Shown piece by piece: positions 1 through 64,000 of a DNA stretch of 64,000 nucleotides. The notes below the pieces were generated by a model that was not told the DNA's origin, ran no database searches, and was given only the letters and a program-made list of their open reading frames with translations. The DNA is from Flavobacterium branchiarum (lineage in GTDB: Bacteria > Bacteroidota > Bacteroidia > Flavobacteriales > Flavobacteriaceae): assembly GCF_030409845.1 (NCBI RefSeq), contig NZ_JAUFQQ010000003.1:1860001-1924000 (forward strand). The letters run 5' to 3'. Both the position numbers and the translations under genes were made by a program. Position 1 is the first letter of the stretch; every line of letters starts with the position of its first letter.

Positions 1-246
1 TTCTAGTATAAAATTTTTAGCCTTCTCGAGATCTTCTTTTTTTAATACGTTAGCTTGCATTGCAAAAGCTTGTCCGCCGTTATTTTGTATTTTTTCTACA
101 ATTTTGGTTGCCTTTTCAATCGATTGGGATACAATTCCTGTAATTACACCTTGTTGCGCTAAAACTGTAGCAAAATTGCTTCCCAATACTCCAGCACCAC
201 CAGTTATTAGAGCAATTTTTCCTTTTAGATTAAAAACTGAATCCAT
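1..246 (-). CDS. SDR family oxidoreductase, N-terminal part (gene runs off the window)
   Basis: The first 82 codons read without a stop from an ATG at 246-244 to the window edge, so the 3' end is missing. The product starts MDSVFNLKGKIALITGGAG and has the TGGxGxLG dinucleotide-binding turn of classical short-chain dehydrogenases near residues 15-22. The catalytic Ser-Tyr-Lys region lies outside the window. It starts only 5 bases after the aldolase gene stops, so it is the third gene of a minus-strand operon with a YhcH protein and a KDPG-type aldolase. From that context a sugar-acid role, such as reduction of fructuronate to mannonate or oxidation of a deoxy-ketoacid, is inferred; the substrate cannot be read from this fragment. 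Confidence 0.85.
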   Translation of the reverse strand, partial: MDSVFNLKGKIALITGGAGVLGSNFATVLAQQGVITGIVSQSIEKATKIVEKIQNNGGQAFAMQANVLKKEDLEKAKNFILE

Positions 247-251
247 ATTGT

Positions 252-920
252 TTATAATTGTTTTTGTATTATCTGTACTATTTGTAGCACCTTTCTAGTT
301 TCACTTTCGATGCCATCATAATCTCCGTTGTCTGTGCGCTCTTGAGTAATAAGTTTACTACCCAGTCCAACTGCTGAAACACCTGCAGAAAACCAGTTAT
401 TAATACTTGTGTGTGTTGTGTCAACACCACCAGTTGTCATAAAATATATTGAAGGAAATATATCTTTAATATTGCTCATGAATTTTGGGCTTAGAATGTT
501 TCCGGGGAAAAGTTTTATGAATTTAATTCCAGCATTTTCAGCAGTAATAATTTCTGTAGGTGTCATACATCCCGGGCAATAAAGTCTTTCTTTACTTTGT
601 AAAAATTGAGAGACTTCAGGAACAAAACCTGGACTTATAAAAAAATCTGCTCCAATTTCATAATATTGTTTTGCTTGTTCAATATTTTTTATTGTACCAA
701 TTCCTAATAGCATTCCGGGCATTTCTAAGTCTCTAATAATAATCATTCTCTTAAAATTAGCTATTGCCTCAGGTCCTCTATTAGTATATTCTACTGCTTT
801 GATTCCAGCTTTATAGAGCGCTCTTAGAATTGCTAAACTAATAATTTCATCAGTATTGAAGTAAAGCGGAAGAATCCCTTGTTTTAATATAGTATCTATT
901 GTATTCTGAATAGTATTCAT
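252..920 (-). CDS. bifunctional KDPG / 4-hydroxy-2-oxoglutarate aldolase family protein
   Basis: This is a 222-residue single-domain class I aldolase of the KDPG/KHG family, which splits 2-keto-3-deoxy-6-phosphogluconate into pyruvate and glyceraldehyde 3-phosphate in the cytoplasm. The catalytic Glu lies in VEYTNRG (about E44), the Schiff-base Lys in FIKLFPG (about K136), and the phosphate-binding TTGGVD segment is near 162-167. The length is normal. It lies between a YhcH gene (4 bases upstream) and an SDR gene (5 bases downstream). A second family member at 9878-10546 sits with kdgK, so this copy may serve a different sugar-acid branch or be a redundant isozyme. Its sequence differs clearly from that copy (GIGTIKN against GVGSVTD), so it is not a recent duplicate. 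Confidence 0.88.
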   Translation of the reverse strand: MNTIQNTIDTILKQGILPLYFNTDEIISLAILRALYKAGIKAVEYTNRGPEAIANFKRMIIIRDLEMPGMLLGIGTIKNIEQAKQYYEIGADFFISPGFVPEVSQFLQSKERLYCPGCMTPTEIITAENAGIKFIKLFPGNILSPKFMSNIKDIFPSIYFMTTGGVDTTHTSINNWFSAGVSAVGLGSKLITQERTDNGDYDGIESETRKVLQIVQIIQKQL

Positions 921-924
921 AGTG

Positions 925-1374
925 TCATATTTTTACTTTTAGTACGATTTTTTTTAGTGTTCCGTTGCCAATCATTGCAGCATGAACATCTTCGGGATAT
1001 AAGATAGCGAATTGATTTTCGTGTAATTGAAAAAACATATCTGGTGCATCATGAAAGAAACGAACATCTTTCTCATCACTATAATCTCCATTTGGGTTAT
1101 TGCATTTTTCTCTTGGTTTCCATGCAAAAAATTCAGGACCTTGAATTGAAATTTGAATATCAATGTTTTTATCATGGCATTCAAAACCTTTAATGCTTTC
1201 TTCTTTTGTGGTTCCTTCGCCTACAATAACAATAGCTTTTAATCCTTCTGCAATTTGGTATGTTCCTTCACTAAGGTTTACAATGTCATTTTGTTTTATG
1301 TAGTCAAATGCTTTTTTGAAATTAGGATGTAAGCTATAATATGTTACTGCGTTATTTAATGAGTCTATTATCAT
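925..1374 (-). CDS. YhcH/YjgK/YiaL family (DUF386) cupin-like protein
   Basis: The 149-residue product matches the YhcH/EbgC family, small beta-barrel proteins found in sugar-acid and sialic-acid operons and thought to act as anomerases or isomerases. Family features visible are the FECHDKNIDIQ segment (Glu66, His68), which is the family's metal-binding stretch, and a C-terminal YPEDVHAAM motif with His131. It is the first gene of the minus-strand operon with the aldolase and SDR genes. The role in uronate handling is inferred from context; the biochemical step has not been settled for most members. Confidence 0.85.
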   Translation of the reverse strand: MIIDSLNNAVTYYSLHPNFKKAFDYIKQNDIVNLSEGTYQIAEGLKAIVIVGEGTTKEESIKGFECHDKNIDIQISIQGPEFFAWKPREKCNNPNGDYSDEKDVRFFHDAPDMFFQLHENQFAILYPEDVHAAMIGNGTLKKIVLKVKI

Positions 1375-1568
1375 TTTAATTTTAATTTTCTAATTATTTG
1401 AAGCTCTTCTTTTAAGATATATGAAGATGTTATTTTTTGTTGTATGCTTTTTTTGACCTAATTATGGAGTTTTCCCAATATTTAATTCCATAAAATGGAT
1501 AATTTTTATTGGTTATAGAAGTAAAATCACCAGTAAACATACACGGATTGAAACAAATGTATGTAAAA

Positions 1569-1582
1569 TGTTATCCATAACA
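1569..1582. promoter_or_regulatory. 14-base inverted repeat, possible autoregulatory operator
   Basis: TGTTATCCATAACA has perfect 6-base arms around a CC centre. It lies just upstream of a TAnnTTTG element and of the LacI-type gene that follows, in the divergent region shared with the YhcH operon. LacI-family repressors usually bind such sites near their own genes. It differs from the TGTAATCGATTACA operator used elsewhere in the window. Confidence 0.35.
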
Positions 1583-1604
1583 AGTTATCTTCAATAATAA
1601 GAAT

Positions 1605-1612
1605 TAATTTTG
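1605..1612 (+). promoter_or_regulatory. Bacteroidota -7 element (TAATTTTG)
   Basis: TAATTTTG is an exact match to the Bacteroidota TAnnTTTG element. No clear TTTG at -33 is visible. If used, transcription would start near 1619, downstream of the TTG at 1610, which would move the translation start of the regulator to a non-ATG codon further in. Confidence 0.35.
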
Positions 1613-2683
1613 TATTTACATAGAATTACTTTTAACATAAAGAGAATTGGTATTATAACAATTAAGAAAATAGCAGAATTAGCCAATGTTTCAATAGGAA
1701 CAGTTGATAGGATTATCCATAATCGTGGGCAAGTTACTTTAGAGAATGTGAGTAAAGTAAATGCTATAATCGAAGAATATGGATATAAAAGACATATTCT
1801 TGCGAGCAGTCTTACTTTAAATAGAAAATTTCATTTTGCAGTGCTTTTACCTAAATATGAAAACATCGAGTATTGGAAAAGCCAAGTTTCTGGAATTGAA
1901 AAAGCGGCAAACGAATTAGGGAAATTCGGAGTTGTTTTGAATTATTTTTTCTTTGATTTTAATACAACATCTTTCAAAAAGTATCTAAAAAAAATAATGA
2001 ATTTTGAGTGTGACGGATTACTTTTCGCTCCAATTTTTTACAAAGAATCGTTGCATTTTCTTAATGAGTATAAAAAGAAAGGCATTCCAATTGTTATGAT
2101 TGATACTGATATAGCAAGATATCAAAAACATGCTTATGTAGGTCAGGATGCATTTCAGAGCGGTTATTTAGCAGGTCGGCTTGTTAGTTTTTCTTTAAAA
2201 AAAGAAAAGAAAATTTTAATTTTTAAGATAACCAGAGAAATAGATAGTACTTCGGCTTATTTACAACGTATAGATGGATTCTATTCATTTTTTAAAGATC
2301 ATGATGAGTTTTCCGATTTTAAATTCTCGGAAATTTCAATTAAGGGCTCTGGCATTAATCAATTAAATAAAGCCATGTTTGAAGATGTTAATTGTGTTTT
2401 TGTAACTAACTCTAGAGCCTATTTTGTAGCTCGTTTTCTGCAAGAAAATGATATTAAAGGAGTTCATATTATTGGTTATGATTTACTGAGAGAGAATGTA
2501 GAATATTTAAAAAGTGGTGTAATTGATTTTTTAATTAATCAAAAACCTGAAGAACAAGGATACATTGGAATTGATTATTTATATAAAAAAGTAGTACTAC
2601 AAGAACCTGTCAAAGACACCTATTTTATGCCCCTCGAGATTGTTTTGAAAGAGAACTATTCATCGATAAGTAAAGGGATTTAA
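1610..2683 (+). CDS. LacI-family transcriptional regulator
   Basis: The product has an N-terminal LacI helix-turn-helix (ITIKKIAELANVSIGTVDRI, followed by HNRGQVT) and a periplasmic-binding-protein-like sensor domain of about 290 residues, the layout of sugar-responsive cytoplasmic repressors. The start is uncertain. The TTG at 1610 adds 14 residues ahead of the usual LacI N-terminus. No ATG or GTG lies in frame before the helix-turn-helix, so an ATT or ATA at 1652-1657 is an alternative. It is divergent from the YhcH-aldolase-SDR operon and probably controls it. The ligand is unknown; a uronate or its breakdown product is inferred from the neighbours. Confidence 0.82.
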   Translation: MYLHRITFNIKRIGIITIKKIAELANVSIGTVDRIIHNRGQVTLENVSKVNAIIEEYGYKRHILASSLTLNRKFHFAVLLPKYENIEYWKSQVSGIEKAANELGKFGVVLNYFFFDFNTTSFKKYLKKIMNFECDGLLFAPIFYKESLHFLNEYKKKGIPIVMIDTDIARYQKHAYVGQDAFQSGYLAGRLVSFSLKKEKKILIFKITREIDSTSAYLQRIDGFYSFFKDHDEFSDFKFSEISIKGSGINQLNKAMFEDVNCVFVTNSRAYFVARFLQENDIKGVHIIGYDLLRENVEYLKSGVIDFLINQKPEEQGYIGIDYLYKKVVLQEPVKDTYFMPLEIVLKENYSSISKGI

Positions 2684-2697
2684 AATTTTGCTTTTCT

Positions 2698-3642
2698 TTA
2701 TAAATAGCCATTTTGTTTTAGCCATTCTACACAATCTTTTGTCCAAAATTGACTAGTTCCATTTACGCCTAAACCAAATCCATGTCCTCCTTTTTCGTAT
2801 AGGTGCAATTCTGCAGGCACATTGTTTTTTTTCAGAGCTAAATAATATTTAATGCTATTTTCTGAAGGGACCGCTATGTCGTCTGTCGCATGAACAATAA
2901 AAGCAGGAGGTGTGTTAGCAGTAACACTTTCTTCATTCGAGAATTTATCGATTACTTCTTTTGATGGATTTATGCCTAATAAATTAGTCATTGATCCTTT
3001 ATGAGTAACTTCTTTAATCATGCTTATTACAGGATAAATTAGAATAGAAAAACTCGGTCGAGCACTGATTGTAAAATCTGTTTTGTAGGTAACATCATTG
3101 TAGTGAGTTGACAAACTTGAAGCTAAATGACCTCCTGCAGAAAAGCCAATAACGCCAATTTTAGTTGTATCTAAATTCCATTGATTGGCATTCTTTCTAA
3201 TAAATCGCATAGCTTCTTGAGCATCTTGTAATGGTCCAATTGTTTTATTTTGCATTATCAAATCGCTAGGTAATCGATATTTTATCACAAACGCTGTAAT
3301 CCCCATTGTGTTTAGCCATTTTGCAACTTTTATTCCTTCTTTATCTATTGATAAATGTGAATATCCTCCACCAGGGAAAATTAAAGCCGCCGTACCATTT
3401 GACTTAGTTTCATGTGGCAAGAAAATGCTTATTGTTGGAGTTGTAACCTGACTAATCCTAACGACTGTTTGATCTTTATTAATTTCGGTTTCTCTATAAT
3501 TGGTGTTTTGGATAGCGTCTGGAATTGCCTTTGTCCATAGCGGAATTATTTTATCTTGTCCATATAGCGGTGCGCTTAGTTTTAAAATTATAATTAGGAT
3601 TGTAACAGAAACGCAATTTTTGATCTTAGTATCATTTTTCAT
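2698..3642 (-). CDS. secreted alpha/beta-hydrolase, carbohydrate esterase-like
   Basis: This 314-residue protein has an N-terminal signal peptide ending near LYGQ (residue 29), so it is exported. The fold markers are an oxyanion-loop segment IFPGGGYSHL (89-97), the nucleophile elbow GFSAGG with Ser168, an acid in HATDDIAVP (Asp254 or 255) and His287 in YEKGGHGFG. The best-known relatives are acetyl-xylan and similar polysaccharide deacetylases of the BD-FAE/'XynB-like esterase' type. In this pectin locus, removal of acetyl groups from pectin is the likely task. It stands alone on the minus strand, convergent with the LacI gene (14-base gap). Its specificity cannot be read from sequence. Confidence 0.83.
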   Translation of the reverse strand: MKNDTKIKNCVSVTILIIILKLSAPLYGQDKIIPLWTKAIPDAIQNTNYRETEINKDQTVVRISQVTTPTISIFLPHETKSNGTAALIFPGGGYSHLSIDKEGIKVAKWLNTMGITAFVIKYRLPSDLIMQNKTIGPLQDAQEAMRFIRKNANQWNLDTTKIGVIGFSAGGHLASSLSTHYNDVTYKTDFTISARPSFSILIYPVISMIKEVTHKGSMTNLLGINPSKEVIDKFSNEESVTANTPPAFIVHATDDIAVPSENSIKYYLALKKNNVPAELHLYEKGGHGFGLGVNGTSQFWTKDCVEWLKQNGYL

Positions 3643-3867
3643 TTAAAGGAATTTAAAATTTTAGGATAAGGTTTATTTGAAGTTTCTTTAAGATGCTTTC
3701 ATTTTATTTTTTTTTAAAATTATTTTCATCTTGTTTTTTGCGTATATAAAGCATTATTTTTGGAAAAAGTATATTTAACAGATATGTTAGTTAATACTTA
3801 GTTATGTTTTGTTTTTTTTATTCTATATGTTTATTTAATTAGTTTTTTTAAAAATATATTTAATTTA
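3643..3867. other. AT-rich divergent spacer with no recognisable gene
   Basis: This is the upstream part of the 354-base gap between the esterase (minus) and the transporter (plus). It is very AT-rich and must hold the esterase promoter, but no convincing -33/-7 pair was found on the minus strand. The rest of the gap holds the transporter promoter and operator. Confidence 0.5.
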
Positions 3868-3898
3868 TTTGCAAAGTTAGTATTAAAAACTATATTTG
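3868..3898 (+). promoter_or_regulatory. Bacteroidota promoter of the exuT-kduI-kduD-uxaC block
   Basis: TTTG at 3868-3871 is followed by 19 bases and then TATATTTG at 3891-3898, a textbook sigma-ABfr-type promoter. The operator begins at the next base, so a bound repressor would cover the transcription start. The predicted leader is about 90 bases. Confidence 0.75.
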
Positions 3899-3912
3899 TG
3901 CAATCGATTACA
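3899..3912. promoter_or_regulatory. LacI-type operator TGCAATCGATTACA
   Basis: This matches the 14-base palindrome TGTAATCGATTACA at 13 of 14 positions and abuts the -7 element. A weaker ATCGAT-centred half-match lies at 3946-3951. The likely binder is the LacI regulator at 14068-15096, since that gene is flanked by the same motif. Confidence 0.75.
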
Positions 3913-3996
3913 TAAATTTAATTTGTGTTCAAAATTTAGACATTAATCGATAGAAATAAAGCGAATTATTTTTAACTACCATAATAAACCAAAATC

Positions 3997-5442
3997 ATGA
4001 ACCAAACCACTAAATCAGCTGGAAAGTATCGCTGGAGTATATGTGCCTTGTTATTTTTTGCTACAACCATTAATTATTTAGACAGACAAGTTCTATCGTT
4101 AACTTGGAGCGATTACATTGCACCTGAGTTTCATTGGACAAATAATGATTATGGAAATATTACTGCTTTATTTTCAATTTTTTATGCAGTTTCTTTATTG
4201 TTTGCAGGTAGATTTGTGGATTGGTTAGATACCAAAAAAGGCTTTCTTTGGGCTATCGGAATTTGGTCTTTAGGGGCTTGTTTGCATGCTTTTTGTGGTA
4301 TTGCTACTTCGGGAATAATAACAGGACATTGGTTCGTAGGTTTCGAAGAATCTAAAGAAATTATTAGTACAATTAATGATACTGGAATGGTAATTAACGT
4401 GAGTGTTACCTTGTTCATTTTTGCTCGTTTTATTTTGGCAGTAGGTGAGGCTGGTAACTTTCCTGCCGCGATTAAAACAACTGCTGAATATTTCCCTAAA
4501 AAAGATAGAGCATTTTCTACAAGCATATTTAATGCAGGTGCTACCGTTGGAGCATTGGCAGCGCCAATATCAATTCCTTTTATTGCAAAATCATTTGGTT
4601 GGGAAATGGCCTTTATTATTATTGGTGCTTTAGGTTTTGTATGGATGGGATTTTGGGTTTTTATGTATGATAAGCCCGAAAGACATCCAAAAGTATGTGC
4701 TGCAGAATTAGAATATATACAACAAGATGATATTGCAGATAGTAAGTTAGAAGGATATGTACCTGCAAATACCGATAAAGTTTCTTTTATGGATTGCTTT
4801 AAATATAAACAAACATGGGCTTTTGCTTTTGGTAAGTTTATGACTGATGGAGTTTGGTGGTTTTTCTTATTCTGGACTCCTGCTTATTTGAGTTCTGTTT
4901 ATGGAATGGATTCTACAGAAGCTGCTTTACCATTATTTGTTTTATACATGATTACTTTGTTATCAATAATCGGTGGGTGGTTGCCAACTTATTTCGTAGA
5001 AAAAAAAGGTATGAATCCTTATGAAGGAAGAATGAGAGCAATGTTAATTTTTGCATTCTTTCCGTTGTTGGCATTAATAGCACAACCATTAGGGCATATT
5101 AGTTATTGGTTACCTGTAATTATAATTGGAATTTCGGGAGCTGCTCACCAATCTTGGTCTGCTAATATATTTACTACAGTTGGAGATATGTTTCCTAAAA
5201 AAGCAATTGCTACTATTACTGGTATTGGTGGTCTTGCTGGAGGGGTTGGTTCTACTTTAATCAACAAAGGATCTGGTTTATTATTTGATTTTAGCAAAGA
5301 AACCAACATGGAATTTATGGGTTTTCAAGGAATTGAAGCTGGTTATTTTATCATTTTTTCAATATGTGCTATCTGTTATTTAACAGGATGGTCAGTAATG
5401 AAACTTTTAGTACCAAAATACAGTCCTATAACTAATTTATAA
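3997..5442 (+). CDS. exuT: MFS hexuronate transporter, ExuT-like
   Basis: The 481-residue protein has about 12 hydrophobic segments and the anion:cation symporter (ACS) type N-terminus of ExuT: RWSICALLFFATTINYLDRQ, with the LDRQVLS stretch after TM1. It should import galacturonate and glucuronate across the inner membrane. A stretch near residues 100-135 between predicted TM3 and TM4 looks longer than in enterobacterial ExuT. The promoter with an operator at its start point and the next genes kduI, kduD and uxaC support a role in pectin-derived uronate uptake. Whether unsaturated or oligomeric uronates are also carried cannot be told. Confidence 0.85.
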   Translation: MNQTTKSAGKYRWSICALLFFATTINYLDRQVLSLTWSDYIAPEFHWTNNDYGNITALFSIFYAVSLLFAGRFVDWLDTKKGFLWAIGIWSLGACLHAFCGIATSGIITGHWFVGFEESKEIISTINDTGMVINVSVTLFIFARFILAVGEAGNFPAAIKTTAEYFPKKDRAFSTSIFNAGATVGALAAPISIPFIAKSFGWEMAFIIIGALGFVWMGFWVFMYDKPERHPKVCAAELEYIQQDDIADSKLEGYVPANTDKVSFMDCFKYKQTWAFAFGKFMTDGVWWFFLFWTPAYLSSVYGMDSTEAALPLFVLYMITLLSIIGGWLPTYFVEKKGMNPYEGRMRAMLIFAFFPLLALIAQPLGHISYWLPVIIIGISGAAHQSWSANIFTTVGDMFPKKAIATITGIGGLAGGVGSTLINKGSGLLFDFSKETNMEFMGFQGIEAGYFIIFSICAICYLTGWSVMKLLVPKYSPITNL

Positions 5443-5493
5443 CTCGAAATTATTATTTGTTTATATCGTTAATTAGAATATAATTTATAACTT

Positions 5494-5507
5494 TGTAATC
5501 GATTACA
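5494..5507. promoter_or_regulatory. LacI-type operator TGTAATCGATTACA (perfect palindrome)
   Basis: This perfect 14-base palindrome lies in the 81-base gap between exuT and kduI. Its first two bases overlap a TAACTTTG element (5488-5495) that fits TAnnTTTG. No TTTG is seen at the right -33 distance, so an internal promoter for kduI is possible but weaker than the other three. Confidence 0.75.
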
Positions 5508-5523
5508 TTATTAAAAAGAAATT

Positions 5524-6360
5524 ATGACAAACTTTGAATTTAGATACGCGACCAATCCAACAGATTTTAAAAAATATGGTACTGACGAATTAAGAGCTCA
5601 GTTTTTAATTGAGAAATTGTTTGTAGAGAATGCAATACAGTTAACCTATTCTATGTATGACAGATATATTGTTGGAGGAATTATGCCCGTTGGAAAAGTT
5701 TTAAAACTAGAGACGATACCCTATTTAAAATCAGAAAACTTTTTAGATAGAAGAGAATTAGGAATAATAAATGTTGGTGGAAAAGGAACTGTTACTGTTG
5801 ATGGAGAAGTTTTTGAATTAGATAAAAAAGAAGCTTTGTATGTCGGTTCAGGATGCAAAGAAGTTTTGTTTGCAAGTGTTAGTGGTGAACAAGCTTTATT
5901 TTATATCAATTCGGCTCCAGCTCATGCTAAGTTTCCAAATAAAAAAGTTGGCAAAGAAAATGCCGAGGTAATTCAGTTAGGAGATGAAAAGACTGCAAAT
6001 CGCAGGGTTTTAAATAAATTAATAGTTAACAGTATTGTTCAAACATGTCAGTTACAAATGGGATTAACAGAGTTATTACCCGGCAATGTTTGGAACACGA
6101 TGCCTGCACATACGCACGACAGAAGAATGGAAGCTTATTTCTATTTTGATTTAGAAGCTCCTCAAACAATTTGTCATTTCTTGGGTGAGCCACAAAACAC
6201 ACGTCATATTTTTATGCAGAATCATCAAGCTGTTTTATCGCCTGAATGGTCTATTCACTCAGGAGCAGGAACATCAAACTATTCTTTTATATGGGGAATG
6301 GCAGGTGAGAATTTAGATTACGGAGATATGGATATCGTTGCACCAAACGAACTTAAATAA
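5524..6360 (+). CDS. kduI: 5-dehydro-4-deoxy-D-glucuronate isomerase (KduI)
   Basis: KduI converts the linear product of unsaturated galacturonate (5-keto-4-deoxyuronate) to 2,5-diketo-3-deoxygluconate in the cytoplasm. The 278-residue cupin has the family's Zn site at the family's usual positions: His196, His198 and Glu203 in PAHTHDRRMEAYF, and His245 in EWSIHSG. Length is normal. It is followed after 6 bases by kduD, which takes its product. The operator upstream places it under LacI control. Substrate supply fits the GH105 enzyme downstream, which releases unsaturated uronate. Confidence 0.95.
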   Translation: MTNFEFRYATNPTDFKKYGTDELRAQFLIEKLFVENAIQLTYSMYDRYIVGGIMPVGKVLKLETIPYLKSENFLDRRELGIINVGGKGTVTVDGEVFELDKKEALYVGSGCKEVLFASVSGEQALFYINSAPAHAKFPNKKVGKENAEVIQLGDEKTANRRVLNKLIVNSIVQTCQLQMGLTELLPGNVWNTMPAHTHDRRMEAYFYFDLEAPQTICHFLGEPQNTRHIFMQNHQAVLSPEWSIHSGAGTSNYSFIWGMAGENLDYGDMDIVAPNELK

Positions 6361-6366
6361 AGTACT

Positions 6367-7149
6367 ATGAAATTATTTGATTTAACCAATAAAAGAGCTC
6401 TAATAACAGGAGGTACACATGGTCTTGGTATGGCTATGGCCGAAGGTTTGGCGCAAGCTGGAGCTGAGTTAGTAATTAGTAGTACCACACCAAGTAAACT
6501 AGAAGAAGCACTTGCTTATTACAAAAGTAAAGGATATAAAGCATCAGGATATATTTTTGATGTCACGGATGAAAAAGTTGCCGCCGAGCAAATTGAGGCA
6601 ATCGAAAAGAATCAAGGCCCAATTCATATTCTGGTAAACAATGCAGGAATAATAAAGAGAGAGCCTGCGGTAAGCATGCCAATCGAAGATTTTCGTAGAG
6701 TTGTAGATGTTGATTTGGTTGGAGCTTTTATTATGTCGCAACTAGTGGGACGAAATATGATTGCTCGTAATGAAGGTAAAATTATTAATATCTGCTCGAT
6801 GATGAGCGAGTTAGGTAGAAGCAGTGTAACTGCTTATGCTGCTGCAAAAGGTGGTTTAAAAATGCTTACCAAAAACTTAGCTACTGAATGGGCAAAACAT
6901 AATATTCAGGTTAACGGAATAGGCCCAGGTTATTTTGCTACTTCACAAACGGAACCAATTCGCGTAGACGGAAATCCGTTTAATGAATTTATCATAAGCC
7001 GAACTCCTGCAGGACGTTGGGGAGATCCAGAGGATTTAGCAGGTACAGCAGTTTTTTTAGCTTCTGAAGCTAGTCGATTTGTAAACGGGCAAATTATATA
7101 TGTTGATGGTGGAATCTTAGCCACAATTGGTAAACCATCAAACGAATAA
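6367..7149 (+). CDS. kduD: 2-dehydro-3-deoxy-D-gluconate 5-dehydrogenase (KduD), SDR family
   Basis: This 260-residue classical SDR reduces 2,5-diketo-3-deoxygluconate to 2-keto-3-deoxygluconate (KDG). It has the nucleotide-binding TGGTHGLG (14-21), NNAG (91-94), and the catalytic Ser144, Tyr157 and Lys161. The C-terminal FVNGQIIYVDGG segment is typical. It sits directly between kduI and uxaC in one operon. Gluconate 5-dehydrogenase is the nearest alternative, but the pairing with kduI favours KduD. Confidence 0.92.
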   Translation: MKLFDLTNKRALITGGTHGLGMAMAEGLAQAGAELVISSTTPSKLEEALAYYKSKGYKASGYIFDVTDEKVAAEQIEAIEKNQGPIHILVNNAGIIKREPAVSMPIEDFRRVVDVDLVGAFIMSQLVGRNMIARNEGKIINICSMMSELGRSSVTAYAAAKGGLKMLTKNLATEWAKHNIQVNGIGPGYFATSQTEPIRVDGNPFNEFIISRTPAGRWGDPEDLAGTAVFLASEASRFVNGQIIYVDGGILATIGKPSNE

Positions 7150-7170
7150 TCACTTTTTTTAATTATTACT

Positions 7171-8577
7171 ATGAGCACTAATCAATCTTTTATAAACGAT
7201 AATTTTTTACTAGAAAATAAATTTGCGGAAGAATTATATCATAATTATTCTAAAAATCAACCGATTATAGATTATCACAATCATCTATCACCACAGCATA
7301 TTGCAGATAATACTATTTTTAATAATATCACTAATGTGTGGATAAACGGCGACCACTATAAATGGCGTGCCATGCGTACATTAGGTATTGATGAGCAATT
7401 TATAACAGGAAATGCTTCAGACAAAGATAAATTCATGAATTGGGCAAAAACTGTTCCATATACCATGCGTAATCCTTTGTATCATTGGACGCACTTAGAA
7501 TTGGCTCGCTATTTTGATATCTATGATTTGCTGAATGAAAAATCGGCAGAGAAGATATATATAGAAGCCTCAGAGAAAATAAATTCAGAAGCATATAGCA
7601 CACAAAACTTACTAAAAAAAGTAAATGCTGAATTAGTGTGTACAACCGAAGATCCTATAGATAATTTAGAGTTCCATCAAAAGCTAACTCAAAATCCGAT
7701 TGGAACTAAAATGAGTACTGCTTTTAGGCCCGATAAAGCTATTCTAATTTCTAATGATGGTTACAATCAATACATAGATACTTTAGGAGAAGTTGCAGGA
7801 GTTACAATTAGTTCTTATTCTGATTTATGTACTGCATTAAAAAATAGAATTGAATATTTTACGAATAACGGTTGCAAGCTTAGCGATCATGGATTGGATC
7901 AAATTTACTTTGAGAATTTTACGGAAAGTGAAATAAATTCAATCTTCAAAAAGAAAAGAGAAAATCAAACAATTACTCCCGAGGAAGGATTGAAATTTCA
8001 AAGTGCAGTCTTATTGTTTTTGTCTGAAACCTATCATGAATTTGGATGGGTGCAACAGTTTCACTTAGGTGCTTTAAGAAATAATAATGCTAGAATGCAC
8101 AGAATTTTGGGACCTGATACAGGTTGGGATTCTATTGGTGATTACCCACAAGCGCAAAAATTGTCTGCTTTTTTAAATGCTTTAGATAGCAAAGATAAAT
8201 TGACTAAAACAATTATATATAATTTAAATCCTGCCGATAATGAAGTGATGGCAACTATGATTGGAAATTTCAATGATGGTAGTATCAGAGGTAAAGTGCA
8301 GTTTGGTTCTGGATGGTGGTTTTTAGATCAAAAAGACGGAATGACTAAGCAATTAAATGCGCTTTCAAATATGGGTTTGATTAGCTGTTTTGTTGGAATG
8401 CTAACGGATTCTAGAAGCTTTTTATCTTTTCCTAGACACGAATATTTCCGACGTATACTTTGTAATCTTTTAGGTGACGAAATTAAACGTGGTGAATTAC
8501 CTAATGATATGGAATGGATTGGTAAAATGGTTCAGGATATCTCTTATAATAATGCTAAGGAATATTTTAAGTTTTAA
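7171..8577 (+). CDS. uxaC: glucuronate/galacturonate isomerase (UxaC)
   Basis: UxaC is a TIM-barrel amidohydrolase-superfamily isomerase that converts galacturonate to tagaturonate and glucuronate to fructuronate. The 468-residue length is typical, the N-terminal metal-binding IIDYHNHLSP holds His36 and His38, and the family segment HLGALRNNNARMHRILGPDTG is present (near 297-317). It is the first step of the saturated uronate branch; tagaturonate goes on to uxaB at 10743. It closes the exuT block and is separated from kdgK by 266 bases of repeats. Confidence 0.95.
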   Translation: MSTNQSFINDNFLLENKFAEELYHNYSKNQPIIDYHNHLSPQHIADNTIFNNITNVWINGDHYKWRAMRTLGIDEQFITGNASDKDKFMNWAKTVPYTMRNPLYHWTHLELARYFDIYDLLNEKSAEKIYIEASEKINSEAYSTQNLLKKVNAELVCTTEDPIDNLEFHQKLTQNPIGTKMSTAFRPDKAILISNDGYNQYIDTLGEVAGVTISSYSDLCTALKNRIEYFTNNGCKLSDHGLDQIYFENFTESEINSIFKKKRENQTITPEEGLKFQSAVLLFLSETYHEFGWVQQFHLGALRNNNARMHRILGPDTGWDSIGDYPQAQKLSAFLNALDSKDKLTKTIIYNLNPADNEVMATMIGNFNDGSIRGKVQFGSGWWFLDQKDGMTKQLNALSNMGLISCFVGMLTDSRSFLSFPRHEYFRRILCNLLGDEIKRGELPNDMEWIGKMVQDISYNNAKEYFKF

Positions 8578-8624
8578 AGGTGATTAACCGATTAATCGCA
8601 AAGTTCTGAACTATTAAGTTTTTT

Positions 8625-8795
8625 AAACGCAAGGTTCGCAAGGGTTTCGCAAAGATCGCAATCCCAAAGCGTCGGGATAAAATCCTTTTAATTTGTGGTA
8701 AAACAAACTATTAAAGACTAAACCTTAATTTTTCTTAATCTCTTGGTGGTTCAAAGCTTTGCGAACCTTGCGAAAACTTTGCGAACCTTGCGGTT
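8625..8795. repeat. inverted pair of GCAAAG-type flavobacterial repeats between uxaC and kdgK
   Basis: The left copy (8625-8661) carries AAACGCAAGGTTCGCAAG..TTTCGCAAAG. The right copy (8757-8795) is the same module in reverse complement (CTTTGCGAACCTTGCG twice). The two could pair over a loop of about 95 bases, giving a long imperfect stem in the mRNA. A small CCC-GGG hairpin lies at 8662-8680. The same module recurs at 13.9, 23.7, 47.7 and 48.0-48.2 kb. The rest of the 266-base gap shows no gene. Confidence 0.75.
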
Positions 8796-8816
8796 ATTTT
8801 TTTTAAAGTATTACAG

Positions 8817-8844
8817 TAAATAATTCATAATAAATAATTCATAA
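8817..8844 (+). repeat. 14-base tandem duplication reaching into the kdgK start codon
   Basis: TAAATAATTCATAA occurs twice head to tail; the last A of the second copy is the A of the kdgK ATG. It covers the whole translation initiation region. Confidence 0.8.
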
Positions 8845-9866
8845 TGAATAAAGTAGTTGCATTCGGCGAAATTATGTTGCGTCTTTCTACAGAGAGGCAT
8901 TTACGTTTTTCTCAGGCCAAAACATTTGGATCCAATTATGGAGGAGGCGAATTTAATGTTTGTGTTTCTCTGGCTAATTATGGTGTAAATGCAGAGTTTA
9001 TTACCCGATTACCTGAAAATGAAATTGGAGCTTCGGCGGTAAAAGAAATGCGAAAAATGAACGTTGCTTCCCCAAATATAATTTATGGAGGAGAGCGTTT
9101 AGGAATTTATTTTTTAGAAACAGGAGCAGGAACAAGAGGCAGTAACGTAGTTTATGACCGTGCGCATAGCTCGATGGCAACTATTGAAAAAGGATTAATT
9201 GATTGGGAAAAAGTATTAGAAGGAGCAAATTGGTTTCACTGGAGTGGCATTACACCAGCTATTTCTCAAAGTGCAGCAGAAGCCTGTTTAGAAGCAATTA
9301 AAGTAGCTCATAAATTGGGTATTACTATTTCATGTGATTTAAATTATAGATCAAAACTTTGGCAATACGGAAAAGCACCATGTGATGTGATGCCGGAGAT
9401 GTTGCAATATAGTAATGTTATTTTGGGAGATATCGATACAGCCTATTTTATGTTGGGGATCCCTAAGGTAAATCCTAATTATCAGGATGAAAAATCACTT
9501 CCTATTTTATACAGTAAATTATTTGAGGTTATTCCGAATTTAAAAACTGTAGCAACGACTTTGCGTTATTCTGTAAGTGCTTCTCACCAAAGAATAGGAG
9601 GAATATTATTTGATGGAAAATCAATTTATCAAGCAGCAGTACAAGAAGTAACACCTGTGGTAGATCGTGTAGGAAGCGGGGATGCTTTTATGGGAGGATT
9701 AATTTATGGTTTATTGGAATATCAAAATAATAAACAAAAAGCATTAGATTTTGCAGTAGCGGCATGTTGTTTAAAACATACGATTGCAGGAGATTATAAT
9801 TTGGTGACATTAAAAGAAGTTGAAAATATGTTAGACGGTAATTCTACGGGATTAGTATCTAGATAA
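8844..9866 (+). CDS. kdgK: 2-dehydro-3-deoxygluconokinase (KdgK), PfkB family
   Basis: This 340-residue ribokinase-fold sugar kinase phosphorylates KDG, the meeting point of the kduI/kduD and uxaC/uxaB/uxaA branches, to KDPG. The N-terminus VAFGEIMLRLS and the GGGEFNVCVSLA segment (about 33-44) form the substrate lobe. The C-terminal PfkB signature DRVGSGDAFMGG holds the catalytic base Asp280. It lies 11 bases ahead of kdgA, the next enzyme of the pathway. Other PfkB kinases are possible in principle, but the neighbours settle it. Confidence 0.93.
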   Translation: MNKVVAFGEIMLRLSTERHLRFSQAKTFGSNYGGGEFNVCVSLANYGVNAEFITRLPENEIGASAVKEMRKMNVASPNIIYGGERLGIYFLETGAGTRGSNVVYDRAHSSMATIEKGLIDWEKVLEGANWFHWSGITPAISQSAAEACLEAIKVAHKLGITISCDLNYRSKLWQYGKAPCDVMPEMLQYSNVILGDIDTAYFMLGIPKVNPNYQDEKSLPILYSKLFEVIPNLKTVATTLRYSVSASHQRIGGILFDGKSIYQAAVQEVTPVVDRVGSGDAFMGGLIYGLLEYQNNKQKALDFAVAACCLKHTIAGDYNLVTLKEVENMLDGNSTGLVSR

Positions 9867-9877
9867 AAAATATAAAA

Positions 9878-10546
9878 ATGGCAAAATATACAAGAATTGA
9901 AGTAGCTACGGTAATGAAAGAGAACGGTATGATTCCGCTATTTTTTCATTCAGATATAGAAATAAGTAAAAAAGTCTTAAAAGCTTGTTACGATGGAGGT
10001 TCTCGCTTAATGGAGTTTACAAGCAGAGGTGATTTTGCTTTTGAAGTATTTGGAGCTTTAAATAAATATGCATTGGCTGAATTACCAGGAATGATTCTGG
10101 GAGTAGGATCGGTTACAGATGCTGCTTCGGCTTCGCTTTATATGCAATTGGGAGCAAATTTTATTGTAACCCCAGTGCTTAGAGAAGATATCGCAATTGT
10201 GTGTAATCGCCGCAAAGTATTATGGTCTCCAGGTTGTGGATCACTTACTGAAATTGCTAGAGCAGAAGAGTTAGGTTGTGAAATTGTAAAATTATTTCCA
10301 GCTGATATTTATGGTCCAGAATTCATAAAAGGAGTAAAAGGCCCATCTCCATGGACAAGTATAATGCCTACAGGTGGAGTTTTACCAACCGAAGAAAGTT
10401 TGTCTTCTTGGTTAAATGCCGGGGCAACATGCGTAGGTATTGGTTCGCAATTAATTTCAAAAGAGATAGTTGACAATAATGATTTTGAGGGATTAAAAAA
10501 CAAAGTCAGTCAAGTACTTGAGATTATTAAAAAGATTAGAAAATAA
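9878..10546 (+). CDS. kdgA: KDPG aldolase (KdgA)
   Basis: This 222-residue class I aldolase splits KDPG to pyruvate and glyceraldehyde 3-phosphate, the last step of the uronate pathway. Catalytic Glu46 is in LMEFTSRG, the Schiff-base Lys138 in EIVKLFPAD, and the phosphate loop is MPTGG. It directly follows kdgK, in contrast to the paralogue at 252-920 which is next to an SDR gene. Confidence 0.93.
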   Translation: MAKYTRIEVATVMKENGMIPLFFHSDIEISKKVLKACYDGGSRLMEFTSRGDFAFEVFGALNKYALAELPGMILGVGSVTDAASASLYMQLGANFIVTPVLREDIAIVCNRRKVLWSPGCGSLTEIARAEELGCEIVKLFPADIYGPEFIKGVKGPSPWTSIMPTGGVLPTEESLSSWLNAGATCVGIGSQLISKEIVDNNDFEGLKNKVSQVLEIIKKIRK

Positions 10547-10656
10547 AATACGGAGTATAAATTCCTAAAGATTGTTTTTAAATTTTTTTTTTGATTTTTA
10601 TGTTGTAACAGAACATTATTCTTAAAAATAAACCTTGCCAGTCCTCACAACAAGTT

Positions 10657-10670
10657 TTGTTTGTAAACAA
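10657..10670. promoter_or_regulatory. inverted repeat upstream of uxaB
   Basis: TTGTTTGTAAACAA has perfect 6-base arms and lies about 75 bases ahead of uxaB in a 196-base gap. It is unrelated to the ATCGAT operator. It might be a regulatory site for uxaBA, but no clear -33/-7 pair goes with it. Confidence 0.25.
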
Positions 10671-10742
10671 GTATAATGTTTCTTTTACAACTAAAAAAAA
10701 AGAAGTTTAATTCAGTTATATACAACACTTTAAGTTAGACTA

Positions 10743-12191
10743 ATGAAAAAATTAAATAGAGAAAATATAGGGTTATCAGAGCAACTTCCAATAAAAATTG
10801 TTCAATTTGGAGAAGGAAATTTTTTAAGAGCATTTGTAGAATTTGCTTTTCAGAAACTAAATCAAGATGCTAATTTTAATGCAGGAATAGCTGTAGTGCA
10901 GCCTATTGACAAAGGTCTTGTAAACATGATTAATGATCAGGATGGATTGTACACTTTATTCATGAAAGGAATAAAAAAAGGGAATGAAATTCAAGAAAAA
11001 GAATTAATTACCAATATTGTAAAAGCCGTTGATCCATATGCTTCTTTTGCTGATTTTTTGGCTTTAGCCAAAGAAGAAGAATTGGCTTTTATTATTTCTA
11101 ATACTACAGAAGCTGGTATTGAATATATCGCTACTGATAAGCCAACCATGCAACCTCCAGTTTCGTTTCCTGCAAAGTTAACGGTGCTTTTATACGAAAG
11201 ATTTAAACATTTTAATGGAGATAAAGAAAAAGGGCTAACGATTATTCCTTGTGAATTAATTAATTATAATTCAGATACTTTAAAAGATATTATCTTAAAA
11301 TATTGTTCAGATTGGAGTCTTGAAGTTGATTTTACAATATGGCTTTCGGATCATTGTACATTTCATAATACATTGGTAGATCGTATTGTTCCTGGATATC
11401 CAAAAGATGAAATCGAAGAATATAATAAACAGCTAGATTATTCAGATAATTTGATTGTTAGTGCCGAGACTTTCTTTTTATGGGTTATTGAAGGCGATGA
11501 TAAATTAAAAGCAAAGCTTCCGTTTGAAAAGACTGATTTGGATGTGAAGATCGTTTCTGATATGCAACCGTATAGAACGCGTAAAGTTCGAATTCTAAAC
11601 GGTGCTCATACTGCAATGGTTCCGTTTTCTTTGCTTTATGGAAATGAAACAGTAAAAGAAACTGTTGATAATTCATTTACTGGAGAGTTTGTAAATAGAG
11701 CTGTTTTTGATGAAATCAATGACACATTAAATATGGATAGAGAGGAACTAATTAGTTTTTCACATGAAGTTTTAGATCGTTTTAGAAATCCATTTATCAA
11801 GCATTTGCTATCAAGTATTGCCTTAAATTCTATTTCAAAATTTAAAGTTCGTGTCTTGCCAAGTTTAGTCGAGTATGTTGCAATTCATAACAAGCTTCCA
11901 ATTCATTTAACGTTTGCATTTGCTTGTTTGATTCGTTTTTATAAAGGCACTTGGCAAAACCAAACTTTACCTGTTAATGATAGCGAAGAAATAGTTGCTG
12001 TATTTAAAGAAGTTTGGAAATCGGATGATTATTATGAAATAGCAACTCAGGTATTACAAAATAAAAGTTTCTGGGACGAAGATTTAACGACTATTACATC
12101 TTTAAAAGATGCAATTGCAATTGCTTTATCAGAAATTGAATTGAATGGAATTGAGCAAGGTTTTGCCAATTTTGCAAAGAAATTAAAATAA
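10743..12191 (+). CDS. uxaB: tagaturonate reductase (UxaB)
   Basis: UxaB is an NADH-dependent reductase of the mannitol dehydrogenase family that turns tagaturonate into altronate. The 482-residue protein has the N-terminal nucleotide-binding segment IVQFGEGNFLRAF (19-31) and the family segment RKVRILNGAHTAMVPF (about 278-293), where Lys and His residues line the active site. Length is normal. uxaA follows after 19 bases and uses its product. Fructuronate reductase (UxuB) is in the same superfamily, but the uxaA pairing favours UxaB. Confidence 0.93.
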   Translation: MKKLNRENIGLSEQLPIKIVQFGEGNFLRAFVEFAFQKLNQDANFNAGIAVVQPIDKGLVNMINDQDGLYTLFMKGIKKGNEIQEKELITNIVKAVDPYASFADFLALAKEEELAFIISNTTEAGIEYIATDKPTMQPPVSFPAKLTVLLYERFKHFNGDKEKGLTIIPCELINYNSDTLKDIILKYCSDWSLEVDFTIWLSDHCTFHNTLVDRIVPGYPKDEIEEYNKQLDYSDNLIVSAETFFLWVIEGDDKLKAKLPFEKTDLDVKIVSDMQPYRTRKVRILNGAHTAMVPFSLLYGNETVKETVDNSFTGEFVNRAVFDEINDTLNMDREELISFSHEVLDRFRNPFIKHLLSSIALNSISKFKVRVLPSLVEYVAIHNKLPIHLTFAFACLIRFYKGTWQNQTLPVNDSEEIVAVFKEVWKSDDYYEIATQVLQNKSFWDEDLTTITSLKDAIAIALSEIELNGIEQGFANFAKKLK

Positions 12192-12210
12192 TAACCTCAT
12201 ACATTTTACC

Positions 12211-13827
12211 ATGCAAAAAAAAATAATAAAAGTTAATCCTACTGACAATGTAGCTGTAGCCTTAGTAAATCTAGTTGCTGGAGAAACTATTCAGTTTGAG
12301 GGAGAAACTATTACAGTGGTTTCAGATACCAAATCGAAGCATAAAATTGCTTTGTCTGATTTTGCCTCAGATGAAAAAATCATTATGTATGGTGTTTTGG
12401 TGGGTAGAGCTAGTCAAGTAATTGTAAAAGGCGATGTACTTACTACTAGTAATGTAAAACATGAAAGTGCAAAAGTATTCGAAAAAACAGAATCCATAGG
12501 TTGGACTGTTCCAAATATCGATAAATGGAAGGATAGAACTTTTGATGGATATCACAGAGAAGATGGACAAGTAGGAACTGAAAATGTTTGGTTGTTTTTT
12601 CCATTGGTTTTTTGTGAAAACAGAAACATCGAAATATTAAAAGATATTTTTGAAAAAGAGTTGATGAAGCCCAAAGAAAACGATTACCAATTATTACTTC
12701 GTTCTTTAGTAAGTAGTGAAAGTGGCGTTTCGGGTAATGAAAATAAAGCTAACGATACTGATTTATTTAAAAATATTGAAGTAAAGTTTATCACACATCA
12801 AGGTGGCTGTGGCGGTATTCGCCAGGATTCACATAGCTTGGCTAAATTATTAGCAGGTTATGTAAATAATCCTAATGTTGCCGGAGCAACTGTATTGAGT
12901 TTGGGTTGTCAAAACCTTCAGATTCAGATTTTTAAAGATGCTTTAGATGAAATAAATCCGAATAGCAAAAAGCCTGTTTTAATTTATGATCAACAGCAAA
13001 TCGGAACGATAGAAGCGATGTTAAGTAGTGTTGTAAAAGACACTTTTGAAGCGATTAAAAAAGCGAATAAATTAGAAAGAAAACCAGCCCCGTTATCTAA
13101 ACTAACAATTGGTTTAGAGTGCGGTGGATCGGATGGATTCTCTGGAATTTCTGCAAATCCAACATTGGGTATAACGTCTGATTTATTGGCTGCATTAGGA
13201 GGAACTACAATCCTATCTGAATTTCCTGAATTATGTGGAGTAGAGCAGGAGTTGGTAAATCGTTGTGTTGAGGATGAGAGCGGAAAACGTTTCTTGGAGT
13301 TAATGAAATGGTATGAAAAAACGGTTGTTGATGCAGGTTCAGGATTTGATATGAATCCGTCTCCGGGTAATATCAAAGATGGTTTGATTACTGATGCAAT
13401 GAAATCGGCAGGAGCGGCTAAAAAAGGAGGAACTTCTCCAATTGTTGGAGTTTCTGATTATGGAGAATACATTACAAAACCGGGTTTAAACTTGCTTTGT
13501 ACGCCAGGAAATGATGTGGAATGTACTACTGCAATGGTAGGATCTGGAGCTAATATTGTTTTATTTACGACTGGTCTAGGAACACCAACTGGAAACCCAA
13601 TTGCACCTGTGGTGAAAATATCTTCGAATTCTGAATTGGCAGCAAAAATGTCGGATATTATTGATATCGATACAGGAGGTATTATTACTGGTGAAAAATC
13701 TATTGAGGAAATGGGAGATGAAATGTTAGAATTCATAATTAATGTTGCTAGTGGAAAAATTAAAACTAAAGCCGCTATTTTAAATCAGAATGACTTTATT
13801 CCTTGGAAAAGAGGGGTTTCGCTTTAA
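12211..13827 (+). CDS. uxaA: altronate dehydratase (UxaA)
   Basis: UxaA dehydrates altronate to KDG. The 538-residue product carries the N-terminal SAF-like lid domain (about 1-95) and the large C-terminal dehydratase domain with HREDGQVGTEN (about 115-125), HQGGCGGIRQD (about 196-206), LGCQN and the LECGGSDGFSGISANP core (about 303-318). It is some 40 residues longer than the E. coli enzyme, as is usual in Bacteroidota. It is the last gene of the kdgK-kdgA-uxaB-uxaA block and converges on lacI with a hairpin terminator between. Confidence 0.95.
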   Translation: MQKKIIKVNPTDNVAVALVNLVAGETIQFEGETITVVSDTKSKHKIALSDFASDEKIIMYGVLVGRASQVIVKGDVLTTSNVKHESAKVFEKTESIGWTVPNIDKWKDRTFDGYHREDGQVGTENVWLFFPLVFCENRNIEILKDIFEKELMKPKENDYQLLLRSLVSSESGVSGNENKANDTDLFKNIEVKFITHQGGCGGIRQDSHSLAKLLAGYVNNPNVAGATVLSLGCQNLQIQIFKDALDEINPNSKKPVLIYDQQQIGTIEAMLSSVVKDTFEAIKKANKLERKPAPLSKLTIGLECGGSDGFSGISANPTLGITSDLLAALGGTTILSEFPELCGVEQELVNRCVEDESGKRFLELMKWYEKTVVDAGSGFDMNPSPGNIKDGLITDAMKSAGAAKKGGTSPIVGVSDYGEYITKPGLNLLCTPGNDVECTTAMVGSGANIVLFTTGLGTPTGNPIAPVVKISSNSELAAKMSDIIDIDTGGIITGEKSIEEMGDEMLEFIINVASGKIKTKAAILNQNDFIPWKRGVSL

Positions 13828-13867
13828 GGTTATTATGTAGAATTTAATTGTAAAGCTTGTAGTGTTT

Positions 13868-13983
13868 AGCCGTAAAGTACGCTAAGATTTGCGCTAAGTT
13901 CGCAAAGCTTTGAAGTCAAAAATAGATGTAATGTTTTATCGCAAAGTACGCTAAGATTTTCGCTAAGTTCGCAAAGCTTTGAA
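13868..13983. repeat. two direct copies of the GCAAAG-type module
   Basis: Copies at 13868-13914 and 13938-13983 share GTACGCTAAGATTT, GCGCTAAG or TCGCTAAG, and TTCGCAAAGCTTTGAA. They are a variant of the module at 8.6, 23.7 and 47.7 kb, with CTAAG words in place of CAAAG. They lie in the 3' region between uxaA and lacI. Confidence 0.75.
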
Positions 13984-14006
13984 CCTAAAAAGTTATTTAT
14001 TTATAT

Positions 14007-14033
14007 CCTAACAGGTTTTTAAAACCTGTTAGG
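14007..14033. terminator. bidirectional hairpin between uxaA and lacI
   Basis: CCTAACAGGTTTT and its exact complement AAAACCTGTTAGG surround a single T, giving a near-perfect stem flanked by T-rich sequence on the plus side. It lies between convergent genes and likely ends both transcripts. Confidence 0.7.
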
Positions 14034-14067
14034 TATTTTTGTTTTAAATAGATATATGGCTAAAATA

Positions 14068-15096
14068 TTAAACGGTAGTTCTTGCAGATGATTTACGAAT
14101 ATGCAATTCAGGTTTTAGGACTACCTTTTTTTCGATCATTATTTTATCGGTTTTATCCATTTGCTCTAAGAAAACACGTGCAGCCATTTTTCCCATTTCT
14201 AATGGAGACTGATCTACAGAAGTAATAGAGAGTTCCATGAATTTTGTAAATGGTTCGTTACTAAAACCAGCTACACAAAATTCTGCAGGAATATTAATTT
14301 CCCTTGCTTTCAATTCTTGAATGGCTCCCAAAGCTGCAAAATCACTTGAAGAAAATATAGCATCTGGGGGCGTATCATATTGCATCAAAGTATTTAATGC
14401 TACTTTACCAGCATCGACGCTACTTTTTGATTGAATAACATATTTTTCATCAAACGATAATCCATTATCAAGCAAAGCTTGTTTGTAACCAAGAAACCTG
14501 TTTTTGAAAATTTCAAGAGATTGATCTCCAGAAAAGTGTGCAATGAATTTGCAACCTTGATCTATTAAATGTTTAGTTGCTTCGTATCCTCCTTTAAAGT
14601 CATCAATGGTTACTGAACTTACTCCTGCAATATCTTTTTTTCTATCAAAAAATATCAGAGGTACATTATTATTTACTATGTGTCTAAAAGCAGCATCATT
14701 TTCGTTACTTACATCTGTAACCGACATTAAAATCCCATCTACTTGAGCATCAAGTAATGTATGAAGGTTTTCATTTTCTCTTTTAGGATCTTCGTGAGTT
14801 TGGCAAATAATAACTTGAAAACCATGTGGATGCAGTTCTTCTTCGATACCCCTAATAACTGAGGCAAAAAAGTTACTGTCAATACGAGGAACTATTACGC
14901 CTATATTATTACTTCTTCCGCTTTGAAGAGCTAAAGCAAGTCTATTTTGCTTATAATTCATAGCAGCGGCAGTTTCCATTACTAACTTGCGTGTGCTCTC
15001 TTTAATCTTAGGATTGTTATTTAACGCTCTAGATACTGTAGCAGCTGTGATGTTTAATCTTTTAGCAATATCATAGATAGTTATTTTTTCGCTCAT
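14068..15096 (-). CDS. LacI-family repressor, probable master regulator of the pectin locus
   Basis: The 342-residue product has the LacI helix-turn-helix ITIYDIAKRLNITAATVSRA (4-23) with the hinge region NYKQNRLALAL, then a sugar-binding sensor domain. It is transcribed divergently from the GH28-susC operon. Copies of an ATCGAT-centred palindrome flank it (15163 and 15328) and recur at the transporter, kduI and second susC promoters, which is the pattern expected of a local LacI repressor with several targets. The inducer is unknown; KDG, galacturonate or another pathway intermediate is an inference. No HTCS or ECF-sigma/anti-sigma pair, the usual regulators of such loci, is in the window. 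Confidence 0.88.
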   Translation of the reverse strand: MSEKITIYDIAKRLNITAATVSRALNNNPKIKESTRKLVMETAAAMNYKQNRLALALQSGRSNNIGVIVPRIDSNFFASVIRGIEEELHPHGFQVIICQTHEDPKRENENLHTLLDAQVDGILMSVTDVSNENDAAFRHIVNNNVPLIFFDRKKDIAGVSSVTIDDFKGGYEATKHLIDQGCKFIAHFSGDQSLEIFKNRFLGYKQALLDNGLSFDEKYVIQSKSSVDAGKVALNTLMQYDTPPDAIFSSSDFAALGAIQELKAREINIPAEFCVAGFSNEPFTKFMELSITSVDQSPLEMGKMAARVFLEQMDKTDKIMIEKKVVLKPELHIRKSSARTTV

Positions 15097-15125
15097 GCTG
15101 TAGTAGTTTTTTTATTAATCCGTTA

Positions 15126-15133
15126 CAAAAATA
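15126..15133 (-). promoter_or_regulatory. -7 element of lacI (TATTTTTG on the minus strand)
   Basis: On the minus strand TATTTTTG fits TAnnTTTG exactly, about 30 bases before the lacI ATG, with a weak TTAG in the -33 region. The 15163 operator lies just upstream of this promoter, allowing autoregulation. Confidence 0.5.
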
Positions 15134-15162
15134 AGAATTTTTTATCATAAACTAACTGTTGT

Positions 15163-15176
15163 TGTTATCGATTACT
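15163..15176. promoter_or_regulatory. distal LacI-type operator TGTTATCGATTACT
   Basis: This matches the consensus TGTAATCGATTACA at 12 of 14 positions. It lies 165 bases upstream (centre to centre) of the perfect site at 15328 and about 67 bases ahead of the lacI start. The identical 14-mer recurs at 23872 with nearly the same spacing to its partner. Confidence 0.65.
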
Positions 15177-15295
15177 TTAATTCTCTGGTAACTGTTGTTA
15201 AATAGATGTTATCATAATAAATTACTAGTTTTTTTACACTAAATATATTTTTTTTTGTGAATAAAAATTAAATATATAATTTTTATCTAAATATA

Positions 15296-15327
15296 TTTGG
15301 CGCATTCAAAGTAATTATATATTTTCG
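15296..15327 (+). promoter_or_regulatory. promoter of the GH28-susC1 operon
   Basis: TTTG at 15296-15299, a 20-base spacer, then TATTTTCG at 15320-15327 (one mismatch to TAnnTTTG). The operator begins at the next base, exactly as at exuT and susC2. The leader to the GH28 start is only about 30 bases. Confidence 0.7.
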
Positions 15328-15341
15328 TGTAATCGATTACA
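15328..15341. promoter_or_regulatory. LacI-type operator TGTAATCGATTACA (perfect palindrome)
   Basis: A perfect 14-base palindrome adjoins the -7 element, placed to block transcription start of the GH28-susC1-susD1 operon. Confidence 0.8.
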
Positions 15342-15364
15342 TTAAAAGATATAATCGTTGAAAC

Positions 15365-16822
15365 ATGAATTTTAAAAACCATACCACAATGCTTATAAAC
15401 AAATCAATACTAGCGAATACTAAATATATTTATATAGTAATTACAGCTTTATTTTTATCGTGTCTGACTTCTTCCAAATTATTAGCCCAAAAAAATCCTT
15501 GGAAAGAAATGGAAGAAATAATTAAAAAAATTCCTACTACAAAATTTCCTGATAAAAATTTTAACATAAATGAATATGGTGCGCTTGCAGATGGCGTTAC
15601 AGATAACACATTAGCATTTAAAAAGGCAATTGAAGCCTGTGTTGCAAACGGTGGAGGAAAGGTAGTGGTTCCTAATGGAAAATACCTTACAGGAGCGATT
15701 CATTTAGATAGCAATGTGAATCTATTTTTAGAGGATAATGCAGAGATTTTATTCAGTACCAACCCTAAAGATTACCCAATAGTTCATACCTCATTTGAAG
15801 GTACAGAAATGATGAATTATTCTCCTTTTATATATGCTTACAATAAAACGAATGTTGCAGTAACAGGAAAAGGAACGCTTAATGGGCAAGCTAGTGTTAA
15901 AAACTGGTGGACATGGGCAGGTAAAGGATATGGATGGGAAAAAGGAATGCCTAGTCAAAATGATCCTCTTAACCGCCCAGCTTTAGTTGAAATGGGAGAA
16001 ATTGGAACTCCTGTATCTGAAAGAGTTTTTGGTGAAGGACATTATATACGTCCTAACTTCTTAGAATTTTTCGAATGTAATACAGTTTTAGTTAAGGATG
16101 TTAAAATAATCGATGTCCCTTCATGGGTTATTCATCCGATGAAATCAAGAGATGTAATTGTCGATGGTGTAACTATTATAAGTCATGGTCTTAATAATGA
16201 TGGTTGTGACCCAGAGTACTCTCAGAATGTAATTATTAGAAATTGTACTTTTAACACTGGAGACGACTGTATTGCAATAAAATCGGGTCGTGATGGAGAT
16301 GGAAGAAGAGTTGGAATTCCGAGTAAAAATATCATAGTTCAAAACTGTAAAATGATCGATGGTCATGGAGGAGTTGTAATGGGAAGTGAAATATCTGCAG
16401 GAGTAAGTAATGTTTTTGTTGAAAACTGCATCATGGATAGCCCAAATCTTGATAGAGCTATTCGAATTAAAACTAATTCTAAAAGAGGTGGACTTACTGA
16501 AAATGTTTATGTGAGAAATATTGAAGTTGGAACTGTGGCAGAATCGGTCTTAAGAGTAACCATGTTTTACAATATTTATGGTAGCCAAGTCGGAAATTTT
16601 ATTCCTGCAATAAGAAATATACATCTAGAAAATATTAATGTAAAAAACGGTGGGAAATATGGTATCCTAGCCGATGGTTATGAAGAATCTCCTATAGAAA
16701 ATATTACATTAACCAATGTTAGAATCGAAAAAGTAGAAAAACCATATTCGCTTAAGCATGTAAAGAATTTAAAGTTTAATAATACCTATATCAATGGTAC
16801 TAAAATGAAAAACATAAAATAA
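15365..16822 (+). CDS. polygalacturonase, glycoside hydrolase family 28
   Basis: This 485-residue exported right-handed beta-helix enzyme hydrolyses alpha-1,4-galacturonan. An N-terminal hydrophobic segment ending at LLAQ (about residue 41) is a signal peptide; the start at 15365 gives a long one, and ATG at 15389 is an alternative. GH28 motifs are all present: NDGCDPE (about 277-283), GDDCIAIKSG (about 299-308), GHGG (about 333-336) and RIKTN (about 367-371), which contain the catalytic aspartates, His and substrate-binding Arg-Lys. It is the first gene of the operator-controlled operon leading into susC1. Exo- or endo-action cannot be told from the motifs alone. Confidence 0.93.
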   Translation: MNFKNHTTMLINKSILANTKYIYIVITALFLSCLTSSKLLAQKNPWKEMEEIIKKIPTTKFPDKNFNINEYGALADGVTDNTLAFKKAIEACVANGGGKVVVPNGKYLTGAIHLDSNVNLFLEDNAEILFSTNPKDYPIVHTSFEGTEMMNYSPFIYAYNKTNVAVTGKGTLNGQASVKNWWTWAGKGYGWEKGMPSQNDPLNRPALVEMGEIGTPVSERVFGEGHYIRPNFLEFFECNTVLVKDVKIIDVPSWVIHPMKSRDVIVDGVTIISHGLNNDGCDPEYSQNVIIRNCTFNTGDDCIAIKSGRDGDGRRVGIPSKNIIVQNCKMIDGHGGVVMGSEISAGVSNVFVENCIMDSPNLDRAIRIKTNSKRGGLTENVYVRNIEVGTVAESVLRVTMFYNIYGSQVGNFIPAIRNIHLENINVKNGGKYGILADGYEESPIENITLTNVRIEKVEKPYSLKHVKNLKFNNTYINGTKMKNIK

Positions 16823-16858
16823 TAACCTAAACAAACCTTAACTATTAAAACCAAATTT

Positions 16859-19800
16859 ATGATCAATAACCATTTATTAAAAAAAGGGATAAGAAGTTAT
16901 TTTGTCTGGACCTTTTTTCTGATAATTTTCATGAGCAATCAAATTTTTGCTCAGAATATTACAGTTGAAGGTACTGTTAAAGACGCAACAGGAATGACTT
17001 TACCCGGAGTGAATGTATTAGAAAAAGGGACAAAGAATGGTGTCTCAACTGATTTTGATGGTCATTTCAAGATTAAACTTTCAAATCCAAAAGCGGTATT
17101 GACTTTCTCATTTATGGGATTTAAAACTAAAGAAGTTTCTCCAGCTGGAAAAAATAAAATTGACATTATATTAAATGAGGATGCCAATACATTAAATGAA
17201 GTTGTTGTAGTTGGATACGGTACAGTTAAAAAAAGTGATTTAACGGGAGCTGTTTCTACTTTATCGGGTAATGATGTTAGAAAAACGCCAATTGCTAATG
17301 TTGCCGAAGCTTTAACGGGTAGAATAGCTGGGGTTCAGGTTGTGTCTTCAGAAGGTTCTCCAGACTCAGACATTAAAATTAGAATTCGTGGAGGTGGTTC
17401 CTTAACTCAAGATAGTTCTCCATTAATAATAGTAGATGGTTTTCCTGTAAATGGGATGAATGATGTTTCTGCATCAGATATAGAGACTATTACAACCTTA
17501 AAAGATGCTTCATCTACGGCTATATATGGATCGAGAGGTGCCAATGGGGTTATTATCATAACAACCAAAGGTGGTAAAGAAGGAAAAATAGCAGTGAACC
17601 TTAATATGTTCTATGGTATGAAAAAAATGGCCAATGAAATTGATGTTCTTGAGCCAGAAGATTTCGTAAAGTGGCAATACGAATACGCTTTGCTTGCAAA
17701 AGGAAATGCAGATTCTTATGAGAAATATTTTGGGGCATGGCAAGATTATGATATTTATAAAGGAATAAAAGGAGATAACTGGCAAAAACAAATTTACGGA
17801 CGTACAGGAGAAGTTCAGAGTCGTGATTTAGGAATACGTGGTGGTTCGGATAAAATTAATTTTAATTTTAATTATGCGCATTACGATGAAAAAACGATAA
17901 TGGTAGGTTCTGATTTTAAAAGAGACAACTTATCGCTTGCATTAAAAAGTAAAGCAAGTGACAAAATTGATTTAGCTTTTACAATGCGTTACTCTAATAC
18001 ACAGGTAAACGGAGGAGGAGCAAATGAGCAAAATGAAGTTTCTTCAAATGACTCAAGATTAAAGCATGCTGTGGGGTATTCACCACTTCCAATGCCTGGC
18101 TTAACAACAGATGATACAGACGAAGCAGTATCGGGTTATCTTGTAAATCCTTTTGTAGCTGTAGCCGATAATGATCGCCAGCAGTTTAGAAAAAACTTTA
18201 ATATGTTGGGGAGTTTTTCATGGAAACTGACTGATAAATTGGTGTTTAAAACAGATTTTGGATTAGATAATTATAACTATTTAGATAATCGTTTTTACGG
18301 ACGTTCAACGTATTACGTTGCAAATAAACCAGCGGCTACACTTCAAGGAATGCCAGCACTTACAATGAGTGATCGTAAAGATGTTCGTTTTAGAAATTCA
18401 AATACGTTAAATTATGATTTCAAAAAGTCATTAGGAGAAAATCATAATTTAAAAATCCTTGTAGGTGAAGAATCGATAAACTACCAAAGAAATGATGTAA
18501 ATACAGTTTTACAAGGTTTTCCTAAATTTTTCGATTTCGATCAAGCAAAAAAACTGACTTCACAGGCTAAACCATTCTCAGTTGATAATTATTATTTTGC
18601 AGATGATAAATTACTTTCATTCTTTGGACGTATAAATTATGATTATAAAGACCGTTATCTTTTTACAGCAACCTATCGTGCTGATGGTTCTAGTAAATTT
18701 GCAAAAGGTAATAAATGGGGATATTTCCCAGCAGCGGCAGTAGCTTGGAAAATGTCTGAAGAAAGCTTTCTAAAAGAGGTATCTTGGATAGACTTACTTA
18801 AACTTAGATTGAGTTATGGTGAGGCAGGGAATAATAATATTCCAACGGGACAAACCGTACAAATTTTAGAATCAACAACGTCATCTTGGATAAATGGTTC
18901 TGACAATTACTTGGCTTCACCTAATATTTTAACGAACCCAGACTTAAAATGGGAGACAACGGTAACTCAAAATATAGGACTTGATTTTGACTTTTTCAAA
19001 AGCCGTATAAATGGTTCATTTGAAGTTTATAAAAATGTAACAAAAGATCTTTTATTAAATTTCCTTATACCAGGATCAGGTTATGCGAGTCAATTTAGAA
19101 ATATGGGAGAAACTCAAAACACAGGTTTTGAGGCTACTTTAAATGTAATAGCAATTCAAAAAAAGGATTATGGTTTAAATTTCTCATTTAATATTGGTGT
19201 AAATAAAAATCGTATTAACTCACTTGGAGTAATGGATAGTTTTAATCAGTCAAGTACTTGGAATTCAGCTATTGATGGGGATTATTTAGTAAAAGAGGGA
19301 GGGTCTATAGGTGCAATGTATGGCTTTAAAAACGATGGTCGTTATGAAGTATCTGATTTTGATTTTGATGGAACCAAATACACTTTAAAAGAAGGAGTAG
19401 TTAATAGTTCAGGAATTGTTGGAACAGTTCAGCCAGGAACAATGAAGCTTAAGGATATAAATGGAGATAAAGTAGTGACTGTAGCCGATCGTACTATAAT
19501 TGGTGATTCTAACCCAAAATTTAGTGGAGGTTTTGTAATTAATGGTAATGCATATGGTTTTGATCTTTCAGCTTCGTTTAATTATAGTGTAGGTAATGAT
19601 GTTTATAACGCAAATAAAATTGAGTTTACTACTTCTACGCCAACTGGGCAATATAGAAATTTAAGTACAGAAATGGCTGATGGTTCAAGATGGACAAATC
19701 TAAATCCTTCTACAGGACAATTGGTGACTGATCCTACAGAGTTAACTGCTCTTAATGCAAATACAACAATGTGGTCACCGTATATGAATCGTTATGTTTT

Positions 19801-20068
19801 TAGCGATTGGGCAGTTGAAGACGGCTCTTTTTTAAGACTTAATACACTTACATTAGGATACACATCTCCAAATTCACTTATTTCAGCACTGGGAGTTTCA
19901 AAATTAAGATTTTACCTAACTGCTACCAATGTTTTTCTACTTACAAACTATTCAGGACCAGATCCAGAGGTTTCAACAAGAAGAAAAACACCATTAACTC
20001 CAGGTGTCGATCATTCAGCGTTTCCACGTAGCAGACAATTAGTTTTTGGTTTAAATCTTAATTTTTAA
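16859..20068 (+). CDS. SusC-like TonB-dependent outer-membrane transporter (first pair)
   Basis: This 1069-residue SusC/RagA-type beta-barrel imports oligosaccharides across the outer membrane. A signal peptide ends near IFAQ (about 31). A carboxypeptidase-regulatory-like domain (about 34-115) is followed by the SusC signature LNEVVVVGYGTVKKSDLTGA, then the plug and barrel, ending in an aromatic C-terminal strand (LVFGLNLNF). It follows the GH28 gene by 36 bases and is followed by its SusD partner after 18 bases. Pectic galacturonan oligomers are the likely cargo, from context. Confidence 0.95.
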   Translation: MINNHLLKKGIRSYFVWTFFLIIFMSNQIFAQNITVEGTVKDATGMTLPGVNVLEKGTKNGVSTDFDGHFKIKLSNPKAVLTFSFMGFKTKEVSPAGKNKIDIILNEDANTLNEVVVVGYGTVKKSDLTGAVSTLSGNDVRKTPIANVAEALTGRIAGVQVVSSEGSPDSDIKIRIRGGGSLTQDSSPLIIVDGFPVNGMNDVSASDIETITTLKDASSTAIYGSRGANGVIIITTKGGKEGKIAVNLNMFYGMKKMANEIDVLEPEDFVKWQYEYALLAKGNADSYEKYFGAWQDYDIYKGIKGDNWQKQIYGRTGEVQSRDLGIRGGSDKINFNFNYAHYDEKTIMVGSDFKRDNLSLALKSKASDKIDLAFTMRYSNTQVNGGGANEQNEVSSNDSRLKHAVGYSPLPMPGLTTDDTDEAVSGYLVNPFVAVADNDRQQFRKNFNMLGSFSWKLTDKLVFKTDFGLDNYNYLDNRFYGRSTYYVANKPAATLQGMPALTMSDRKDVRFRNSNTLNYDFKKSLGENHNLKILVGEESINYQRNDVNTVLQGFPKFFDFDQAKKLTSQAKPFSVDNYYFADDKLLSFFGRINYDYKDRYLFTATYRADGSSKFAKGNKWGYFPAAAVAWKMSEESFLKEVSWIDLLKLRLSYGEAGNNNIPTGQTVQILESTTSSWINGSDNYLASPNILTNPDLKWETTVTQNIGLDFDFFKSRINGSFEVYKNVTKDLLLNFLIPGSGYASQFRNMGETQNTGFEATLNVIAIQKKDYGLNFSFNIGVNKNRINSLGVMDSFNQSSTWNSAIDGDYLVKEGGSIGAMYGFKNDGRYEVSDFDFDGTKYTLKEGVVNSSGIVGTVQPGTMKLKDINGDKVVTVADRTIIGDSNPKFSGGFVINGNAYGFDLSASFNYSVGNDVYNANKIEFTTSTPTGQYRNLSTEMADGSRWTNLNPSTGQLVTDPTELTALNANTTMWSPYMNRYVFSDWAVEDGSFLRLNTLTLGYTSPNSLISALGVSKLRFYLTATNVFLLTNYSGPDPEVSTRRKTPLTPGVDHSAFPRSRQLVFGLNLNF

Positions 20069-20086
20069 TTTAACACGTATCAAAAG

Positions 20087-21898
20087 ATGAAATATAAAAT
20101 AATAATGGCAGGATTGATTTTAGCAAGTCTTTTTAGTTCTTGTCAGGAATTTACAGATGAAGGATTAGATGCACCTGGAATATCGACATTGGAAGAAGCG
20201 GAAGTTTTTTCTAATGAAGGTTTAACTAAAAGTGCGGTAGATGGAATTAAAATTCCATTTGCTGATACTAATGGACATAGGGGGCGCTTTCTTCCTTTTT
20301 ATGGTTTTAATACTGATGTTGAATGGTATAATGCTTCAGAATCAACTTCTGATGATAAGCCGGGTTTAAGTATTTATGATGCAAAGCCAAATAACAGTCA
20401 AATGAGTATTGCGCTGACTGATGGAGGTGGAGGTAATCCGTGGACCTCAATGTATACGGGTATTGAACGTGCGAATATTTGCATACGCGGAATTCGTAAA
20501 TATGGTGATCCAAAACCAGGATCTGAATTTGGATATTTGTTAGGAGAAGCGCTGACTTTACGTGCAGTTTATTATGCAGATTTACTTAAAGCTCATGGTG
20601 ATGTTCCTGCTCGTTTTGAACCTGTAAATAGTGAGACGTTATACTTACCAAAATCAAGTCGTGATGTTATATACAAGCAACTTATTCAAGATTTAGGTGA
20701 AGCGGCGACGCTAGTACCTTGGCCAAACGAAAGTGCAGCAACTAATAGTGTGGAGCGTATTAATAAAGCTTTTGTAAAAGGACTCCGCGCTCGTTTAGCG
20801 TTGGTAGCAAGTGGATTTCAGCAATATCCTGATGGTGTTCGTAGAAGTAATGACACAGAGCTTTCGGTAGAAAAAATGTATAAATTGGCATTAGACGAAT
20901 CCCGTTCAGTAATCTTGAGTGGTAAAGCTATTTTGGAACCGTCATTTGAAACTTTCTGGAGAAAATACAACCAAGAAGTTATTACAGCAGGAGGTGAGTC
21001 ACTTTGGGAAATCCCTTTTGCAGATGGTAGAGGTAGAATGTTGTATAGTTTTGCTGTAAAGCATACAGATAGCGATCAGTTTCATAAAAACGGAGCTAAT
21101 CGTGGAGGAACTGCAGGACCACTTCCTTTTATTTTCTATGATTACGATAAAGCAGATACTCGTAGAGATGTTACCTGTGTGCCTTATATATATGGTAAGC
21201 CTGTAAATGGAATTGCTAAGCAAGAATTGGCAGCATTAAATAAATGGTGTTTTGGAAAATACCGTTATGAATGGATGAAACGTTTAGTTACTTCTACTAA
21301 TGACGATGGAGTAAACAAGATTTATATGCGATATGCAGAAGTACTTTTAATTGCAGCTGAAACCGCTAATGAATTAGAAGGCCCTGCAGCCGCTGCACCT
21401 TACCTAAAAGAAATTCGTAGAAGAGCTTTTACACCAGCTGATCAAGCTCAAAAAGTAGATAATTATGTGAATAATTTAGGTGGTAAAACAGCAATGTTTA
21501 ATGCTATTGTAGAGGAGAATAAATATGAGTTTACAGGTGAAATGGAACGTAAACAAGCTCTTATTCGTTGGAATTTACTTAAAGTAAAATTAGATGAAGC
21601 AAAGCAAAAAATGTTTGATTTACAAAAACATACAGGGGAGTATGCAGATGTGCCTACAACTTTGTATTATAAATATAAAGCAGATAATGTTAGTTTAGAA
21701 ATTTACGGACTAAATCGTGGAGAAAATGTAAATCCAGGAGCAGATTATACCTCTTTTGCTTGGAATGTACTTACAGATAGCAAGATAAATTCAATTTATA
21801 AAGTTGGAATCGATCCAAATACGAGACAATTTTGGCCGATATGGCAAATGATTCTAGAAGGAAGTAACGGGAAATTGTTCAATGATTACGGCTATTAA
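20087..21898 (+). CDS. SusD/RagB-like surface glycan-binding lipoprotein (first pair)
   Basis: The 603-residue product has a lipoprotein signal peptide (LASLFSSCQE, Cys about 19) and the helical SusD/RagB fold, with TPR-like stretches such as LGEALTLRAVYYADLLKAHG and the C-terminal SusD segment near MRYAEVLLIAAETANE. SusD proteins cap the SusC barrel and bind the incoming glycan at the cell surface. It directly follows susC1. Confidence 0.93.
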   Translation: MKYKIIMAGLILASLFSSCQEFTDEGLDAPGISTLEEAEVFSNEGLTKSAVDGIKIPFADTNGHRGRFLPFYGFNTDVEWYNASESTSDDKPGLSIYDAKPNNSQMSIALTDGGGGNPWTSMYTGIERANICIRGIRKYGDPKPGSEFGYLLGEALTLRAVYYADLLKAHGDVPARFEPVNSETLYLPKSSRDVIYKQLIQDLGEAATLVPWPNESAATNSVERINKAFVKGLRARLALVASGFQQYPDGVRRSNDTELSVEKMYKLALDESRSVILSGKAILEPSFETFWRKYNQEVITAGGESLWEIPFADGRGRMLYSFAVKHTDSDQFHKNGANRGGTAGPLPFIFYDYDKADTRRDVTCVPYIYGKPVNGIAKQELAALNKWCFGKYRYEWMKRLVTSTNDDGVNKIYMRYAEVLLIAAETANELEGPAAAAPYLKEIRRRAFTPADQAQKVDNYVNNLGGKTAMFNAIVEENKYEFTGEMERKQALIRWNLLKVKLDEAKQKMFDLQKHTGEYADVPTTLYYKYKADNVSLEIYGLNRGENVNPGADYTSFAWNVLTDSKINSIYKVGIDPNTRQFWPIWQMILEGSNGKLFNDYGY

Positions 21899-21927
21899 TA
21901 GGTACTAAAAACTAATTATAAATTATT

Positions 21928-23490
21928 ATGTTTATGAAAATAAAATATTTACTAAAAGGATTAATAGCCTCATTGTTACTTACTGTTGCTGTTTCTAGCT
22001 GTGAAAGTTATAATGAAGGATTGCTAGGCGGAATAGGAGCAATGAGAGAATTTTCTCCTATTGGGATTACAGCGTCTATTAAAAACCAAACATTTGTTGA
22101 GCTAAATTGGACAGTAAACGAAAGTGCAGATCATTATGTTGTAGAATTTAGTGCAGATGATCCTGACTTTAAAACTATTTATAAAACTGTAAAAGTTAGT
22201 CCTAAAGAATTACCTATCAGAGTACAATTAGAAGGAGAAACGGTTTATTCAATACGATTAAAAGCAGTAAGCACTACAGGATTAGAAGATTCTAAATGGA
22301 CAATTACTAAAGCAACAACTTTATCAGAACAACTATTTTTAGCTAGTCAAGAGGAAGATATTGAATCAAATAAAGTTACTTTAAGATGGACAGCGAGCAG
22401 TAATGTAACTCAAATTGTTGTAAATCCGGGAGCGATTAAACACAATATTACGCCTGAGGAAAAGATAAAAGGAATAGCAGTAATAGGAGGATTGAAAGGA
22501 GAAACGCTTTATACAGCAGAGTTGTTTAATGGAGCTAAAAAAAGAGGTTACTTTACTTTTACCACAGGAATCGATATTGGAACTGGAATATTGGTAAAAC
22601 CAGAAGATGATTTAAGTGCAAAAATTGCCGATGCTGCTCCTGGGGCAGTATTAGTATTGATGCCAGGTGATTACACAGTTTTTAAAGGAACAATAGCTAT
22701 AAATAAACCGATTACAATTAGAGGTTTATATAGTTTTAAGAAACCGTTGTTGCATGTAAATTTCAATTTAGGCAATGGATCATCAATGTTGAGTTTAATC
22801 GATTTAGATTTAAATGGTGATAAATCACTATCAGATCTAGTTAAATATAATGAAGCGAATGTAACTTATGGGCCACTTTTGATAAGCGGATGTGTAATTC
22901 ATGATTTTGTAAAGTCATTGATTTCTTCAAGTTTAGCGAATACAAAGGTTACTTCTGCAACAGTAGAGAATTCTATTGTCACAAATGTATTAACTACAGG
23001 AGGTGATTTTATTGATTTTAGAGTTGCACATATTGGACAGATTACACTTAAAAACAGTACGTTTAATAACTGTGCATCTGGACGTGATTTTATTCGTATC
23101 GATAATGCCACTGGATTAACAGGAACAGGCTTAACAACTAATATTTTAATTGATGGTTGTACGATTTACAACAAGTTTATGACACTCTCGAATAGAATGT
23201 TATATGTGCGTTTTGTTTCTAACGCAACAACTATTCGAAATACATTATTTGGACAAACAGCTGCGATTTATGCTAATCAAGCAGCAACAGTTGCTCCAAC
23301 ATTTGTAAACAATAATTATTTTAATTCGGGAGCACTTTACGCTACAGCAGCAACTCCTATAAAATTTGATAATTCGACTAGTTATTCAACATTAGATCCT
23401 AAGTTTACAAATGCTACAGATGGTGATTTTACTATAGGAAATCAAACAATAAAAGAAAACAATATTGGAGACCCTCGCTGGTTCAAATAA
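21928..23490 (+). CDS. DUF5123/DUF4957-type surface lipoprotein with fibronectin III and beta-helix regions
   Basis: The 520-residue product begins with a lipoprotein signal (LTVAVSSCES, Cys about 25). A fibronectin type III-like region (about 42-130) is followed by a second beta-sandwich-like part and, from about 220, by repeating strand-turn units (ITIRGLYSF, LLISGC, SATVENSIVTNV, NILIDGCTIYN) typical of a right-handed beta-helix. Proteins of this kind follow SusCD pairs in pectin loci of Bacteroidota. A surface pectin-binding or lyase-like role is inferred; no catalytic set of a known PL family was recognised. It ends the first operon, before a strong terminator. Confidence 0.75.
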   Translation: MFMKIKYLLKGLIASLLLTVAVSSCESYNEGLLGGIGAMREFSPIGITASIKNQTFVELNWTVNESADHYVVEFSADDPDFKTIYKTVKVSPKELPIRVQLEGETVYSIRLKAVSTTGLEDSKWTITKATTLSEQLFLASQEEDIESNKVTLRWTASSNVTQIVVNPGAIKHNITPEEKIKGIAVIGGLKGETLYTAELFNGAKKRGYFTFTTGIDIGTGILVKPEDDLSAKIADAAPGAVLVLMPGDYTVFKGTIAINKPITIRGLYSFKKPLLHVNFNLGNGSSMLSLIDLDLNGDKSLSDLVKYNEANVTYGPLLISGCVIHDFVKSLISSSLANTKVTSATVENSIVTNVLTTGGDFIDFRVAHIGQITLKNSTFNNCASGRDFIRIDNATGLTGTGLTTNILIDGCTIYNKFMTLSNRMLYVRFVSNATTIRNTLFGQTAAIYANQAATVAPTFVNNNYFNSGALYATAATPIKFDNSTSYSTLDPKFTNATDGDFTIGNQTIKENNIGDPRWFK

Positions 23491-23517
23491 AGTTATCACA
23501 ATAGATTAAATTTAAAT

Positions 23518-23551
23518 GAGGTGTGCAATTTTTTGCATGCCTCTTTTTTTT
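23518..23551 (+). terminator. rho-independent terminator after the first susCD operon
   Basis: An 11-base-pair stem (GAGGTGTGCAA with TTGCATGCCTC, two G-U pairs) and a TTTT loop are followed by eight T residues. It lies 28 bases after the stop codon. Confidence 0.85.
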
Positions 23552-23563
23552 AAACTACTTAGT

Positions 23564-23868
23564 TTATTAGACATTGTTAGACATTCTTAGATTTTTATTG
23601 TTGAGTTTACAGTCTCAGTTTACAGTATTCAGTCTCAGTTTTCAGTTTAGCTTTGCGAACCTTGCGAAAATCTTTGCGGACTTTGCGGTTATTTTTCCAG
23701 TCTCAGTCTCAGTCTCAGTCTCAGTCTCAGTTTACAGTTTACAGTTTACAGTTTAGCCTTGTGCACCTTGCGAAAACCTTTGCGGACTTTGCGGTTATTT
23801 TTCCAGTGTCAGTTTTCCCTTTCTTAGAACCTTAGCGTCTCAGTACCTCAGTGCTTTTGCTACTTAAA
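23564..23868. repeat. composite intergenic repeat, reverse orientation
   Basis: Read on the plus strand the order is: TTAGACAT words (23572-23595), CAGTCTCAGTTT words (23608-23647), a GCAAAG module in reverse complement (23648-23696), five TCTCAG units and three TTTACAG units (23697-23757), a second GCAAAG module (23754-23800), and a CTTAG/CTCAGTACCTCAG stretch (23821-23855). The 58-base GCAAAG-containing unit is a direct duplicate. This is the reverse complement order of the blocks at 34.5 and 36.2 kb. It explains the short open frames here. The remaining part of the 863-base gap is promoter region. Confidence 0.8.
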
Positions 23869-23871
23869 AAA

Positions 23872-23885
23872 TGTTATCGATTACT
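23872..23885. promoter_or_regulatory. distal LacI-type operator TGTTATCGATTACT
   Basis: This is identical to the site at 15163 and lies 164 bases upstream of the perfect operator at 24036. It starts directly after the composite repeat ends. Confidence 0.65.
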
Positions 23886-24003
23886 ATAATTCTAATTTTT
23901 ACAAAACTGTAAGGTATTATAATAATTAATTATCAGTTTTTTTATACTTAATGTAATTTTATCCCTGTATATAAACTAAATATGTATTTTTTATTTAATT
24001 TTA

Positions 24004-24035
24004 TTTGGCTCATTGAAACAAATTTTATACTTTCG
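24004..24035 (+). promoter_or_regulatory. promoter of the susC2 operon
   Basis: TTTG at 24004-24007, a 20-base spacer, and TACTTTCG at 24028-24035, with the operator at the next base. The surrounding sequence is homologous to the 15.3-kb promoter (shared TATTTGGC, TTTCGTG and a TTTTTTTA-ACT stretch), so one promoter region is probably a copy of the other. Confidence 0.7.
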
Positions 24036-24049
24036 TGTAATCGATTACA
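24036..24049. promoter_or_regulatory. LacI-type operator TGTAATCGATTACA (perfect palindrome)
   Basis: A perfect 14-base palindrome at the predicted start point of the second operon. The leader from here to the susC2 ATG at 24354 is about 310 bases, far longer than at the first operon, and shows no open frame or clear hairpin. Confidence 0.8.
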
Positions 24050-24353
24050 AAATTGTTGTTTTTTAATATAATAATTGATGTAGATGATTGTAAATAAGAT
24101 TATAACATCTTAAATGGTTGCCGTTTTAATGTGATTATAATGTTGGTTTTTTTATATAGAAAATAGGTTCGCTCTATTACAGAAACCAAACGATTGAAAA
24201 GAGGGATTGATCGCAAGAAAATAGATTAGGATTATTTACTAAAGAATAGTAAAAGCATACGTTTTATAAATACCTATCAATATAAATAATAGAAGTAAAG
24301 TCAATTAGGAGTTAAGAGATATTACCAATTAACCAAACCATTAAAACCAAACT

Positions 24354-27300
24354 ATGAACATTAAACAATTATCAAAGAAAAAAATAAAATACAATCTTGT
24401 ATTTTTATTTTTCCTGAATTTACTGTTGAGCAACACAATTAATGCTCAATCGACTGTAATAGAAGGGAAAGTGACCGATGCCGCTGGATTATCCCTACCA
24501 GGAGTGAATATTTTAGAAAAAGGAACTAAAAATGGAGCCTCGACAGATTTTGAAGGAAGTTTTAAAATAAATGTTAGCAGTAGCAAAGCAATCTTAGTAT
24601 TTAGTTATCTAGGGTTTCAGAATCAAGAAGTTAGCGTAGCAGGAAAATCAAGAATCAATATAAGTCTTATTGAAGATACTAATTCTCTTAAAGAAGTAGT
24701 GGTTGTGGGATACGGAACTGTTAAGAAATCGGATGTTACTGGAGCAGTAAATACATTGACTTCTGCAAAAATAACCGAGAGAAATGTTACCAATCCTATG
24801 GAAGCAATTCAAGGAAGTATCGCTGGAGTTCAGGTAACTTCTAACTCTGGACGTATTGGCGATGGTTTTAATGTTATTATCAGAGGAGCAAACTCCATTA
24901 ATAAAGACGGTTCAAAACCCCTATTTGTGGTAGACGGAGTTCCTACAGATAATATTGACTTTTTAAACCCACAAGACATTGCTAGAATGGATGTGCTTAA
25001 AGATGCTTCTTCGGCGGCAATTTATGGTTCAAGAGGAGGAAGCGGTGTTATTATAGTTACCACAAAAAGTGGTACAAATGCTAAGGCAGGAGTTACCGTA
25101 ACTTTTGATAGCTCTTATGGTAACAAACAAGCAGTAAGATTACCAAGATTGATGAGTCCAGATAAATGGTGGTATTACCATCAATCAGCATTTTTGGCAA
25201 CTACAATATCGGGTACCAACCCTACATATATGGATATAGATCCAACAGAATTAAATGCAGCAGTTGGACAATCAGGTACAAATGGAGTTTTGTTTAATAG
25301 AGTAGCTAATAACCAAAGTTATAACTGGCAAGATGCTGTACTTAAAGGAGGTATGACACAAAATAACTATTTTACAGTTTCTGGTCGTGCTGATAATGGA
25401 TTGTCTTATAACATAGGTTTAGGTTTGCAAAAAGAAACTGGAGTTATTGATAATGAAGGGATTGATAAATACACTTTTAAAGCAGGTTTGAATCATAAAA
25501 TAAATGACAAAATTTCATTTGGAGTAAATCTTACTCTTTCAAAAACAGATGAGCAATTAGGAAGTGGTACTGCTATGCAAGAAGCTTTTAGACAAAATCC
25601 TTATACTTCGCCATGGGCAATTGATGCACAAGGAAATGAAATAATCGGCACATACGCGCAACAACCGGGTACATTAAGATATCCAAATGGAGTGCTTGGA
25701 ATAAACAAAACAGGTTCATACAATCCACTTTTAGAAATTGCAAATTCGAGTGATGAAGTAAGCAGATGGACAACTATTGGGAATATATTTGCGGAATATA
25801 AAGCGACTAGTTGGTTGTCATTTAAATCGACTTTTTCGGCAGGTAAAACAGATGCAAGAGAAGGTAGATCTTTAGGAGCACAAACTGATTTTGGACTTAA
25901 AAACAAAAGTTTAGCATCTGGAGACGTAACCAATATGCAAAATTTTAATTATACGTGGGATAACCAGTTTAATATTAATTATACATTAAAAGACGCACAC
26001 GTATTTAGTTTCTTAGGACTTCAAAGTTTCTATTCTAATACCACTGAAACATATTTTTCATCTTCAAGAGAAAATCCTTTCGAAACGGGTTTCAATAACC
26101 TTCCGTCAGGAGCGCAAAACTCTTATACATTAACTCCATCAGGAGGAACAGCTTTAATTCCGTCAGGCGGATTTATTCCTTTCTCTAAAAACACATTAGA
26201 ATCATACGCAGCTCGTTTTAATTATGCTTACAAAGGACGTTATTTATTGACAGCTTCAGTAAGATATGATGGTTCTTCGGTTTTGGCTGATGGAAATAAA
26301 TGGACTGCTTTCCCTTCTGTAGCTTTAGGATGGAATGTTCATGAAGAGGCATTTATGAAAAAACTAAGTTTCATTTCTAATTTTAAATTAAGAGGAAGTG
26401 TTGGTTATACAGGAAATGATAATGTATCACCTTATTCAAGTTTAAGTATTTTAAGAGCACCTACTTATTATGATTTTAATGGTGTAGCAGCTAATGGTTT
26501 TATTTCTCCAACTTTAGCAAATACAGCGCTTACTTGGGAGAAAACAAAAGAGATAAACATAGGATTAGATTTTGGTTTTTTTAATAACAGAATTTCTGGA
26601 AGTGTAGATGTTTATGATCGTTTATCAAAAGATTTGTTATTCCAACAAGCCTTACCATTAGAAATTGGAGTTCCTACAGTTACTTCAAATGTAGGATCTA
26701 TAAGCAATAAAGGAGTAGAGGTTTCTTTGGTAACTAAGAATATCCAAACTAAAGATGTGTCTTGGGAAACTAGTTTTACTTTTACTAAAAACGTAAATGA
26801 ATTAGTTTCTATTTACGGACAAGACAAAGTGGATGATGTTGGGAATAATTTATTTATCGGAGAAAATGTCCATTCTTATTATAACTATGTTTTTGATGGG
26901 GTATGGCAAGAAAACGATAGAGCTTTGGCATTATCCTACGGTCAAAAACCAGGAGAAGCAAGAGTAAAAGACTTAAACAATGATGGTAAAATTGATGCCA
27001 ATAACGATAGAGCTATTTTAGGAAACTATGATCCTAAATGGTCAGGAAGTTTCTCGACTACATTGCGAGTTAAACAATTTGATGTATCAATGTCTTTAAT
27101 CACTAATCAAGGAATGACTGTATTTAGTGGTTTCCATGACAACTTTGCTGATGTTACAGATAGAGGACGTCAAAAGTTAGATTTAGGCAATTGGTATGTT
27201 CCTGAAAATGGAGCTGGAATTCCTGCACAATATTCAAACACAAATCCATTACCAAGAGGAGCTGGAGTTTATTATGATACAAACAATGTTGCTTTCTATA

Positions 27301-27527
27301 AAGACGCTTCATTTGTTAAAATTCAAAATATAGCCTTTGGATACAGTTTGAATGATGAGTTACTAAATAAACTAAAACTAAAAAGCATGCGCTTGTATGT
27401 AAATGTGTTGAATCCGTTTGTGTTTACACATTATGAAGGATACGATCCAGAATGGGCTACTGCTGGATTAGCAGTTAACCGTGTATCAACAATGACTGTT
27501 CAAATGGGATTAAGTTTAAAATTTTAA
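24354..27527 (+). CDS. SusC-like TonB-dependent outer-membrane transporter (second pair)
   Basis: This 1057-residue SusC-type transporter has a signal peptide ending near INAQ (about 32), a carboxypeptidase-regulatory-like domain (about 35-115), the signature LKEVVVVGYGTVKKSDVTGA, and plug and barrel domains to the end (TVQMGLSLKF). It is clearly diverged from susC1 in the barrel while the N-terminus is similar. It heads the operon of pectin side-chain and backbone enzymes and is paired with the SusD gene 10 bases on. Rhamnogalacturonan or methyl-esterified pectin fragments are plausible cargo. Confidence 0.95.
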   Translation: MNIKQLSKKKIKYNLVFLFFLNLLLSNTINAQSTVIEGKVTDAAGLSLPGVNILEKGTKNGASTDFEGSFKINVSSSKAILVFSYLGFQNQEVSVAGKSRINISLIEDTNSLKEVVVVGYGTVKKSDVTGAVNTLTSAKITERNVTNPMEAIQGSIAGVQVTSNSGRIGDGFNVIIRGANSINKDGSKPLFVVDGVPTDNIDFLNPQDIARMDVLKDASSAAIYGSRGGSGVIIVTTKSGTNAKAGVTVTFDSSYGNKQAVRLPRLMSPDKWWYYHQSAFLATTISGTNPTYMDIDPTELNAAVGQSGTNGVLFNRVANNQSYNWQDAVLKGGMTQNNYFTVSGRADNGLSYNIGLGLQKETGVIDNEGIDKYTFKAGLNHKINDKISFGVNLTLSKTDEQLGSGTAMQEAFRQNPYTSPWAIDAQGNEIIGTYAQQPGTLRYPNGVLGINKTGSYNPLLEIANSSDEVSRWTTIGNIFAEYKATSWLSFKSTFSAGKTDAREGRSLGAQTDFGLKNKSLASGDVTNMQNFNYTWDNQFNINYTLKDAHVFSFLGLQSFYSNTTETYFSSSRENPFETGFNNLPSGAQNSYTLTPSGGTALIPSGGFIPFSKNTLESYAARFNYAYKGRYLLTASVRYDGSSVLADGNKWTAFPSVALGWNVHEEAFMKKLSFISNFKLRGSVGYTGNDNVSPYSSLSILRAPTYYDFNGVAANGFISPTLANTALTWEKTKEINIGLDFGFFNNRISGSVDVYDRLSKDLLFQQALPLEIGVPTVTSNVGSISNKGVEVSLVTKNIQTKDVSWETSFTFTKNVNELVSIYGQDKVDDVGNNLFIGENVHSYYNYVFDGVWQENDRALALSYGQKPGEARVKDLNNDGKIDANNDRAILGNYDPKWSGSFSTTLRVKQFDVSMSLITNQGMTVFSGFHDNFADVTDRGRQKLDLGNWYVPENGAGIPAQYSNTNPLPRGAGVYYDTNNVAFYKDASFVKIQNIAFGYSLNDELLNKLKLKSMRLYVNVLNPFVFTHYEGYDPEWATAGLAVNRVSTMTVQMGLSLKF

Positions 27528-27537
27528 ATTAAAAAAA

Positions 27538-29223
27538 ATGAAAAAAATAATAGTAATTATAGGGATACTGGTAACGACGCTAAATTCTTGCTCTGATTAT
27601 ATCGATGAAGATAATCGTTCCTATGGTTCTGCAGAAAAATATTTTATTACTGCAACTGGATTTGAATCATTGGTTAATACAAACTATGCAATGCTAAAAG
27701 ATGTTTATGGAGGAGATCCATGGTTGTTTGAAGCAGGTACAGATATGTATTCTGAAGGAAGAAATCAAGAACCAGAAGGATTAAGTAAATATTTAACACT
27801 GTCCTCATCATCGGCAGGAGTAGATCAATTGTACAGAACTTGTTACGCTGCTATTCAGCAGGCAAATAAAGGATTGTTTTATGCTGGTATTACCGAAAAA
27901 TCTAGCACATTAGATACAAGAATAGGAGAACTAAAGTTTTTAAGAGCTAATGCCTATTTTCTTTTAGTTCAAACTTATGGAGGTGTTCCAGTTGTCTTAG
28001 AAAATTTTAATACTGCAGTTACATCATTTGATAGAAATACGGCTGAAGAGGTATATACACAAATCTTGAAAGATCTCAATGAAGCACTTCCTGCTGTTAG
28101 TACAACATCATATACAGGAAGAGTTAATAAAAGAGCGGTTCAAAATTTACAAGCAAAAGTATATCTAACAAGAGGGTACGAAACCTTTGGTGCTGCAACA
28201 GACTTTACAACAGCAGCAGCTTTAGCAGATCAGGTAATTAATGGTCAGGCACTAGCAGTAACATTTGATAATGTTGTAAAACCAGGAAACGAAATGAATG
28301 CAGAAACTATCTTCTCTGTTCAATTTTCAGTTGCTTCAAATGCTACAGGAACTACTTCTTTAGGAAGTTCACAAAACTATTGGTTTAGCTCTTACTTAGG
28401 TGCAGCAGCAGCAGGGAATCCTTATCCAAATAGAAGTTACACACTTTGTCCGACTGTTTATGCTTTATCATTATATGAAAAAGGGGATAAACGTTGGGAA
28501 GGTACTTTTATGAATGAAATTTATGCTAAGTACTATGATTATTATAATGTAGCTGATAAAACAGCATTAAAAATTACTCATTTTTATGAGCCTAGATGGT
28601 TTACGCCAGCCGACAAAACAGCTTGGAATACAGCAAACGCTTCAAGAAAAAACACTGGTTTTGTATATCACGATTGGGGAACTTATTCTTCATCGGCTGC
28701 CGCTGGAGGAGATTACAATCTAATTCCAGTTCGTAAGTTTGATGATCCTTTAGCACCATACAGTGGAGCAACAAGTGCAAACTACAATACAACACCTGTA
28801 ACACCTGCAACTAACAGAAGTAGTACACGTGATTTTATTATAGCAAGACTTGGTGAAACGTATTTAATTGCAGCCGAAGCGTATTATAAAGCAGGTAATT
28901 CAGGATCGGCTTTAGCACGTTTAAACGAGGTAAGAAGAAGAGCTGGAGGAGGAACAGCAGGAGTAATTCCTGTATTGACTTCAGTTGATATTAATACAAT
29001 ATTAGACGAAAGAGGAAGAGAATTATTAGGAGAATACCATCGTTGGTTTGACTTAAAACGTACTGGTACATTAGTAGAAAGAACAGTTTTACATAATCCT
29101 AAAATCACAAATGCAGGAGTATTTAATGGACAAAATGGTGCTCTTAAAATTTTAAGACCAATACCACAAGCCGCGCTAGATTTAAATAGAAATAAAGATT
29201 TCCCTCAGAATCCAGCCTATTAA
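27538..29223 (+). CDS. SusD/RagB-like surface glycan-binding lipoprotein (second pair)
   Basis: The 561-residue product has a lipoprotein signal (LVTTLNSCSDY, Cys about 18), the SusD segment LKFLRANAYFLLVQTYGGVPVV near 137-158 and the C-terminal ERGRELLGEYHRWFDLKRTG motif (about 492-510). It binds glycan at the surface and works with SusC2. A hairpin lies 48 bases after its stop. Confidence 0.95.
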   Translation: MKKIIVIIGILVTTLNSCSDYIDEDNRSYGSAEKYFITATGFESLVNTNYAMLKDVYGGDPWLFEAGTDMYSEGRNQEPEGLSKYLTLSSSSAGVDQLYRTCYAAIQQANKGLFYAGITEKSSTLDTRIGELKFLRANAYFLLVQTYGGVPVVLENFNTAVTSFDRNTAEEVYTQILKDLNEALPAVSTTSYTGRVNKRAVQNLQAKVYLTRGYETFGAATDFTTAAALADQVINGQALAVTFDNVVKPGNEMNAETIFSVQFSVASNATGTTSLGSSQNYWFSSYLGAAAAGNPYPNRSYTLCPTVYALSLYEKGDKRWEGTFMNEIYAKYYDYYNVADKTALKITHFYEPRWFTPADKTAWNTANASRKNTGFVYHDWGTYSSSAAAGGDYNLIPVRKFDDPLAPYSGATSANYNTTPVTPATNRSSTRDFIIARLGETYLIAAEAYYKAGNSGSALARLNEVRRRAGGGTAGVIPVLTSVDINTILDERGRELLGEYHRWFDLKRTGTLVERTVLHNPKITNAGVFNGQNGALKILRPIPQAALDLNRNKDFPQNPAY

Positions 29224-29271
29224 AAAGAGTTAGTAATTTGATAGTTTTTTGGAATTATTATTTTTTGAGTT

Positions 29272-29315
29272 AGTTAAAGAGGAGTTTGTTTACGAGTCAA
29301 ACTCCTCTCTTAACT
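29272..29315 (+). terminator. intercistronic stem-loop after susD2
   Basis: AGTTAAAGAGGAGTTTG (29272-29288) pairs with CAAACTCCTCTCTTAACT (29298-29315) over a 9-base loop with one bulged C. It is followed by an AT-rich stretch rather than a clean T run. It could be a leaky terminator or a 3' stability element that lets susCD be expressed above the enzymes downstream. Confidence 0.6.
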
Positions 29316-29331
29316 AAATATTATTTTATAG

Positions 29332-30267
29332 ATGAAAAGGATTTTTCTTTTTTTATTGGTTTTCACTAAAGTTATTGATGTACAAAGTCAATATAACATA
29401 GATACATCATATACTATAAAAAGTACTTATGCAAAGTTGATTAACCGTTACCCAACTATTACAATTGCAGTCCCGCAAAAGGATAAAGATGTCAAAGAAG
29501 TCTATAATATTATCTATAATCAAGAGAAAAACAGAATATTACATTTAGATGCATTTATCAATAAAAAACAAAAAATAAATCCATCTGTTATCATGATTCA
29601 TGGTGGAGGATGGAGATCAGGAAATAAAAATCAGATGCATGCTCTAGGGCAAGAAATTGCTTCAAAAGGTTATTCTAGTTTTGCAATAGAATACAGATTA
29701 TCGCTTGAAGCCAAATATCCTCAGGCAATTTTTGATGTAAAAAATGCGATTAAATTTATAAAAGATAATGCGAAAAGATTTCACGTTGATCCAAACAAAA
29801 TTGTTATTTTAGGATGCTCTTCAGGAGGTCAAATGGCAGCCTTGATTGGTACAACAAATGGAGATTTGACTTTAGAAGATACTTTAAATAAAAGTAAATC
29901 AACCGCTAATGTAAATGCGATTATCAATATAGATGGAATTTTAGCTTTTAAACATCCTGAATCTGAAGAAGGAGAAATGGCCGGTTTTTGGTTAAATGGT
30001 ACTTATGAATTGAATCCTATAAATTGGGAAAATGCTTCGGCTCTAACACATACCAATAAAAACACACCTCCAATACTATTTATCAATAGTAGTTTGGATC
30101 GATTTCATGCAGGGAGAGATGATATGATTGCCATTTTAAATAAAAATAAAACATACAATGAGGTAAAAACAATTCAAAATTCGCCCCATTCCTTTTGGTT
30201 CTTTAATCCTTGGTTTGAAGAAACAACAAAATACATAACACAATTTTTAGCTACAATATTTAAATAA
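29332..30267 (+). CDS. secreted alpha/beta-hydrolase (esterase/lipase-like)
   Basis: The 311-residue product has a signal peptide (cleavage near VQSQ, about 20) and the alpha/beta-hydrolase markers MIHGGGWRSG (oxyanion hole, about 87-96), nucleophile elbow GCSSGGQ (about 162-168), an Asp in NSSLDRFHAG (about 258) and a His in NSPHSFWF (about 286). It is the first enzyme gene after susCD2 and is followed by the DUF4861 gene after 11 bases. A pectin acetyl- or feruloyl-esterase role is inferred from context. It is distinct from the esterase at 2698. Confidence 0.83.
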   Translation: MKRIFLFLLVFTKVIDVQSQYNIDTSYTIKSTYAKLINRYPTITIAVPQKDKDVKEVYNIIYNQEKNRILHLDAFINKKQKINPSVIMIHGGGWRSGNKNQMHALGQEIASKGYSSFAIEYRLSLEAKYPQAIFDVKNAIKFIKDNAKRFHVDPNKIVILGCSSGGQMAALIGTTNGDLTLEDTLNKSKSTANVNAIINIDGILAFKHPESEEGEMAGFWLNGTYELNPINWENASALTHTNKNTPPILFINSSLDRFHAGRDDMIAILNKNKTYNEVKTIQNSPHSFWFFNPWFEETTKYITQFLATIFK

Positions 30268-30278
30268 ATTAGAATAAA

Positions 30279-31247
30279 ATGAAAACAATAATTACAGTAT
30301 CAGCAGCATTAATTTTAGGATTTACGAGTTGTAAGGCACAAAATAAATATGACATTAAAACAGCCAAAACGTATGCCGAAATATCAGTGAAAACAGATGG
30401 AAAATGGGAAGGGCGTAAGTATATTGGAGGAACTGTTTTTAAAAATGTAGATAAACTAAAATTAGCTCCAGAGCATACTGATCATTCATTTGATATACGC
30501 TATGAAGGACCAGGATGGGAAAGTAATAGAATTGGATACCGTTTATATTTAGATTGGAGAAACGCCATTGATATTTTTGGTAAGAAAACATCAGAAATGA
30601 TTTTGCCAAAAGTAGGTCAAGACAATTTTGATTCTTATCATGAAATGAGTGATTGGGGATCAGATATTTTAAAAGCAGGAAAAGGAATTGGAATTGGTTC
30701 GATAGACCGTTATTTAGATGGCAAAAAACTACATTTTTATGAAGTTGATTCAACTATAGCTTATGTAGAGAATAAGCTAAATCAATCAAATGTAAAAGTG
30801 AACTATTTTGGATGGAAAACTGCTTCAGACAAAATTGATTTCACCTCTCTATTAACAATTAAACCAGATCAATTATATACAGAACATACGATAAAGCCTT
30901 CAAAAGAAATTAAAGGAATTTGTACTGGAATTGTCAAGCAAAAAAATACTGAATTGCTTAAAAAAGAAAGCAAAAATAAAAAGTGGGCTTATCTTGCAAC
31001 TTATGGTACACAATCATTAGTACCAGACAAATTAGGGATGGCAATTTTTTATGAAACAAGTACAATTGATAATATAGCCGATACAGATTTAGATTATTTA
31101 TTGGTTTTTAAACCTACTACAAAAACAACTTCTTTCTATTTCTTAGGCGCTTGGGAACAAGAAAAAGACGGTATTAAAACAAAAGAAGAATTTGTAAAAT
31201 ATCTAGACGAAAAACTAGAAGTATTGAATAAAAAAGGAAAAATGTAA
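30279..31247 (+). CDS. DUF4861 family secreted protein
   Basis: The 322-residue product has a lipoprotein-like signal (LILGFTSCKAQ, Cys about 19) and matches the DUF4861 family in layout: GKWEGRKYIGGTVFKNVDKL near 41-60, the YEGPGWESNRIGYRLYLD segment (about 74-91) and SDWGSDILKAGKGIGIGS. The family is common in pectin loci, but I know of no settled activity. The operon position between an esterase and a GH105 suggests action on rhamnogalacturonan-derived material. A lyase-like or carbohydrate-binding fold is possible; no catalytic residues can be named. Confidence 0.78.
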   Translation: MKTIITVSAALILGFTSCKAQNKYDIKTAKTYAEISVKTDGKWEGRKYIGGTVFKNVDKLKLAPEHTDHSFDIRYEGPGWESNRIGYRLYLDWRNAIDIFGKKTSEMILPKVGQDNFDSYHEMSDWGSDILKAGKGIGIGSIDRYLDGKKLHFYEVDSTIAYVENKLNQSNVKVNYFGWKTASDKIDFTSLLTIKPDQLYTEHTIKPSKEIKGICTGIVKQKNTELLKKESKNKKWAYLATYGTQSLVPDKLGMAIFYETSTIDNIADTDLDYLLVFKPTTKTTSFYFLGAWEQEKDGIKTKEEFVKYLDEKLEVLNKKGKM

Positions 31248-31313
31248 TGATTGATGGTTCTGAACAGCTCTAATAAAGAGTTGCATAAATAAAAACATAA
31301 AGTATATTTTAAA

Positions 31314-32537
31314 ATGGAAAATACAATAAAACGAAATTATTTAGGATCAATAGTATTGGTTTGTGTTATGACATTAATGAGTTGTAAAACGATATCACAA
31401 GAGCCAACAAAAACTGCAGTTGTGATTTCTAAAGATCTAAAATGGTCAGAAAAAATGGCTTTGTCAATCATGAAACGCCATCCCGAATCTTATATGATAG
31501 ACGATGTAAAAGAACCAAAATGGGATTATGTGCATGGCTTAGTTTTAACATCTTTTGAAGAATTATATAAAAAAACAGGCGATGTTAAATATTACGATTA
31601 CATAAAAAAATACGTTGATGCTTTGGTTCAAGAAGATGGTAGCATTAAAAGCTATAAATTTGAAACTTATAACATCGATATGGTTACGGCAGGTCGCTTG
31701 TTGTTTAATTTATATGATAAAACAAAAGATCAAAAATACCTAAAAGCACTAGAGTTATTAAGAAAACAAATCAAAGAACAACCAAGAACCGCAAGCGGGG
31801 GATTTTGGCACAAAAAAATATATCCAGATCAAATGTGGTTGGATGGATTATATATGGGAGAACCATTTTATGCACAATACACAACTCAATTTGAAAATGG
31901 GGCAGAATTGGATGATATTGCAAAACAATTTGAATTAATTCAGAAGAATGATTTTGATAAAAAAACAGGATTACTTTTTCATGCTTGGGATGAAAGTAAA
32001 AAAATGCCCTGGGCAAATCCAGAAACAGGAACCTCTCCAAATTTTTGGTCTCGTTCATTAGGTTGGTACGCAATGGCTTTGGTAGATGTCTTGGATTATT
32101 TTCCTAAAGACCACCCAAAGCAAAAAGAATTAGTTGCTTATTTGAATCAACTGTCTGAAGCATTGGTGAAGTTCCAAGATAAAAAAACAGGACTTTGGTA
32201 TCAAGTTACTGATATGGGCGATAAAAAAGGAAATTATTTAGAGTCATCAGGATCATCTATGTTTGCATATGCTTTTGCAAAAGGAGCGAATAAAGGATAT
32301 TTGCCAAAAAAATATAAAGACATCGCTAATAAAGCTTTTGATGGATTAACTAAACAATTGATTAAAGTAAATCCTGACGGAGAAATTACGATAACTCAAG
32401 CTTGTGCAGTTGCAGGATTAGGTGGTAAACCATATCGCGACGGTTCATACGAATATTATATAAACGAAAGAAAAAAAGACAATGATCCTAAAGCTACAGG
32501 TCCGTTTATCTTGGCGGCATTAGAATTAAATAGATAA
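31314..32537 (+). CDS. unsaturated rhamnogalacturonyl hydrolase, GH105
   Basis: This 407-residue (alpha/alpha)6-barrel enzyme removes the unsaturated galacturonyl residue left by pectin lyases. It has a lipoprotein-like N-terminus (MTLMSCKTISQ, Cys about 25). Family motifs are MWLDGLYMGEPFYAQY (about 173-188, including the catalytic Asp), HAWDESKKMPWANPETGTS and FWSRSLGWYAM (about 223-252). Its product is the substrate of the kduI/kduD branch. It ends two bases before the PL10 gene begins, consistent with tight co-transcription. Confidence 0.92.
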   Translation: MENTIKRNYLGSIVLVCVMTLMSCKTISQEPTKTAVVISKDLKWSEKMALSIMKRHPESYMIDDVKEPKWDYVHGLVLTSFEELYKKTGDVKYYDYIKKYVDALVQEDGSIKSYKFETYNIDMVTAGRLLFNLYDKTKDQKYLKALELLRKQIKEQPRTASGGFWHKKIYPDQMWLDGLYMGEPFYAQYTTQFENGAELDDIAKQFELIQKNDFDKKTGLLFHAWDESKKMPWANPETGTSPNFWSRSLGWYAMALVDVLDYFPKDHPKQKELVAYLNQLSEALVKFQDKKTGLWYQVTDMGDKKGNYLESSGSSMFAYAFAKGANKGYLPKKYKDIANKAFDGLTKQLIKVNPDGEITITQACAVAGLGGKPYRDGSYEYYINERKKDNDPKATGPFILAALELNR

Positions 32538-32539
32538 AA

Positions 32540-33658
32540 ATGAAATTCATAAAATCCATAATATTAAATCTTATTCTACTCGCTGGTAGTAGTTTAATGT
32601 TGCATGCTCAGAGTAATTATAAAAGTTGGAGTGATATTATTCGCAAGAGCGATGCTTCTTGGTTTGCCACTCCCGAAGCTCAAATTATAGCCGAAAATGT
32701 GTTGTTATACCAACGTAATATTGGTGGATGGCCAAAGAATATCGAAATGCAAAAACCGCTTTCAGATACAGAAAAACAAAGTTTAATTGCACTAAAAAGT
32801 GATCTGCACGATATCACAACCGACAATGGAGCTACTTATCAAGAAATGCTTTTCCTTGCAAAAATGTATAAACAAAAGCCAGACGAAAGGTATAACAAAG
32901 CCTTTCTTTCTGGACTTGATTATTTGTTAGAAGCACAATATGACAACGGTGGTTGGCCACAATTTTACCCTCTTAAAAAAGGATATTATACCCATATTAC
33001 TTACAATGATGATTCGATGTTTCACATCTTAACGATACTGAAACAAATCGCAGAAACTTCAGATTATTACGGTATTCCTATTCCCAAAGAGTATGTTACT
33101 AAAGCTAAAGTTGCATTTGATAAAGGAATAACTTGCATCATAAAAACACAGTACAAACAAAATGGGGTTTTAACAGCTTGGTGCGCACAGCATGACGAAA
33201 ATACTTTGGCACCAGCCAAAGCAAGAGCTTATGAATTGCCTTCTTTAAGCGGAAAAGAATCTGCTAAAATTACATTGTTATTGATGACAATCGATAATCC
33301 ATCACCAGAAGTAATTACAGCAGTAAAAAGTGCCTATGCATGGTTTGAAAAAACTAAAATCACGAATCTTGAAGAAAAGCGTATTCTTAACGATGCAGGA
33401 AAGATCATTGATAAGAAAATGATTGTTACTCAAAATGCGGCACCAATTTGGGCAAGATTCATGGAATTAGACAGTAATGAACCTTTTTTTTGTGACAGAG
33501 ATGGCGTTAAAAAGAAAACTCTAGACGAAATAGGAGCAGAACGTAAAAACGGTTACTCTTGGTACTCCGATGAACCAAAAGAGGTTTTAAAAAAATATCC
33601 GAGTTGGGAAAAAAAATACGCTTTTGAAAAAAGCGAAAAAAAAAAGCTGAAAATATAA
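32540..33658 (+). CDS. pectate lyase, polysaccharide lyase family 10 (N-terminal half of a PL10-CE8 pair)
   Basis: PL10 lyases cleave polygalacturonate by beta-elimination. The 372-residue product has a signal peptide ending at LHAQ (about 24), then NIGGWPKNIEM (about 55-65), DNGATYQEM, YDNGGWPQFYPL and ARAYELPSLSGKES (about 228-241), which carries the catalytic Arg of the family. The lyase domain is complete near residue 350. The last residues are Lys/Glu-rich, read through a run of ten A, and the frame then stops at 33656-33658. A complete CE8 domain begins right after in another frame, so the natural product may be a PL10-CE8 fusion. Confidence 0.92.
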   Translation: MKFIKSIILNLILLAGSSLMLHAQSNYKSWSDIIRKSDASWFATPEAQIIAENVLLYQRNIGGWPKNIEMQKPLSDTEKQSLIALKSDLHDITTDNGATYQEMLFLAKMYKQKPDERYNKAFLSGLDYLLEAQYDNGGWPQFYPLKKGYYTHITYNDDSMFHILTILKQIAETSDYYGIPIPKEYVTKAKVAFDKGITCIIKTQYKQNGVLTAWCAQHDENTLAPAKARAYELPSLSGKESAKITLLLMTIDNPSPEVITAVKSAYAWFEKTKITNLEEKRILNDAGKIIDKKMIVTQNAAPIWARFMELDSNEPFFCDRDGVKKKTLDEIGAERKNGYSWYSDEPKEVLKKYPSWEKKYAFEKSEKKKLKI

Positions 33659-34524
33659 ATAGTTTCACTGTAGCCCAAGATGGATCAGGAGATTTTAAGC
33701 TAATTCAGGATGCAATAAATGCAGCAAAAGCATTTCCTTATGAAACAGTAACAATATATATTAAAAACGGAATTTATCATGAGAAAGTTAGAATCCCAGA
33801 ATTTAATGATCGTATTGCTCTAGTTGGAGAGAATAAAGAAAAGACAATTATTACCTATGATGATTATTTTGATAAAATCAATTTAGGTAGAAACAGTACT
33901 TTTTACACCTATACAATGTTAGTAGAAGCAAATGATTTTTCGGCTACTAATTTAACGATTCAAAATGCCTCAGGTGATATCGGTCAAGCTGTAGCTTTAT
34001 CGATTATGGGAGACAGAGCCTATATTTTTAACTGTAATATATTAGGAAATCAAGATACATTATATGCTTCTGGAAACAACTCAAGACAATATTTTAAAGA
34101 TTGCTATATAGAAGGTACAACTGATTTTATTTTTGGAAAAGCAACAGTTCTATTCGAGAATTGCCAAATTCATAGTTTAAAGAATTCTTATATAACAGCT
34201 GCATCAACACCAGAAGGAAAAGAATTTGGATTTGTTTTTAAAAACTGTACCCTTACAGCAGATAAAAATGCAACACAAGTATATCTAGGGAGACCATGGC
34301 GTATTTATGCTAAAACTGTATTTATAGAGTGCAAAATGGGAAATCATATTCTACCCCAAGGTTGGGAAAACTGGTCGAAACCCGAAGCAGAAAAAAAAGC
34401 TTTTTATGCCGAATACAATTGTAGTGGAGAAGGATTTAAACCCGAGAAAAGAGTCACATGGTCACATCAACTAAGTAAAAAAGAAGCTAAAAAATATACA
34501 TTCAAGAATATACTTGGTTTTTAG
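33628..34524 (+). CDS. pectinesterase, carbohydrate esterase family 8 (out of frame with PL10, no own start)
   Basis: The open frame encodes a complete CE8 pectin methylesterase beta-helix, which removes methyl groups from galacturonan so that PL10 can act. Motifs run from FTVAQDGSGDF (33664 on) through GQAVAL and NQDTLYAS, then TTDFIFGKA and VYLGRPWR. These hold the conserved Gln, two catalytic Asp and the Arg. No ATG lies in frame before 33916, which is already inside the domain after the GSGDF strand, and no signal peptide exists in this frame. The domain therefore depends on fusion to PL10 by frameshift or slippage, or the sequence has an A-run error, or the gene is newly broken. The intact catalytic set argues against long decay. 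Confidence 0.8.
   Translation, partial: KKRKKKAENINSFTVAQDGSGDFKLIQDAINAAKAFPYETVTIYIKNGIYHEKVRIPEFNDRIALVGENKEKTIITYDDYFDKINLGRNSTFYTYTMLVEANDFSATNLTIQNASGDIGQAVALSIMGDRAYIFNCNILGNQDTLYASGNNSRQYFKDCYIEGTTDFIFGKATVLFENCQIHSLKNSYITAASTPEGKEFGFVFKNCTLTADKNATQVYLGRPWRIYAKTVFIECKMGNHILPQGWENWSKPEAEKKAFYAEYNCSGEGFKPEKRVTWSHQLSKKEAKKYTFKNILGF
33636..33645 (+). other. A10 homopolymer at the PL10/CE8 frame junction
   Basis: Ten A residues follow GCG and precede GCTGAAAAT. In the PL10 frame they encode EKKK and run to a stop at 33656. With 11 (or 8) A residues the reading enters the CE8 frame (AENINSFTVAQDGSG) with no stop. The CE8 frame is open only after a TGA at 33625-33627, so the shift must happen within 33628-33655, where this run is the obvious place. 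Confidence 0.8.
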
Positions 34525-34539
34525 ATTTAGAGAGGTTCA

Positions 34540-34833
34540 AAGTTGCAGAGGTTCAGAGCAACAAAGGTTTTAAAAAAGGTACTGAGGTACTGAGGTGCTA
34601 AGGTTCTAAGTTGTTAAGGCTCAAAGGTTCAGAGGTATTGAGGTTTTAAGAAAAAAAACTAAGACTAGAGAAACAAGATGCTAGATTCAAGACCGTAAAC
34701 CGAGTCCGCAAACTGAGACTGAAAACTGAGACTGAAAACTGAGACTGAAAACTGAACACTGCGACTGAAAACTGCGACCGCAAACTAAAAAATCTAAGAA
34801 TGTCTAAAAATCTAAGCAATCTAAGCAATCTAA
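34540..34833. repeat. composite intergenic repeat, forward orientation
   Basis: This block fills the 316-base gap between CE8 and GH28. The order is: GGTTCAAAG/GGTACTGAGGTACTGAGG words (34540-34650), an AGACTAGAGAAACAAGATG..GATTCAAGAC word (34662-34691), CTGAGACTGAAAA words (34696-34785), and TCTAAGAA/TCTAAGCAA words (34790-34833) that reach to within 8 bases of the next ATG. Short frames here on either strand are translations of repeats. Confidence 0.85.
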
Positions 34834-34840
34834 AAAAAAA

Positions 34841-36196
34841 ATGAAATACAAGATATTATTCCTTCTATTAATCTCACTGAATTGTTTTGCGCAAGCAGTC
34901 GATTATCCAACAGCTAAAGTCGATTCAATTGTTAACAGAATTAAGCTACCAGTTATTCCAACTTACCAAATTAATGTAGTCACTCTTGGAGCCAAAGGAG
35001 ATTCTGTGAGCGATAGTAAACCCGCTTTTGATAAAGCAATGGCACTATGTAAAAAGAATAAAGGAGGTACAATTATAGTTCCCAAAGGCGTTTACAAACT
35101 CAATGGACCAATTCACTTTGTTAGTAATGTAAAACTATTGATAGAGAAAGATGCTAAAATAAAATTCAGCGATAATCCAAACCATTATTTACCAATGGTA
35201 TTGACAAGCTGGGAGGGAACAATGTTATATAATTACAGTCCGCTTGTGTATGCTTACAATTGTACAGATATTGCAATAACAGGCGAAGGAACAATCGACG
35301 GAGAAGGAGGGAAAACATGGAAAAGTTTCAAAGTAAAAGAAGGAGCAGGAAAGAAACGAAGCCGTGAAATGAATCATAATAATGTACCATTAAAAGATCG
35401 AAAATTTGGAGATGGATATTTTTTAAGACCACAAATGATACAGTTTTTTAATTGCAAAAATATTTTAGTTGAGAAGATAAGAATTGAAAATTCTCCATTT
35501 TGGTGTTTACATTTATTGAAATCCGAAAGTATTACAGTTAGAGATATAACGTATAAATCTTTAAATCATAACAATGACGGAATAGATCCTGAGTATGCAA
35601 AAGATGTTTTAATTGAACGAGTTACATTTAATAACGGTGATGATAATATAGCTATTAAAGCAGGTAGAGACCATGAAGGAAGAGCTAACAGTACCACGCC
35701 AAGTGAAAATATTGTAATTAGAAATTGTAGTTTTAAAGGCCTCCACGGAGTAGTTTTAGGAAGCGAAATGTCGGCAGGAATTAAAAATATTTATGTTGAG
35801 AATTGCAAAACGGTTGGTTACTTAAAAAGAGGCATTTATTTAAAAACAAATGCCGACCGTGGTGGATATATAAAAGATGTTTTTGTTAAAAATATTCAGT
35901 TAGATGAAGTTGAGGATTGTTTTTACATCACAGCCAATTATCATGGAGAAGGTAGCGGTTACCCATCAGAAATATCAAATGTTTTATTCTCAAATATCAC
36001 CTGCAATAAAGCAACCGGAACTGGAATTGCTATTCAGGGATTTCCAGAGAAAAAAGTTCGGAATATTTCATTGAATAACATCGAAATCAAATCGGCAAAG
36101 AATGCAATTTCAAATAGCAATGCAGAAAATGTCACAATGAGCGAAATTTATATCGGAGAAAAAGCAACAGTGCCCACGGCAGTTTCTAAGAATTAG
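34841..36196 (+). CDS. glycoside hydrolase family 28 protein
   Basis: This 451-residue exported beta-helix protein (signal peptide to CFAQ, about 18) is a second GH28 member, diverged from the one at 15365. It has NNDGIDPEYA (about 243-252), GDDNIAIKAGRD (about 266-277), a GLHGVVLGSE segment (about 299-308) and a YLKTNADRGG segment (about 331-340). The aspartates and the His are kept. GDDC is GDDN, GHGG reads LHGV, and RIKTN reads YLKTN, so the substrate-binding site differs from the classical one. Action on rhamnogalacturonan or substituted galacturonan is a reasonable guess. It lies between two composite repeats. Confidence 0.88.
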   Translation: MKYKILFLLLISLNCFAQAVDYPTAKVDSIVNRIKLPVIPTYQINVVTLGAKGDSVSDSKPAFDKAMALCKKNKGGTIIVPKGVYKLNGPIHFVSNVKLLIEKDAKIKFSDNPNHYLPMVLTSWEGTMLYNYSPLVYAYNCTDIAITGEGTIDGEGGKTWKSFKVKEGAGKKRSREMNHNNVPLKDRKFGDGYFLRPQMIQFFNCKNILVEKIRIENSPFWCLHLLKSESITVRDITYKSLNHNNDGIDPEYAKDVLIERVTFNNGDDNIAIKAGRDHEGRANSTTPSENIVIRNCSFKGLHGVVLGSEMSAGIKNIYVENCKTVGYLKRGIYLKTNADRGGYIKDVFVKNIQLDEVEDCFYITANYHGEGSGYPSEISNVLFSNITCNKATGTGIAIQGFPEKKVRNISLNNIEIKSAKNAISNSNAENVTMSEIYIGEKATVPTAVSKN

Positions 36197-36204
36197 GATT
36201 TTTT

Positions 36205-36588
36205 TTAAAGGTACTGAGGTACTGAGGTACTGAGGTTCAAAGAGACAAAGGCTCAAAGGTTTTGAAAAAAGGTACAGAGTTGCTAAGGTTCTAAGGTTGT
36301 GAACACTGAGACTGTGACCGCAAACTAAGACTGTAAACTGTGACTGTAAACTGTGACTGTAAACTGTAACCGCAAACTAAGACTAACCCCAATCTTGTCT
36401 CCCTGACGAAGGAAGGGCCTCATCAAGAAGCTCCACAATCGGGAGAAAGGTTTAAAAAGGCACTGAGGCACTAAGAAAATAAGACTAGAGAAGCAAGAAG
36501 CAAGACTCAGACTGAACACTGAAAACTGAGTCTCAAAACTGCGACTGCAAACTAAGAAGTCTAAGTAGTCTAATAATCTAATAAATCT
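36205..36588. repeat. composite intergenic repeat, forward orientation, with a CTGACGAAGGAAGG module
   Basis: This block fills the 395-base gap between GH28 and CE12. The order is: GGTACTGAGG/CTCAAAGG words (36210-36297), CTGAGACTG/ACTGTAAACTG words (36303-36383), the CTTGTCTCCCTGACGAAGG module (36384-36450), GGCACTGAGG, AGACTAGAGAAGCAAGA (36481-36506), CTGAAAACTGAG words (36512-36552), and TCTAAGTAG words (36554-36590) up to the CE12 ATG. Confidence 0.85.
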
Positions 36589-36591
36589 AAA

Positions 36592-37350
36592 ATGAAATAT
36601 TATCTATTAATCGTATTCTTAATAAGCCTTAGTGTGACAGCACAAAAAGCGACATTATATTGCATTGGTGATTCTACAATGGCGAATAAAAAAGATTCGG
36701 AACGAAATCCAGAGCATGGTTGGTGTCAAGTATTGCAACCTTTTTTTAATCAAAATATAGTAGTTGATAACAGAGCGGTTAATGGGAGAAGTACAAAAAG
36801 TTTTATAGCAGAAAAACGCTGGGATACGATATATAAACTACTTAAAAAAGGAGATTATGTATTTATCCAATTTGGACATAATGATGCAAAAATTGCAGAC
36901 TCTTTGCGCTATACAAACCCGCATACAGCATATCGCCATAATTTGATTCGTTTTGTGACTCAAAGTAGAGAAAAAGGAGCAATTCCGATTTTGTTTTCAT
37001 CAATTGCTAGAAGAAATTTTAACGAACAAGGAGTTTTAATTGAGACACACGGAGATTATCCGTTGGAAGCAAGATTAGTTGCTCAGGAATTAAAGGTTCC
37101 ATTTATCGACTTAGAATATCATACCGAATTATTAGAGCAGTCTTATGGACCAGAGCAATCTAAAAAGCTTCATTTGCATTATAAAGTAGGGGAGATTGCC
37201 TTTTATCCGGATGGTAAAAATGACGATACGCATCTTTCATTATTAGGAGCAACAGAAGTAGCAAAATTAGCTGTTAAACAAATTAGACTTTCTGATAATA
37301 GGTTGCTTAAAAAACTTAAAAACGAGCTAAAAAATAAAGCAGAAGATTAA
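36592..37350 (+). CDS. rhamnogalacturonan acetylesterase, CE12 (SGNH hydrolase)
   Basis: The 252-residue exported protein (signal peptide to VTAQ, about 18) removes acetyl groups from rhamnogalacturonan or pectin. SGNH-fold blocks are visible: CIGDSTMA with nucleophile Ser28, the Gly of block II in NGRSTKSF, FGHNDAK (about 97-103, Asn) and DDTHLS (about 211-216, Asp and His). It is the last gene of the second operon. Its final 4 bases overlap the end of the convergent VIT-type gene. Confidence 0.92.
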   Translation: MKYYLLIVFLISLSVTAQKATLYCIGDSTMANKKDSERNPEHGWCQVLQPFFNQNIVVDNRAVNGRSTKSFIAEKRWDTIYKLLKKGDYVFIQFGHNDAKIADSLRYTNPHTAYRHNLIRFVTQSREKGAIPILFSSIARRNFNEQGVLIETHGDYPLEARLVAQELKVPFIDLEYHTELLEQSYGPEQSKKLHLHYKVGEIAFYPDGKNDDTHLSLLGATEVAKLAVKQIRLSDNRLLKKLKNELKNKAED

Positions 37351-38033
37351 ATATTTACTCCAAAAATATACCCAACCAGAGCAGATATACCCATTGCAAA
37401 AGTTCCCCAAACAGAAATTCTTATAACAGCTTTTATAGTGCTAGAACCACCAGCTTTAGCAGCTAACGCACCAGAAAGAGCGAGGAAAATAATGGCAAAA
37501 GCATATTGAAATAGTACAATATCTTTAAGAGGAGCAAAAATTGAAACAAGGAGAGGAAGAATTCCACCAGAAATAAATGATGCTGCAGAAGCAAAAGCGG
37601 CTTGTAATGGTTTTGCCTGAGTAATTTCGTTAATACCCAATTCATCTCTAGCATGAGATTCTAAAGCGTTATGAGCAGTTAATTGCACGGCAACTTCTTT
37701 GGCAAGCTCGGGAGTTAGTCCTCTATTTTCGTAGATTTCAGCTAACTCAATTAACTCTAATTCAGGCACAGTTTCTAACGCAATACGTTCTCTTTCTAGG
37801 TCAGCAGTTTCAATATCAGATTGGGAGCTTACAGAAACATATTCGCCAGCAGCCATAGATAAAGCACCAGCCACCAAACCAGCTAGAGTTGCTAAAATAA
37901 TAGGTTCACGAGTAGCGCTTGCGGCAGCAATACCAATAGCGAGACTAGTAGTCGATAAAATCCCATCATTAGCACCAAGGACAGCTGCACGAACCCAGCC
38001 ACTTCTGTTTATATAATGCTGTTCCTTTTCCAT
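37347..38033 (-). CDS. VIT1/CCC1 family iron/manganese transporter
   Basis: The 228-residue inner-membrane protein has the VIT1 N-terminus WVRAAVLGANDGILSTTSLAIG (about 13-34), the second hydrophobic segment with GALSMAAGEYVSVSSQ (about 56-71), an acidic cytoplasmic helical region rich in Glu (about 75-140) that binds metal in this family, and three further membrane segments. It moves Fe2+ or Mn2+. It follows a small unknown gene with one base between and overlaps the CE12 gene tail to tail by 4 bases. Confidence 0.9.
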   Translation of the reverse strand: MEKEQHYINRSGWVRAAVLGANDGILSTTSLAIGIAAASATREPIILATLAGLVAGALSMAAGEYVSVSSQSDIETADLERERIALETVPELELIELAEIYENRGLTPELAKEVAVQLTAHNALESHARDELGINEITQAKPLQAAFASAASFISGGILPLLVSIFAPLKDIVLFQYAFAIIFLALSGALAAKAGGSSTIKAVIRISVWGTFAMGISALVGYIFGVNI

Positions 38034-38034
38034 A

Positions 38035-38442
38035 CTATTCAGTTATTTTAGGAAGCGTTTTGATGTATTCTTCTTGGATTTTTTGAACACCACCAAAACT
38101 ATCTTTTAAAGCATTTTTTACTTGTAAATGTGTCTTGTTTCCAAAAGCTTTTTTCCAATCATTAAAATCAAAAATATGTATTTCTTTTGCGTAAATATTT
38201 GTAACAAAGGTAATTCTGGATATAGAATATTTGTGTGATTTTAGTTCATGTGATATTTGGCGGTTAGGTACAACAATAAGAATGGTTTCCCATTGCAAGT
38301 ATTCTTTTGGAATATCTTTGCGTTTATTTAGACCTATTGAATCAAAAAAAAGCTTGATTTTTTCATCATTAAGCTTATTGATTTTACTATCTATTGCAGC
38401 GAGTCCTTTCCTTAATAAGACTTCATTTTCAATAGCACTCAT
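38035..38442 (-). CDS. hypothetical protein upstream of the VIT-type transporter
   Basis: I do not recognise this 135-residue soluble protein. It is charged, has no signal peptide or membrane segment, and has a C-terminal helical region (KKAFGNKTHLQVKNALKDSF). The middle part (ETILIVVPNRQISHELKSHK) looks like alternating strands and helices. It stops one base before the transporter gene starts, so the two are co-transcribed and may share a metal-related job. Confidence 0.7.
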   Translation of the reverse strand: MSAIENEVLLRKGLAAIDSKINKLNDEKIKLFFDSIGLNKRKDIPKEYLQWETILIVVPNRQISHELKSHKYSISRITFVTNIYAKEIHIFDFNDWKKAFGNKTHLQVKNALKDSFGGVQKIQEEYIKTLPKITE

Positions 38443-38774
38443 GGTATTTTTTTTATATTTTAAAGAATAAAATTAATATTAAATAACGGTAAAGTCTTCG
38501 GTTAGATGGTTAGATTGGTTCTAAATTTTGAGTGTTGTCAATTTTGCTTGATTTAAAGGGGGTTACAGTATTTTTGATTTATGTAAAAATCAGCAAAACT
38601 GTCATTTTGACATTTATTGTTATTTAATATTAATTGTTTTTATGACAATAATTCATTTATTTGGGATAAAAACAACTCTTTTACGATTTGGTATTTATTT
38701 TGTTATATACAAGATGTTGAATGAAATTTTAATGATTATTAAACTAATTGTATAACTATTAAAACTAAATCATC
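38443..38774. other. divergent spacer between unknown gene and hsp20
   Basis: The 332-base AT-rich gap holds promoters for both sides. Apart from the TGTCA/TGACA inverted repeat noted separately, no repeat module, RNA gene or open frame is visible. Confidence 0.5.
38600..38612. promoter_or_regulatory. TGTCATTTTGACA inverted repeat upstream of hsp20
   Basis: TGTCA and TGACA arms surround TTT, about 160 bases ahead of the small heat-shock gene. It could be a stress-regulator site, but the distance is large and no promoter could be tied to it. Confidence 0.3.
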
Positions 38775-39227
38775 ATGTTAAGTATCAGAAAAAACGAAAA
38801 TAATTCACAAGCATTCCCATCATTATTAGATGATATTTTTGGACGTGAACTTTTTAACTGGGAAAACAATAATTTTTCGGCTACAAGTACAACACTACCA
38901 TCAGTAAATATTAAAGAATCTGATGATAAATTTGAGGTAGAACTTGCCGCTCCAGGAATGGATAAAAATGATTTTAAGGTTACTTTAAATGATAGTTTAT
39001 TGACAATTTCATCAAGTAAAAAAGATGAAAAAGAAACTGTTGAAGATAACTTTACTCGTAGAGAATTTAGTTATCAATCATTCCAACGTAGTTTCAAATT
39101 ACCAAACAACGTTGTTGATGAAGAAAATATAAAAGCAAATTACGATAACGGTCTTTTACATCTTGTTATTCCTAAAAAGGAAGAAGCAAAGGAAAATAAA
39201 GAGCCGCGAGTAATTGAAATTAGTTAA
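38775..39227 (+). CDS. small heat-shock protein, Hsp20/alpha-crystallin family
   Basis: The 150-residue cytoplasmic chaperone holds unfolding proteins until other chaperones act. The alpha-crystallin domain spans about 38-135: PSVNIKESDDKFEVELAAPGMDKNDFKV, then SYQSFQRSFKLPNNV and the C-terminal NGLLHLVIPKKEE with the G-L/I-L motif. A short C-terminal tail ends in RVIEIS, with the I-x-I-type motif. It is a single gene followed by a strong terminator. Confidence 0.95.
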   Translation: MLSIRKNENNSQAFPSLLDDIFGRELFNWENNNFSATSTTLPSVNIKESDDKFEVELAAPGMDKNDFKVTLNDSLLTISSSKKDEKETVEDNFTRREFSYQSFQRSFKLPNNVVDEENIKANYDNGLLHLVIPKKEEAKENKEPRVIEIS

Positions 39228-39271
39228 TTCTAAATTCGGTTACTTATATTTAATTACATTTAGTTTTTTTG

Positions 39272-39310
39272 ATAAGGGTTGTCTCAATATGAGGCAGCCC
39301 TTATTTTTTC
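39272..39310 (+). terminator. rho-independent terminator after hsp20
   Basis: ATAAGGGTTGTCTC (39272-39285) pairs with GAGGCAGCCCTTAT (39291-39304), with two G-U pairs, followed by TTTTTT. Confidence 0.85.
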
Positions 39311-39473
39311 AATACATAAGAGTTTATATTTATTTAATTAGGTATGTTGTAATTATTTGATCGTAAATAGATTGCGTTCTTTTAATTTAATTCACTAAAT
39401 TTAAGGATTCCTATATTTTAGAGTTTTTTATTATAGAATAAAAAAAGATCAATTTAATTAATACTTTTTTACT

Positions 39474-39872
39474 ATGAATTATATCCCTTTAATCGGCAGA
39501 ATCCTGTTTAGTATAATTTTCATGTATTCGTCAATCGCAAATTTTTCAGATTATTATATTTATGAAGCGACGGCAAAAGGAATACCATCTTCTTATATTT
39601 TAGTGCCTTTGGTTGGTGTTTTTGAATTGTTAGGTGGATTAAGTATTTTAACTGGATTCATGGCTAAATGGGGAGCATGGGTAATAATTTTTATTCTTTT
39701 ACCCGTAACATTAATTATGCATGATTTTTGGAATGTCGAAGATCCAGTTCGGCATCAATATGTTTTTATGACTTTTATGAGAAACATATCAATTATTGGT
39801 GCTGCATTAATGATTTCTTATTTTGGTGCTGGACCCTATAGTTTTGATGAATGTAAAGAGAGATTGTCCTAA
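39474..39872 (+). CDS. DoxX family membrane protein
   Basis: The 132-residue inner-membrane protein has four hydrophobic segments and the DoxX layout: IGRILFSIIFMYSSIANF at the N-terminus, a LVPLVGVFELLGGLSILTGF second segment, a third around WVIIFILLPVTLIMHDFW, and a fourth after NISIIGAALMISYFGAGPYS. DoxX proteins are linked to redox and thiol stress. Neighbours give no firm hint. Confidence 0.88.
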   Translation: MNYIPLIGRILFSIIFMYSSIANFSDYYIYEATAKGIPSSYILVPLVGVFELLGGLSILTGFMAKWGAWVIIFILLPVTLIMHDFWNVEDPVRHQYVFMTFMRNISIIGAALMISYFGAGPYSFDECKERLS

Positions 39873-39890
39873 TACCTTCGTTTGATATAA

Positions 39891-39926
39891 AAAAAAGCAA
39901 GATTGAAATTACGTCTTGCTTTTTTT
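39891..39926 (+). terminator. rho-independent terminator after the DoxX gene
   Basis: AAAAAAGCAAGA (39891-39902) pairs with TCTTGCTTTTTT (39914-39925) over an 11-base loop, so it can act on either strand. It overlaps the 3' end of the ABC remnant on the minus strand. Confidence 0.85.
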
Positions 39927-40143
39927 GCTTGTGTTCTTAGTAGGTGGCAAGTTGTCTTTACGTTCTCCTATTTGTTGGCTCCACATAGCATAATTTAATG
40001 CTTTATTATGACAAGTTCATCATGAGTTCCTTGTTCAATAACTTTTCCAAATATAAATTAGGATTGTAAAGAGAAAGAATTAGCGCTATACCAGCAAAGA
40101 TTAATCCAATGAAAATGAACTACTTATGTGGTTTGAGATATTT
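39909..40143 (-). pseudogene. internally deleted remnant of an ABC exporter
   Basis: On the minus strand 40143-40070 reads KYLKPHK, stop, FIFIGLIFAGIALILSLYN, which resembles the first membrane segment of an ABC exporter. From 40048 GKVIEQGTHDELV follows, the classic end of an ABC ATPase domain. After a frame change, ALNYAMWSQQIGERKDNLPP runs to a stop at 39909, the YAxMWxxQ tail of ATM1/MsbA-like exporters. More than 1.5 kb of a normal gene is missing between the two ends. There is no start codon, and stops and frameshifts interrupt it. Confidence 0.6.
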
Positions 40144-40432
40144 TCAGAATAAAATATATTACTTTCTGATTTTGTTTGTTTTAGGTCAAGTTTATGATAC
40201 AGAAATGAGTTCAATTTGAACAGAATAGTTATTACTTTGGTATTTGTTTTTTTTAAATTATCTAAACCAGTAGGCACTAATAGGATTGTTTGCTTTAAGT
40301 ATATATTTTTGTTTTTATATAAAATTTAAGTAGTTGTAACGCTGTTTTTTGATAAAAACAGAAACTTCTTAGTATTTAAAATTATAAATCTGTAACAATT
40401 AACCAGTAAACTATACTAATCAGTAAATAATA
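40144..40432. other. AT-rich spacer before galK
   Basis: This remainder of the 560-base gap should contain the galK promoter. No repeat module, hairpin or open frame of note was seen. Confidence 0.5.
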
Positions 40433-41605
40433 ATGAATGAGATTTTAATTCAAAATACAACACTTTTTTTTAAAGAAAAATTTGGTAATGAACCACAAAA
40501 AATAGTTCTTTCACCAGGAAGAATTAATTTAATTGGTGAGCATATTGATTATAATGATGGATATGTTTTACCTGCGGCTATTGATAAAATTATTTGTTTT
40601 GCTTTTGAAAAAAGTAATTCCCAGAAATCAAAAATATATGCAATAGATCTAAATGATGAATTTGAATTAGATTTAACAAAAGAAATTGCATTGAGTGATA
40701 TTGTATGGACAAATTATATTTTGGGAGTTGTAAAACAGCTTCAGGATAATGGTTTTTCTATAGAAGGATTTAATTGTGTTTTTAGTAGCAATATTCCAGT
40801 TGGTTCAGGATTATCATCTTCGGCAGCATTAGAGTGCGGGATGATTTTTGGTATAAAAGAACTTTTAAAGCTTACTATAAACAAGATTGATATTGCATTA
40901 TTAGGGCAAAAAGCAGAACATTGGGTTGGAATTAATTGTGGTATTATGGATCAATTTTCAAGTGTCCATGGTCTTGAAAATAAAGTAATCAAATTAGATT
41001 GTAAAACATTAGAATTTGAATACCACGAAGCAAATTTCAATGATTATGCCTTGGTGTTATTTGACAGTAATGTGAAACATTCACTTTTTACATCTGAATA
41101 CAATACACGTCGAGAAGAATGTGAAAAAGGATTGTCGATAATTAAAAATAGCTTTCCCGAAATAAAGAGTTTTAGGGATTGCAGTGAAGTTCAATTATTG
41201 AGTATTCGAGACAAAATGGATGAAATTGTTTTCAAAAGAGTGCATTATGTCATAAAAGAAATTAATCGTGTTGCGCAAGCTTGCGATGCTCTTGATAATG
41301 GAAATATTGAACTTTTAGGACAGCTATTATTTGATACTCATCAAGGCTTATCTGTTGATTATGAGGTGAGTTGCGATGAATTAGATATGCTGGTTGCAAC
41401 TGCAAAAGAGGATGATGCGATAATAGGATCAAGATTAATGGGCGGTGGTTTTGGAGGGTGCACTATCAATTTAATTAAAAAAGGACAAGAAAATCAGGTT
41501 AAAAACAAGTTTTCGTCCCTTTATTTAGATATATTTGGGATTGAATTAAAATTTTACGACGTAAAAATAGGAAACGGAACAACACTTTACAACTTAGATA
41601 AATAA
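40433..41605 (+). CDS. galK: galactokinase
   Basis: GalK phosphorylates galactose to galactose 1-phosphate, the first committed Leloir step. The 390-residue GHMP kinase has the galactokinase signature SPGRINLIGEHIDYNDGYVL (27-46), the ATP-binding IPVGSGLSSSAALE (about 121-134) and the third motif MGGGFGGCTINL (about 335-346). Length is normal. The stop codon is followed at once by the galT ATG. Next to a pectin locus it would serve galactose from galactan side chains, but no beta-galactosidase is in the window. Confidence 0.95.
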   Translation: MNEILIQNTTLFFKEKFGNEPQKIVLSPGRINLIGEHIDYNDGYVLPAAIDKIICFAFEKSNSQKSKIYAIDLNDEFELDLTKEIALSDIVWTNYILGVVKQLQDNGFSIEGFNCVFSSNIPVGSGLSSSAALECGMIFGIKELLKLTINKIDIALLGQKAEHWVGINCGIMDQFSSVHGLENKVIKLDCKTLEFEYHEANFNDYALVLFDSNVKHSLFTSEYNTRREECEKGLSIIKNSFPEIKSFRDCSEVQLLSIRDKMDEIVFKRVHYVIKEINRVAQACDALDNGNIELLGQLLFDTHQGLSVDYEVSCDELDMLVATAKEDDAIIGSRLMGGGFGGCTINLIKKGQENQVKNKFSSLYLDIFGIELKFYDVKIGNGTTLYNLDK

Positions 41606-42658
41606 ATGAGAAACTTTAACATTAATGAAGACCCCCACAGAAGGTATAATCCATTATTAAATGAATGGGTACTTGTTTCCCCTCATAGAGAAAAACGTCC
41701 TTGGCAAGGACAAAATGAACTAGTTGTCGCAGAACCTTTACCAAAACACGACACAACTTGCTATTTGTGTCCAGATAATGTGAGAGCTAACGGAATAAAA
41801 AATCCTAAATACGAAGGTAGTTTTGTTTTCGATAATGATTTTGCTGCAATGAAGCAAGATGAAATCATATATGAAGAAGATATCAAATATACTTTTTTCC
41901 TAGCGAAACCTGAAAGAGGAATTTCACGTGTGGTTTGTTTCTCACCAAGACATGATCTTACATTGCCAGAAATGGAAATTAAAGACATCGAAAATATTGT
42001 TAAAACTTGGCAAAAAGAATATGCTGATTTAGGTGCAATTAAATACATCAATTATGTTCAAATTTTCGAAAATAAAGGAAGTGCTATGGGATGTAGTAAT
42101 CCTCATCCGCATGGACAAATTTGGGCACAAGAATCATTGCCAACTCAAGTAGAAAAAACACAAAATAGCCTCAAAAATTATTTTGATAAATATGACAATA
42201 CGCTTTTAGCAGATTACCTTAAAGCCGAATTAAAAAAAGAAACTCGTATTGTTATTGAAAATGATCATTTTGTAGCCTTAGTTCCTTTTTGGGCTGTATG
42301 GCCTTATGAAACTATGATTATAAGTAAGAGAACTTTTGCAAGAATAACTGATTTTACGGAAGAAGAATCTGTTGCGTTTGCAACTATATTAAAACAGTTA
42401 ACTGTTAAATACGATAATCTTTTCGGTACCTCTTTCCCATATTCATCAGGAATTCATCAAGCTCCTACAGATGGGGCCGAACACCCAGAATGGCATTTTC
42501 ACATGCATTTTTATCCACCATTATTACGATCAGCTTCGGTTAAGAAATTCATGGTTGGTTACGAAATGCTAGGAGAAGCACAAAGAGACTTAACTCCTGA
42601 AAAAAGCGCTGCCCATTTAAGAGAACAATCGAACATTCATTATAAAATGGAATCTTAG
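41606..42658 (+). CDS. galT: galactose-1-phosphate uridylyltransferase
   Basis: GalT swaps UMP between UDP-glucose and galactose 1-phosphate. The 350-residue HIT-superfamily enzyme has the N-terminal metal-site CYLCPDN (about 52-58), the active-site SNPHPHGQIWAQ with the nucleotidyl His near 168, and the C-terminal HPEWHFHMHFYPPLLRS stretch (about 293-309). It abuts galK with zero gap. A terminator follows. Confidence 0.95.
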   Translation: MRNFNINEDPHRRYNPLLNEWVLVSPHREKRPWQGQNELVVAEPLPKHDTTCYLCPDNVRANGIKNPKYEGSFVFDNDFAAMKQDEIIYEEDIKYTFFLAKPERGISRVVCFSPRHDLTLPEMEIKDIENIVKTWQKEYADLGAIKYINYVQIFENKGSAMGCSNPHPHGQIWAQESLPTQVEKTQNSLKNYFDKYDNTLLADYLKAELKKETRIVIENDHFVALVPFWAVWPYETMIISKRTFARITDFTEEESVAFATILKQLTVKYDNLFGTSFPYSSGIHQAPTDGAEHPEWHFHMHFYPPLLRSASVKKFMVGYEMLGEAQRDLTPEKSAAHLREQSNIHYKMES

Positions 42659-42744
42659 ATTTAAAATTATAAGCGATTTAGCATTTGTTTTTATTTGTCT
42701 TTACCCATTAGATAAATGAAACATATATAAGTTCACAAATTAAG

Positions 42745-42772
42745 AAAAAGGAAGTTTATGCTTCCTTTTTTT
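42745..42772 (+). terminator. rho-independent terminator after galT
   Basis: AAAAAGGAAG (42745-42754) and CTTCCTTTTT (42761-42770) form a 10-base-pair stem with a TTTATG loop, followed by a T-rich run. Confidence 0.85.
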
Positions 42773-42879
42773 GTTTTTTTACCCTATTTTTACTTAAATA
42801 GTATTAATTATCAATTTGTTTAGCAATAAAACTTAAAATTATGTGCTAAATAAGTTGAGCGTCATTTAAATAAAAAGAT

Positions 42880-43635
42880 ATGAAAATAGGATTAATAGGA
42901 TTTGGAAAAACAGGAAAATCAGTCGCTTCAGTATTACTAGAAAACAAGGCTTTTTGTTTAGAATGGGTTTTAAGACAAAGTACAGTACTTGAGCACCGAT
43001 CTGTTCCAGAATTTTTTGGAGTTCCATCAGACGAACCAGGATTAATATATTCAAGCTCAAAAACTACTATGGAGGAGCTATTAGACAAACATCCCGTAGA
43101 TATTATAATTGACTTTTCTTCGAGTTTAGGTATTCATACTTATGGCGAAATTGCAGCACAAAGAGGAATTAAAATTATATCTGCTATATCACATTACACA
43201 GAAAAAGAGTTAAACCTTCTAAAAAAATTGGCCATTAAAACAACCGTATTTTGGTCTCCAAATATTACGTTGGGGGTAAACTTTTTATTATTCGCTGCTA
43301 AGTTTTTAAAGAAAATTGCTCCTTGGGTGGATATTGAAGTAAATGAAGAACACTTTAAATTAAAACAAGGAACATCTGGTACAGCTATTAAAATCGCAGA
43401 AGCGCTAGATGTTGAAAAAGATAATATAAATTCAGTTAGGGCAGGAGGTATCGTAGGGAAGCATGAAGTAATATTTGGGTTTCCATATCAAACTGTACGG
43501 CTTATTCATGAATCAATTTCAAGAGAAGCATTTGGAACAGGTGTTGTTTTTGTAGCTGAAAATTTAGAAAATAAAGAAATCGGATTGTATAATTTTGAAG
43601 ATCTTTTAGCTCCATATTTTCAAGTAGATAATTAA
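42880..43635 (+). CDS. 4-hydroxy-tetrahydrodipicolinate reductase-like protein (DapB family)
   Basis: The 251-residue product has the DapB N-terminal dinucleotide fold GLIGFGKTGKSVA (4-16), an IIIDFSS segment (75-81), and a C-terminal domain with EEHFKLKQGTSGTAIKIAE (156-174) and RAGGIVGKHEVIFG. DapB reduces the lysine/diaminopimelate precursor. The usual HHxxKxDAPSGTA active-site stretch reads EHFKLKQGTSGTA here, one residue shorter and without the His pair, so true DapB activity is uncertain. No lysine gene is nearby. It may be a paralogue of the housekeeping enzyme. Confidence 0.75.
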   Translation: MKIGLIGFGKTGKSVASVLLENKAFCLEWVLRQSTVLEHRSVPEFFGVPSDEPGLIYSSSKTTMEELLDKHPVDIIIDFSSSLGIHTYGEIAAQRGIKIISAISHYTEKELNLLKKLAIKTTVFWSPNITLGVNFLLFAAKFLKKIAPWVDIEVNEEHFKLKQGTSGTAIKIAEALDVEKDNINSVRAGGIVGKHEVIFGFPYQTVRLIHESISREAFGTGVVFVAENLENKEIGLYNFEDLLAPYFQVDN

Positions 43636-43653
43636 TTTACTTCTATAAAATAG

Positions 43654-43693
43654 TTCCATAGAAATATTGATTCAAATTGATATTTCTATGGAA
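43654..43693. terminator. hairpin between convergent dapB-like and DUF3052-like genes
   Basis: TTCCATAGAAATAT (43654-43667) pairs perfectly with ATATTTCTATGGAA (43680-43693) over a 12-base loop. It lies between two convergent genes. Confidence 0.75.
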
Positions 43694-43732
43694 TTAAACA
43701 AACTTCACAGTAACCAGTACTTCTATCTAAGA

Positions 43733-44116
43733 TTATTTTGTTCCCACCTTATCAATTGGTCTTAAACGTAATGCACTCCAAGTTTCATTTATAGAAATTG
43801 CAGTCACAGTTTTTAATCCAAATTCTGCAGCTGTTACACGAATTGTATCTCGGTTTATGTCAGTTTTAATTTTTGAAGTCCCTTTTGGATACGCAAACCA
43901 TAAAACACTATCAGATTCAATATTTTCTAAATCATGCTTGAGGAAATTTAAAAACTCCTCGTTGTTATTGATGAAAATTAATGTATTTGTACTTTTCGTA
44001 TTTTTTCCAAAAGCAGTTTTCAAGCCGAGTACAATAAAAGAATCCCTAATTTCTTTTGGAGCATTAAGTACAGTTCCGATGTCCTTAAACCTTAGTTTTT
44101 TGATAACGTCTTGCAT
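43733..44116 (-). CDS. DUF3052-like protein
   Basis: This 127-residue soluble protein resembles the DUF3052 family in its second half: VLWFAYPKGTSKIKTDINRD, then VTAAEFGLKTVTAISINETW and SALRLRP. The family has no known function. There is no signal peptide or membrane segment. It stands between a hairpin and the repair gene, 102 bases downstream of that gene's stop. Confidence 0.7.
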   Translation of the reverse strand: MQDVIKKLRFKDIGTVLNAPKEIRDSFIVLGLKTAFGKNTKSTNTLIFINNNEEFLNFLKHDLENIESDSVLWFAYPKGTSKIKTDINRDTIRVTAAEFGLKTVTAISINETWSALRLRPIDKVGTK

Positions 44117-44218
44117 TGTTTATACATTAGTTGGTTTTAAAGCTAATGTATGTATTTTTTTATTTGTTGTTAATTTAATTTTAGACATTCTATTGAATAA
44201 AAAAACGCTGGCAAATAA

Positions 44219-45022
44219 TTACTTTTCGATAGTTCGGAGCGCCTTTTTAATGATGTAAGTTGTTTCTTTTGTGGGACTAATTTCTTTCCATTTTTTACAA
44301 ATTTCAATTACAAATTCAGGATTAGTCTTGCTCGCATCATTTAGCCAGTTCCCAACACTATCTTGTACATATTTTGTACTATCTGATTTTAGGTTTTCTA
44401 AGATAACTAAGCCTAATTCAGGATTTTGTTTTAATACTTCGAGATGTTCACACCAAACTCCTCTTGGTCTTGTGGATTCACTCGCAAAGCGTCTGATGTT
44501 TTCATCAGAATGTTTTGTCCATTGCGATAAAATAGCCAAGCTTTCGGTTAAGTTTTTAGCAATAGAAGGTCTTACAGCAAGCCAGCAGATTTCTCTAACA
44601 CCAAAATGTTTATCAGCAGAAAAAGGTTGAATTTGGGCTAACTTTTCAGTAATTGATAGTTCCTCATTTTTTCCGATTATATAGGTTGCCCAGCATCTAA
44701 CTAAATCAGATTTATGAGTGGAAAGTATAGAAAATAGTTCGTTATCATTTTCCATTTTAGCCAATCTAAAAAGACTAGTTCCAATAGATTCATTTATAGC
44801 ATTGACAGTTTGCTTTTTTAACGCTTCAATATTTGTAATAATTGGTTCAAAATACTTAGAACGATTGGTTTGTTGAAGAACGTTTTTAAGTAATAGTTTT
44901 TGATCAATAGCTAACCATTCTACTAAATTGGCAGTTTCAATTTCTCCTTTATTTAATTTTTCTAAAATATCGACAGTTATGTCTTTAGTTGAGCGTGAAC
45001 CTTTGCGTTTTATTTCTGTCAT
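44219..45022 (-). CDS. DNA alkylation repair protein, AlkC/AlkD-like HEAT-repeat fold
   Basis: The 267-residue product is built of helical HEAT-like repeats. It has the family segment FASESTRPRGVWCEHLEVL (about 181-199) and TKYVQDSVGNWLNDASKTNP (about 219-238), close to the YVxxSVxNxLND motif of AlkC/AlkD glycosylases that remove N3- and N7-alkylated purines. It is divergent from the HxlR regulator over 163 bases. The catalytic residues of AlkD cannot be placed with confidence. Confidence 0.82.
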   Translation of the reverse strand: MTEIKRKGSRSTKDITVDILEKLNKGEIETANLVEWLAIDQKLLLKNVLQQTNRSKYFEPIITNIEALKKQTVNAINESIGTSLFRLAKMENDNELFSILSTHKSDLVRCWATYIIGKNEELSITEKLAQIQPFSADKHFGVREICWLAVRPSIAKNLTESLAILSQWTKHSDENIRRFASESTRPRGVWCEHLEVLKQNPELGLVILENLKSDSTKYVQDSVGNWLNDASKTNPEFVIEICKKWKEISPTKETTYIIKKALRTIEK

Positions 45023-45185
45023 AATAATTTATAAATTCTACAATGGAATGTAGATTAGCGAGCATTAACATTGGATTTACTAAAATTGATATCCATTATT
45101 TTATTATTTTTGTAAAGATTCAAAATATTATCTAGAGCTACAATAGCGCATAATTTTAGCACATAGGGATAAAAAAGTCACTATT

Positions 45186-45524
45186 ATGAAAACAAAGGAA
45201 AGAAGCTCAGAAAATAAAATTTGTCCATTAGAAGTTGCTGTTAATTCTATTAGTGGAAAATGGAAAGTTCCTATTGTTTGGCAAATCAATGAAGGTAAAA
45301 AACGTCCAAGCGAATTTTTACGTGGAATTGCAAAAGTCGACAGAAGAGTTTTGAATCAACAACTGAAAGAAATGGAACAAGATGGTATTTTGACCAAAGA
45401 GTCATTTAATGAATTACCCCCAAGAGTAGAGTATTCACTAACTGAATTAGGCGAAAAACTTGTTGCAATTTTATGGATGCTCAATGATTGGGGCAAATTG
45501 ATGATTCCTGCTGAGGAAGATTAA
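45186..45524 (+). CDS. HxlR-family transcriptional regulator
   Basis: The 112-residue winged helix-turn-helix protein has the HxlR signature: CPLEVAVNSISGKWKVPIVW with the conserved Cys12 and the GKW motif, RPSEFLRGIAKVDRRVLNQQL recognition region, and LPPRVEYSLTELGEKL wing. Such regulators respond to aldehydes or redox stress through the Cys. It is divergent from the repair gene and converges with the acetyltransferase, 15 bases apart. Confidence 0.92.
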   Translation: MKTKERSSENKICPLEVAVNSISGKWKVPIVWQINEGKKRPSEFLRGIAKVDRRVLNQQLKEMEQDGILTKESFNELPPRVEYSLTELGEKLVAILWMLNDWGKLMIPAEED

Positions 45525-45539
45525 TGTCCTAGCACAGCA

Positions 45540-46052
45540 TTAGGCTTTAAATTCAGTCCTGTTTGTTACAAAATAGGCTAATTCTTCTTCCTTTATTGTT
45601 AAGTTGCTTAATCGCTTAAATCCTGCTTTTTGTAATACATTTTGTGAGCCATTATTGTCAAGATCAGTTAAGGCAATGACTTCGTTTGTTTCAGTATTTG
45701 CAAATGAATATTGAGTAAGCGCTTTGCATACCTCTGTTGCAATACCTTTTCCCCAATATGCCTTGCTAAGTACATATCCAACTTCTATTTGATTGGTGTT
45801 TTCTACAAAAATACGAGCAACGCACATCCCTATAAAATTATCGTTTGTAGCATCAAATATAGCCCATCGGCTCAACTTGCTTATTTTGTAATATTCAAGT
45901 AATTCAGAAAACATTTCAACATATCTTTCCGGAGTAGTTTCGGGTAAATACTGAGTAACTTCATTGTCTTTAAATAAGTTTAAAAAAGTTTGTTGCTCAT
46001 CAATTAAAAATTCACGAATAATTATTCTTTGGCTTTGGTATAGATTTGACAT
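45540..46052 (-). CDS. GNAT family N-acetyltransferase
   Basis: This 170-residue protein has the RimJ/RimL-like acetyltransferase layout: RIIIREFLIDEQQTFL at the N-terminus, a central WAIFDATNDNFIGMCVARIF, the acetyl-CoA loop AYWGKGIATEVCKAL (about 104-118), and NNGSQNVLQKAGF (about 138-150). The acceptor is unknown. It is divergent from a small membrane protein gene. Confidence 0.88.
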   Translation of the reverse strand: MSNLYQSQRIIIREFLIDEQQTFLNLFKDNEVTQYLPETTPERYVEMFSELLEYYKISKLSRWAIFDATNDNFIGMCVARIFVENTNQIEVGYVLSKAYWGKGIATEVCKALTQYSFANTETNEVIALTDLDNNGSQNVLQKAGFKRLSNLTIKEEELAYFVTNRTEFKA

Positions 46053-46129
46053 AGTATTGATGTGTATTTACCAAAAGTAAAAAAATAAAAATACATATAT
46101 TCGCAATTAAGAAATTAGTTAGATAAAAA

Positions 46130-46303
46130 ATGGAAATAGAACAAATAGTGAGGTTTATTTTGCCTTTAGTAAGTGTTGTCATGGGATTAGCAATAAGAAA
46201 TTCAGACAAAGAAAATTATGCCTCTATAAAAAAACATTGGTGGTTTTTTGTTGTGATAGGAGTACTTTTATTCTCCTACCGATTATATGATTTTTTGAAT
46301 TAG
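46130..46303 (+). CDS. small membrane protein, 57 residues
   Basis: An ATG at 46130, preceded by the A-rich stretch usual here, opens a frame of 58 codons ending at TAG 46301-46303. The product starts MEIEQIVRFILPLVSVVMGL and has two hydrophobic segments (about 6-20 and 38-50) around a polar loop with NSDKENYAS. It is divergent from the GNAT gene. A hairpin follows. Function unknown. Confidence 0.55.
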   Translation: MEIEQIVRFILPLVSVVMGLAIRNSDKENYASIKKHWWFFVVIGVLLFSYRLYDFLN

Positions 46304-46304
46304 T

Positions 46305-46327
46305 TAGTACCATGGCTCCATGTACTA
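46305..46327 (+). terminator. possible terminator after the small membrane protein
   Basis: TAGTACCATGG and CCATGTACTA can pair with one bulged C; TTTCGTTTA follows. The T run is weak. Confidence 0.4.
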
Positions 46328-46539
46328 TTTCGTTTATTTAATGTGATTATGTAATTAAGAATTATGTCGTAGTACTTAAATAATTGATTATATTTATTGT
46401 AAGATAAGTTTACAAATTAAATACTTAATAGTTATCGCTATTTTGTTGTAAAGTAAAAATCTATATAAATATAGATAAAGTGCTTAATTACAGTATTTAA
46501 ATTTTATAATTCTATTAATAATCAATTAATATTTCCACC

Positions 46540-47643
46540 ATGAAATTTTTAAAATTTTCACTCGTTATATGCTTCTTACAGTTTCCTTTTTTGAATGGTT
46601 TTTCGCAAGATTTAAAGCCAGGGTTTGATAAAGCTGAATATAGAGAATTAATATATTTGGCTACTCAATCAACCGAATCACCTGAAAAAGCAAAAGAGAT
46701 TCCTCAGCCAGAACACTCAAAATTAATATATAGAAGTAAGCCAATAGGATTAGACAATCTTTGGGAATTATGGCTAAAAGACGGCAACACGGCTGTTTTG
46801 TGTACAAGAGGAACTACCGAAAAAGGAGAAAGTTGGCTTGCTAATCTTTATGCCGCGATGACTCCTGCAAAGGGAGAAATGAAAATTTCAAATTCAGAGA
46901 CATTTGAGTACGAATTATCGACTAACAAAGACGCTGCAGTTCATACAGGCTATTTGTTAAGTACCGCTTTTATATCTAAAGAAATGCTTCCTAAGATTGA
47001 TTCTTGTTATAAGTCAGGGATTAAGAATTTCATAATAATGGGACATAGTCAAGGTGGAGGAATAAGCTATTTACTTACGGCTCATTTTTATAACTTACAA
47101 AGCAAAGGACAATTACCAGCCGATATTCGTTTTAAAACCTATTGTAGTGCAGCACCAAAACCAGGAAACTTATACTTTGCATATGATTATGAACGTAAAA
47201 CGCAAAATGGTTGGGCTGTTAATGTAGTGAGCGCTGCTGATTGGGTACCTCAAACCCCTTTCTCAGTCGAAACACCAGAAGATTTACCAATAGTAAGTCC
47301 AATTGCAATGGTAGAAGAAACAATTAAAAATCAGACTTTTTTTAAGAGAATGTTTTTAAATATGGTTTATGGTAAACTAACAGATCCATCTCGTAAAACT
47401 GTTAAAACATATCATAAATTACTAGGAAAAGAAATGGCTAAAAGAGTCAATAAATTCTTGCCTGAATTTGTAGCACCACCGTTATATAATAGTAATAATT
47501 ATGTGAGAACTGGAAATACGATAGTTCTATATCCAAATCCAAATGATGCTACTTATTCTGAAAAATTCCCAAATAACACAAAAGACATAATGATGCACCA
47601 TTCTTTTCCACCTTATTTATATCTTTTAAATCAATTGGAGTAA
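46540..47643 (+). CDS. secreted lipase, class 3 type
   Basis: The 367-residue product has a signal peptide ending at GFSQ (about 23) and a class 3 lipase layout. An oxyanion strand TAVLCTRGTTEKGESWLANL lies near 85-104 and the nucleophile elbow FIIMGHSQGGGISYLLTAHF near 164-183 (Ser about 170). A likely acid is in the ASADWVPQTP region (about 231), and C-terminal HHSFPPYLYL offers the His. It acts on acyl esters outside the inner membrane. It stands alone, with 236 bases of plain AT-rich sequence before it and a large repeat block after it. Confidence 0.82.
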   Translation: MKFLKFSLVICFLQFPFLNGFSQDLKPGFDKAEYRELIYLATQSTESPEKAKEIPQPEHSKLIYRSKPIGLDNLWELWLKDGNTAVLCTRGTTEKGESWLANLYAAMTPAKGEMKISNSETFEYELSTNKDAAVHTGYLLSTAFISKEMLPKIDSCYKSGIKNFIIMGHSQGGGISYLLTAHFYNLQSKGQLPADIRFKTYCSAAPKPGNLYFAYDYERKTQNGWAVNVVSAADWVPQTPFSVETPEDLPIVSPIAMVEETIKNQTFFKRMFLNMVYGKLTDPSRKTVKTYHKLLGKEMAKRVNKFLPEFVAPPLYNSNNYVRTGNTIVLYPNPNDATYSEKFPNNTKDIMMHHSFPPYLYLLNQLE

Positions 47644-47647
47644 TGTA

Positions 47648-48306
47648 CAGAGTTGCAAAGGTTCAAAGCTTCATAGTTACAAAGGAACTAAGGTTCTAAT
47701 AAAGCGAATACTGAGACTGAATACTGAGACAAGAAAAATGACCGCAAAGTCCGCAAAGATTTTCGCAAGGTTCGCTAAGTTGTAAACTGAATACTGAGAC
47801 TAACCCCAATCTTGTCTCCCTGACGAAGGAAGGGCCTCATCGAGATGCTCCACAATCGTGAGGAAGGTTCAAAGTTTCAAAGTTTCAAAGGTTCAAAGTT
47901 GAGTTGCAGAGGCACTAAGGTTCTAATAAAGCAAATACTGAGACTGAAAACTGTGATTGCCTTTCAACTGAGACTGAATACTGCGACTAGAAAAATGACC
48001 GCAAAGTCCGCAAAGATTTTCGCAAGGTTCGCAAGGCTAAACTGTAAACTGAGACTGTAGCTGAGACTGGAAAAATGACCGCAAAGCCCGCAAAGATTTT
48101 CGCAAGGTTCGCAAGGTTCGCAAGGCTAAACTGTAAACTGAGACTGTAGCTGAGACTGGAAAAATGACCGCAAAGTCCGCAAAGATTTTCGCAAGGCTAA
48201 ACTGTAAACTGAGACTGGAACTGAGACTGAAAACTGTGACTGCCTTTCGACTGAGACTGAACACTGAGACTGAACACTGTAAACTGGGACTAAACACTGC
48301 GACTGA
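47648..48306. repeat. large composite intergenic repeat, forward orientation
   Basis: This fills the 667-base gap between the lipase and the SufR-like gene. The order is: GGTTCAAAG words (47648-47698), CTGAGACTG words, a GCAAAG module (47738-47780), CTGAATACTGAGAC, the CTTGTCTCCCTGACGAAGG module (47801-47868), GTTTCAAAG words (47868-47930), CTGAGACTGAAAACTG words, then three more GCAAAG modules (47996-48035, 48074-48128, 48165-48197) alternating with CTGAGACTG words. A GATTGCCTTTCAACTGAGAC phrase (47955) recurs as GACTGCCTTTCGACTGAGAC (48237). All open frames in the block are repeat translations. Confidence 0.88.
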
Positions 48307-48310
48307 AAAC

Positions 48311-48922
48311 CTAATTACAAGTAATCTGATAAGCACATCTTCTGTCGCCTCCGATGATGTGGCTAACACGATTAATTACAATGTCTTTCCCTAATACAGA
48401 TTTAAAAGTATTTAATTCTGACGAGCAAAAACCTTGGCATATAGTTGCAGCAGCGCAAATCGGACAATGATTTTCGACTAAAAGGTAACCTTCATCATTT
48501 TTTGAGTATTCTGCCATATAGCCTTCTCGGGTTCTTATCTCGACCAACTTCTGAATTTTTTGTTCTAGATTAGTAATAGTATCAATTTCTTCATGATACT
48601 TTTTCTTTCCAGTTTCCTCATAAACATTTATAACCGTTTGCAAGGCATTTTCGCCCATGGCATTAATTATGTTTATTAGTTTTAGAGTCAATTCAGCATG
48701 TGTATCTGGAAATTTAGAATTTCCATTGCTAGTTAGGCTAAATGTTTTTTGAGGCCTACCCACACCTTTAGATTCTTCTTGTGGGTTAATAAGATCCTCT
48801 TCAACAAGCTTAAGTAGCTGTTGTCTAACGCCTTCTTTGGTTATCTTAAGTTCATGCGCAATCTCAAGAGCCGTAAGCGGACCTCGCATTTTGAGCAGCA
48901 TTAATATCTTATTTGTTGTCAT
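48311..48922 (-). CDS. SufR-like helix-turn-helix regulator with Cys-rich C-terminus
   Basis: The 203-residue protein has an N-terminal winged helix (GPLTALEIAHELKITKEGVRQQLLKLVEEDL, about 14-44) and a wing GVGRPQKTFSLTSNG. Its C-terminal part has NHCPICAAATICQGFCSSEL and RRCAYQITC, the Cys pattern of the SufR group that senses iron-sulfur clusters. SufR represses suf genes in cyanobacteria and others. It is divergent from DUF2480 and an RND efflux operon, and a 27-base palindrome lies 31 bases before its start. Control of that operon and of itself in response to cluster or redox state is inferred. Confidence 0.82.
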   Translation of the reverse strand: MTTNKILMLLKMRGPLTALEIAHELKITKEGVRQQLLKLVEEDLINPQEESKGVGRPQKTFSLTSNGNSKFPDTHAELTLKLINIINAMGENALQTVINVYEETGKKKYHEEIDTITNLEQKIQKLVEIRTREGYMAEYSKNDEGYLLVENHCPICAAATICQGFCSSELNTFKSVLGKDIVINRVSHIIGGDRRCAYQITCN

Positions 48923-48953
48923 AGATTAATAAAACAAGTATTTAGTTGTTTTA

Positions 48954-48980
48954 TTATGCAAAATTATTAATTTTGCATAA
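48954..48980. promoter_or_regulatory. 27-base perfect palindrome next to the SufR-like gene
   Basis: The arms TTATGCAAAATTA and TAATTTTGCATAA are exact complements around one T. The site is placed to overlap the promoter of the regulator and probably serves as its own operator. Confidence 0.6.
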
Positions 48981-49067
48981 CTTATCAAAGCTGATTAGAA
49001 GAAATTATTCCCCTAAAGTCAATCAATATTGTAAGTTACAGAATTAATAAACGTAAAATTATAGATT

Positions 49068-49172
49068 ATGTTATTAGAATTACAAGAGCTTCCCAATAGT
49101 TCCTATGATAGGATTAATCTACCCATATATATCGTTCCGTACTGGAATGTGCTAATGAAAATTTGCAAATAG
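49068..49172 (+). CDS. short open frame of 34 codons, doubtful
   Basis: An ATG at 49068 opens a frame reading MLLELQELPNSSYDRI and ending at TAG 49170-49172. It has no recognised relatives, signal or membrane segment. It may be a leader peptide, a gene remnant or chance. The rest of the 433-base gap between the SufR-like gene and DUF2480 contains two palindromes and otherwise nothing seen. Confidence 0.2.
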   Translation: MLLELQELPNSSYDRINLPIYIVPYWNVLMKICK

Positions 49173-49253
49173 TATATATCCTCCACTATAGATTTTAAAA
49201 CCTCAAAAGACTTTAGTTAAAGATTAGAGTGTTTTTTCAGTGTGCTCAACAAG

Positions 49254-49270
49254 TTTGAATAGTATTCAAA
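49254..49270. promoter_or_regulatory. 17-base palindrome upstream of DUF2480
   Basis: TTTGAATA and TATTCAAA are exact complements around one G. It lies about 85 bases before the DUF2480 start and is a candidate operator for the efflux operon. Its sequence is unlike the palindrome at 48954. Confidence 0.45.
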
Positions 49271-49355
49271 TTGGGCAGGGGATACCTATGTCTAAAAATT
49301 AGTAAAATCTAAAATTTAAATTCAATAATAACTCAATTTTTTAATAATCAGAAAT

Positions 49356-49853
49356 ATGGAAATAATAAATAAAATAGATGCCTCAGGAATACAAACTCTT
49401 GATTTAAGGATTTACAAACCCGATGGAAATGATTTTTTAGTATTTGACATCGTACCATTTCTTATTGAAGATTTTCTATTACAAGAAAAGACATTTCGCT
49501 CAGAAATGGCAAAGATAGATTGGAGTCAATTTAATGACAAAGATGTCGTTATCTGTTGTTCAAATGATGCGATAGTACCACTTTGGGGCTACGTATTAAT
49601 TAGTTCGTTACTGGCTCCTTATGCATCAATTATTGCTTATTCGACTACAGGAAATCATGAAAGTGTTTTATGGATGGAAAGAATCAGAAAGATAGAATTT
49701 ACAGGCTTTATCGGTCAAAAGGTTGTCTTAAAAGCAACTTCATCTATACCAGAAGAAATCCTTGTATTGGCTACCAGTCAATTAATTAAATATGTACAAA
49801 CTTTGATGTGGGGAGAAGCAGGTTCTCCTTTAATGATTTACAAAAGAAAATAA
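49356..49853 (+). CDS. DUF2480 family protein
   Basis: This 165-residue soluble protein matches DUF2480, a Bacteroidota family commonly found with suf iron-sulfur genes. Visible segments are VFDIVPFLIEDFLLQEKTFR (about 27-46), FNDKDVVICCSNDAIVPLWGY and TLMWGEAGSPLMIYKR at the end. Its biochemical role is unknown. Here it lacks suf neighbours and instead leads an RND efflux operon (7 bases to the adaptor gene), facing a SufR-like regulator. It is probably a second copy in the genome. Confidence 0.85.
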   Translation: MEIINKIDASGIQTLDLRIYKPDGNDFLVFDIVPFLIEDFLLQEKTFRSEMAKIDWSQFNDKDVVICCSNDAIVPLWGYVLISSLLAPYASIIAYSTTGNHESVLWMERIRKIEFTGFIGQKVVLKATSSIPEEILVLATSQLIKYVQTLMWGEAGSPLMIYKRK

Positions 49854-49860
49854 ACCTACA

Positions 49861-50985
49861 ATGAAAAAAACAATAGCAATCCTGTTTATAGGAGCACTTT
49901 CAATAGTTTCATGTGATACTAAAAAAACAGAACAAGCAGAAAGTCCAAAAGAGTATCCAATACTAAGATTACAACCTCAAAATGGCAATGTTTCTGTTGA
50001 ATACCCAACCACTTTAGAAGGGGAACAAACAGTCGAAATACGTTCTAAAATTGATGGATATATAGAGCAAGTTTATGTCGAAGAAGGTTCGGTCGTAGCC
50101 AAAGGACAACCTTTATTTAAAATAGACGCCAATAGTTATTTACAAGAAGTAAACAACAAAAGAGCCGCAGTTTTGGCGGCAGAAGCTAGTCTAGAAACAG
50201 CAGTTATTCAAACAAAAAGAACGGCAGCTTTAGCAGAAAAGAAAATTATAAATAGCTATGAATTAACTTCTGCTAAAAATATAGAAAGAGTTAAAAGAGC
50301 GGAACTGAGCCAAGCCAATGCCGATTTATCATCTGCTAAATCAAAACTTGCCTTTACCCAAATTGTAAGTCCTATAAACGGTATTGTTGGTAGTTTGCCT
50401 TTTAAAATAGGTAGTTTGGTTAGTAGTTCGGCTCCAGATCCTTTAACGACTGTTGCCAATACGAAACAGATATATGCTTATTTTTCACTGAGTCAGCAAC
50501 AATTAAATTCATTCTTGAGTCAGTACTCAGGTAATAAATTAAAGGAAAAATTTAAGAACATGCCAGAGGTTTCTTTGCAGACTGCCGATGGAGGAATATA
50601 TCCACTAAAAGGGAAAATACAAACGTTGAGCGGTGTATTAAATGCAAGTACAGGAGCAGCAAATTTTAAAGCAGTTTTTCCAAATCCAGATGCCAAACTT
50701 TGGAGTGGGGCAAGTGCAACGATTATCATTCCAACTCAGTTTGAAGATGCAATACTCGTTCCTAAAAAAGCAGTATTTGAATTACAAGGACGCTTTTTTG
50801 TTTTTGCCGTAGATCCTCAAAATGTAGTACGTAACACCGAAATAAAAATAAGAAATACAGCAACCGAAAAAGAGTATGTAGTAACCGAAGGTGTAAAATC
50901 GGGAGCTAGTATTGTTATTGATGGAATTGGGAATTTGAGAGATGGAGAGAAAATTGCGCCGATAGTTGCTTTAGCTAAAAAATAA
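49861..50985 (+). CDS. RND efflux periplasmic adaptor lipoprotein
   Basis: The 374-residue membrane fusion protein has a lipoprotein signal (LSIVSCDTKK, Cys about 19). Two lipoyl half-motifs, SKIDGYIEQVYVEEGSVVAKGQPLF (about 63-87) and LAFTQIVSPINGIVGSLPFKIGSLV, flank an alpha-helical hairpin of AA/E/K-rich residues (about 95-160). It links the inner-membrane pump and the outer-membrane channel. The pump gene follows after 6 bases. Confidence 0.93.
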   Translation: MKKTIAILFIGALSIVSCDTKKTEQAESPKEYPILRLQPQNGNVSVEYPTTLEGEQTVEIRSKIDGYIEQVYVEEGSVVAKGQPLFKIDANSYLQEVNNKRAAVLAAEASLETAVIQTKRTAALAEKKIINSYELTSAKNIERVKRAELSQANADLSSAKSKLAFTQIVSPINGIVGSLPFKIGSLVSSSAPDPLTTVANTKQIYAYFSLSQQQLNSFLSQYSGNKLKEKFKNMPEVSLQTADGGIYPLKGKIQTLSGVLNASTGAANFKAVFPNPDAKLWSGASATIIIPTQFEDAILVPKKAVFELQGRFFVFAVDPQNVVRNTEIKIRNTATEKEYVVTEGVKSGASIVIDGIGNLRDGEKIAPIVALAKK

Positions 50986-50991
50986 AAAATC

Positions 50992-53900
50992 ATGTTTAGA
51001 AAATTTATAGAAAATCCGGTATTATCTACAGTAATATCGATAATAATAGTGATTTTGGGATTGCTAGGATTGGCTTCATTGCCTATATCTCAATATCCTG
51101 AAATAGCACCACCTACAGTTGTTGTAACAGCATCGTATCAAGGAGCAAGTGCCGACGTAGTCATGAAAAGCGTGATTGTTCCTTTAGAAGAACAAATCAA
51201 TGGAGTTGAGAATATGTCTTATATGACTTCTACTGCGAGTAGTAATGGAAGTGCAACGATAACAATATTCTTCAAACAAGGTACAAATCCTGATATGGCA
51301 GCTGTAAATGTTCAGAACAGAGTTACTAAAGCTACCAGTTTGTTACCTAATGAGGTTATAAAGTCAGGGATTACAACAAGCAAGCAATTAAGTAGTACCG
51401 CATTTAGCTTTTTGTTATACAGTAAAGATGGAAAATATGATGAAAAATTTCTAGATAATTATTTGAGAATAAACATCATGCCCGAGATGAAACGTGTTGA
51501 AGGCGTAGGGGGAACAGAAATTTATACCAGTCAGGAATACTCGATGCGTATTTGGTTAAAACCAGATGCAATGGCAAGTCAAGGTTTGGTTCCCGATGAT
51601 ATTATTACCGCTTTAAAAGAACAGAATATCGAAGCTGCTCCGGGGAAAATAGGAGAAAATAGTAGAGAGTCGGTTCAATATGCTTTAAAATTTACAGGAA
51701 GATTAGAAAGTCCAGCAGCCTTTGAAAATATTGTTTTACGAAGTGACAAACAGGGGAGTTTGTTGCGTCTAAAAGATGTTGCAGAGATTGAATTTGGAGC
51801 TTTGGATTATAGCACTTCTCTAATTACACAGGGAAATGTTTCTTCGGGGGGAGCAATAAGTCAAATTTCGGGTTCAAATGCTAGAGAACTTATTATTGCT
51901 TGTGAGGATATACTAAAAAAAGCGTCTAAGGATTTTCCTCCAGGATTAGAATATCATACGTTCCTAAATGCTAATGACTTTTTGGATGCTTCAATCGAGA
52001 AAGTAATTTATACTATTATCGAAGCTTTCATTTTGGTCTTTATTGTAGTTTTTATCTTTTTACAAGATTTCAGATCTACATTAATTCCAGCAATAGCAGT
52101 GCCTGTTTCGATTATCGGAACGTTCTTTTTCCTAAAGTTATTTGGTTTTACCATTAACTTATTGACACTTTTTGCTTTGGTGTTAGCTATTGGTATTGTC
52201 GTCGATGATGCGATTGTAGTTGTTGAGGCAGTTCATGCTAAATTAGATCAAGGAGCAAAATCGGCAAAGAAAGCTACTATTCATGCTATGAGTGAGATTA
52301 GTGGAGCAATTATATCGATTACCTTAATTATGTCGGCTGTATTTATTCCAGTAACATTTATCACAGGATCGGCAGGAGTATTCTATAAGCAATTTGGATT
52401 AACATTGGCGGTAGCCATTTTAATTTCGGCAGTGAATGCATTGACTTTAAGTCCAGCGCTTTGTGCTATTTTATTGAAACCACACGATCCTGAAAAAGCA
52501 AATCATCCCAAAGGGTTTTTACCTAAATTCTATGCTAGTTTTAATGTTGCCTTTGAAGCTGTTACCGATAAATACATTGGAGCTATTCGTTTTTTAATTC
52601 GTAGAAAATGGATTTCATTAGTAGCGATTGCAATTTTCGGAATTGTGTTTTATGTACTTATGAAAAACACACCAACAGGTTTTGTACCTAATGATGATGG
52701 GGGTGCTATTTTTGGAAATGTGGTTTTACCTCCCTCTTCTACACTAGAACGTACCGAAGAAATTACAAAAGAAATTGATAGTATTGCCAGAAGTATTCCC
52801 GAAATAGAACTCTCTTCTACACTTTCAGGAATGGATTTAATTCACGGAAATGGAGGTTCTTATGGAGCGTTGTTTATTAGACTAAAACCATGGAATGAAA
52901 GAAAAGGAAAAACTCAGGATGTTAATTCAATTGTGAGTCAGTTGTTTGCGAAAACAGCCCATATAAAAGGAGCAAGTATTATTTTCTTTGCAGCTCCAAC
53001 TTTACAAGGATTTGGAAATAGTAACGGATTTGAAGTGCAATTGCAAGATAAAACGGGAGGTAGCTATCAAAATTTTGATAAAAACATCGGAAAGTTTATG
53101 GCGGCAATCAATCAGCGACCAGAGATAATGTACGCTACAAGTCCGTTTAATATTGGTTTCCCAGAAATGGAAGTTAATGTGAATGTTGCTAAGTGTAAAG
53201 ATGCAGGAGTGAGTATAAATACTGTGCTTAATACGCTTCAAGGGTATTTTGGAGGAATCTACGCTTCGGATATTAACAGGTTTGGAAAACAGTATCGCGT
53301 GATGTTGCAATCGCATCCTGATTATAGAGCAAAAGAGAGCGATATGAATAAAATCTTTGTTAGAACAGATAAAGGTTCAATGGCGCCAATCTCGGAATTT
53401 GTAACATTGAAAAAAGAATACGGCCCTGAATTCTTAAATCGATTTAATCTATTTACTTCTACTACAGTTACAGGTGCGCCAAATGCAGGATATAGTTCGG
53501 GGGATGCCATAAAAGCAATTGAAGAAGTAGGTGCACAAACATTAGATAGAGGATACACATATCAGTTTTCTGGATTAACCAAAGAAGAACTTTCTAGCGG
53601 AAGCCAAACGACATTAATCTTTGGACTTTGTCTAATCTTTATTTACTTCTTGTTAAGCGCACAGTATAAGAGTTATATTTTACCCTTTTCGGTATTGTTA
53701 TCATTACCAATAGGACTTGCTGGCGCGTTTATATTTGCCAATCTTTTTGGAGTCGATAATAATATTTTCCTTCAGATAAGTTTGATTATGCTGATTGGTC
53801 TTTTGGCGAAAAACGCAATTCTTATTGTAGAGTTTGCCTTACTACATCGCTTAAGCGGAAGAAGCCTTGTTCAGTCGGCTATATTTGGAGCAAGAGCCAG

Positions 53901-54138
53901 ATTGAGACCTATTTTAATGACATCATTTGCTTTTATTTTTGGATTAATTCCGTTAATGATTGCTACAGGAGCTGGAGCATTAAGTAATAGATCAATTGGT
54001 ACTGCTGCCGTTGGTGGAATGCTGATTGGTACCATTTTCGGTGTTTTTGTAATTCCGATTCTATTTATCATTTTTCAGTCAATGCAAGAAAAAATTGGAG
54101 GAATAAAAGAGCCTGCGCACGAACCAAGAGGAATTTAG
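50992..54138 (+). CDS. RND multidrug efflux pump, HAE1 (AcrB-like) family
   Basis: This 1048-residue proton-driven inner-membrane trimeric pump has 12 predicted membrane segments, the N-terminal FIENPVLSTVISIIIVILG, a large periplasmic loop, and TM4 with LAIGIVVDDAIVVVEAVH (about 400-417), which carries the Asp-Asp proton relay of AcrB-like pumps. Later motifs include ARLRPILMTSFAFIFGLIPL near 970-990. It exports drugs or other hydrophobic compounds. The channel gene follows only after a 470-base repeat block. Confidence 0.95.
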   Translation: MFRKFIENPVLSTVISIIIVILGLLGLASLPISQYPEIAPPTVVVTASYQGASADVVMKSVIVPLEEQINGVENMSYMTSTASSNGSATITIFFKQGTNPDMAAVNVQNRVTKATSLLPNEVIKSGITTSKQLSSTAFSFLLYSKDGKYDEKFLDNYLRINIMPEMKRVEGVGGTEIYTSQEYSMRIWLKPDAMASQGLVPDDIITALKEQNIEAAPGKIGENSRESVQYALKFTGRLESPAAFENIVLRSDKQGSLLRLKDVAEIEFGALDYSTSLITQGNVSSGGAISQISGSNARELIIACEDILKKASKDFPPGLEYHTFLNANDFLDASIEKVIYTIIEAFILVFIVVFIFLQDFRSTLIPAIAVPVSIIGTFFFLKLFGFTINLLTLFALVLAIGIVVDDAIVVVEAVHAKLDQGAKSAKKATIHAMSEISGAIISITLIMSAVFIPVTFITGSAGVFYKQFGLTLAVAILISAVNALTLSPALCAILLKPHDPEKANHPKGFLPKFYASFNVAFEAVTDKYIGAIRFLIRRKWISLVAIAIFGIVFYVLMKNTPTGFVPNDDGGAIFGNVVLPPSSTLERTEEITKEIDSIARSIPEIELSSTLSGMDLIHGNGGSYGALFIRLKPWNERKGKTQDVNSIVSQLFAKTAHIKGASIIFFAAPTLQGFGNSNGFEVQLQDKTGGSYQNFDKNIGKFMAAINQRPEIMYATSPFNIGFPEMEVNVNVAKCKDAGVSINTVLNTLQGYFGGIYASDINRFGKQYRVMLQSHPDYRAKESDMNKIFVRTDKGSMAPISEFVTLKKEYGPEFLNRFNLFTSTTVTGAPNAGYSSGDAIKAIEEVGAQTLDRGYTYQFSGLTKEELSSGSQTTLIFGLCLIFIYFLLSAQYKSYILPFSVLLSLPIGLAGAFIFANLFGVDNNIFLQISLIMLIGLLAKNAILIVEFALLHRLSGRSLVQSAIFGARARLRPILMTSFAFIFGLIPLMIATGAGALSNRSIGTAAVGGMLIGTIFGVFVIPILFIIFQSMQEKIGGIKEPAHEPRGI

Positions 54139-54144
54139 TGGCAA

Positions 54145-54588
54145 AGGCCTTTTTTAGGAACAAAGGTTCAAAGTAGCAAAGGCTCAAAGGTTTTGAGGAA
54201 CTGATACTGGAGAAGCAAGATACAAGATACAAGATTCAAGACTGCGACTGAAAACTGGTAACTGCGACTTATACTGAAAAAACAACCCAAACTTGTCTTC
54301 CTGACGAAGGAAGGAACTCATCAAGTAGCTCCAGAATCAATGGTAAGTATTTAGGTGTAAAGGTTCAAAGAAGCAAAGGTTCAAAGGTCCAAAGGAGGAA
54401 AGCTTTGCGATTCTGCGTCTTTGCGAGAAATAGTCACACTGACGGAGGCTCAAAGGATCAAAGCTACAAAGGCTCAAAGTAGTAAAGGCACTGAGGTTTT
54501 GAGGAACAGAGATTGAAGAATCTAAGAAGTCTAAGAAAGTCTAAAAATCTAAGTAGTCTGAGAACGAGACTGAAAACTAAAAAAAAAT
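54145..54588. repeat. composite intergenic repeat inside the RND operon, forward orientation
   Basis: This fills the 470-base gap between pump and channel genes. The order is: GGTTCAAAG/GGCTCAAAGG words (54165-54195), GAGAAGCAAGATACAAGATA (54211 on), CTGCGACTGAAAACTGG words, a diverged CTTGTCTTCCTGACGAAGG module (54283-54346), many GGTTCAAAG/GGCTCAAAG words (54357-54510), and TCTAAGAAG words with CTGAAAACT (54513-54580). The same word order is seen at 34.5 and 36.2 kb. Confidence 0.85.
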
Positions 54589-54608
54589 AACAAAACAAAC
54601 ATATAATA

Positions 54609-55994
54609 ATGAATAAATACAATTATAAACTGATAGTGATTGTGCTGTTTGTTGCAAGTATATGGAGTTCGTGTAAAATCACGAAACCGTATGCTAAACC
54701 CGCAACGACAGTAAATTATCGCGAAGCGGAAAGTATCGATAGTACTAATATTGGTAAGATGAAATGGTCGGAATTATTTACAGATGCTGCTTTGCAACAA
54801 CTTATTTCTGATGGATTAGCTGCAAATCTGGATTTGAAGATTGCAATAGAGCGAATTAATCAAGCCAGTGTGAATCTTAAGCTGAGTAAAAATGCGTTTC
54901 TGCCTACGGTCAATGGGAACGTATCTGTAAAAGAATCAAGACTTGCTTTTCCGCAAGGATTTGGACTTTTTGACCAATCGACACAATATGATTTGGGTAT
55001 TTCTGCGGGATGGGAAATAGATGTTTGGGGTAAATTAAATAGTGCCAAAAAAAGTGCTGTAGCAAATCTATTGGCAACAGATGCTGCCAAACGTGCTGTT
55101 CAAACACAGCTAATTGCAAATATTGCCAATTCGTATTATGAGCTGTTATTGCTTGACGAACAACTTAAAGTACTTAAAATGACCGCTAAAAATAGAGAGA
55201 AAGATGCTGAAACAATCAAGGTGCTTTTTGAAAATTCTATTATTAATGGAGTAGCTGTGGTACAGAGTGAAGCAAACTTTTACGAAGCAGAATTAGCGAT
55301 TCCAGATATAGAGCAAAAAATTATTGAAACAGAACATGCTTTGTGTGTGCTTTTGGCTAAATCACCAACGAAAATTAACCGTAGCACATTAGAACAGCAA
55401 AAATTAGTTTATGATCTCAAAATTGGAGTTCCGATGCAACTTTTGGCAAACAGACCAGATGTGCAACAAGCTGAATATAATTTCAAAACTGCATTTGAAG
55501 AAAGTAATGTGGCAAGAGCTTATTTCTATCCAGCTTTAACCATTAGCGGAGCAACAGGTTTCTCTAGTTTCGGATTAAAAGATTGGTTTACAAACGGAAG
55601 TCTTTTTGGTAATATCGCAGGTGGACTCACACAACCTATTTTTAACAAAGGAATCAATAAAGCCAGATTGGCTACCGCAATATCATTGCAAAAAGAAGCA
55701 CTGTACAATTTTGAACTTTCAATGCTTAAGGCAAGTGAAGAAGTTTCGAATGCCCTTTCTAGATATGATAAAGCTACTTTGAAGGAAGAAAAAAGGAAAA
55801 GACAATTAGAAGCATTACTAAAAGCAGTAGATTTTAATAAAGAATTACTAAACAATTCAACTACTAATTATACTGATGTATTAACTGCTGAGCAAAATTT
55901 ACTTAATGCACAATTGAGAGGAATTGATGATCAAAGTCAAAAGCTCCATGCAGTTGTGAATTTGTACCGAGCCCTTGGCGGAGGTTGGAATTAA
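54609..55994 (+). CDS. outer-membrane efflux channel lipoprotein, TolC/NodT family
   Basis: The 461-residue protein has a lipoprotein signal (SIWSSCKITK, Cys about 22) and two repeated coiled-coil/outer-membrane regions of the OEP family: NLDLKIAIERINQASVNLKL (about 76-95) and LLANRPDVQQAEYNFKTAFEES (about 280-301), with DVWGKLNSAKKSA between. It forms the exit duct for the pump. A strong terminator follows, closing the operon. Confidence 0.92.
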   Translation: MNKYNYKLIVIVLFVASIWSSCKITKPYAKPATTVNYREAESIDSTNIGKMKWSELFTDAALQQLISDGLAANLDLKIAIERINQASVNLKLSKNAFLPTVNGNVSVKESRLAFPQGFGLFDQSTQYDLGISAGWEIDVWGKLNSAKKSAVANLLATDAAKRAVQTQLIANIANSYYELLLLDEQLKVLKMTAKNREKDAETIKVLFENSIINGVAVVQSEANFYEAELAIPDIEQKIIETEHALCVLLAKSPTKINRSTLEQQKLVYDLKIGVPMQLLANRPDVQQAEYNFKTAFEESNVARAYFYPALTISGATGFSSFGLKDWFTNGSLFGNIAGGLTQPIFNKGINKARLATAISLQKEALYNFELSMLKASEEVSNALSRYDKATLKEEKRKRQLEALLKAVDFNKELLNNSTTNYTDVLTAEQNLLNAQLRGIDDQSQKLHAVVNLYRALGGGWN

Positions 55995-56015
55995 TTATTA
56001 ATTCAAGAAACAATA

Positions 56016-56050
56016 AAAGCCCAATTCTAATATAGAGTTGGGCTTTGTTT
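56016..56050. terminator. terminator between the efflux channel and TonB receptor genes
   Basis: AAAGCCCAATTCT (56016-56028) pairs with AGAGTTGGGCTTT (56034-56046) in a stem of about 13-15 bases, then GTTTTTG. It separates convergent genes and could serve both. Confidence 0.85.
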
Positions 56051-56083
56051 TTGTCCAAAAAAGGCAATAAAAGCCTGGGTTTA

Positions 56084-58078
56084 TTAAAATAGAGTATAAG
56101 CTATATTTATAAAAAAGTTTCTTCCTTGACGTGGAATTTTATTCCAATCGGAGAATGTGGTGTAATAGGTGTCAAAAATATTTTCGACTCCCATTTGTAC
56201 ATTCATTTTGTTTTCTTTCAAAGAAAAAGTATATCCCGAATTTAAATTAAAAATTACATACGATGGAGTTTCTGTTTCGCCATAGATAGTTGCAAATTTT
56301 GTTTGGGCTAGGTTTCCTGATGTGCCGAATCCCATATTAAAGTTTTCTTTTTTATATTGAATGTTTCCTGAATAACGCAACGGACTTATAAATGGTAGTT
56401 TGTTGTTTTCGTTGTCCTTTCCGTAGCTATAAACCAAAAGTGTTTTAAAGCTCCAGTTTTCGGTTATTTTATATTCTAAATTCAAATCAGTATTGAAGAT
56501 TGAAGCGTAACTTAAAGCATTATACACTTTTACTCCCGAAGCTCCAATAGTCATAGGATGTATGGCGGTATTGATTTGTCCAACAATATAATCCTGAATA
56601 TGGAAATAGGATGAAGTTAAGTTTGAGGTAAATCTTCCAGTTTTAAATCCTAATGTAACATTTGCTTCTAATGATTTTTCGTTTTTTAGATTTGGGTTTC
56701 CGACATAATCATAAAAATCATTGCTGTTGTATAAATAATAGCCATAACCCTCAGAAACCGACGGCGCTCTTTCGCCATAGGCTAAACCAAAACCATATTC
56801 GAATTTATCATAATGTAAAAGATAGTTTGTGGCTAGACTTTTTAAAATTCGATTTTTTGTTGCGGACATATCAGGATAAAAAATCTGAAGGCTTTGTAAA
56901 CCAAATTCATCTGCCACTTTATTTGAATGCATTCCAATACTAGTCGAAATTTTAATAGTAGCTTTTTGAGAAATTGGTATTGCATCTTCTAGATAAACTC
57001 CATTATAGCGTGTTCGTATATCAGGCCAAGTGTACATAAACATTGCGTTTTCATTGGGATTATTTGGATACATCGTCATTTCGGCAACTGATTTATTGTA
57101 AAACCCATTCAGGTTTGCCATGAAAGAATGGTTTTTGAACTTGCCTTTCACTTTAGAATAAAATCCGTAAGTATCCGACCAACCTGGCATGTCCATATGA
57201 ATAGGAACACTTGGTCGTTTGGTATCATCCATTTTATGAGTAATTGTATTAAAATATACTTTGGTTTCCCAATTGGTAATATAACTAGAAATAGGATTGT
57301 AGCTATAACGCAAAGATGCTATGGTAGCTTTCGCTAAAGAAACATCCATTGGTAATGCTGGATAACCTACATCAGTAGCTTTATCATAAATTACAGAACC
57401 TTCAATTAAACTTTTTTTACCCAAATAAAAACCAGCTGTAGCAGATAAATTGTATTTAGTAAACTGCGAAAAATTAATTTCTTCATGACTACCAGCTTTA
57501 TAGTTTTCGGCATCACGATACGTAAAATCGGTATTAAAATAAAACGAACTATCGTTGTAACCTATTGATGTACCAATGATTTTTTGTTGATTATTGGTTT
57601 CGTAACCTGTTTTAAATGCACCATTCCATCCTAATTCTTTTTGTATAAGATTGGTTCGTTTTAAATCAATTGCTCCTCCAATTGTTGGGCCGTGACAGCT
57701 TCCTTGTTGTCCGGAAGAAATAGCAGCTTCGGATAGATTAGATACTTCAACATAAGATGTTACAGGATCCATTTTATCGGTACAAGCTCCAAAAATTCGC
57801 ATTCCATCAATTGTAATTACAGTTCGTTCGGTAGCCATATTGTTAATGATAGGTTCTAGGGCATATCCGCCTCTTCTTATCATATTTACTTTTGATGCAT
57901 GCTGTAGGTATTCTTCAACGGTTGCAAGTGATTTAGGCTGTTTAAGATGCACAGGTATTTTTTTACCAATGACAATAATTTCACTGAGATCAATTGGAGA
58001 AATACTATCTTTTACTTCTTTTTGTGCAAAACAAATACTTGTAAATGTTGCTAACAAAATTGTTATTATAGTTTTCAT
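56084..58078 (-). CDS. TonB-dependent receptor, copper (OprC/NosA)-like
   Basis: The 664-residue outer-membrane receptor has a signal peptide to CFAQ (about 18), a plug domain with ITIDGMRIFGACTDKMDPVT (about 92-111) followed by SYVEVSNLSEA, and GSCHGPTIGGAIDL, then a beta-barrel ending in NIAYTLF. The GACTDKMDP and Cys-His pattern in the plug resembles OprC/NosA receptors that take up copper. It has no carboxypeptidase-like extension and no SusD partner, so it is a metal rather than glycan receptor. The lipoprotein and Cys-rich genes upstream fit copper handling; the ligand is inferred. Confidence 0.82.
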   Translation of the reverse strand: MKTIITILLATFTSICFAQKEVKDSISPIDLSEIIVIGKKIPVHLKQPKSLATVEEYLQHASKVNMIRRGGYALEPIINNMATERTVITIDGMRIFGACTDKMDPVTSYVEVSNLSEAAISSGQQGSCHGPTIGGAIDLKRTNLIQKELGWNGAFKTGYETNNQQKIIGTSIGYNDSSFYFNTDFTYRDAENYKAGSHEEINFSQFTKYNLSATAGFYLGKKSLIEGSVIYDKATDVGYPALPMDVSLAKATIASLRYSYNPISSYITNWETKVYFNTITHKMDDTKRPSVPIHMDMPGWSDTYGFYSKVKGKFKNHSFMANLNGFYNKSVAEMTMYPNNPNENAMFMYTWPDIRTRYNGVYLEDAIPISQKATIKISTSIGMHSNKVADEFGLQSLQIFYPDMSATKNRILKSLATNYLLHYDKFEYGFGLAYGERAPSVSEGYGYYLYNSNDFYDYVGNPNLKNEKSLEANVTLGFKTGRFTSNLTSSYFHIQDYIVGQINTAIHPMTIGASGVKVYNALSYASIFNTDLNLEYKITENWSFKTLLVYSYGKDNENNKLPFISPLRYSGNIQYKKENFNMGFGTSGNLAQTKFATIYGETETPSYVIFNLNSGYTFSLKENKMNVQMGVENIFDTYYTTFSDWNKIPRQGRNFFINIAYTLF

Positions 58079-58094
58079 ACTATCCTAAATAATG

Positions 58095-58120
58095 GGAACC
58101 AAGTGGAGTTACTTGGTTCC
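58095..58120. promoter_or_regulatory. intercistronic hairpin between lipoprotein and TonB receptor genes
   Basis: GGAACCAAGT and ACTTGGTTCC form a perfect 10-base-pair stem over a 6-base loop. No T run follows on the minus strand, so it is more likely an attenuator or mRNA stability element than a terminator. Confidence 0.5.
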
Positions 58121-58139
58121 TTTGTTACTAATAAAATGC

Positions 58140-58991
58140 TTAAAATTCAATCTCAAAGAAGAGACTACTAGATATGTTTTCAGGAGTAACTTCTTCTCCC
58201 TTTAGTATTTCACCAGTTGCATTTAAAAGTTGTAAGTTGATTTTCCAATATCCAGTCATTGTTAAGGATAGTTTTCCGTTATAGAATCCTCCTGTTATAG
58301 ATTGTGTTAAATCGGTATTGTTAGGCGAACTGTGATTGCCCATGCTTGGCATTCGAGTATCGATTTTTACTTTAAAATTATCAACTGCCGTAAACGTCAT
58401 CATATCTTTCATTTTATATAAACCTGCGGACATATTGTTTATAGCAACTTTTGGACTTTTCGGACTGATGTAAGCTAAGACATATCTTGCTCCATCATTT
58501 CCTGTAAATGAACTTACAGTACGTTTCTCAGAAGCAATTACATTTATCTTAGCTTTTACAGTGTTATCAATAGCATTAATGGTGTAATTAATTGTTAACT
58601 CCCAAAATTCAGTAGTATTCTGAGCCATCTGAAAAATAATGTTACCATTATATAACGTCTGTTTGCCAGAAACTTTTTCGATTAAAGACTTCGGACAAGA
58701 ATGTTTCATTGTCGCCATATTCATTATTGGCATCCAATCTAGAGAAGCGTTAGTGATGTACTTGTTTGTTGTTTTGTCTTTGATCCTTAAAGAAATCGGA
58801 TTGTAACCTTGTATTAGTTTTCCCGTTTCAGAATAAAGTTCGATGATATGATTTTCATTAGATAGTTCTTGAATTTTGACAAGACCTAAAGTTTCATCAA
58901 TTGGATTTTCGGATGAAAAATCACTGTCAGAAGAGCAAGAAAATAAAGTTATGGCTAATAGAAGAATCGATAAATATTTTAAATTTTTCAT
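58140..58991 (-). CDS. lipoprotein with Met/His-rich segments, probable copper-binding
   Basis: The 283-residue product has a lipoprotein signal (AITLFSCSSDS, Cys about 19). It holds two beta-sandwich-like halves, with WMPIMNMATMKHSCPK (about 86-101) and DTRMPSMGNHSSPN (about 216-229), the Met/His clusters of FixH/YtkA-like domains that bind copper. It sits between the Cys-rich gene and the TonB receptor on the same strand. Delivery of or binding to copper at the cell surface or periplasm is inferred. Confidence 0.72.
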   Translation of the reverse strand: MKNLKYLSILLLAITLFSCSSDSDFSSENPIDETLGLVKIQELSNENHIIELYSETGKLIQGYNPISLRIKDKTTNKYITNASLDWMPIMNMATMKHSCPKSLIEKVSGKQTLYNGNIIFQMAQNTTEFWELTINYTINAIDNTVKAKINVIASEKRTVSSFTGNDGARYVLAYISPKSPKVAINNMSAGLYKMKDMMTFTAVDNFKVKIDTRMPSMGNHSSPNNTDLTQSITGGFYNGKLSLTMTGYWKINLQLLNATGEILKGEEVTPENISSSLFFEIEF

Positions 58992-59069
58992 TTGTATTAA
59001 ATTAAGAATTGATAATAAAAAGCCTGTCGGTTGTTTGACCGAGAAGACAATTAATAAAGATTTCGAAAA

Positions 59070-59441
59070 TTAATACAGAAGGTTGGGGGGATGAAACAGG
59101 AGTTTGATGTTAAAATGAGAGTAGAGATTTCTGCGCAAAATATCTTTCTTTAGAATTGATTCGATTACTAGATTAAAATCAAAAGAATTTATTTTTTCAA
59201 TAAATAATAAATCAATTCCAGTTGGGAAGTTTTTTTTCTCTGTTGATGAGGAGGAATCATTATCTGAAGCTTTACCTAATTCATTTTTTAAATGGCATTT
59301 TCCTTTGCATTCCAATTGTGGCTGACTTTTGTTCTCACAAAGCTCTGATGCTATATAATCATAATTAACGGCGTAATCCAATATCGGAAACACAGGCTTT
59401 ATGATGATAGCAATTAAAAATATATAGACAAGGATTTTCAT
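59070..59441 (-). CDS. small Cys-rich exported protein of the copper-type cluster
   Basis: This 123-residue protein has an N-terminal hydrophobic segment (about 3-20) and the motif ELCENKSQPQLECKGKCHLK (about 33-52) with three Cys and a His. Similar small proteins with a CENKxxPxLxCxGKCxL pattern occur next to copper-type TonB receptors in Bacteroidota. It is the first gene of the minus-strand cluster. The start at 59441 is the only ATG that keeps the hydrophobic segment. A metal-binding or thiol role is an inference. Confidence 0.7.
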   Translation of the reverse strand: MKILVYIFLIAIIIKPVFPILDYAVNYDYIASELCENKSQPQLECKGKCHLKNELGKASDNDSSSSTEKKNFPTGIDLLFIEKINSFDFNLVIESILKKDILRRNLYSHFNIKLLFHPPNLLY

Positions 59442-59678
59442 TATATTTCTTGAAACAACAAAGTTAAGCGCAAGTTTTTTTGTAAAATATGATTCTTGTC
59501 ATATTAGTACAATAAAAAAGAGTTTTTTGTCTTAATTACAAATTGTGTTTTTTTTGTGTTTAGATTACAAGATTAAGTGTTTGGTAATCAAAAGAAAACG
59601 TTTTCGAAACTATTTACTTGTTAAAGCCTAGTGAAAATTCTTTTTTTGTTTCAATACTTTGTTTACTTTTGACCGCAA

Positions 59679-60068
59679 ATGAGAAAACTGATTGTGTTAT
59701 TTGTGTATTTAGGATTGCTTCTGCTAGGCGGAGGTCAATACCTTAATGCAGGTACTCATCAAAACTCTAATTCATCTTCTCACAGTCTGGAGAAAAAACA
59801 CCGAGTAAAATTTACAAATCAAGATTCTAGTAACTCTTTAATTGAGGATGCCGACATAGATATCGATGAAGAGCATCTTGGTGGTGATATTAAAGATGGA
59901 ATTTCAGATAAACTTTTCACAGGAAATTATAGCTTATTAGATAATTGGTACCTGACAATTTCTTGTCAATCACTTTTAGACCATTGTCAAAAGAATTTTA
60001 AAATCTTCGCGCCATTTTGTGGCCAAAACAATCCTATTTATATTACTCTACGAGTATTAAGAATCTGA
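59679..60068 (+). CDS. small exported protein of unknown function
   Basis: The 129-residue product has a clear signal peptide (LIVLFVYLGLLLLGGGQYLNA, first 24 residues). It is followed by a Ser/His-rich stretch (HQNSNSSSHSLEKKH), an acidic segment IEDADIDIDEEHLGG and a C-terminal part with three Cys (SCQSLLDHCQKNF, PFCGQ). I do not recognise a family. It is divergent from the Cys-rich gene and 177 bases ahead of an RND adaptor gene. His, Asp and Cys content hints at metal binding, but this is weak. Confidence 0.6.
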   Translation: MRKLIVLFVYLGLLLLGGGQYLNAGTHQNSNSSSHSLEKKHRVKFTNQDSSNSLIEDADIDIDEEHLGGDIKDGISDKLFTGNYSLLDNWYLTISCQSLLDHCQKNFKIFAPFCGQNNPIYITLRVLRI

Positions 60069-60245
60069 TTAACACGGATACATCGGTTACCTAAAGTGTA
60101 ATGATGCATATCTTGTGGCTGTATATTAAATTTACATCTTCTTGTATGACTGTTCATGCATAACTATGGCTTCTGATGTTTTTTTTACATCTAAAGGAAT
60201 ACTTTCATTCCAAGCATTCAATCGCTTAATTACCATTTTTATACC

Positions 60246-61328
60246 ATGAAGAGAATAGTCGTGTTAACGGGCGTTATCGCCTTGTTGTACCTTACAAGTT
60301 GTACAACTAAAAAAGAAGAAAAAGAAGAAGCTGAAAAATTTACAGTGACCAACCCTGTAAAAATTGATACTTCATTTACCAAGGAATATGTTTCGCAGAT
60401 AAAATCTGTGCGAAATATTGAAATTCGAGCACAAGAAAAAGGATTCTTGCAAAACATTTATGTTGACGAAGGTCAATTTGTAAAAGCAGGACAGGTGTTG
60501 TTTAGAATTCAGCCAAAAATGTATGAAGCAGAGCTGCTTAAAGCGCAAGCAGAACAAAAAGCTGCAGAAATAGAATTACAAAACACAAAAACATTAGTAG
60601 AGAAAGATATCGTTTCTAAGAACGAACAAGCAGTTGCTTTGTCTAAACTTCAGGCAGCAAAAGCCGAAGTTGCATTGGCAAAACTTCATTTATCATTCAC
60701 AGAAATTAGAGCTCCATTTGATGGAACAATTGACAGAATTCCTTTAAAATTAGGAAGCCTTATTGAGGAAGGGGAGTTATTAACCAGCCTTTCAGATAAT
60801 AGTCAGATGTTTGCTTATTTCAACGTATCTGAACCAGAATATTTGCAATATCAAACGGAGGTAAAAGATCGTGCAGAAACTAAAGTTAGTTTGGTTTTAG
60901 CCGATGGTAAAGTTTTCAAAGAGAAAGGAAACGTAGAATTAATTGAAAGTGAGTTTAATAATGAAACTGGAAATATCGCTTTTAGAGCAAGATTCCCTAA
61001 CTCAGGTAAATTACTTAGAAATGGTGAAACTGGACAAGTACAAATGCTAGTTCCTCTTAAAAATGCAATTGTGATTCCGCAAAAAGCAACGTATGAAATT
61101 CAAGATAAAAAATATGTTTTTGTCATCGATAAAAACAATGTAGTATCATCAAGAGAGATTACTATTACAGGTGAGATTCCTGATTTATATGTTGTACAAA
61201 GTGGACTTACTGAAAATGATAAAATTTTACTAGAAGGAGTTCAAAAAGTAAATGAAAAAGATAAAATTAAATATGAATTTCAAGCACCTCAAACAGTAAT
61301 TAATCATTTACGCGTAAAAGCAGAGTAA
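60246..61328 (+). CDS. RND efflux periplasmic adaptor lipoprotein (second system)
   Basis: The 360-residue membrane fusion protein has a lipoprotein signal (LLYLTSCTTKK, Cys about 19). The lipoyl half-motifs are RAQEKGFLQNIYVDEGQFVKAGQVLF (about 62-87) and SFTEIRAPFDGTIDRIPLKLGSLI, with a helical hairpin of AEQKAAEIELQNT repeats between. The pump gene follows after a 364-base gap filled by repeats. Confidence 0.93.
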   Translation: MKRIVVLTGVIALLYLTSCTTKKEEKEEAEKFTVTNPVKIDTSFTKEYVSQIKSVRNIEIRAQEKGFLQNIYVDEGQFVKAGQVLFRIQPKMYEAELLKAQAEQKAAEIELQNTKTLVEKDIVSKNEQAVALSKLQAAKAEVALAKLHLSFTEIRAPFDGTIDRIPLKLGSLIEEGELLTSLSDNSQMFAYFNVSEPEYLQYQTEVKDRAETKVSLVLADGKVFKEKGNVELIESEFNNETGNIAFRARFPNSGKLLRNGETGQVQMLVPLKNAIVIPQKATYEIQDKKYVFVIDKNNVVSSREITITGEIPDLYVVQSGLTENDKILLEGVQKVNEKDKIKYEFQAPQTVINHLRVKAE

Positions 61329-61344
61329 GTTATTAGTTAGCAGT

Positions 61345-61612
61345 GAGTAGTTTTTAGTTTTCAGTTTTCAGTCTCAGTGAGCAGTCGCAATGTCATCCTG
61401 AGCGGAGTCGAAGGACAGTCGCAGTGAGCAGTCGCAGTGAGCAGTCGCAGTGAGCAGTCTCAGTGAGTAGTCTCAGTGAGTAGTCTCAGTGAGTAGTCTC
61501 AGTGAGTAGTCTCAGTGAGTAGTCTCAGTGAGCAGTCTCAGTGAGCAGTTTCAGTGAGCAGTCGCAATGTCATCCTGAGCGAAGTCGAAGGACAGTCTCA
61601 GTGGACATTTTA
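61345..61612. repeat. composite repeat with GTCATCCTGAGCG modules between adaptor and pump genes
   Basis: CAGTTTTCAGTCTCAGTGAG words (61360 on) lead to two copies of AATGTCATCCTGAGCG[G/A] AGTCGAAGGACA, at 61389-61417 and 61566-61594. Each copy is preceded by AGTGAGCAGTCGC and followed by CAGTC[G/T]CAGTG. Between them lies the 13-base tandem array. The GTCATCCTGAGCG word is a frequent intergenic repeat in Bacteroidota. This block is most of the 364-base gap; the rest is plain AT-rich leader of the pump gene. Confidence 0.85.
61423..61565. repeat. tandem array, 11 units of 13 bases
   Basis: Eleven head-to-tail copies of AGTGAG[C/T]AGTCTC fill exactly 143 bases with no spacers. The outer units end in GTCGC, the inner ones in GTCTC and five central units carry T in place of C at position 7, so the array has homogenised from the centre. 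A twelfth unit lies at 61376-61388, before the first GTCATCCTGAGCG copy. Confidence 0.92.
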
Positions 61613-61692
61613 CAGATTACATTTCACTATCACTTTTTACTGTTATTGAACAACTAAAATCAATTTGGCTTAATCATTAAAAAATATATAAA

Positions 61693-64000
61693 ATGTTTAA
61701 TAAATTTATTCAAAGACCTGTACTGTCGATAGTGATATCGCTGGTAATTGTCTTTTTAGGGATATTATCGGTATTAAATTTACCAATAACCCAATTCCCT
61801 ACAATTTCGCCACCAATGGTGAATATTACCGCAGATTATCCAGGGTCTAATGGTGAATTGATGGTCAAAGCAGTTGTTATTCCTTTGGAAAGAGCCTTAA
61901 ACGGAGTTCCAGGAATGAAATATATGGCTTCTGATGCTGGTAATGATGGTGAGGCTACTATTAAAGTAGTGTTTAATTTAGGAACCGACCCTAATCAAGC
62001 AGCAATTAATGTTCAAAACCGTGTAGCTTCGGTTACAAATAAATTACCTCCATTGGTAATTAGAGAAGGTATTAAAATTACGAGAGAAGTACCTAGTATG
62101 TTGATGTACGTAAATCTTTATAGTACTGACAAGAATACCGATATGAAGTTTTTGTATAACTATGCTGATATCAACGTACTTTCAGAATTAAAAAGGGTTA
62201 ATGGTATTGGATCTGGTGATATCTTAGGAACACGTGAATATGCAATGCGTATTTGGTTAAAACCAGATCGTATGTTGGCTTATAAAATTTCAGCAGACGA
62301 GATAATGGAAGCATTATCAAGCCAGAGTTTGGAAGCATCTCCTGGTAAAACAGGTGAAAGTTCTGGTAAACGTTCTCAGGCGTTTGAATATGTATTAAAA
62401 TATTCTGGACGTTTTACAACAAAAGAACAATATGAGAATATTGTTGTAAAATCAAATGCAAACGGTGAGCTTTTACGTCTAAAAGATGTTGCCAAAATTG
62501 AATTTGGTAGTTCAATGTATGATATTTATTCTAATTTAAATGGTAGACCATCTGCGGCTATTGTATTAAAACAATCTTTTGGAAGTAATGCAAATCAGGT
62601 TATTGAAGAGGTAAAAGCTAAGTTAGAAAAAATCAAACAAAAATTTCCAAAAGGTATGGATTATGAAATTTCGTATGACGTTTCTAAATTTTTGGATGCT
62701 TCTATCGAAAAAGTAATTCACACTTTGGTTGAAGCTTTTATCTTGGTAGGATTAGTTGTGTTTCTTTTCTTAGGAGATTGGCGCTCTACTATTATTCCAG
62801 CGATTGCAGTTCCTGTATCATTGATCGGAACCTTTATATTTATGACATTCTTTGATATTTCACTGAACTTAATTACATTATTTGCTCTGGTTCTAGCTAT
62901 TGGAGTCGTCGTCGATGATGCCATTGTGGTTATTGAGGCGGTTCATGCCAAGATGGAAGAAGAGCATCTCTCAGCATATAAAGCAACTAAAAAGGCGATG
63001 CATGAAATCGCGGGAGCAATTATAGCGATTACGTTCCTTATGGCAGCAGTATTTGTTCCAGTTGCCTTTATGTCTGGTCCTGTGGGAGTATTTTACAGAC
63101 AGTTCTCTGTTACTATGGCAACGGCGATTATACTTTCGGGTATTGTGGCACTGACCTTGACACCAGCACTTTGTGCAATGATGTTAAAAAACGATCATGG
63201 CAAACCCAAAAAGAAAACACCTGTAGATCGTTTTATAGATGGTTTTAATAACAAGTTTAATTTAGCACAAGGCAAATACCAAGATGTATTGGCTAAAATT
63301 ATAAACAGAAGGGCGGTTACTATTATTGCACTTTTAGGTTTTTGCGCAGGAACATGGTTGATTAGTAGTACGGTTCCTTCTGGATTTATTCCAAATGAGG
63401 ATCAGGGAATGTTTTATGCTGTTATTCAAACACCACCAGGATCATCATTAGAGCGAACTAATAATGTTGCAGAGAAATTACAAAAAATAGCAGAAACAAT
63501 AGATGGAGTAAAATCTGTTTCTTCATTAGCAGGTTATGAAATTCTGTCTGAAGGTACTGGAGCAAACTCAGGAACTTGTTTGGTTAATCTTAAAGACTGG
63601 AATGATAGAAAACATTCTGTAATTGAGATTATGGCAGAATTGGAAGAAAAATCGAAAGACATTGCTGGAGCTAATATTGAGTTTTTTCAACCGCCTGCTG
63701 TACCTGGATATGGTGCTGCTGGAGGATTTGAACTTCGTTTATTAGACAAAACAGGTTCGGGAGATTATAAAAAAATGGAGAAGGTAAATAACGATTTTGT
63801 TGCCGAATTGAACAGACATCCGGAATTATCTAACGTTTTTAGCTTCTTTAGTTCTAGTTTCCCTCAATACATGATGAAAGTAGACAATGATTTGGCACAA
63901 CAAAAAGGTGTTTCTATCGAAAATGCGATGAATACATTGTCAACACTTGTGGGTAGTAACTACGAAATTAGTTTTATTAAATACGGAATTAACTATAAAG
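61693..64000 (+). CDS. RND efflux pump, HAE1 family (3' end beyond window)
   Basis: At least 769 codons read from ATG 61693 to the window end without a stop. The product begins MFNKFIQRPVLSIVISLVIV and has TM4 with LAIGVVVDDAIVVIEAVHAK (about 401-420), including the Asp-Asp proton relay, and MATAIILSGIVALTLTPAL (about 475-493). It is related to the pump at 50992 but clearly diverged. It forms an operon with the adaptor upstream; a channel gene probably follows outside the window. Confidence 0.95.
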   Translation, partial: MFNKFIQRPVLSIVISLVIVFLGILSVLNLPITQFPTISPPMVNITADYPGSNGELMVKAVVIPLERALNGVPGMKYMASDAGNDGEATIKVVFNLGTDPNQAAINVQNRVASVTNKLPPLVIREGIKITREVPSMLMYVNLYSTDKNTDMKFLYNYADINVLSELKRVNGIGSGDILGTREYAMRIWLKPDRMLAYKISADEIMEALSSQSLEASPGKTGESSGKRSQAFEYVLKYSGRFTTKEQYENIVVKSNANGELLRLKDVAKIEFGSSMYDIYSNLNGRPSAAIVLKQSFGSNANQVIEEVKAKLEKIKQKFPKGMDYEISYDVSKFLDASIEKVIHTLVEAFILVGLVVFLFLGDWRSTIIPAIAVPVSLIGTFIFMTFFDISLNLITLFALVLAIGVVVDDAIVVIEAVHAKMEEEHLSAYKATKKAMHEIAGAIIAITFLMAAVFVPVAFMSGPVGVFYRQFSVTMATAIILSGIVALTLTPALCAMMLKNDHGKPKKKTPVDRFIDGFNNKFNLAQGKYQDVLAKIINRRAVTIIALLGFCAGTWLISSTVPSGFIPNEDQGMFYAVIQTPPGSSLERTNNVAEKLQKIAETIDGVKSVSSLAGYEILSEGTGANSGTCLVNLKDWNDRKHSVIEIMAELEEKSKDIAGANIEFFQPPAVPGYGAAGGFELRLLDKTGSGDYKKMEKVNNDFVAELNRHPELSNVFSFFSSSFPQYMMKVDNDLAQQKGVSIENAMNTLSTLVGSNYEISFIKYGINYK

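Follow-up and report, generated by a model that had tools for sequence, protein, structure and literature searches.

Repeat blocks in the window

The window, which is the whole 64-kb stretch of Flavobacterium branchiarum DNA that was analysed, carries five blocks of short repeated words at 23.6, 34.5, 36.2, 47.6 and 54.1 kb, which had been pointed out in an earlier note and which we confirm at these positions as lying far above chance expectation. All six word families were commoner in the 64-kb window than in first-order Markov sequences (mean of 50), with 66 D words (CTGAGACTG) against a mean of 0.8, 31 G words (GGTTCAAAG) against 2.5, 20 P words (GCAAAG/TCGCAAGG) against 0.3, 18 T words (TCTAAG) against 8.6, 11 S words (CAAGA) against 3.1 and three L words (CTGACGAAGGAAGG) against 0.0 (the enrichment of T and S was just two- to fourfold). 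Across the whole genome, CTGAGACTGNRAACTG was found in 545 copies with up to two mismatches compared to two for the pattern read backwards, AAAGGTTCAAAGGTTCAAAG in 216 copies with up to three mismatches compared to four, and CTGACGAAGGAAGG in 39 copies with up to one mismatch compared to none. The 545 D words of F. branchiarum compare with a maximum of 117 in any of 59 other genomes. A scan of the 64-kb window with Rfam gave no matches above the gathering score, and our search of the open-licence literature found no description of these Flavobacterium words.

Block 1 (23577–23851) lies in the gap at 23491–24353 and has T words at 23577–23591, D words at 23604–23645, 23698–23751 and 23804–23812, P words at 23658–23688 and 23778–23794, and G words at 23823–23847, with a 106-bp tandem unit at 23610–23813; every word of all four families is on the reverse strand, as the earlier note had said of this block. 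The next four blocks are on the forward strand. Block 2 (34531–34833) separates a pectinesterase-like gene (33916–34524) from a GH28 gene (34841–36196) and consists of G words (34531–34634), CAAGA words (34670–34678 and 34684–34692), D words (34713–34774) and T words (34793–34833). Block 3 (36210–36590) precedes a GDSL lipase-like gene (36592–37350), and its first part (G, 36210–36295; D, 36306–36366; the core of a REP-like L element, 36395–36416) is followed by a second (G, 36459–36475; S, 36489–36505; D, 36512–36553; T, 36560–36590). Block 4 (47657–48305) fills the convergent gap between a lipase-3 gene (46540–47643) and a reverse-strand HTH regulator gene (48311–48922), and runs through G, D, P and D words, an L element core (47812–47833), further G and D words and then alternating P and D runs, with an 89-bp tandem unit inside 47966–48196. 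Block 5 (54162–54578) lies in the gap between an AcrB-family pump gene (50992–54138) and an outer-membrane efflux gene (54609–55994), with a first part made up of G (54162–54189), S (54211–54241) and D words (54242–54264) and an L element core (54293–54314), and a second part of G (54359–54394 and 54447–54495), T (54521–54552) and D words (54568–54578). A sixth block, absent from the earlier note, was found on the reverse strand at 61362–61601, where D words are set in a 13-mer array with REP-like elements (TGTCATCCTGAGCG(G/A)AGTCGAAGGA) at approximately 61397 and 61574. Smaller GCAAAG-type repeats occur at about 8.6–8.8 and 13.9 kb, and those of the gap at 8578–8843 are inverted P-family words (8595–8796), with CGCAAAG on the left and CTTTGCG and GCGGTT on the right.

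The L word had been taken for a simple word of a composite repeat and is in fact part of a separate, longer REP-like element. CGTC-type REPs, as defined in PMC3733652, have a terminal CGTC (or TGTC/CCTC) tag and a stem of 8–9 bp that nearly always starts with A-T and closes on a loop of 4–5 nt. A tag of this type is present when the L word is read directly (TTGTCTTCCTGACGAAGGAAG; a TTGTCTTTCTGACGAAGGAAG copy was also seen), but the stem of the copy at 54.3 kb (CTTCCT/AGGAAG, with the loop GACGA, by eye) is 6 bp long, shorter than the published stem, and the copies at 36.4 and 47.8 kb pair less well. REP/BIME elements, GTAG- or CGTC-tagged, are short palindromic intergenic repeats that often occur as dimers or groups, and the likeness extends to the L and E elements here, which start with TGTC and have short stems, and to the presence of Y1-transposase genes; in contrast, the word arrays have neither a tag nor a constant stem. 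D words adjoin one of the three Y1-transposase genes examined (L060:1619–2173; PF01797, 42.7 bits), where they are interspersed among the different, GTAG-type repeats that flank the gene, and no transposase could be linked to D, G, P or T words. Bacterial satellites are also tandem units and partly intergenic, and a family is listed for F. psychrophilum (Fam_23_69_6; PMC6749651), but the Flavobacterium units are degenerate and set as inverted arms.

Orientation of the word families

The blocks had been interpreted as one composite repeat of fixed word order and polarity, and we examined this in a sample of 1.26 Mb of the F. branchiarum genome (window included) plus 0.4 Mb from each of two relatives. 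Polarity was non-random, as all counted words were on one strand in 12 of the 16 gaps with at least two families. There was also a tendency in word order (going by mean positions on the word strand, D preceded T in 4/4 gaps and G preceded D in 6/9), but no genome-wide constant, because 24 of the 36 clusters outside the window contain a single word family. The exceptions to G before D are the 54.1-kb block and L027, which are contrary, and L087, in which the strands are mixed; the order said to be largely common to the forward blocks is likewise not clean at 54.1 kb, where G words recur after the CTGACGAAGG word and a D word follows the T words. As polarity is non-random and order shows a tendency, we agree with the earlier note that plain microsatellite growth is insufficient, and its interpretation as a whole is partly supported.

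A rule emerged when words were related to the nearest gene edge, with two words of one class required for a gap to count. G words faced inward in 39/41 cases (27/27 in F. branchiarum, 7/8 and 5/6 in the relatives G004 and G006) and D words outward in 38/44 (21/25, 8/10 and 9/9, respectively), while P words faced inward in 8/8 and 5/6 cases in these relatives (the F. branchiarum sample had no edge P words) and T words outward in 10/13 cases in F. branchiarum and 1/1 in each relative. The rule is valid at stop and start codons alike, and the facing of a family towards the gap edges is the same regardless of gene direction; where a hybrid gap joins arms of two families, this mainly accounts for the shared polarity and for much of the order. 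Transcription was rejected as the source of polarity, given that the rule holds at both types of codon and that one-strand clusters run both with and against co-directional genes (22 of 42 clusters lie between such genes). Of neighbouring D runs on opposite strands, 41 pairs were arranged reverse-then-forward and two forward-then-reverse (a few of them counted twice, as some loci overlap), and these runs, together with the edge facing, amount to imperfect inverted arms of the kind that MITEs have as terminal inverted repeats.

Among minimal D and G elements, 15 were picked by hand and 14 of these folded with z ≤ -3.0 (the count retains L094, z = -1.79), and both D arms could be seen by word pattern in just 17 of 30 D-word loci from five relatives. 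Intrinsic terminators were considered and rejected, since what comes after most of the D hairpins is rich in A, not in T (by eye), although a T run is found at the end of some G hairpins. In an arm swap test of 33 minimal D elements (arms longer than 70 nt were excluded), left arms showed no preference for the right arm of the same element (10071 of 20000 permutations paired at least as well), and the own arm was the best partner in one element. The D arms are therefore not simple copies of one another, and letter-level co-evolution of the arms by quasipalindrome correction is unsupported in these elements. It should be noted that spacer preferences are alike in different species, though the word pattern used favours intact cores.

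Shared gaps in related genomes

In G004, the closest relative found, the 34.5- and 36.2-kb gaps also have the stop codon flanked by G words and the start codon by TCTAAG words, with a different middle, so some of the word order has been inherited site by site, and the equivalent of the 23.6-kb gap has D arms at both ends. The pump gap contains 239–681 bp of repeats in ten close relatives, with G words in 6/10 and P words in 8/10; none of the ten has a D, T, S or L word. The mixture differs across most of them (L136 and L137 are alike, by eye). This gap is just 15–20 bp in L143, L144 and L146 (L145, L147, L148, L150, L151, L152 and L165 were not used, as the 33–108 bp in their case runs up to where the protein match begins, which may be inside the gene).

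Two further slots, chosen because G029 (and for one of them also F. branchiarum) has a D element there, were read in 30 genomes each, these being the best matches among 149 and 145 genomes. Inverted words were seen by eye in the atpD–atpC-like gap of all 30 genomes read (145 of 150 genomes matched), and z < -3 was reached in 24/30 there and in 18/30 of the FAH-like gaps, with the 12 that fell short including the close relative G004 (-1.0). Arms paired better within a genome than across genomes in both slots (-20.5 vs -12.2 kcal/mol and -25.9 vs -14.2 kcal/mol; none of 20000 permutations did as well in either slot), with the own arm the single best partner in 4/30 and 6/30, and word vocabularies differed between genomes despite these matched arms. 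A folded gap is in itself not rare, since z < -3 was reached in 34/138, 19/54 and 13/37 of all sampled co-directional gaps of 50–120 bp (the present elements and terminators included). The mismatches in the stems, read on the sense strand, showed no excess of G-U over A-C (35 vs 43, 25 vs 23 and 9 vs 17; 5/30 FAH-like gaps were below the alignment score), and an RNA wobble signature is absent by this measure. The FAH-like slot is without an element in L276, L287 and L298, where a target duplication could not be read.

Proposed origin of the blocks

We think it somewhat probable that the blocks represent intergenic palindromes of hybrid make-up, and that the gaps are inherited slots with a content overwritten by copied DNA, the copies coming, as we infer, from families active in that genome. 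The facing rule, the palindromic minimal forms, the gap positions in common and the change of vocabulary within one gap were observed directly. Each main family (G, P, D and T, and others in the relatives) looks to be one arm of an imperfect inverted repeat, an element that consists of tandem words of about 6–9 nt together with a core and spacers that vary, and has a near-constant facing relative to the gap centre, G and P inward and D and T outward. On this reading, several gaps in the window pair a left arm from one family with a right arm from others, contain REP-like elements and have undergone tandem duplication locally, and this gives the G, D, T order on one strand. Overwriting could proceed by transposition or conversion followed by slippage. 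A more specific and more tentative version holds that DNA-level copying overwrites the whole vocabulary, arm by arm, and so changes the letters across the genus without altering where a palindrome lies, its size or its hairpin, with hybrid arms such as L320 and L326 and the window blocks as intermediates. We would guess that the hairpin is an intergenic spacer, tolerated by the cell or of mild use to it. Weighing against the main reading, we saw neither a target duplication nor an excision nor a clean recent insertion, and it is hard to see how random insertion would leave one gap almost always occupied, and by many different families. The D arm swap test, the rarity of the own arm as single best partner in the slots, the FAH-like gaps short of z = -3 and the D-word loci that do not show both arms count against it as well.

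Selection for RNA hairpins in these gaps, which might fix mRNA ends or the relative expression of operon genes, with the words being no more than what the stems drift through, is rather unlikely in our judgement: it would fit the retention of a fold at the same gap while the sequence changes, the stronger self pairing in both slots and the clusters found between co-directional genes, but sits poorly with the G-U counts, the D arms without a letter-level match and the finding that folding is not rare among co-directional gaps in general. Neutral slippage of purine-rich gap microsatellites, with no mobile or selected unit, is favoured by the large local expansions (the 13-mer, 89-bp and 106-bp tandem units) and by the number of D words here compared with other genomes, but cannot yield inverted arms of fixed facing, matched arms at shared slots or (with the reservation about intact cores) like spacer preferences across species; slippage alone is already disfavoured and we regard it as improbable. 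If neutral mosaic growth were nonetheless true, it would still account for the abundance of oriented low-complexity words in this genome and would caution against taking word order for a code.

A single composite element whose words keep a fixed order, as first proposed, and which would have a function of its own, is very improbable in our view. The G, D, T order does recur in the window and partly in G004, but the single-family clusters, the order broken at 54.1 kb and in L027, the interleaving of P with T and D words and the differing pump-gap mixtures (by eye) count against it, and family-specific facing towards the gap edges would mainly account for the pattern instead. A close parallel is with the BOX elements of Streptococcus pneumoniae, described in PMC3049150 as composite, modular, intergenic and MITE-like, with boxA, boxB and boxC modules, and sharing with our blocks tandem internal modules and repeats inserted in one another. 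BOX modules are recognisable, however, whereas those of Flavobacterium are short degenerate words with families that vary by gap and species and arms of different families that combine, and constant module order is replaced here by interleaved orders and single-family clusters.

If slots do retain a palindrome through wholesale replacement of its sequence, conservation-based searches may miss a widespread class of intergenic elements, and the copying process would be new. Operon gaps such as the atpD–atpC-like gap would also offer a natural experiment, in which many species have differing hairpin sequences in one and the same gap.

Word blocks in the window and their genome-wide distribution

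Read directly, the sequence of the window (contig C3, 1860001–1924000, of the 5.0-Mb genome of Flavobacterium branchiarum, G000) contains the word-rich gaps at 23.6, 34.5, 36.2, 47.6 and 54.1 kb where the earlier note had placed them, plus a sixth at 61.36–61.60 kb. Word families (referred to here as G, D, P for GCAAAG-type, T for TCTAAG, S for CAAGA, and L for a word inside a REP-like element) exceed chance in these 64 kb, with T and S just two- to fourfold enriched, and are above chance genome-wide too. The reverse strand of 61362–61601 carries a 13-mer array with TGTCATCCTGAGCG(G/A)AGTCGAAGGA elements near 61397 and 61574. We also note that the Pfam match of the pectinesterase-like gene at 33916–34524 starts at profile position 84 of 298, and its true start may lie upstream of the called ATG, in the region 33660–33916.

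In a 1.264-Mb sample of G000 (60 systematic 20-kb stretches plus the window, with genes called from open frames and codon usage), 42 clusters of at least three words were found, and reading these sequences backwards gave 2. Most were located in co-directional (22) or convergent gaps (12), with three in divergent gaps, three in called coding frames and two at stretch ends. Outside the window, 24/36 clusters used a single word family, with a REP-like element inside six of these, and mixed-family clusters were seen at L020, L021, L078, L080, L087 and L088; within it, 5/6 were mixed. The long arrays at L020:18343–19315 and L078:10671–11741, in which TCTAAG alternates with GCAAAG, resemble by eye composite tandem units of somewhat more than 100 bp, and a gap of ~670 bp (L102:13760–14430) has a long CTTTATT/CTTTTCT array, another word family, flanked by two G-type edges.

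Facing of the palindrome families and inheritance of the gaps

The earlier note had proposed that the blocks share a fixed word order and polarity. The observation held up and the blocks do have a genuine polarity, but both order and polarity come mainly from the direction in which a given palindrome family faces its gap, together with site-by-site inheritance. When each gap was scored by whether the word nearest its edge, no more than 80 bp from the gene end, read inward or outward, G faced inward in 27/27 cases in G000, and D and T outward in 21/25 and 10/13, respectively. The same script applied to 20 stretches each of two relatives gave G inward 7/8, D outward 8/10, P inward 8/8 and T outward 1/1 (G004), and 5/6, 9/9, 5/6 and 1/1 (G006). 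This rule is true at stop and start codons alike, and facing is therefore set by the gap and not by transcription. A gap whose left edge carries G and whose right edge carries D or T consequently has its words on a single strand, ordered G, D, T, and the 23.6-kb block is like the reverse complement of such a gap. In sampled gaps with at least two families, all counted words lay on one strand in 12/16; by mean position, D preceded T in 4/4 gaps and G preceded D in 6/9 (the 54.1-kb gap and L027 were contrary and L087 mixed).

Orthologous gaps indicate that part of the order is inherited at each site. The G004 counterparts of the 34.5- and 36.2-kb gaps start at the stop codon with G words and finish with TCTAAG words just before the ATG, with a middle that differs from the window's and no D words; that of the 23.6-kb gap has D arms at both ends and REP-like elements in between. 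The 54.1-kb gap lies between an AcrB-family pump gene and an outer-membrane efflux gene (54609–55994) whose protein shares 88–91% identity with counterparts in ten named Flavobacterium relatives. This gap is 239–681 bp long in ten relatives, and just 15–20 bp in L143, L144 and L146. By pattern, 6/10 had G words, in every case directed from the stop codon into the gap, 8/10 had P words, and none had words of the D, T, S or L families; by eye, the mixtures vary, with L136 and L137 alike.

Minimal palindromes and nested elements

In G006, D elements are imperfect palindromes of roughly 60–90 bp in intergenic gaps, and among 30 further, partly overlapping D loci from five relatives, the word pattern identified both arms in 17 and one arm in 13. 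Folding gave z <= -3.0 for 14/15 hand-picked minimal D and G elements. Neighbouring opposite-strand D runs were reverse-then-forward 41 times versus forward-then-reverse twice (a few are double-counted). At places picked by a pattern demanding intact cores, an ACTG core was followed by the next exact core at 6 or 7 nt in 237/387 cases in G000 and 195/299 in relatives, the spacers being mostly AG, CG or TG (98/125 and 93/115) or AAA, TAA or AAT (79/112 and 58/80). Self and cross pairing of arms were equal in 33 distinct minimal D elements (-24.63 vs -24.65 kcal/mol), with no own-arm advantage (10071/20000 permutations as good), which indicates that D arms have a common vocabulary without being copies of each other.

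CTGACGAAGGAAGG is part of an extended, TGTC-tagged REP-like element, which forms an inverted pair in L031 and whose 36.2- and 47.6-kb copies share 90% identity over 89 bp; a second such element, TGTCATCCTGAGCGGAGTCGAAGG, is located within D arrays. G000 has three Y1-transposase genes, one with GTAG-type repeats and D words on its flanks. This RAYT-like gene, at L060:1619–2173 (C5, about 384.6–385.2 kb; PF01797), has GTAGCGCGGATT...AATCCGTGCCC palindromes on both flanks with D words between palindromes.

Persistence of palindromes at two slots

Two gaps with D elements in the relative G029 were each followed in 150 Flavobacterium genomes, with matches in 149 and 145, respectively, and the 30 best loci of each were read. 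From the encoded protein ends, we take these to be a FAH-like gap (the FAH-like product begins MKIICIGRNYT) and an atpD–atpC-like gap. By eye, inverted words were present in about 27/30 of the best FAH loci (L275–L304; none in L276, L287 and L298) and in 30/30 of the best atp loci (L305–L334; 52–83 bp). The FAH gap shows at least six vocabularies overall, including D, CAGTGTTC, CTAAG, GGGTTTT, AGATTTCAG and GTGAAAAG, with D words in G000 and CTAAG in G004. Many palindrome vocabularies are likewise seen in the atp gap among 30 genomes, and some sisters have theirs in common. A fold z < -3 was obtained for 24/30 atp and 18/30 FAH gaps (the FAH gaps missing it include L286, L294, L296 and L300, though word-bearing); among co-directional 50–120 bp gaps in general, it was reached in 34/138, 19/54 and 13/37 in G000, G004 and G006 (30 shuffles each). 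Self pairing of arms exceeded cross pairing in both slots (0/20000 permutations as good), although the arm from the same locus ranked first among all partners in just 4/30 (atp) and 6/30 (FAH). L320 and L326 in the atp slot have arms from different vocabularies with a common 7-nt AGTT/AACT spacing, like the window's hybrid blocks.

Stems maintained as RNA are expected to show more G–U than A–C mismatches on the sense strand. No such excess was found in the 30 atp gaps (35 vs 43), in 25/30 FAH gaps (25 vs 23) or in 27 D elements between co-directional genes (9 vs 17), and this, in what is a modest test, favours a DNA-level process behind the stems. No earlier description of these elements was found in the open-licence literature searched. 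The puzzle left is that a palindrome persists at one gap while its vocabulary gets replaced, and our preferred reading is that the vocabulary in these slots would be overwritten by copying.
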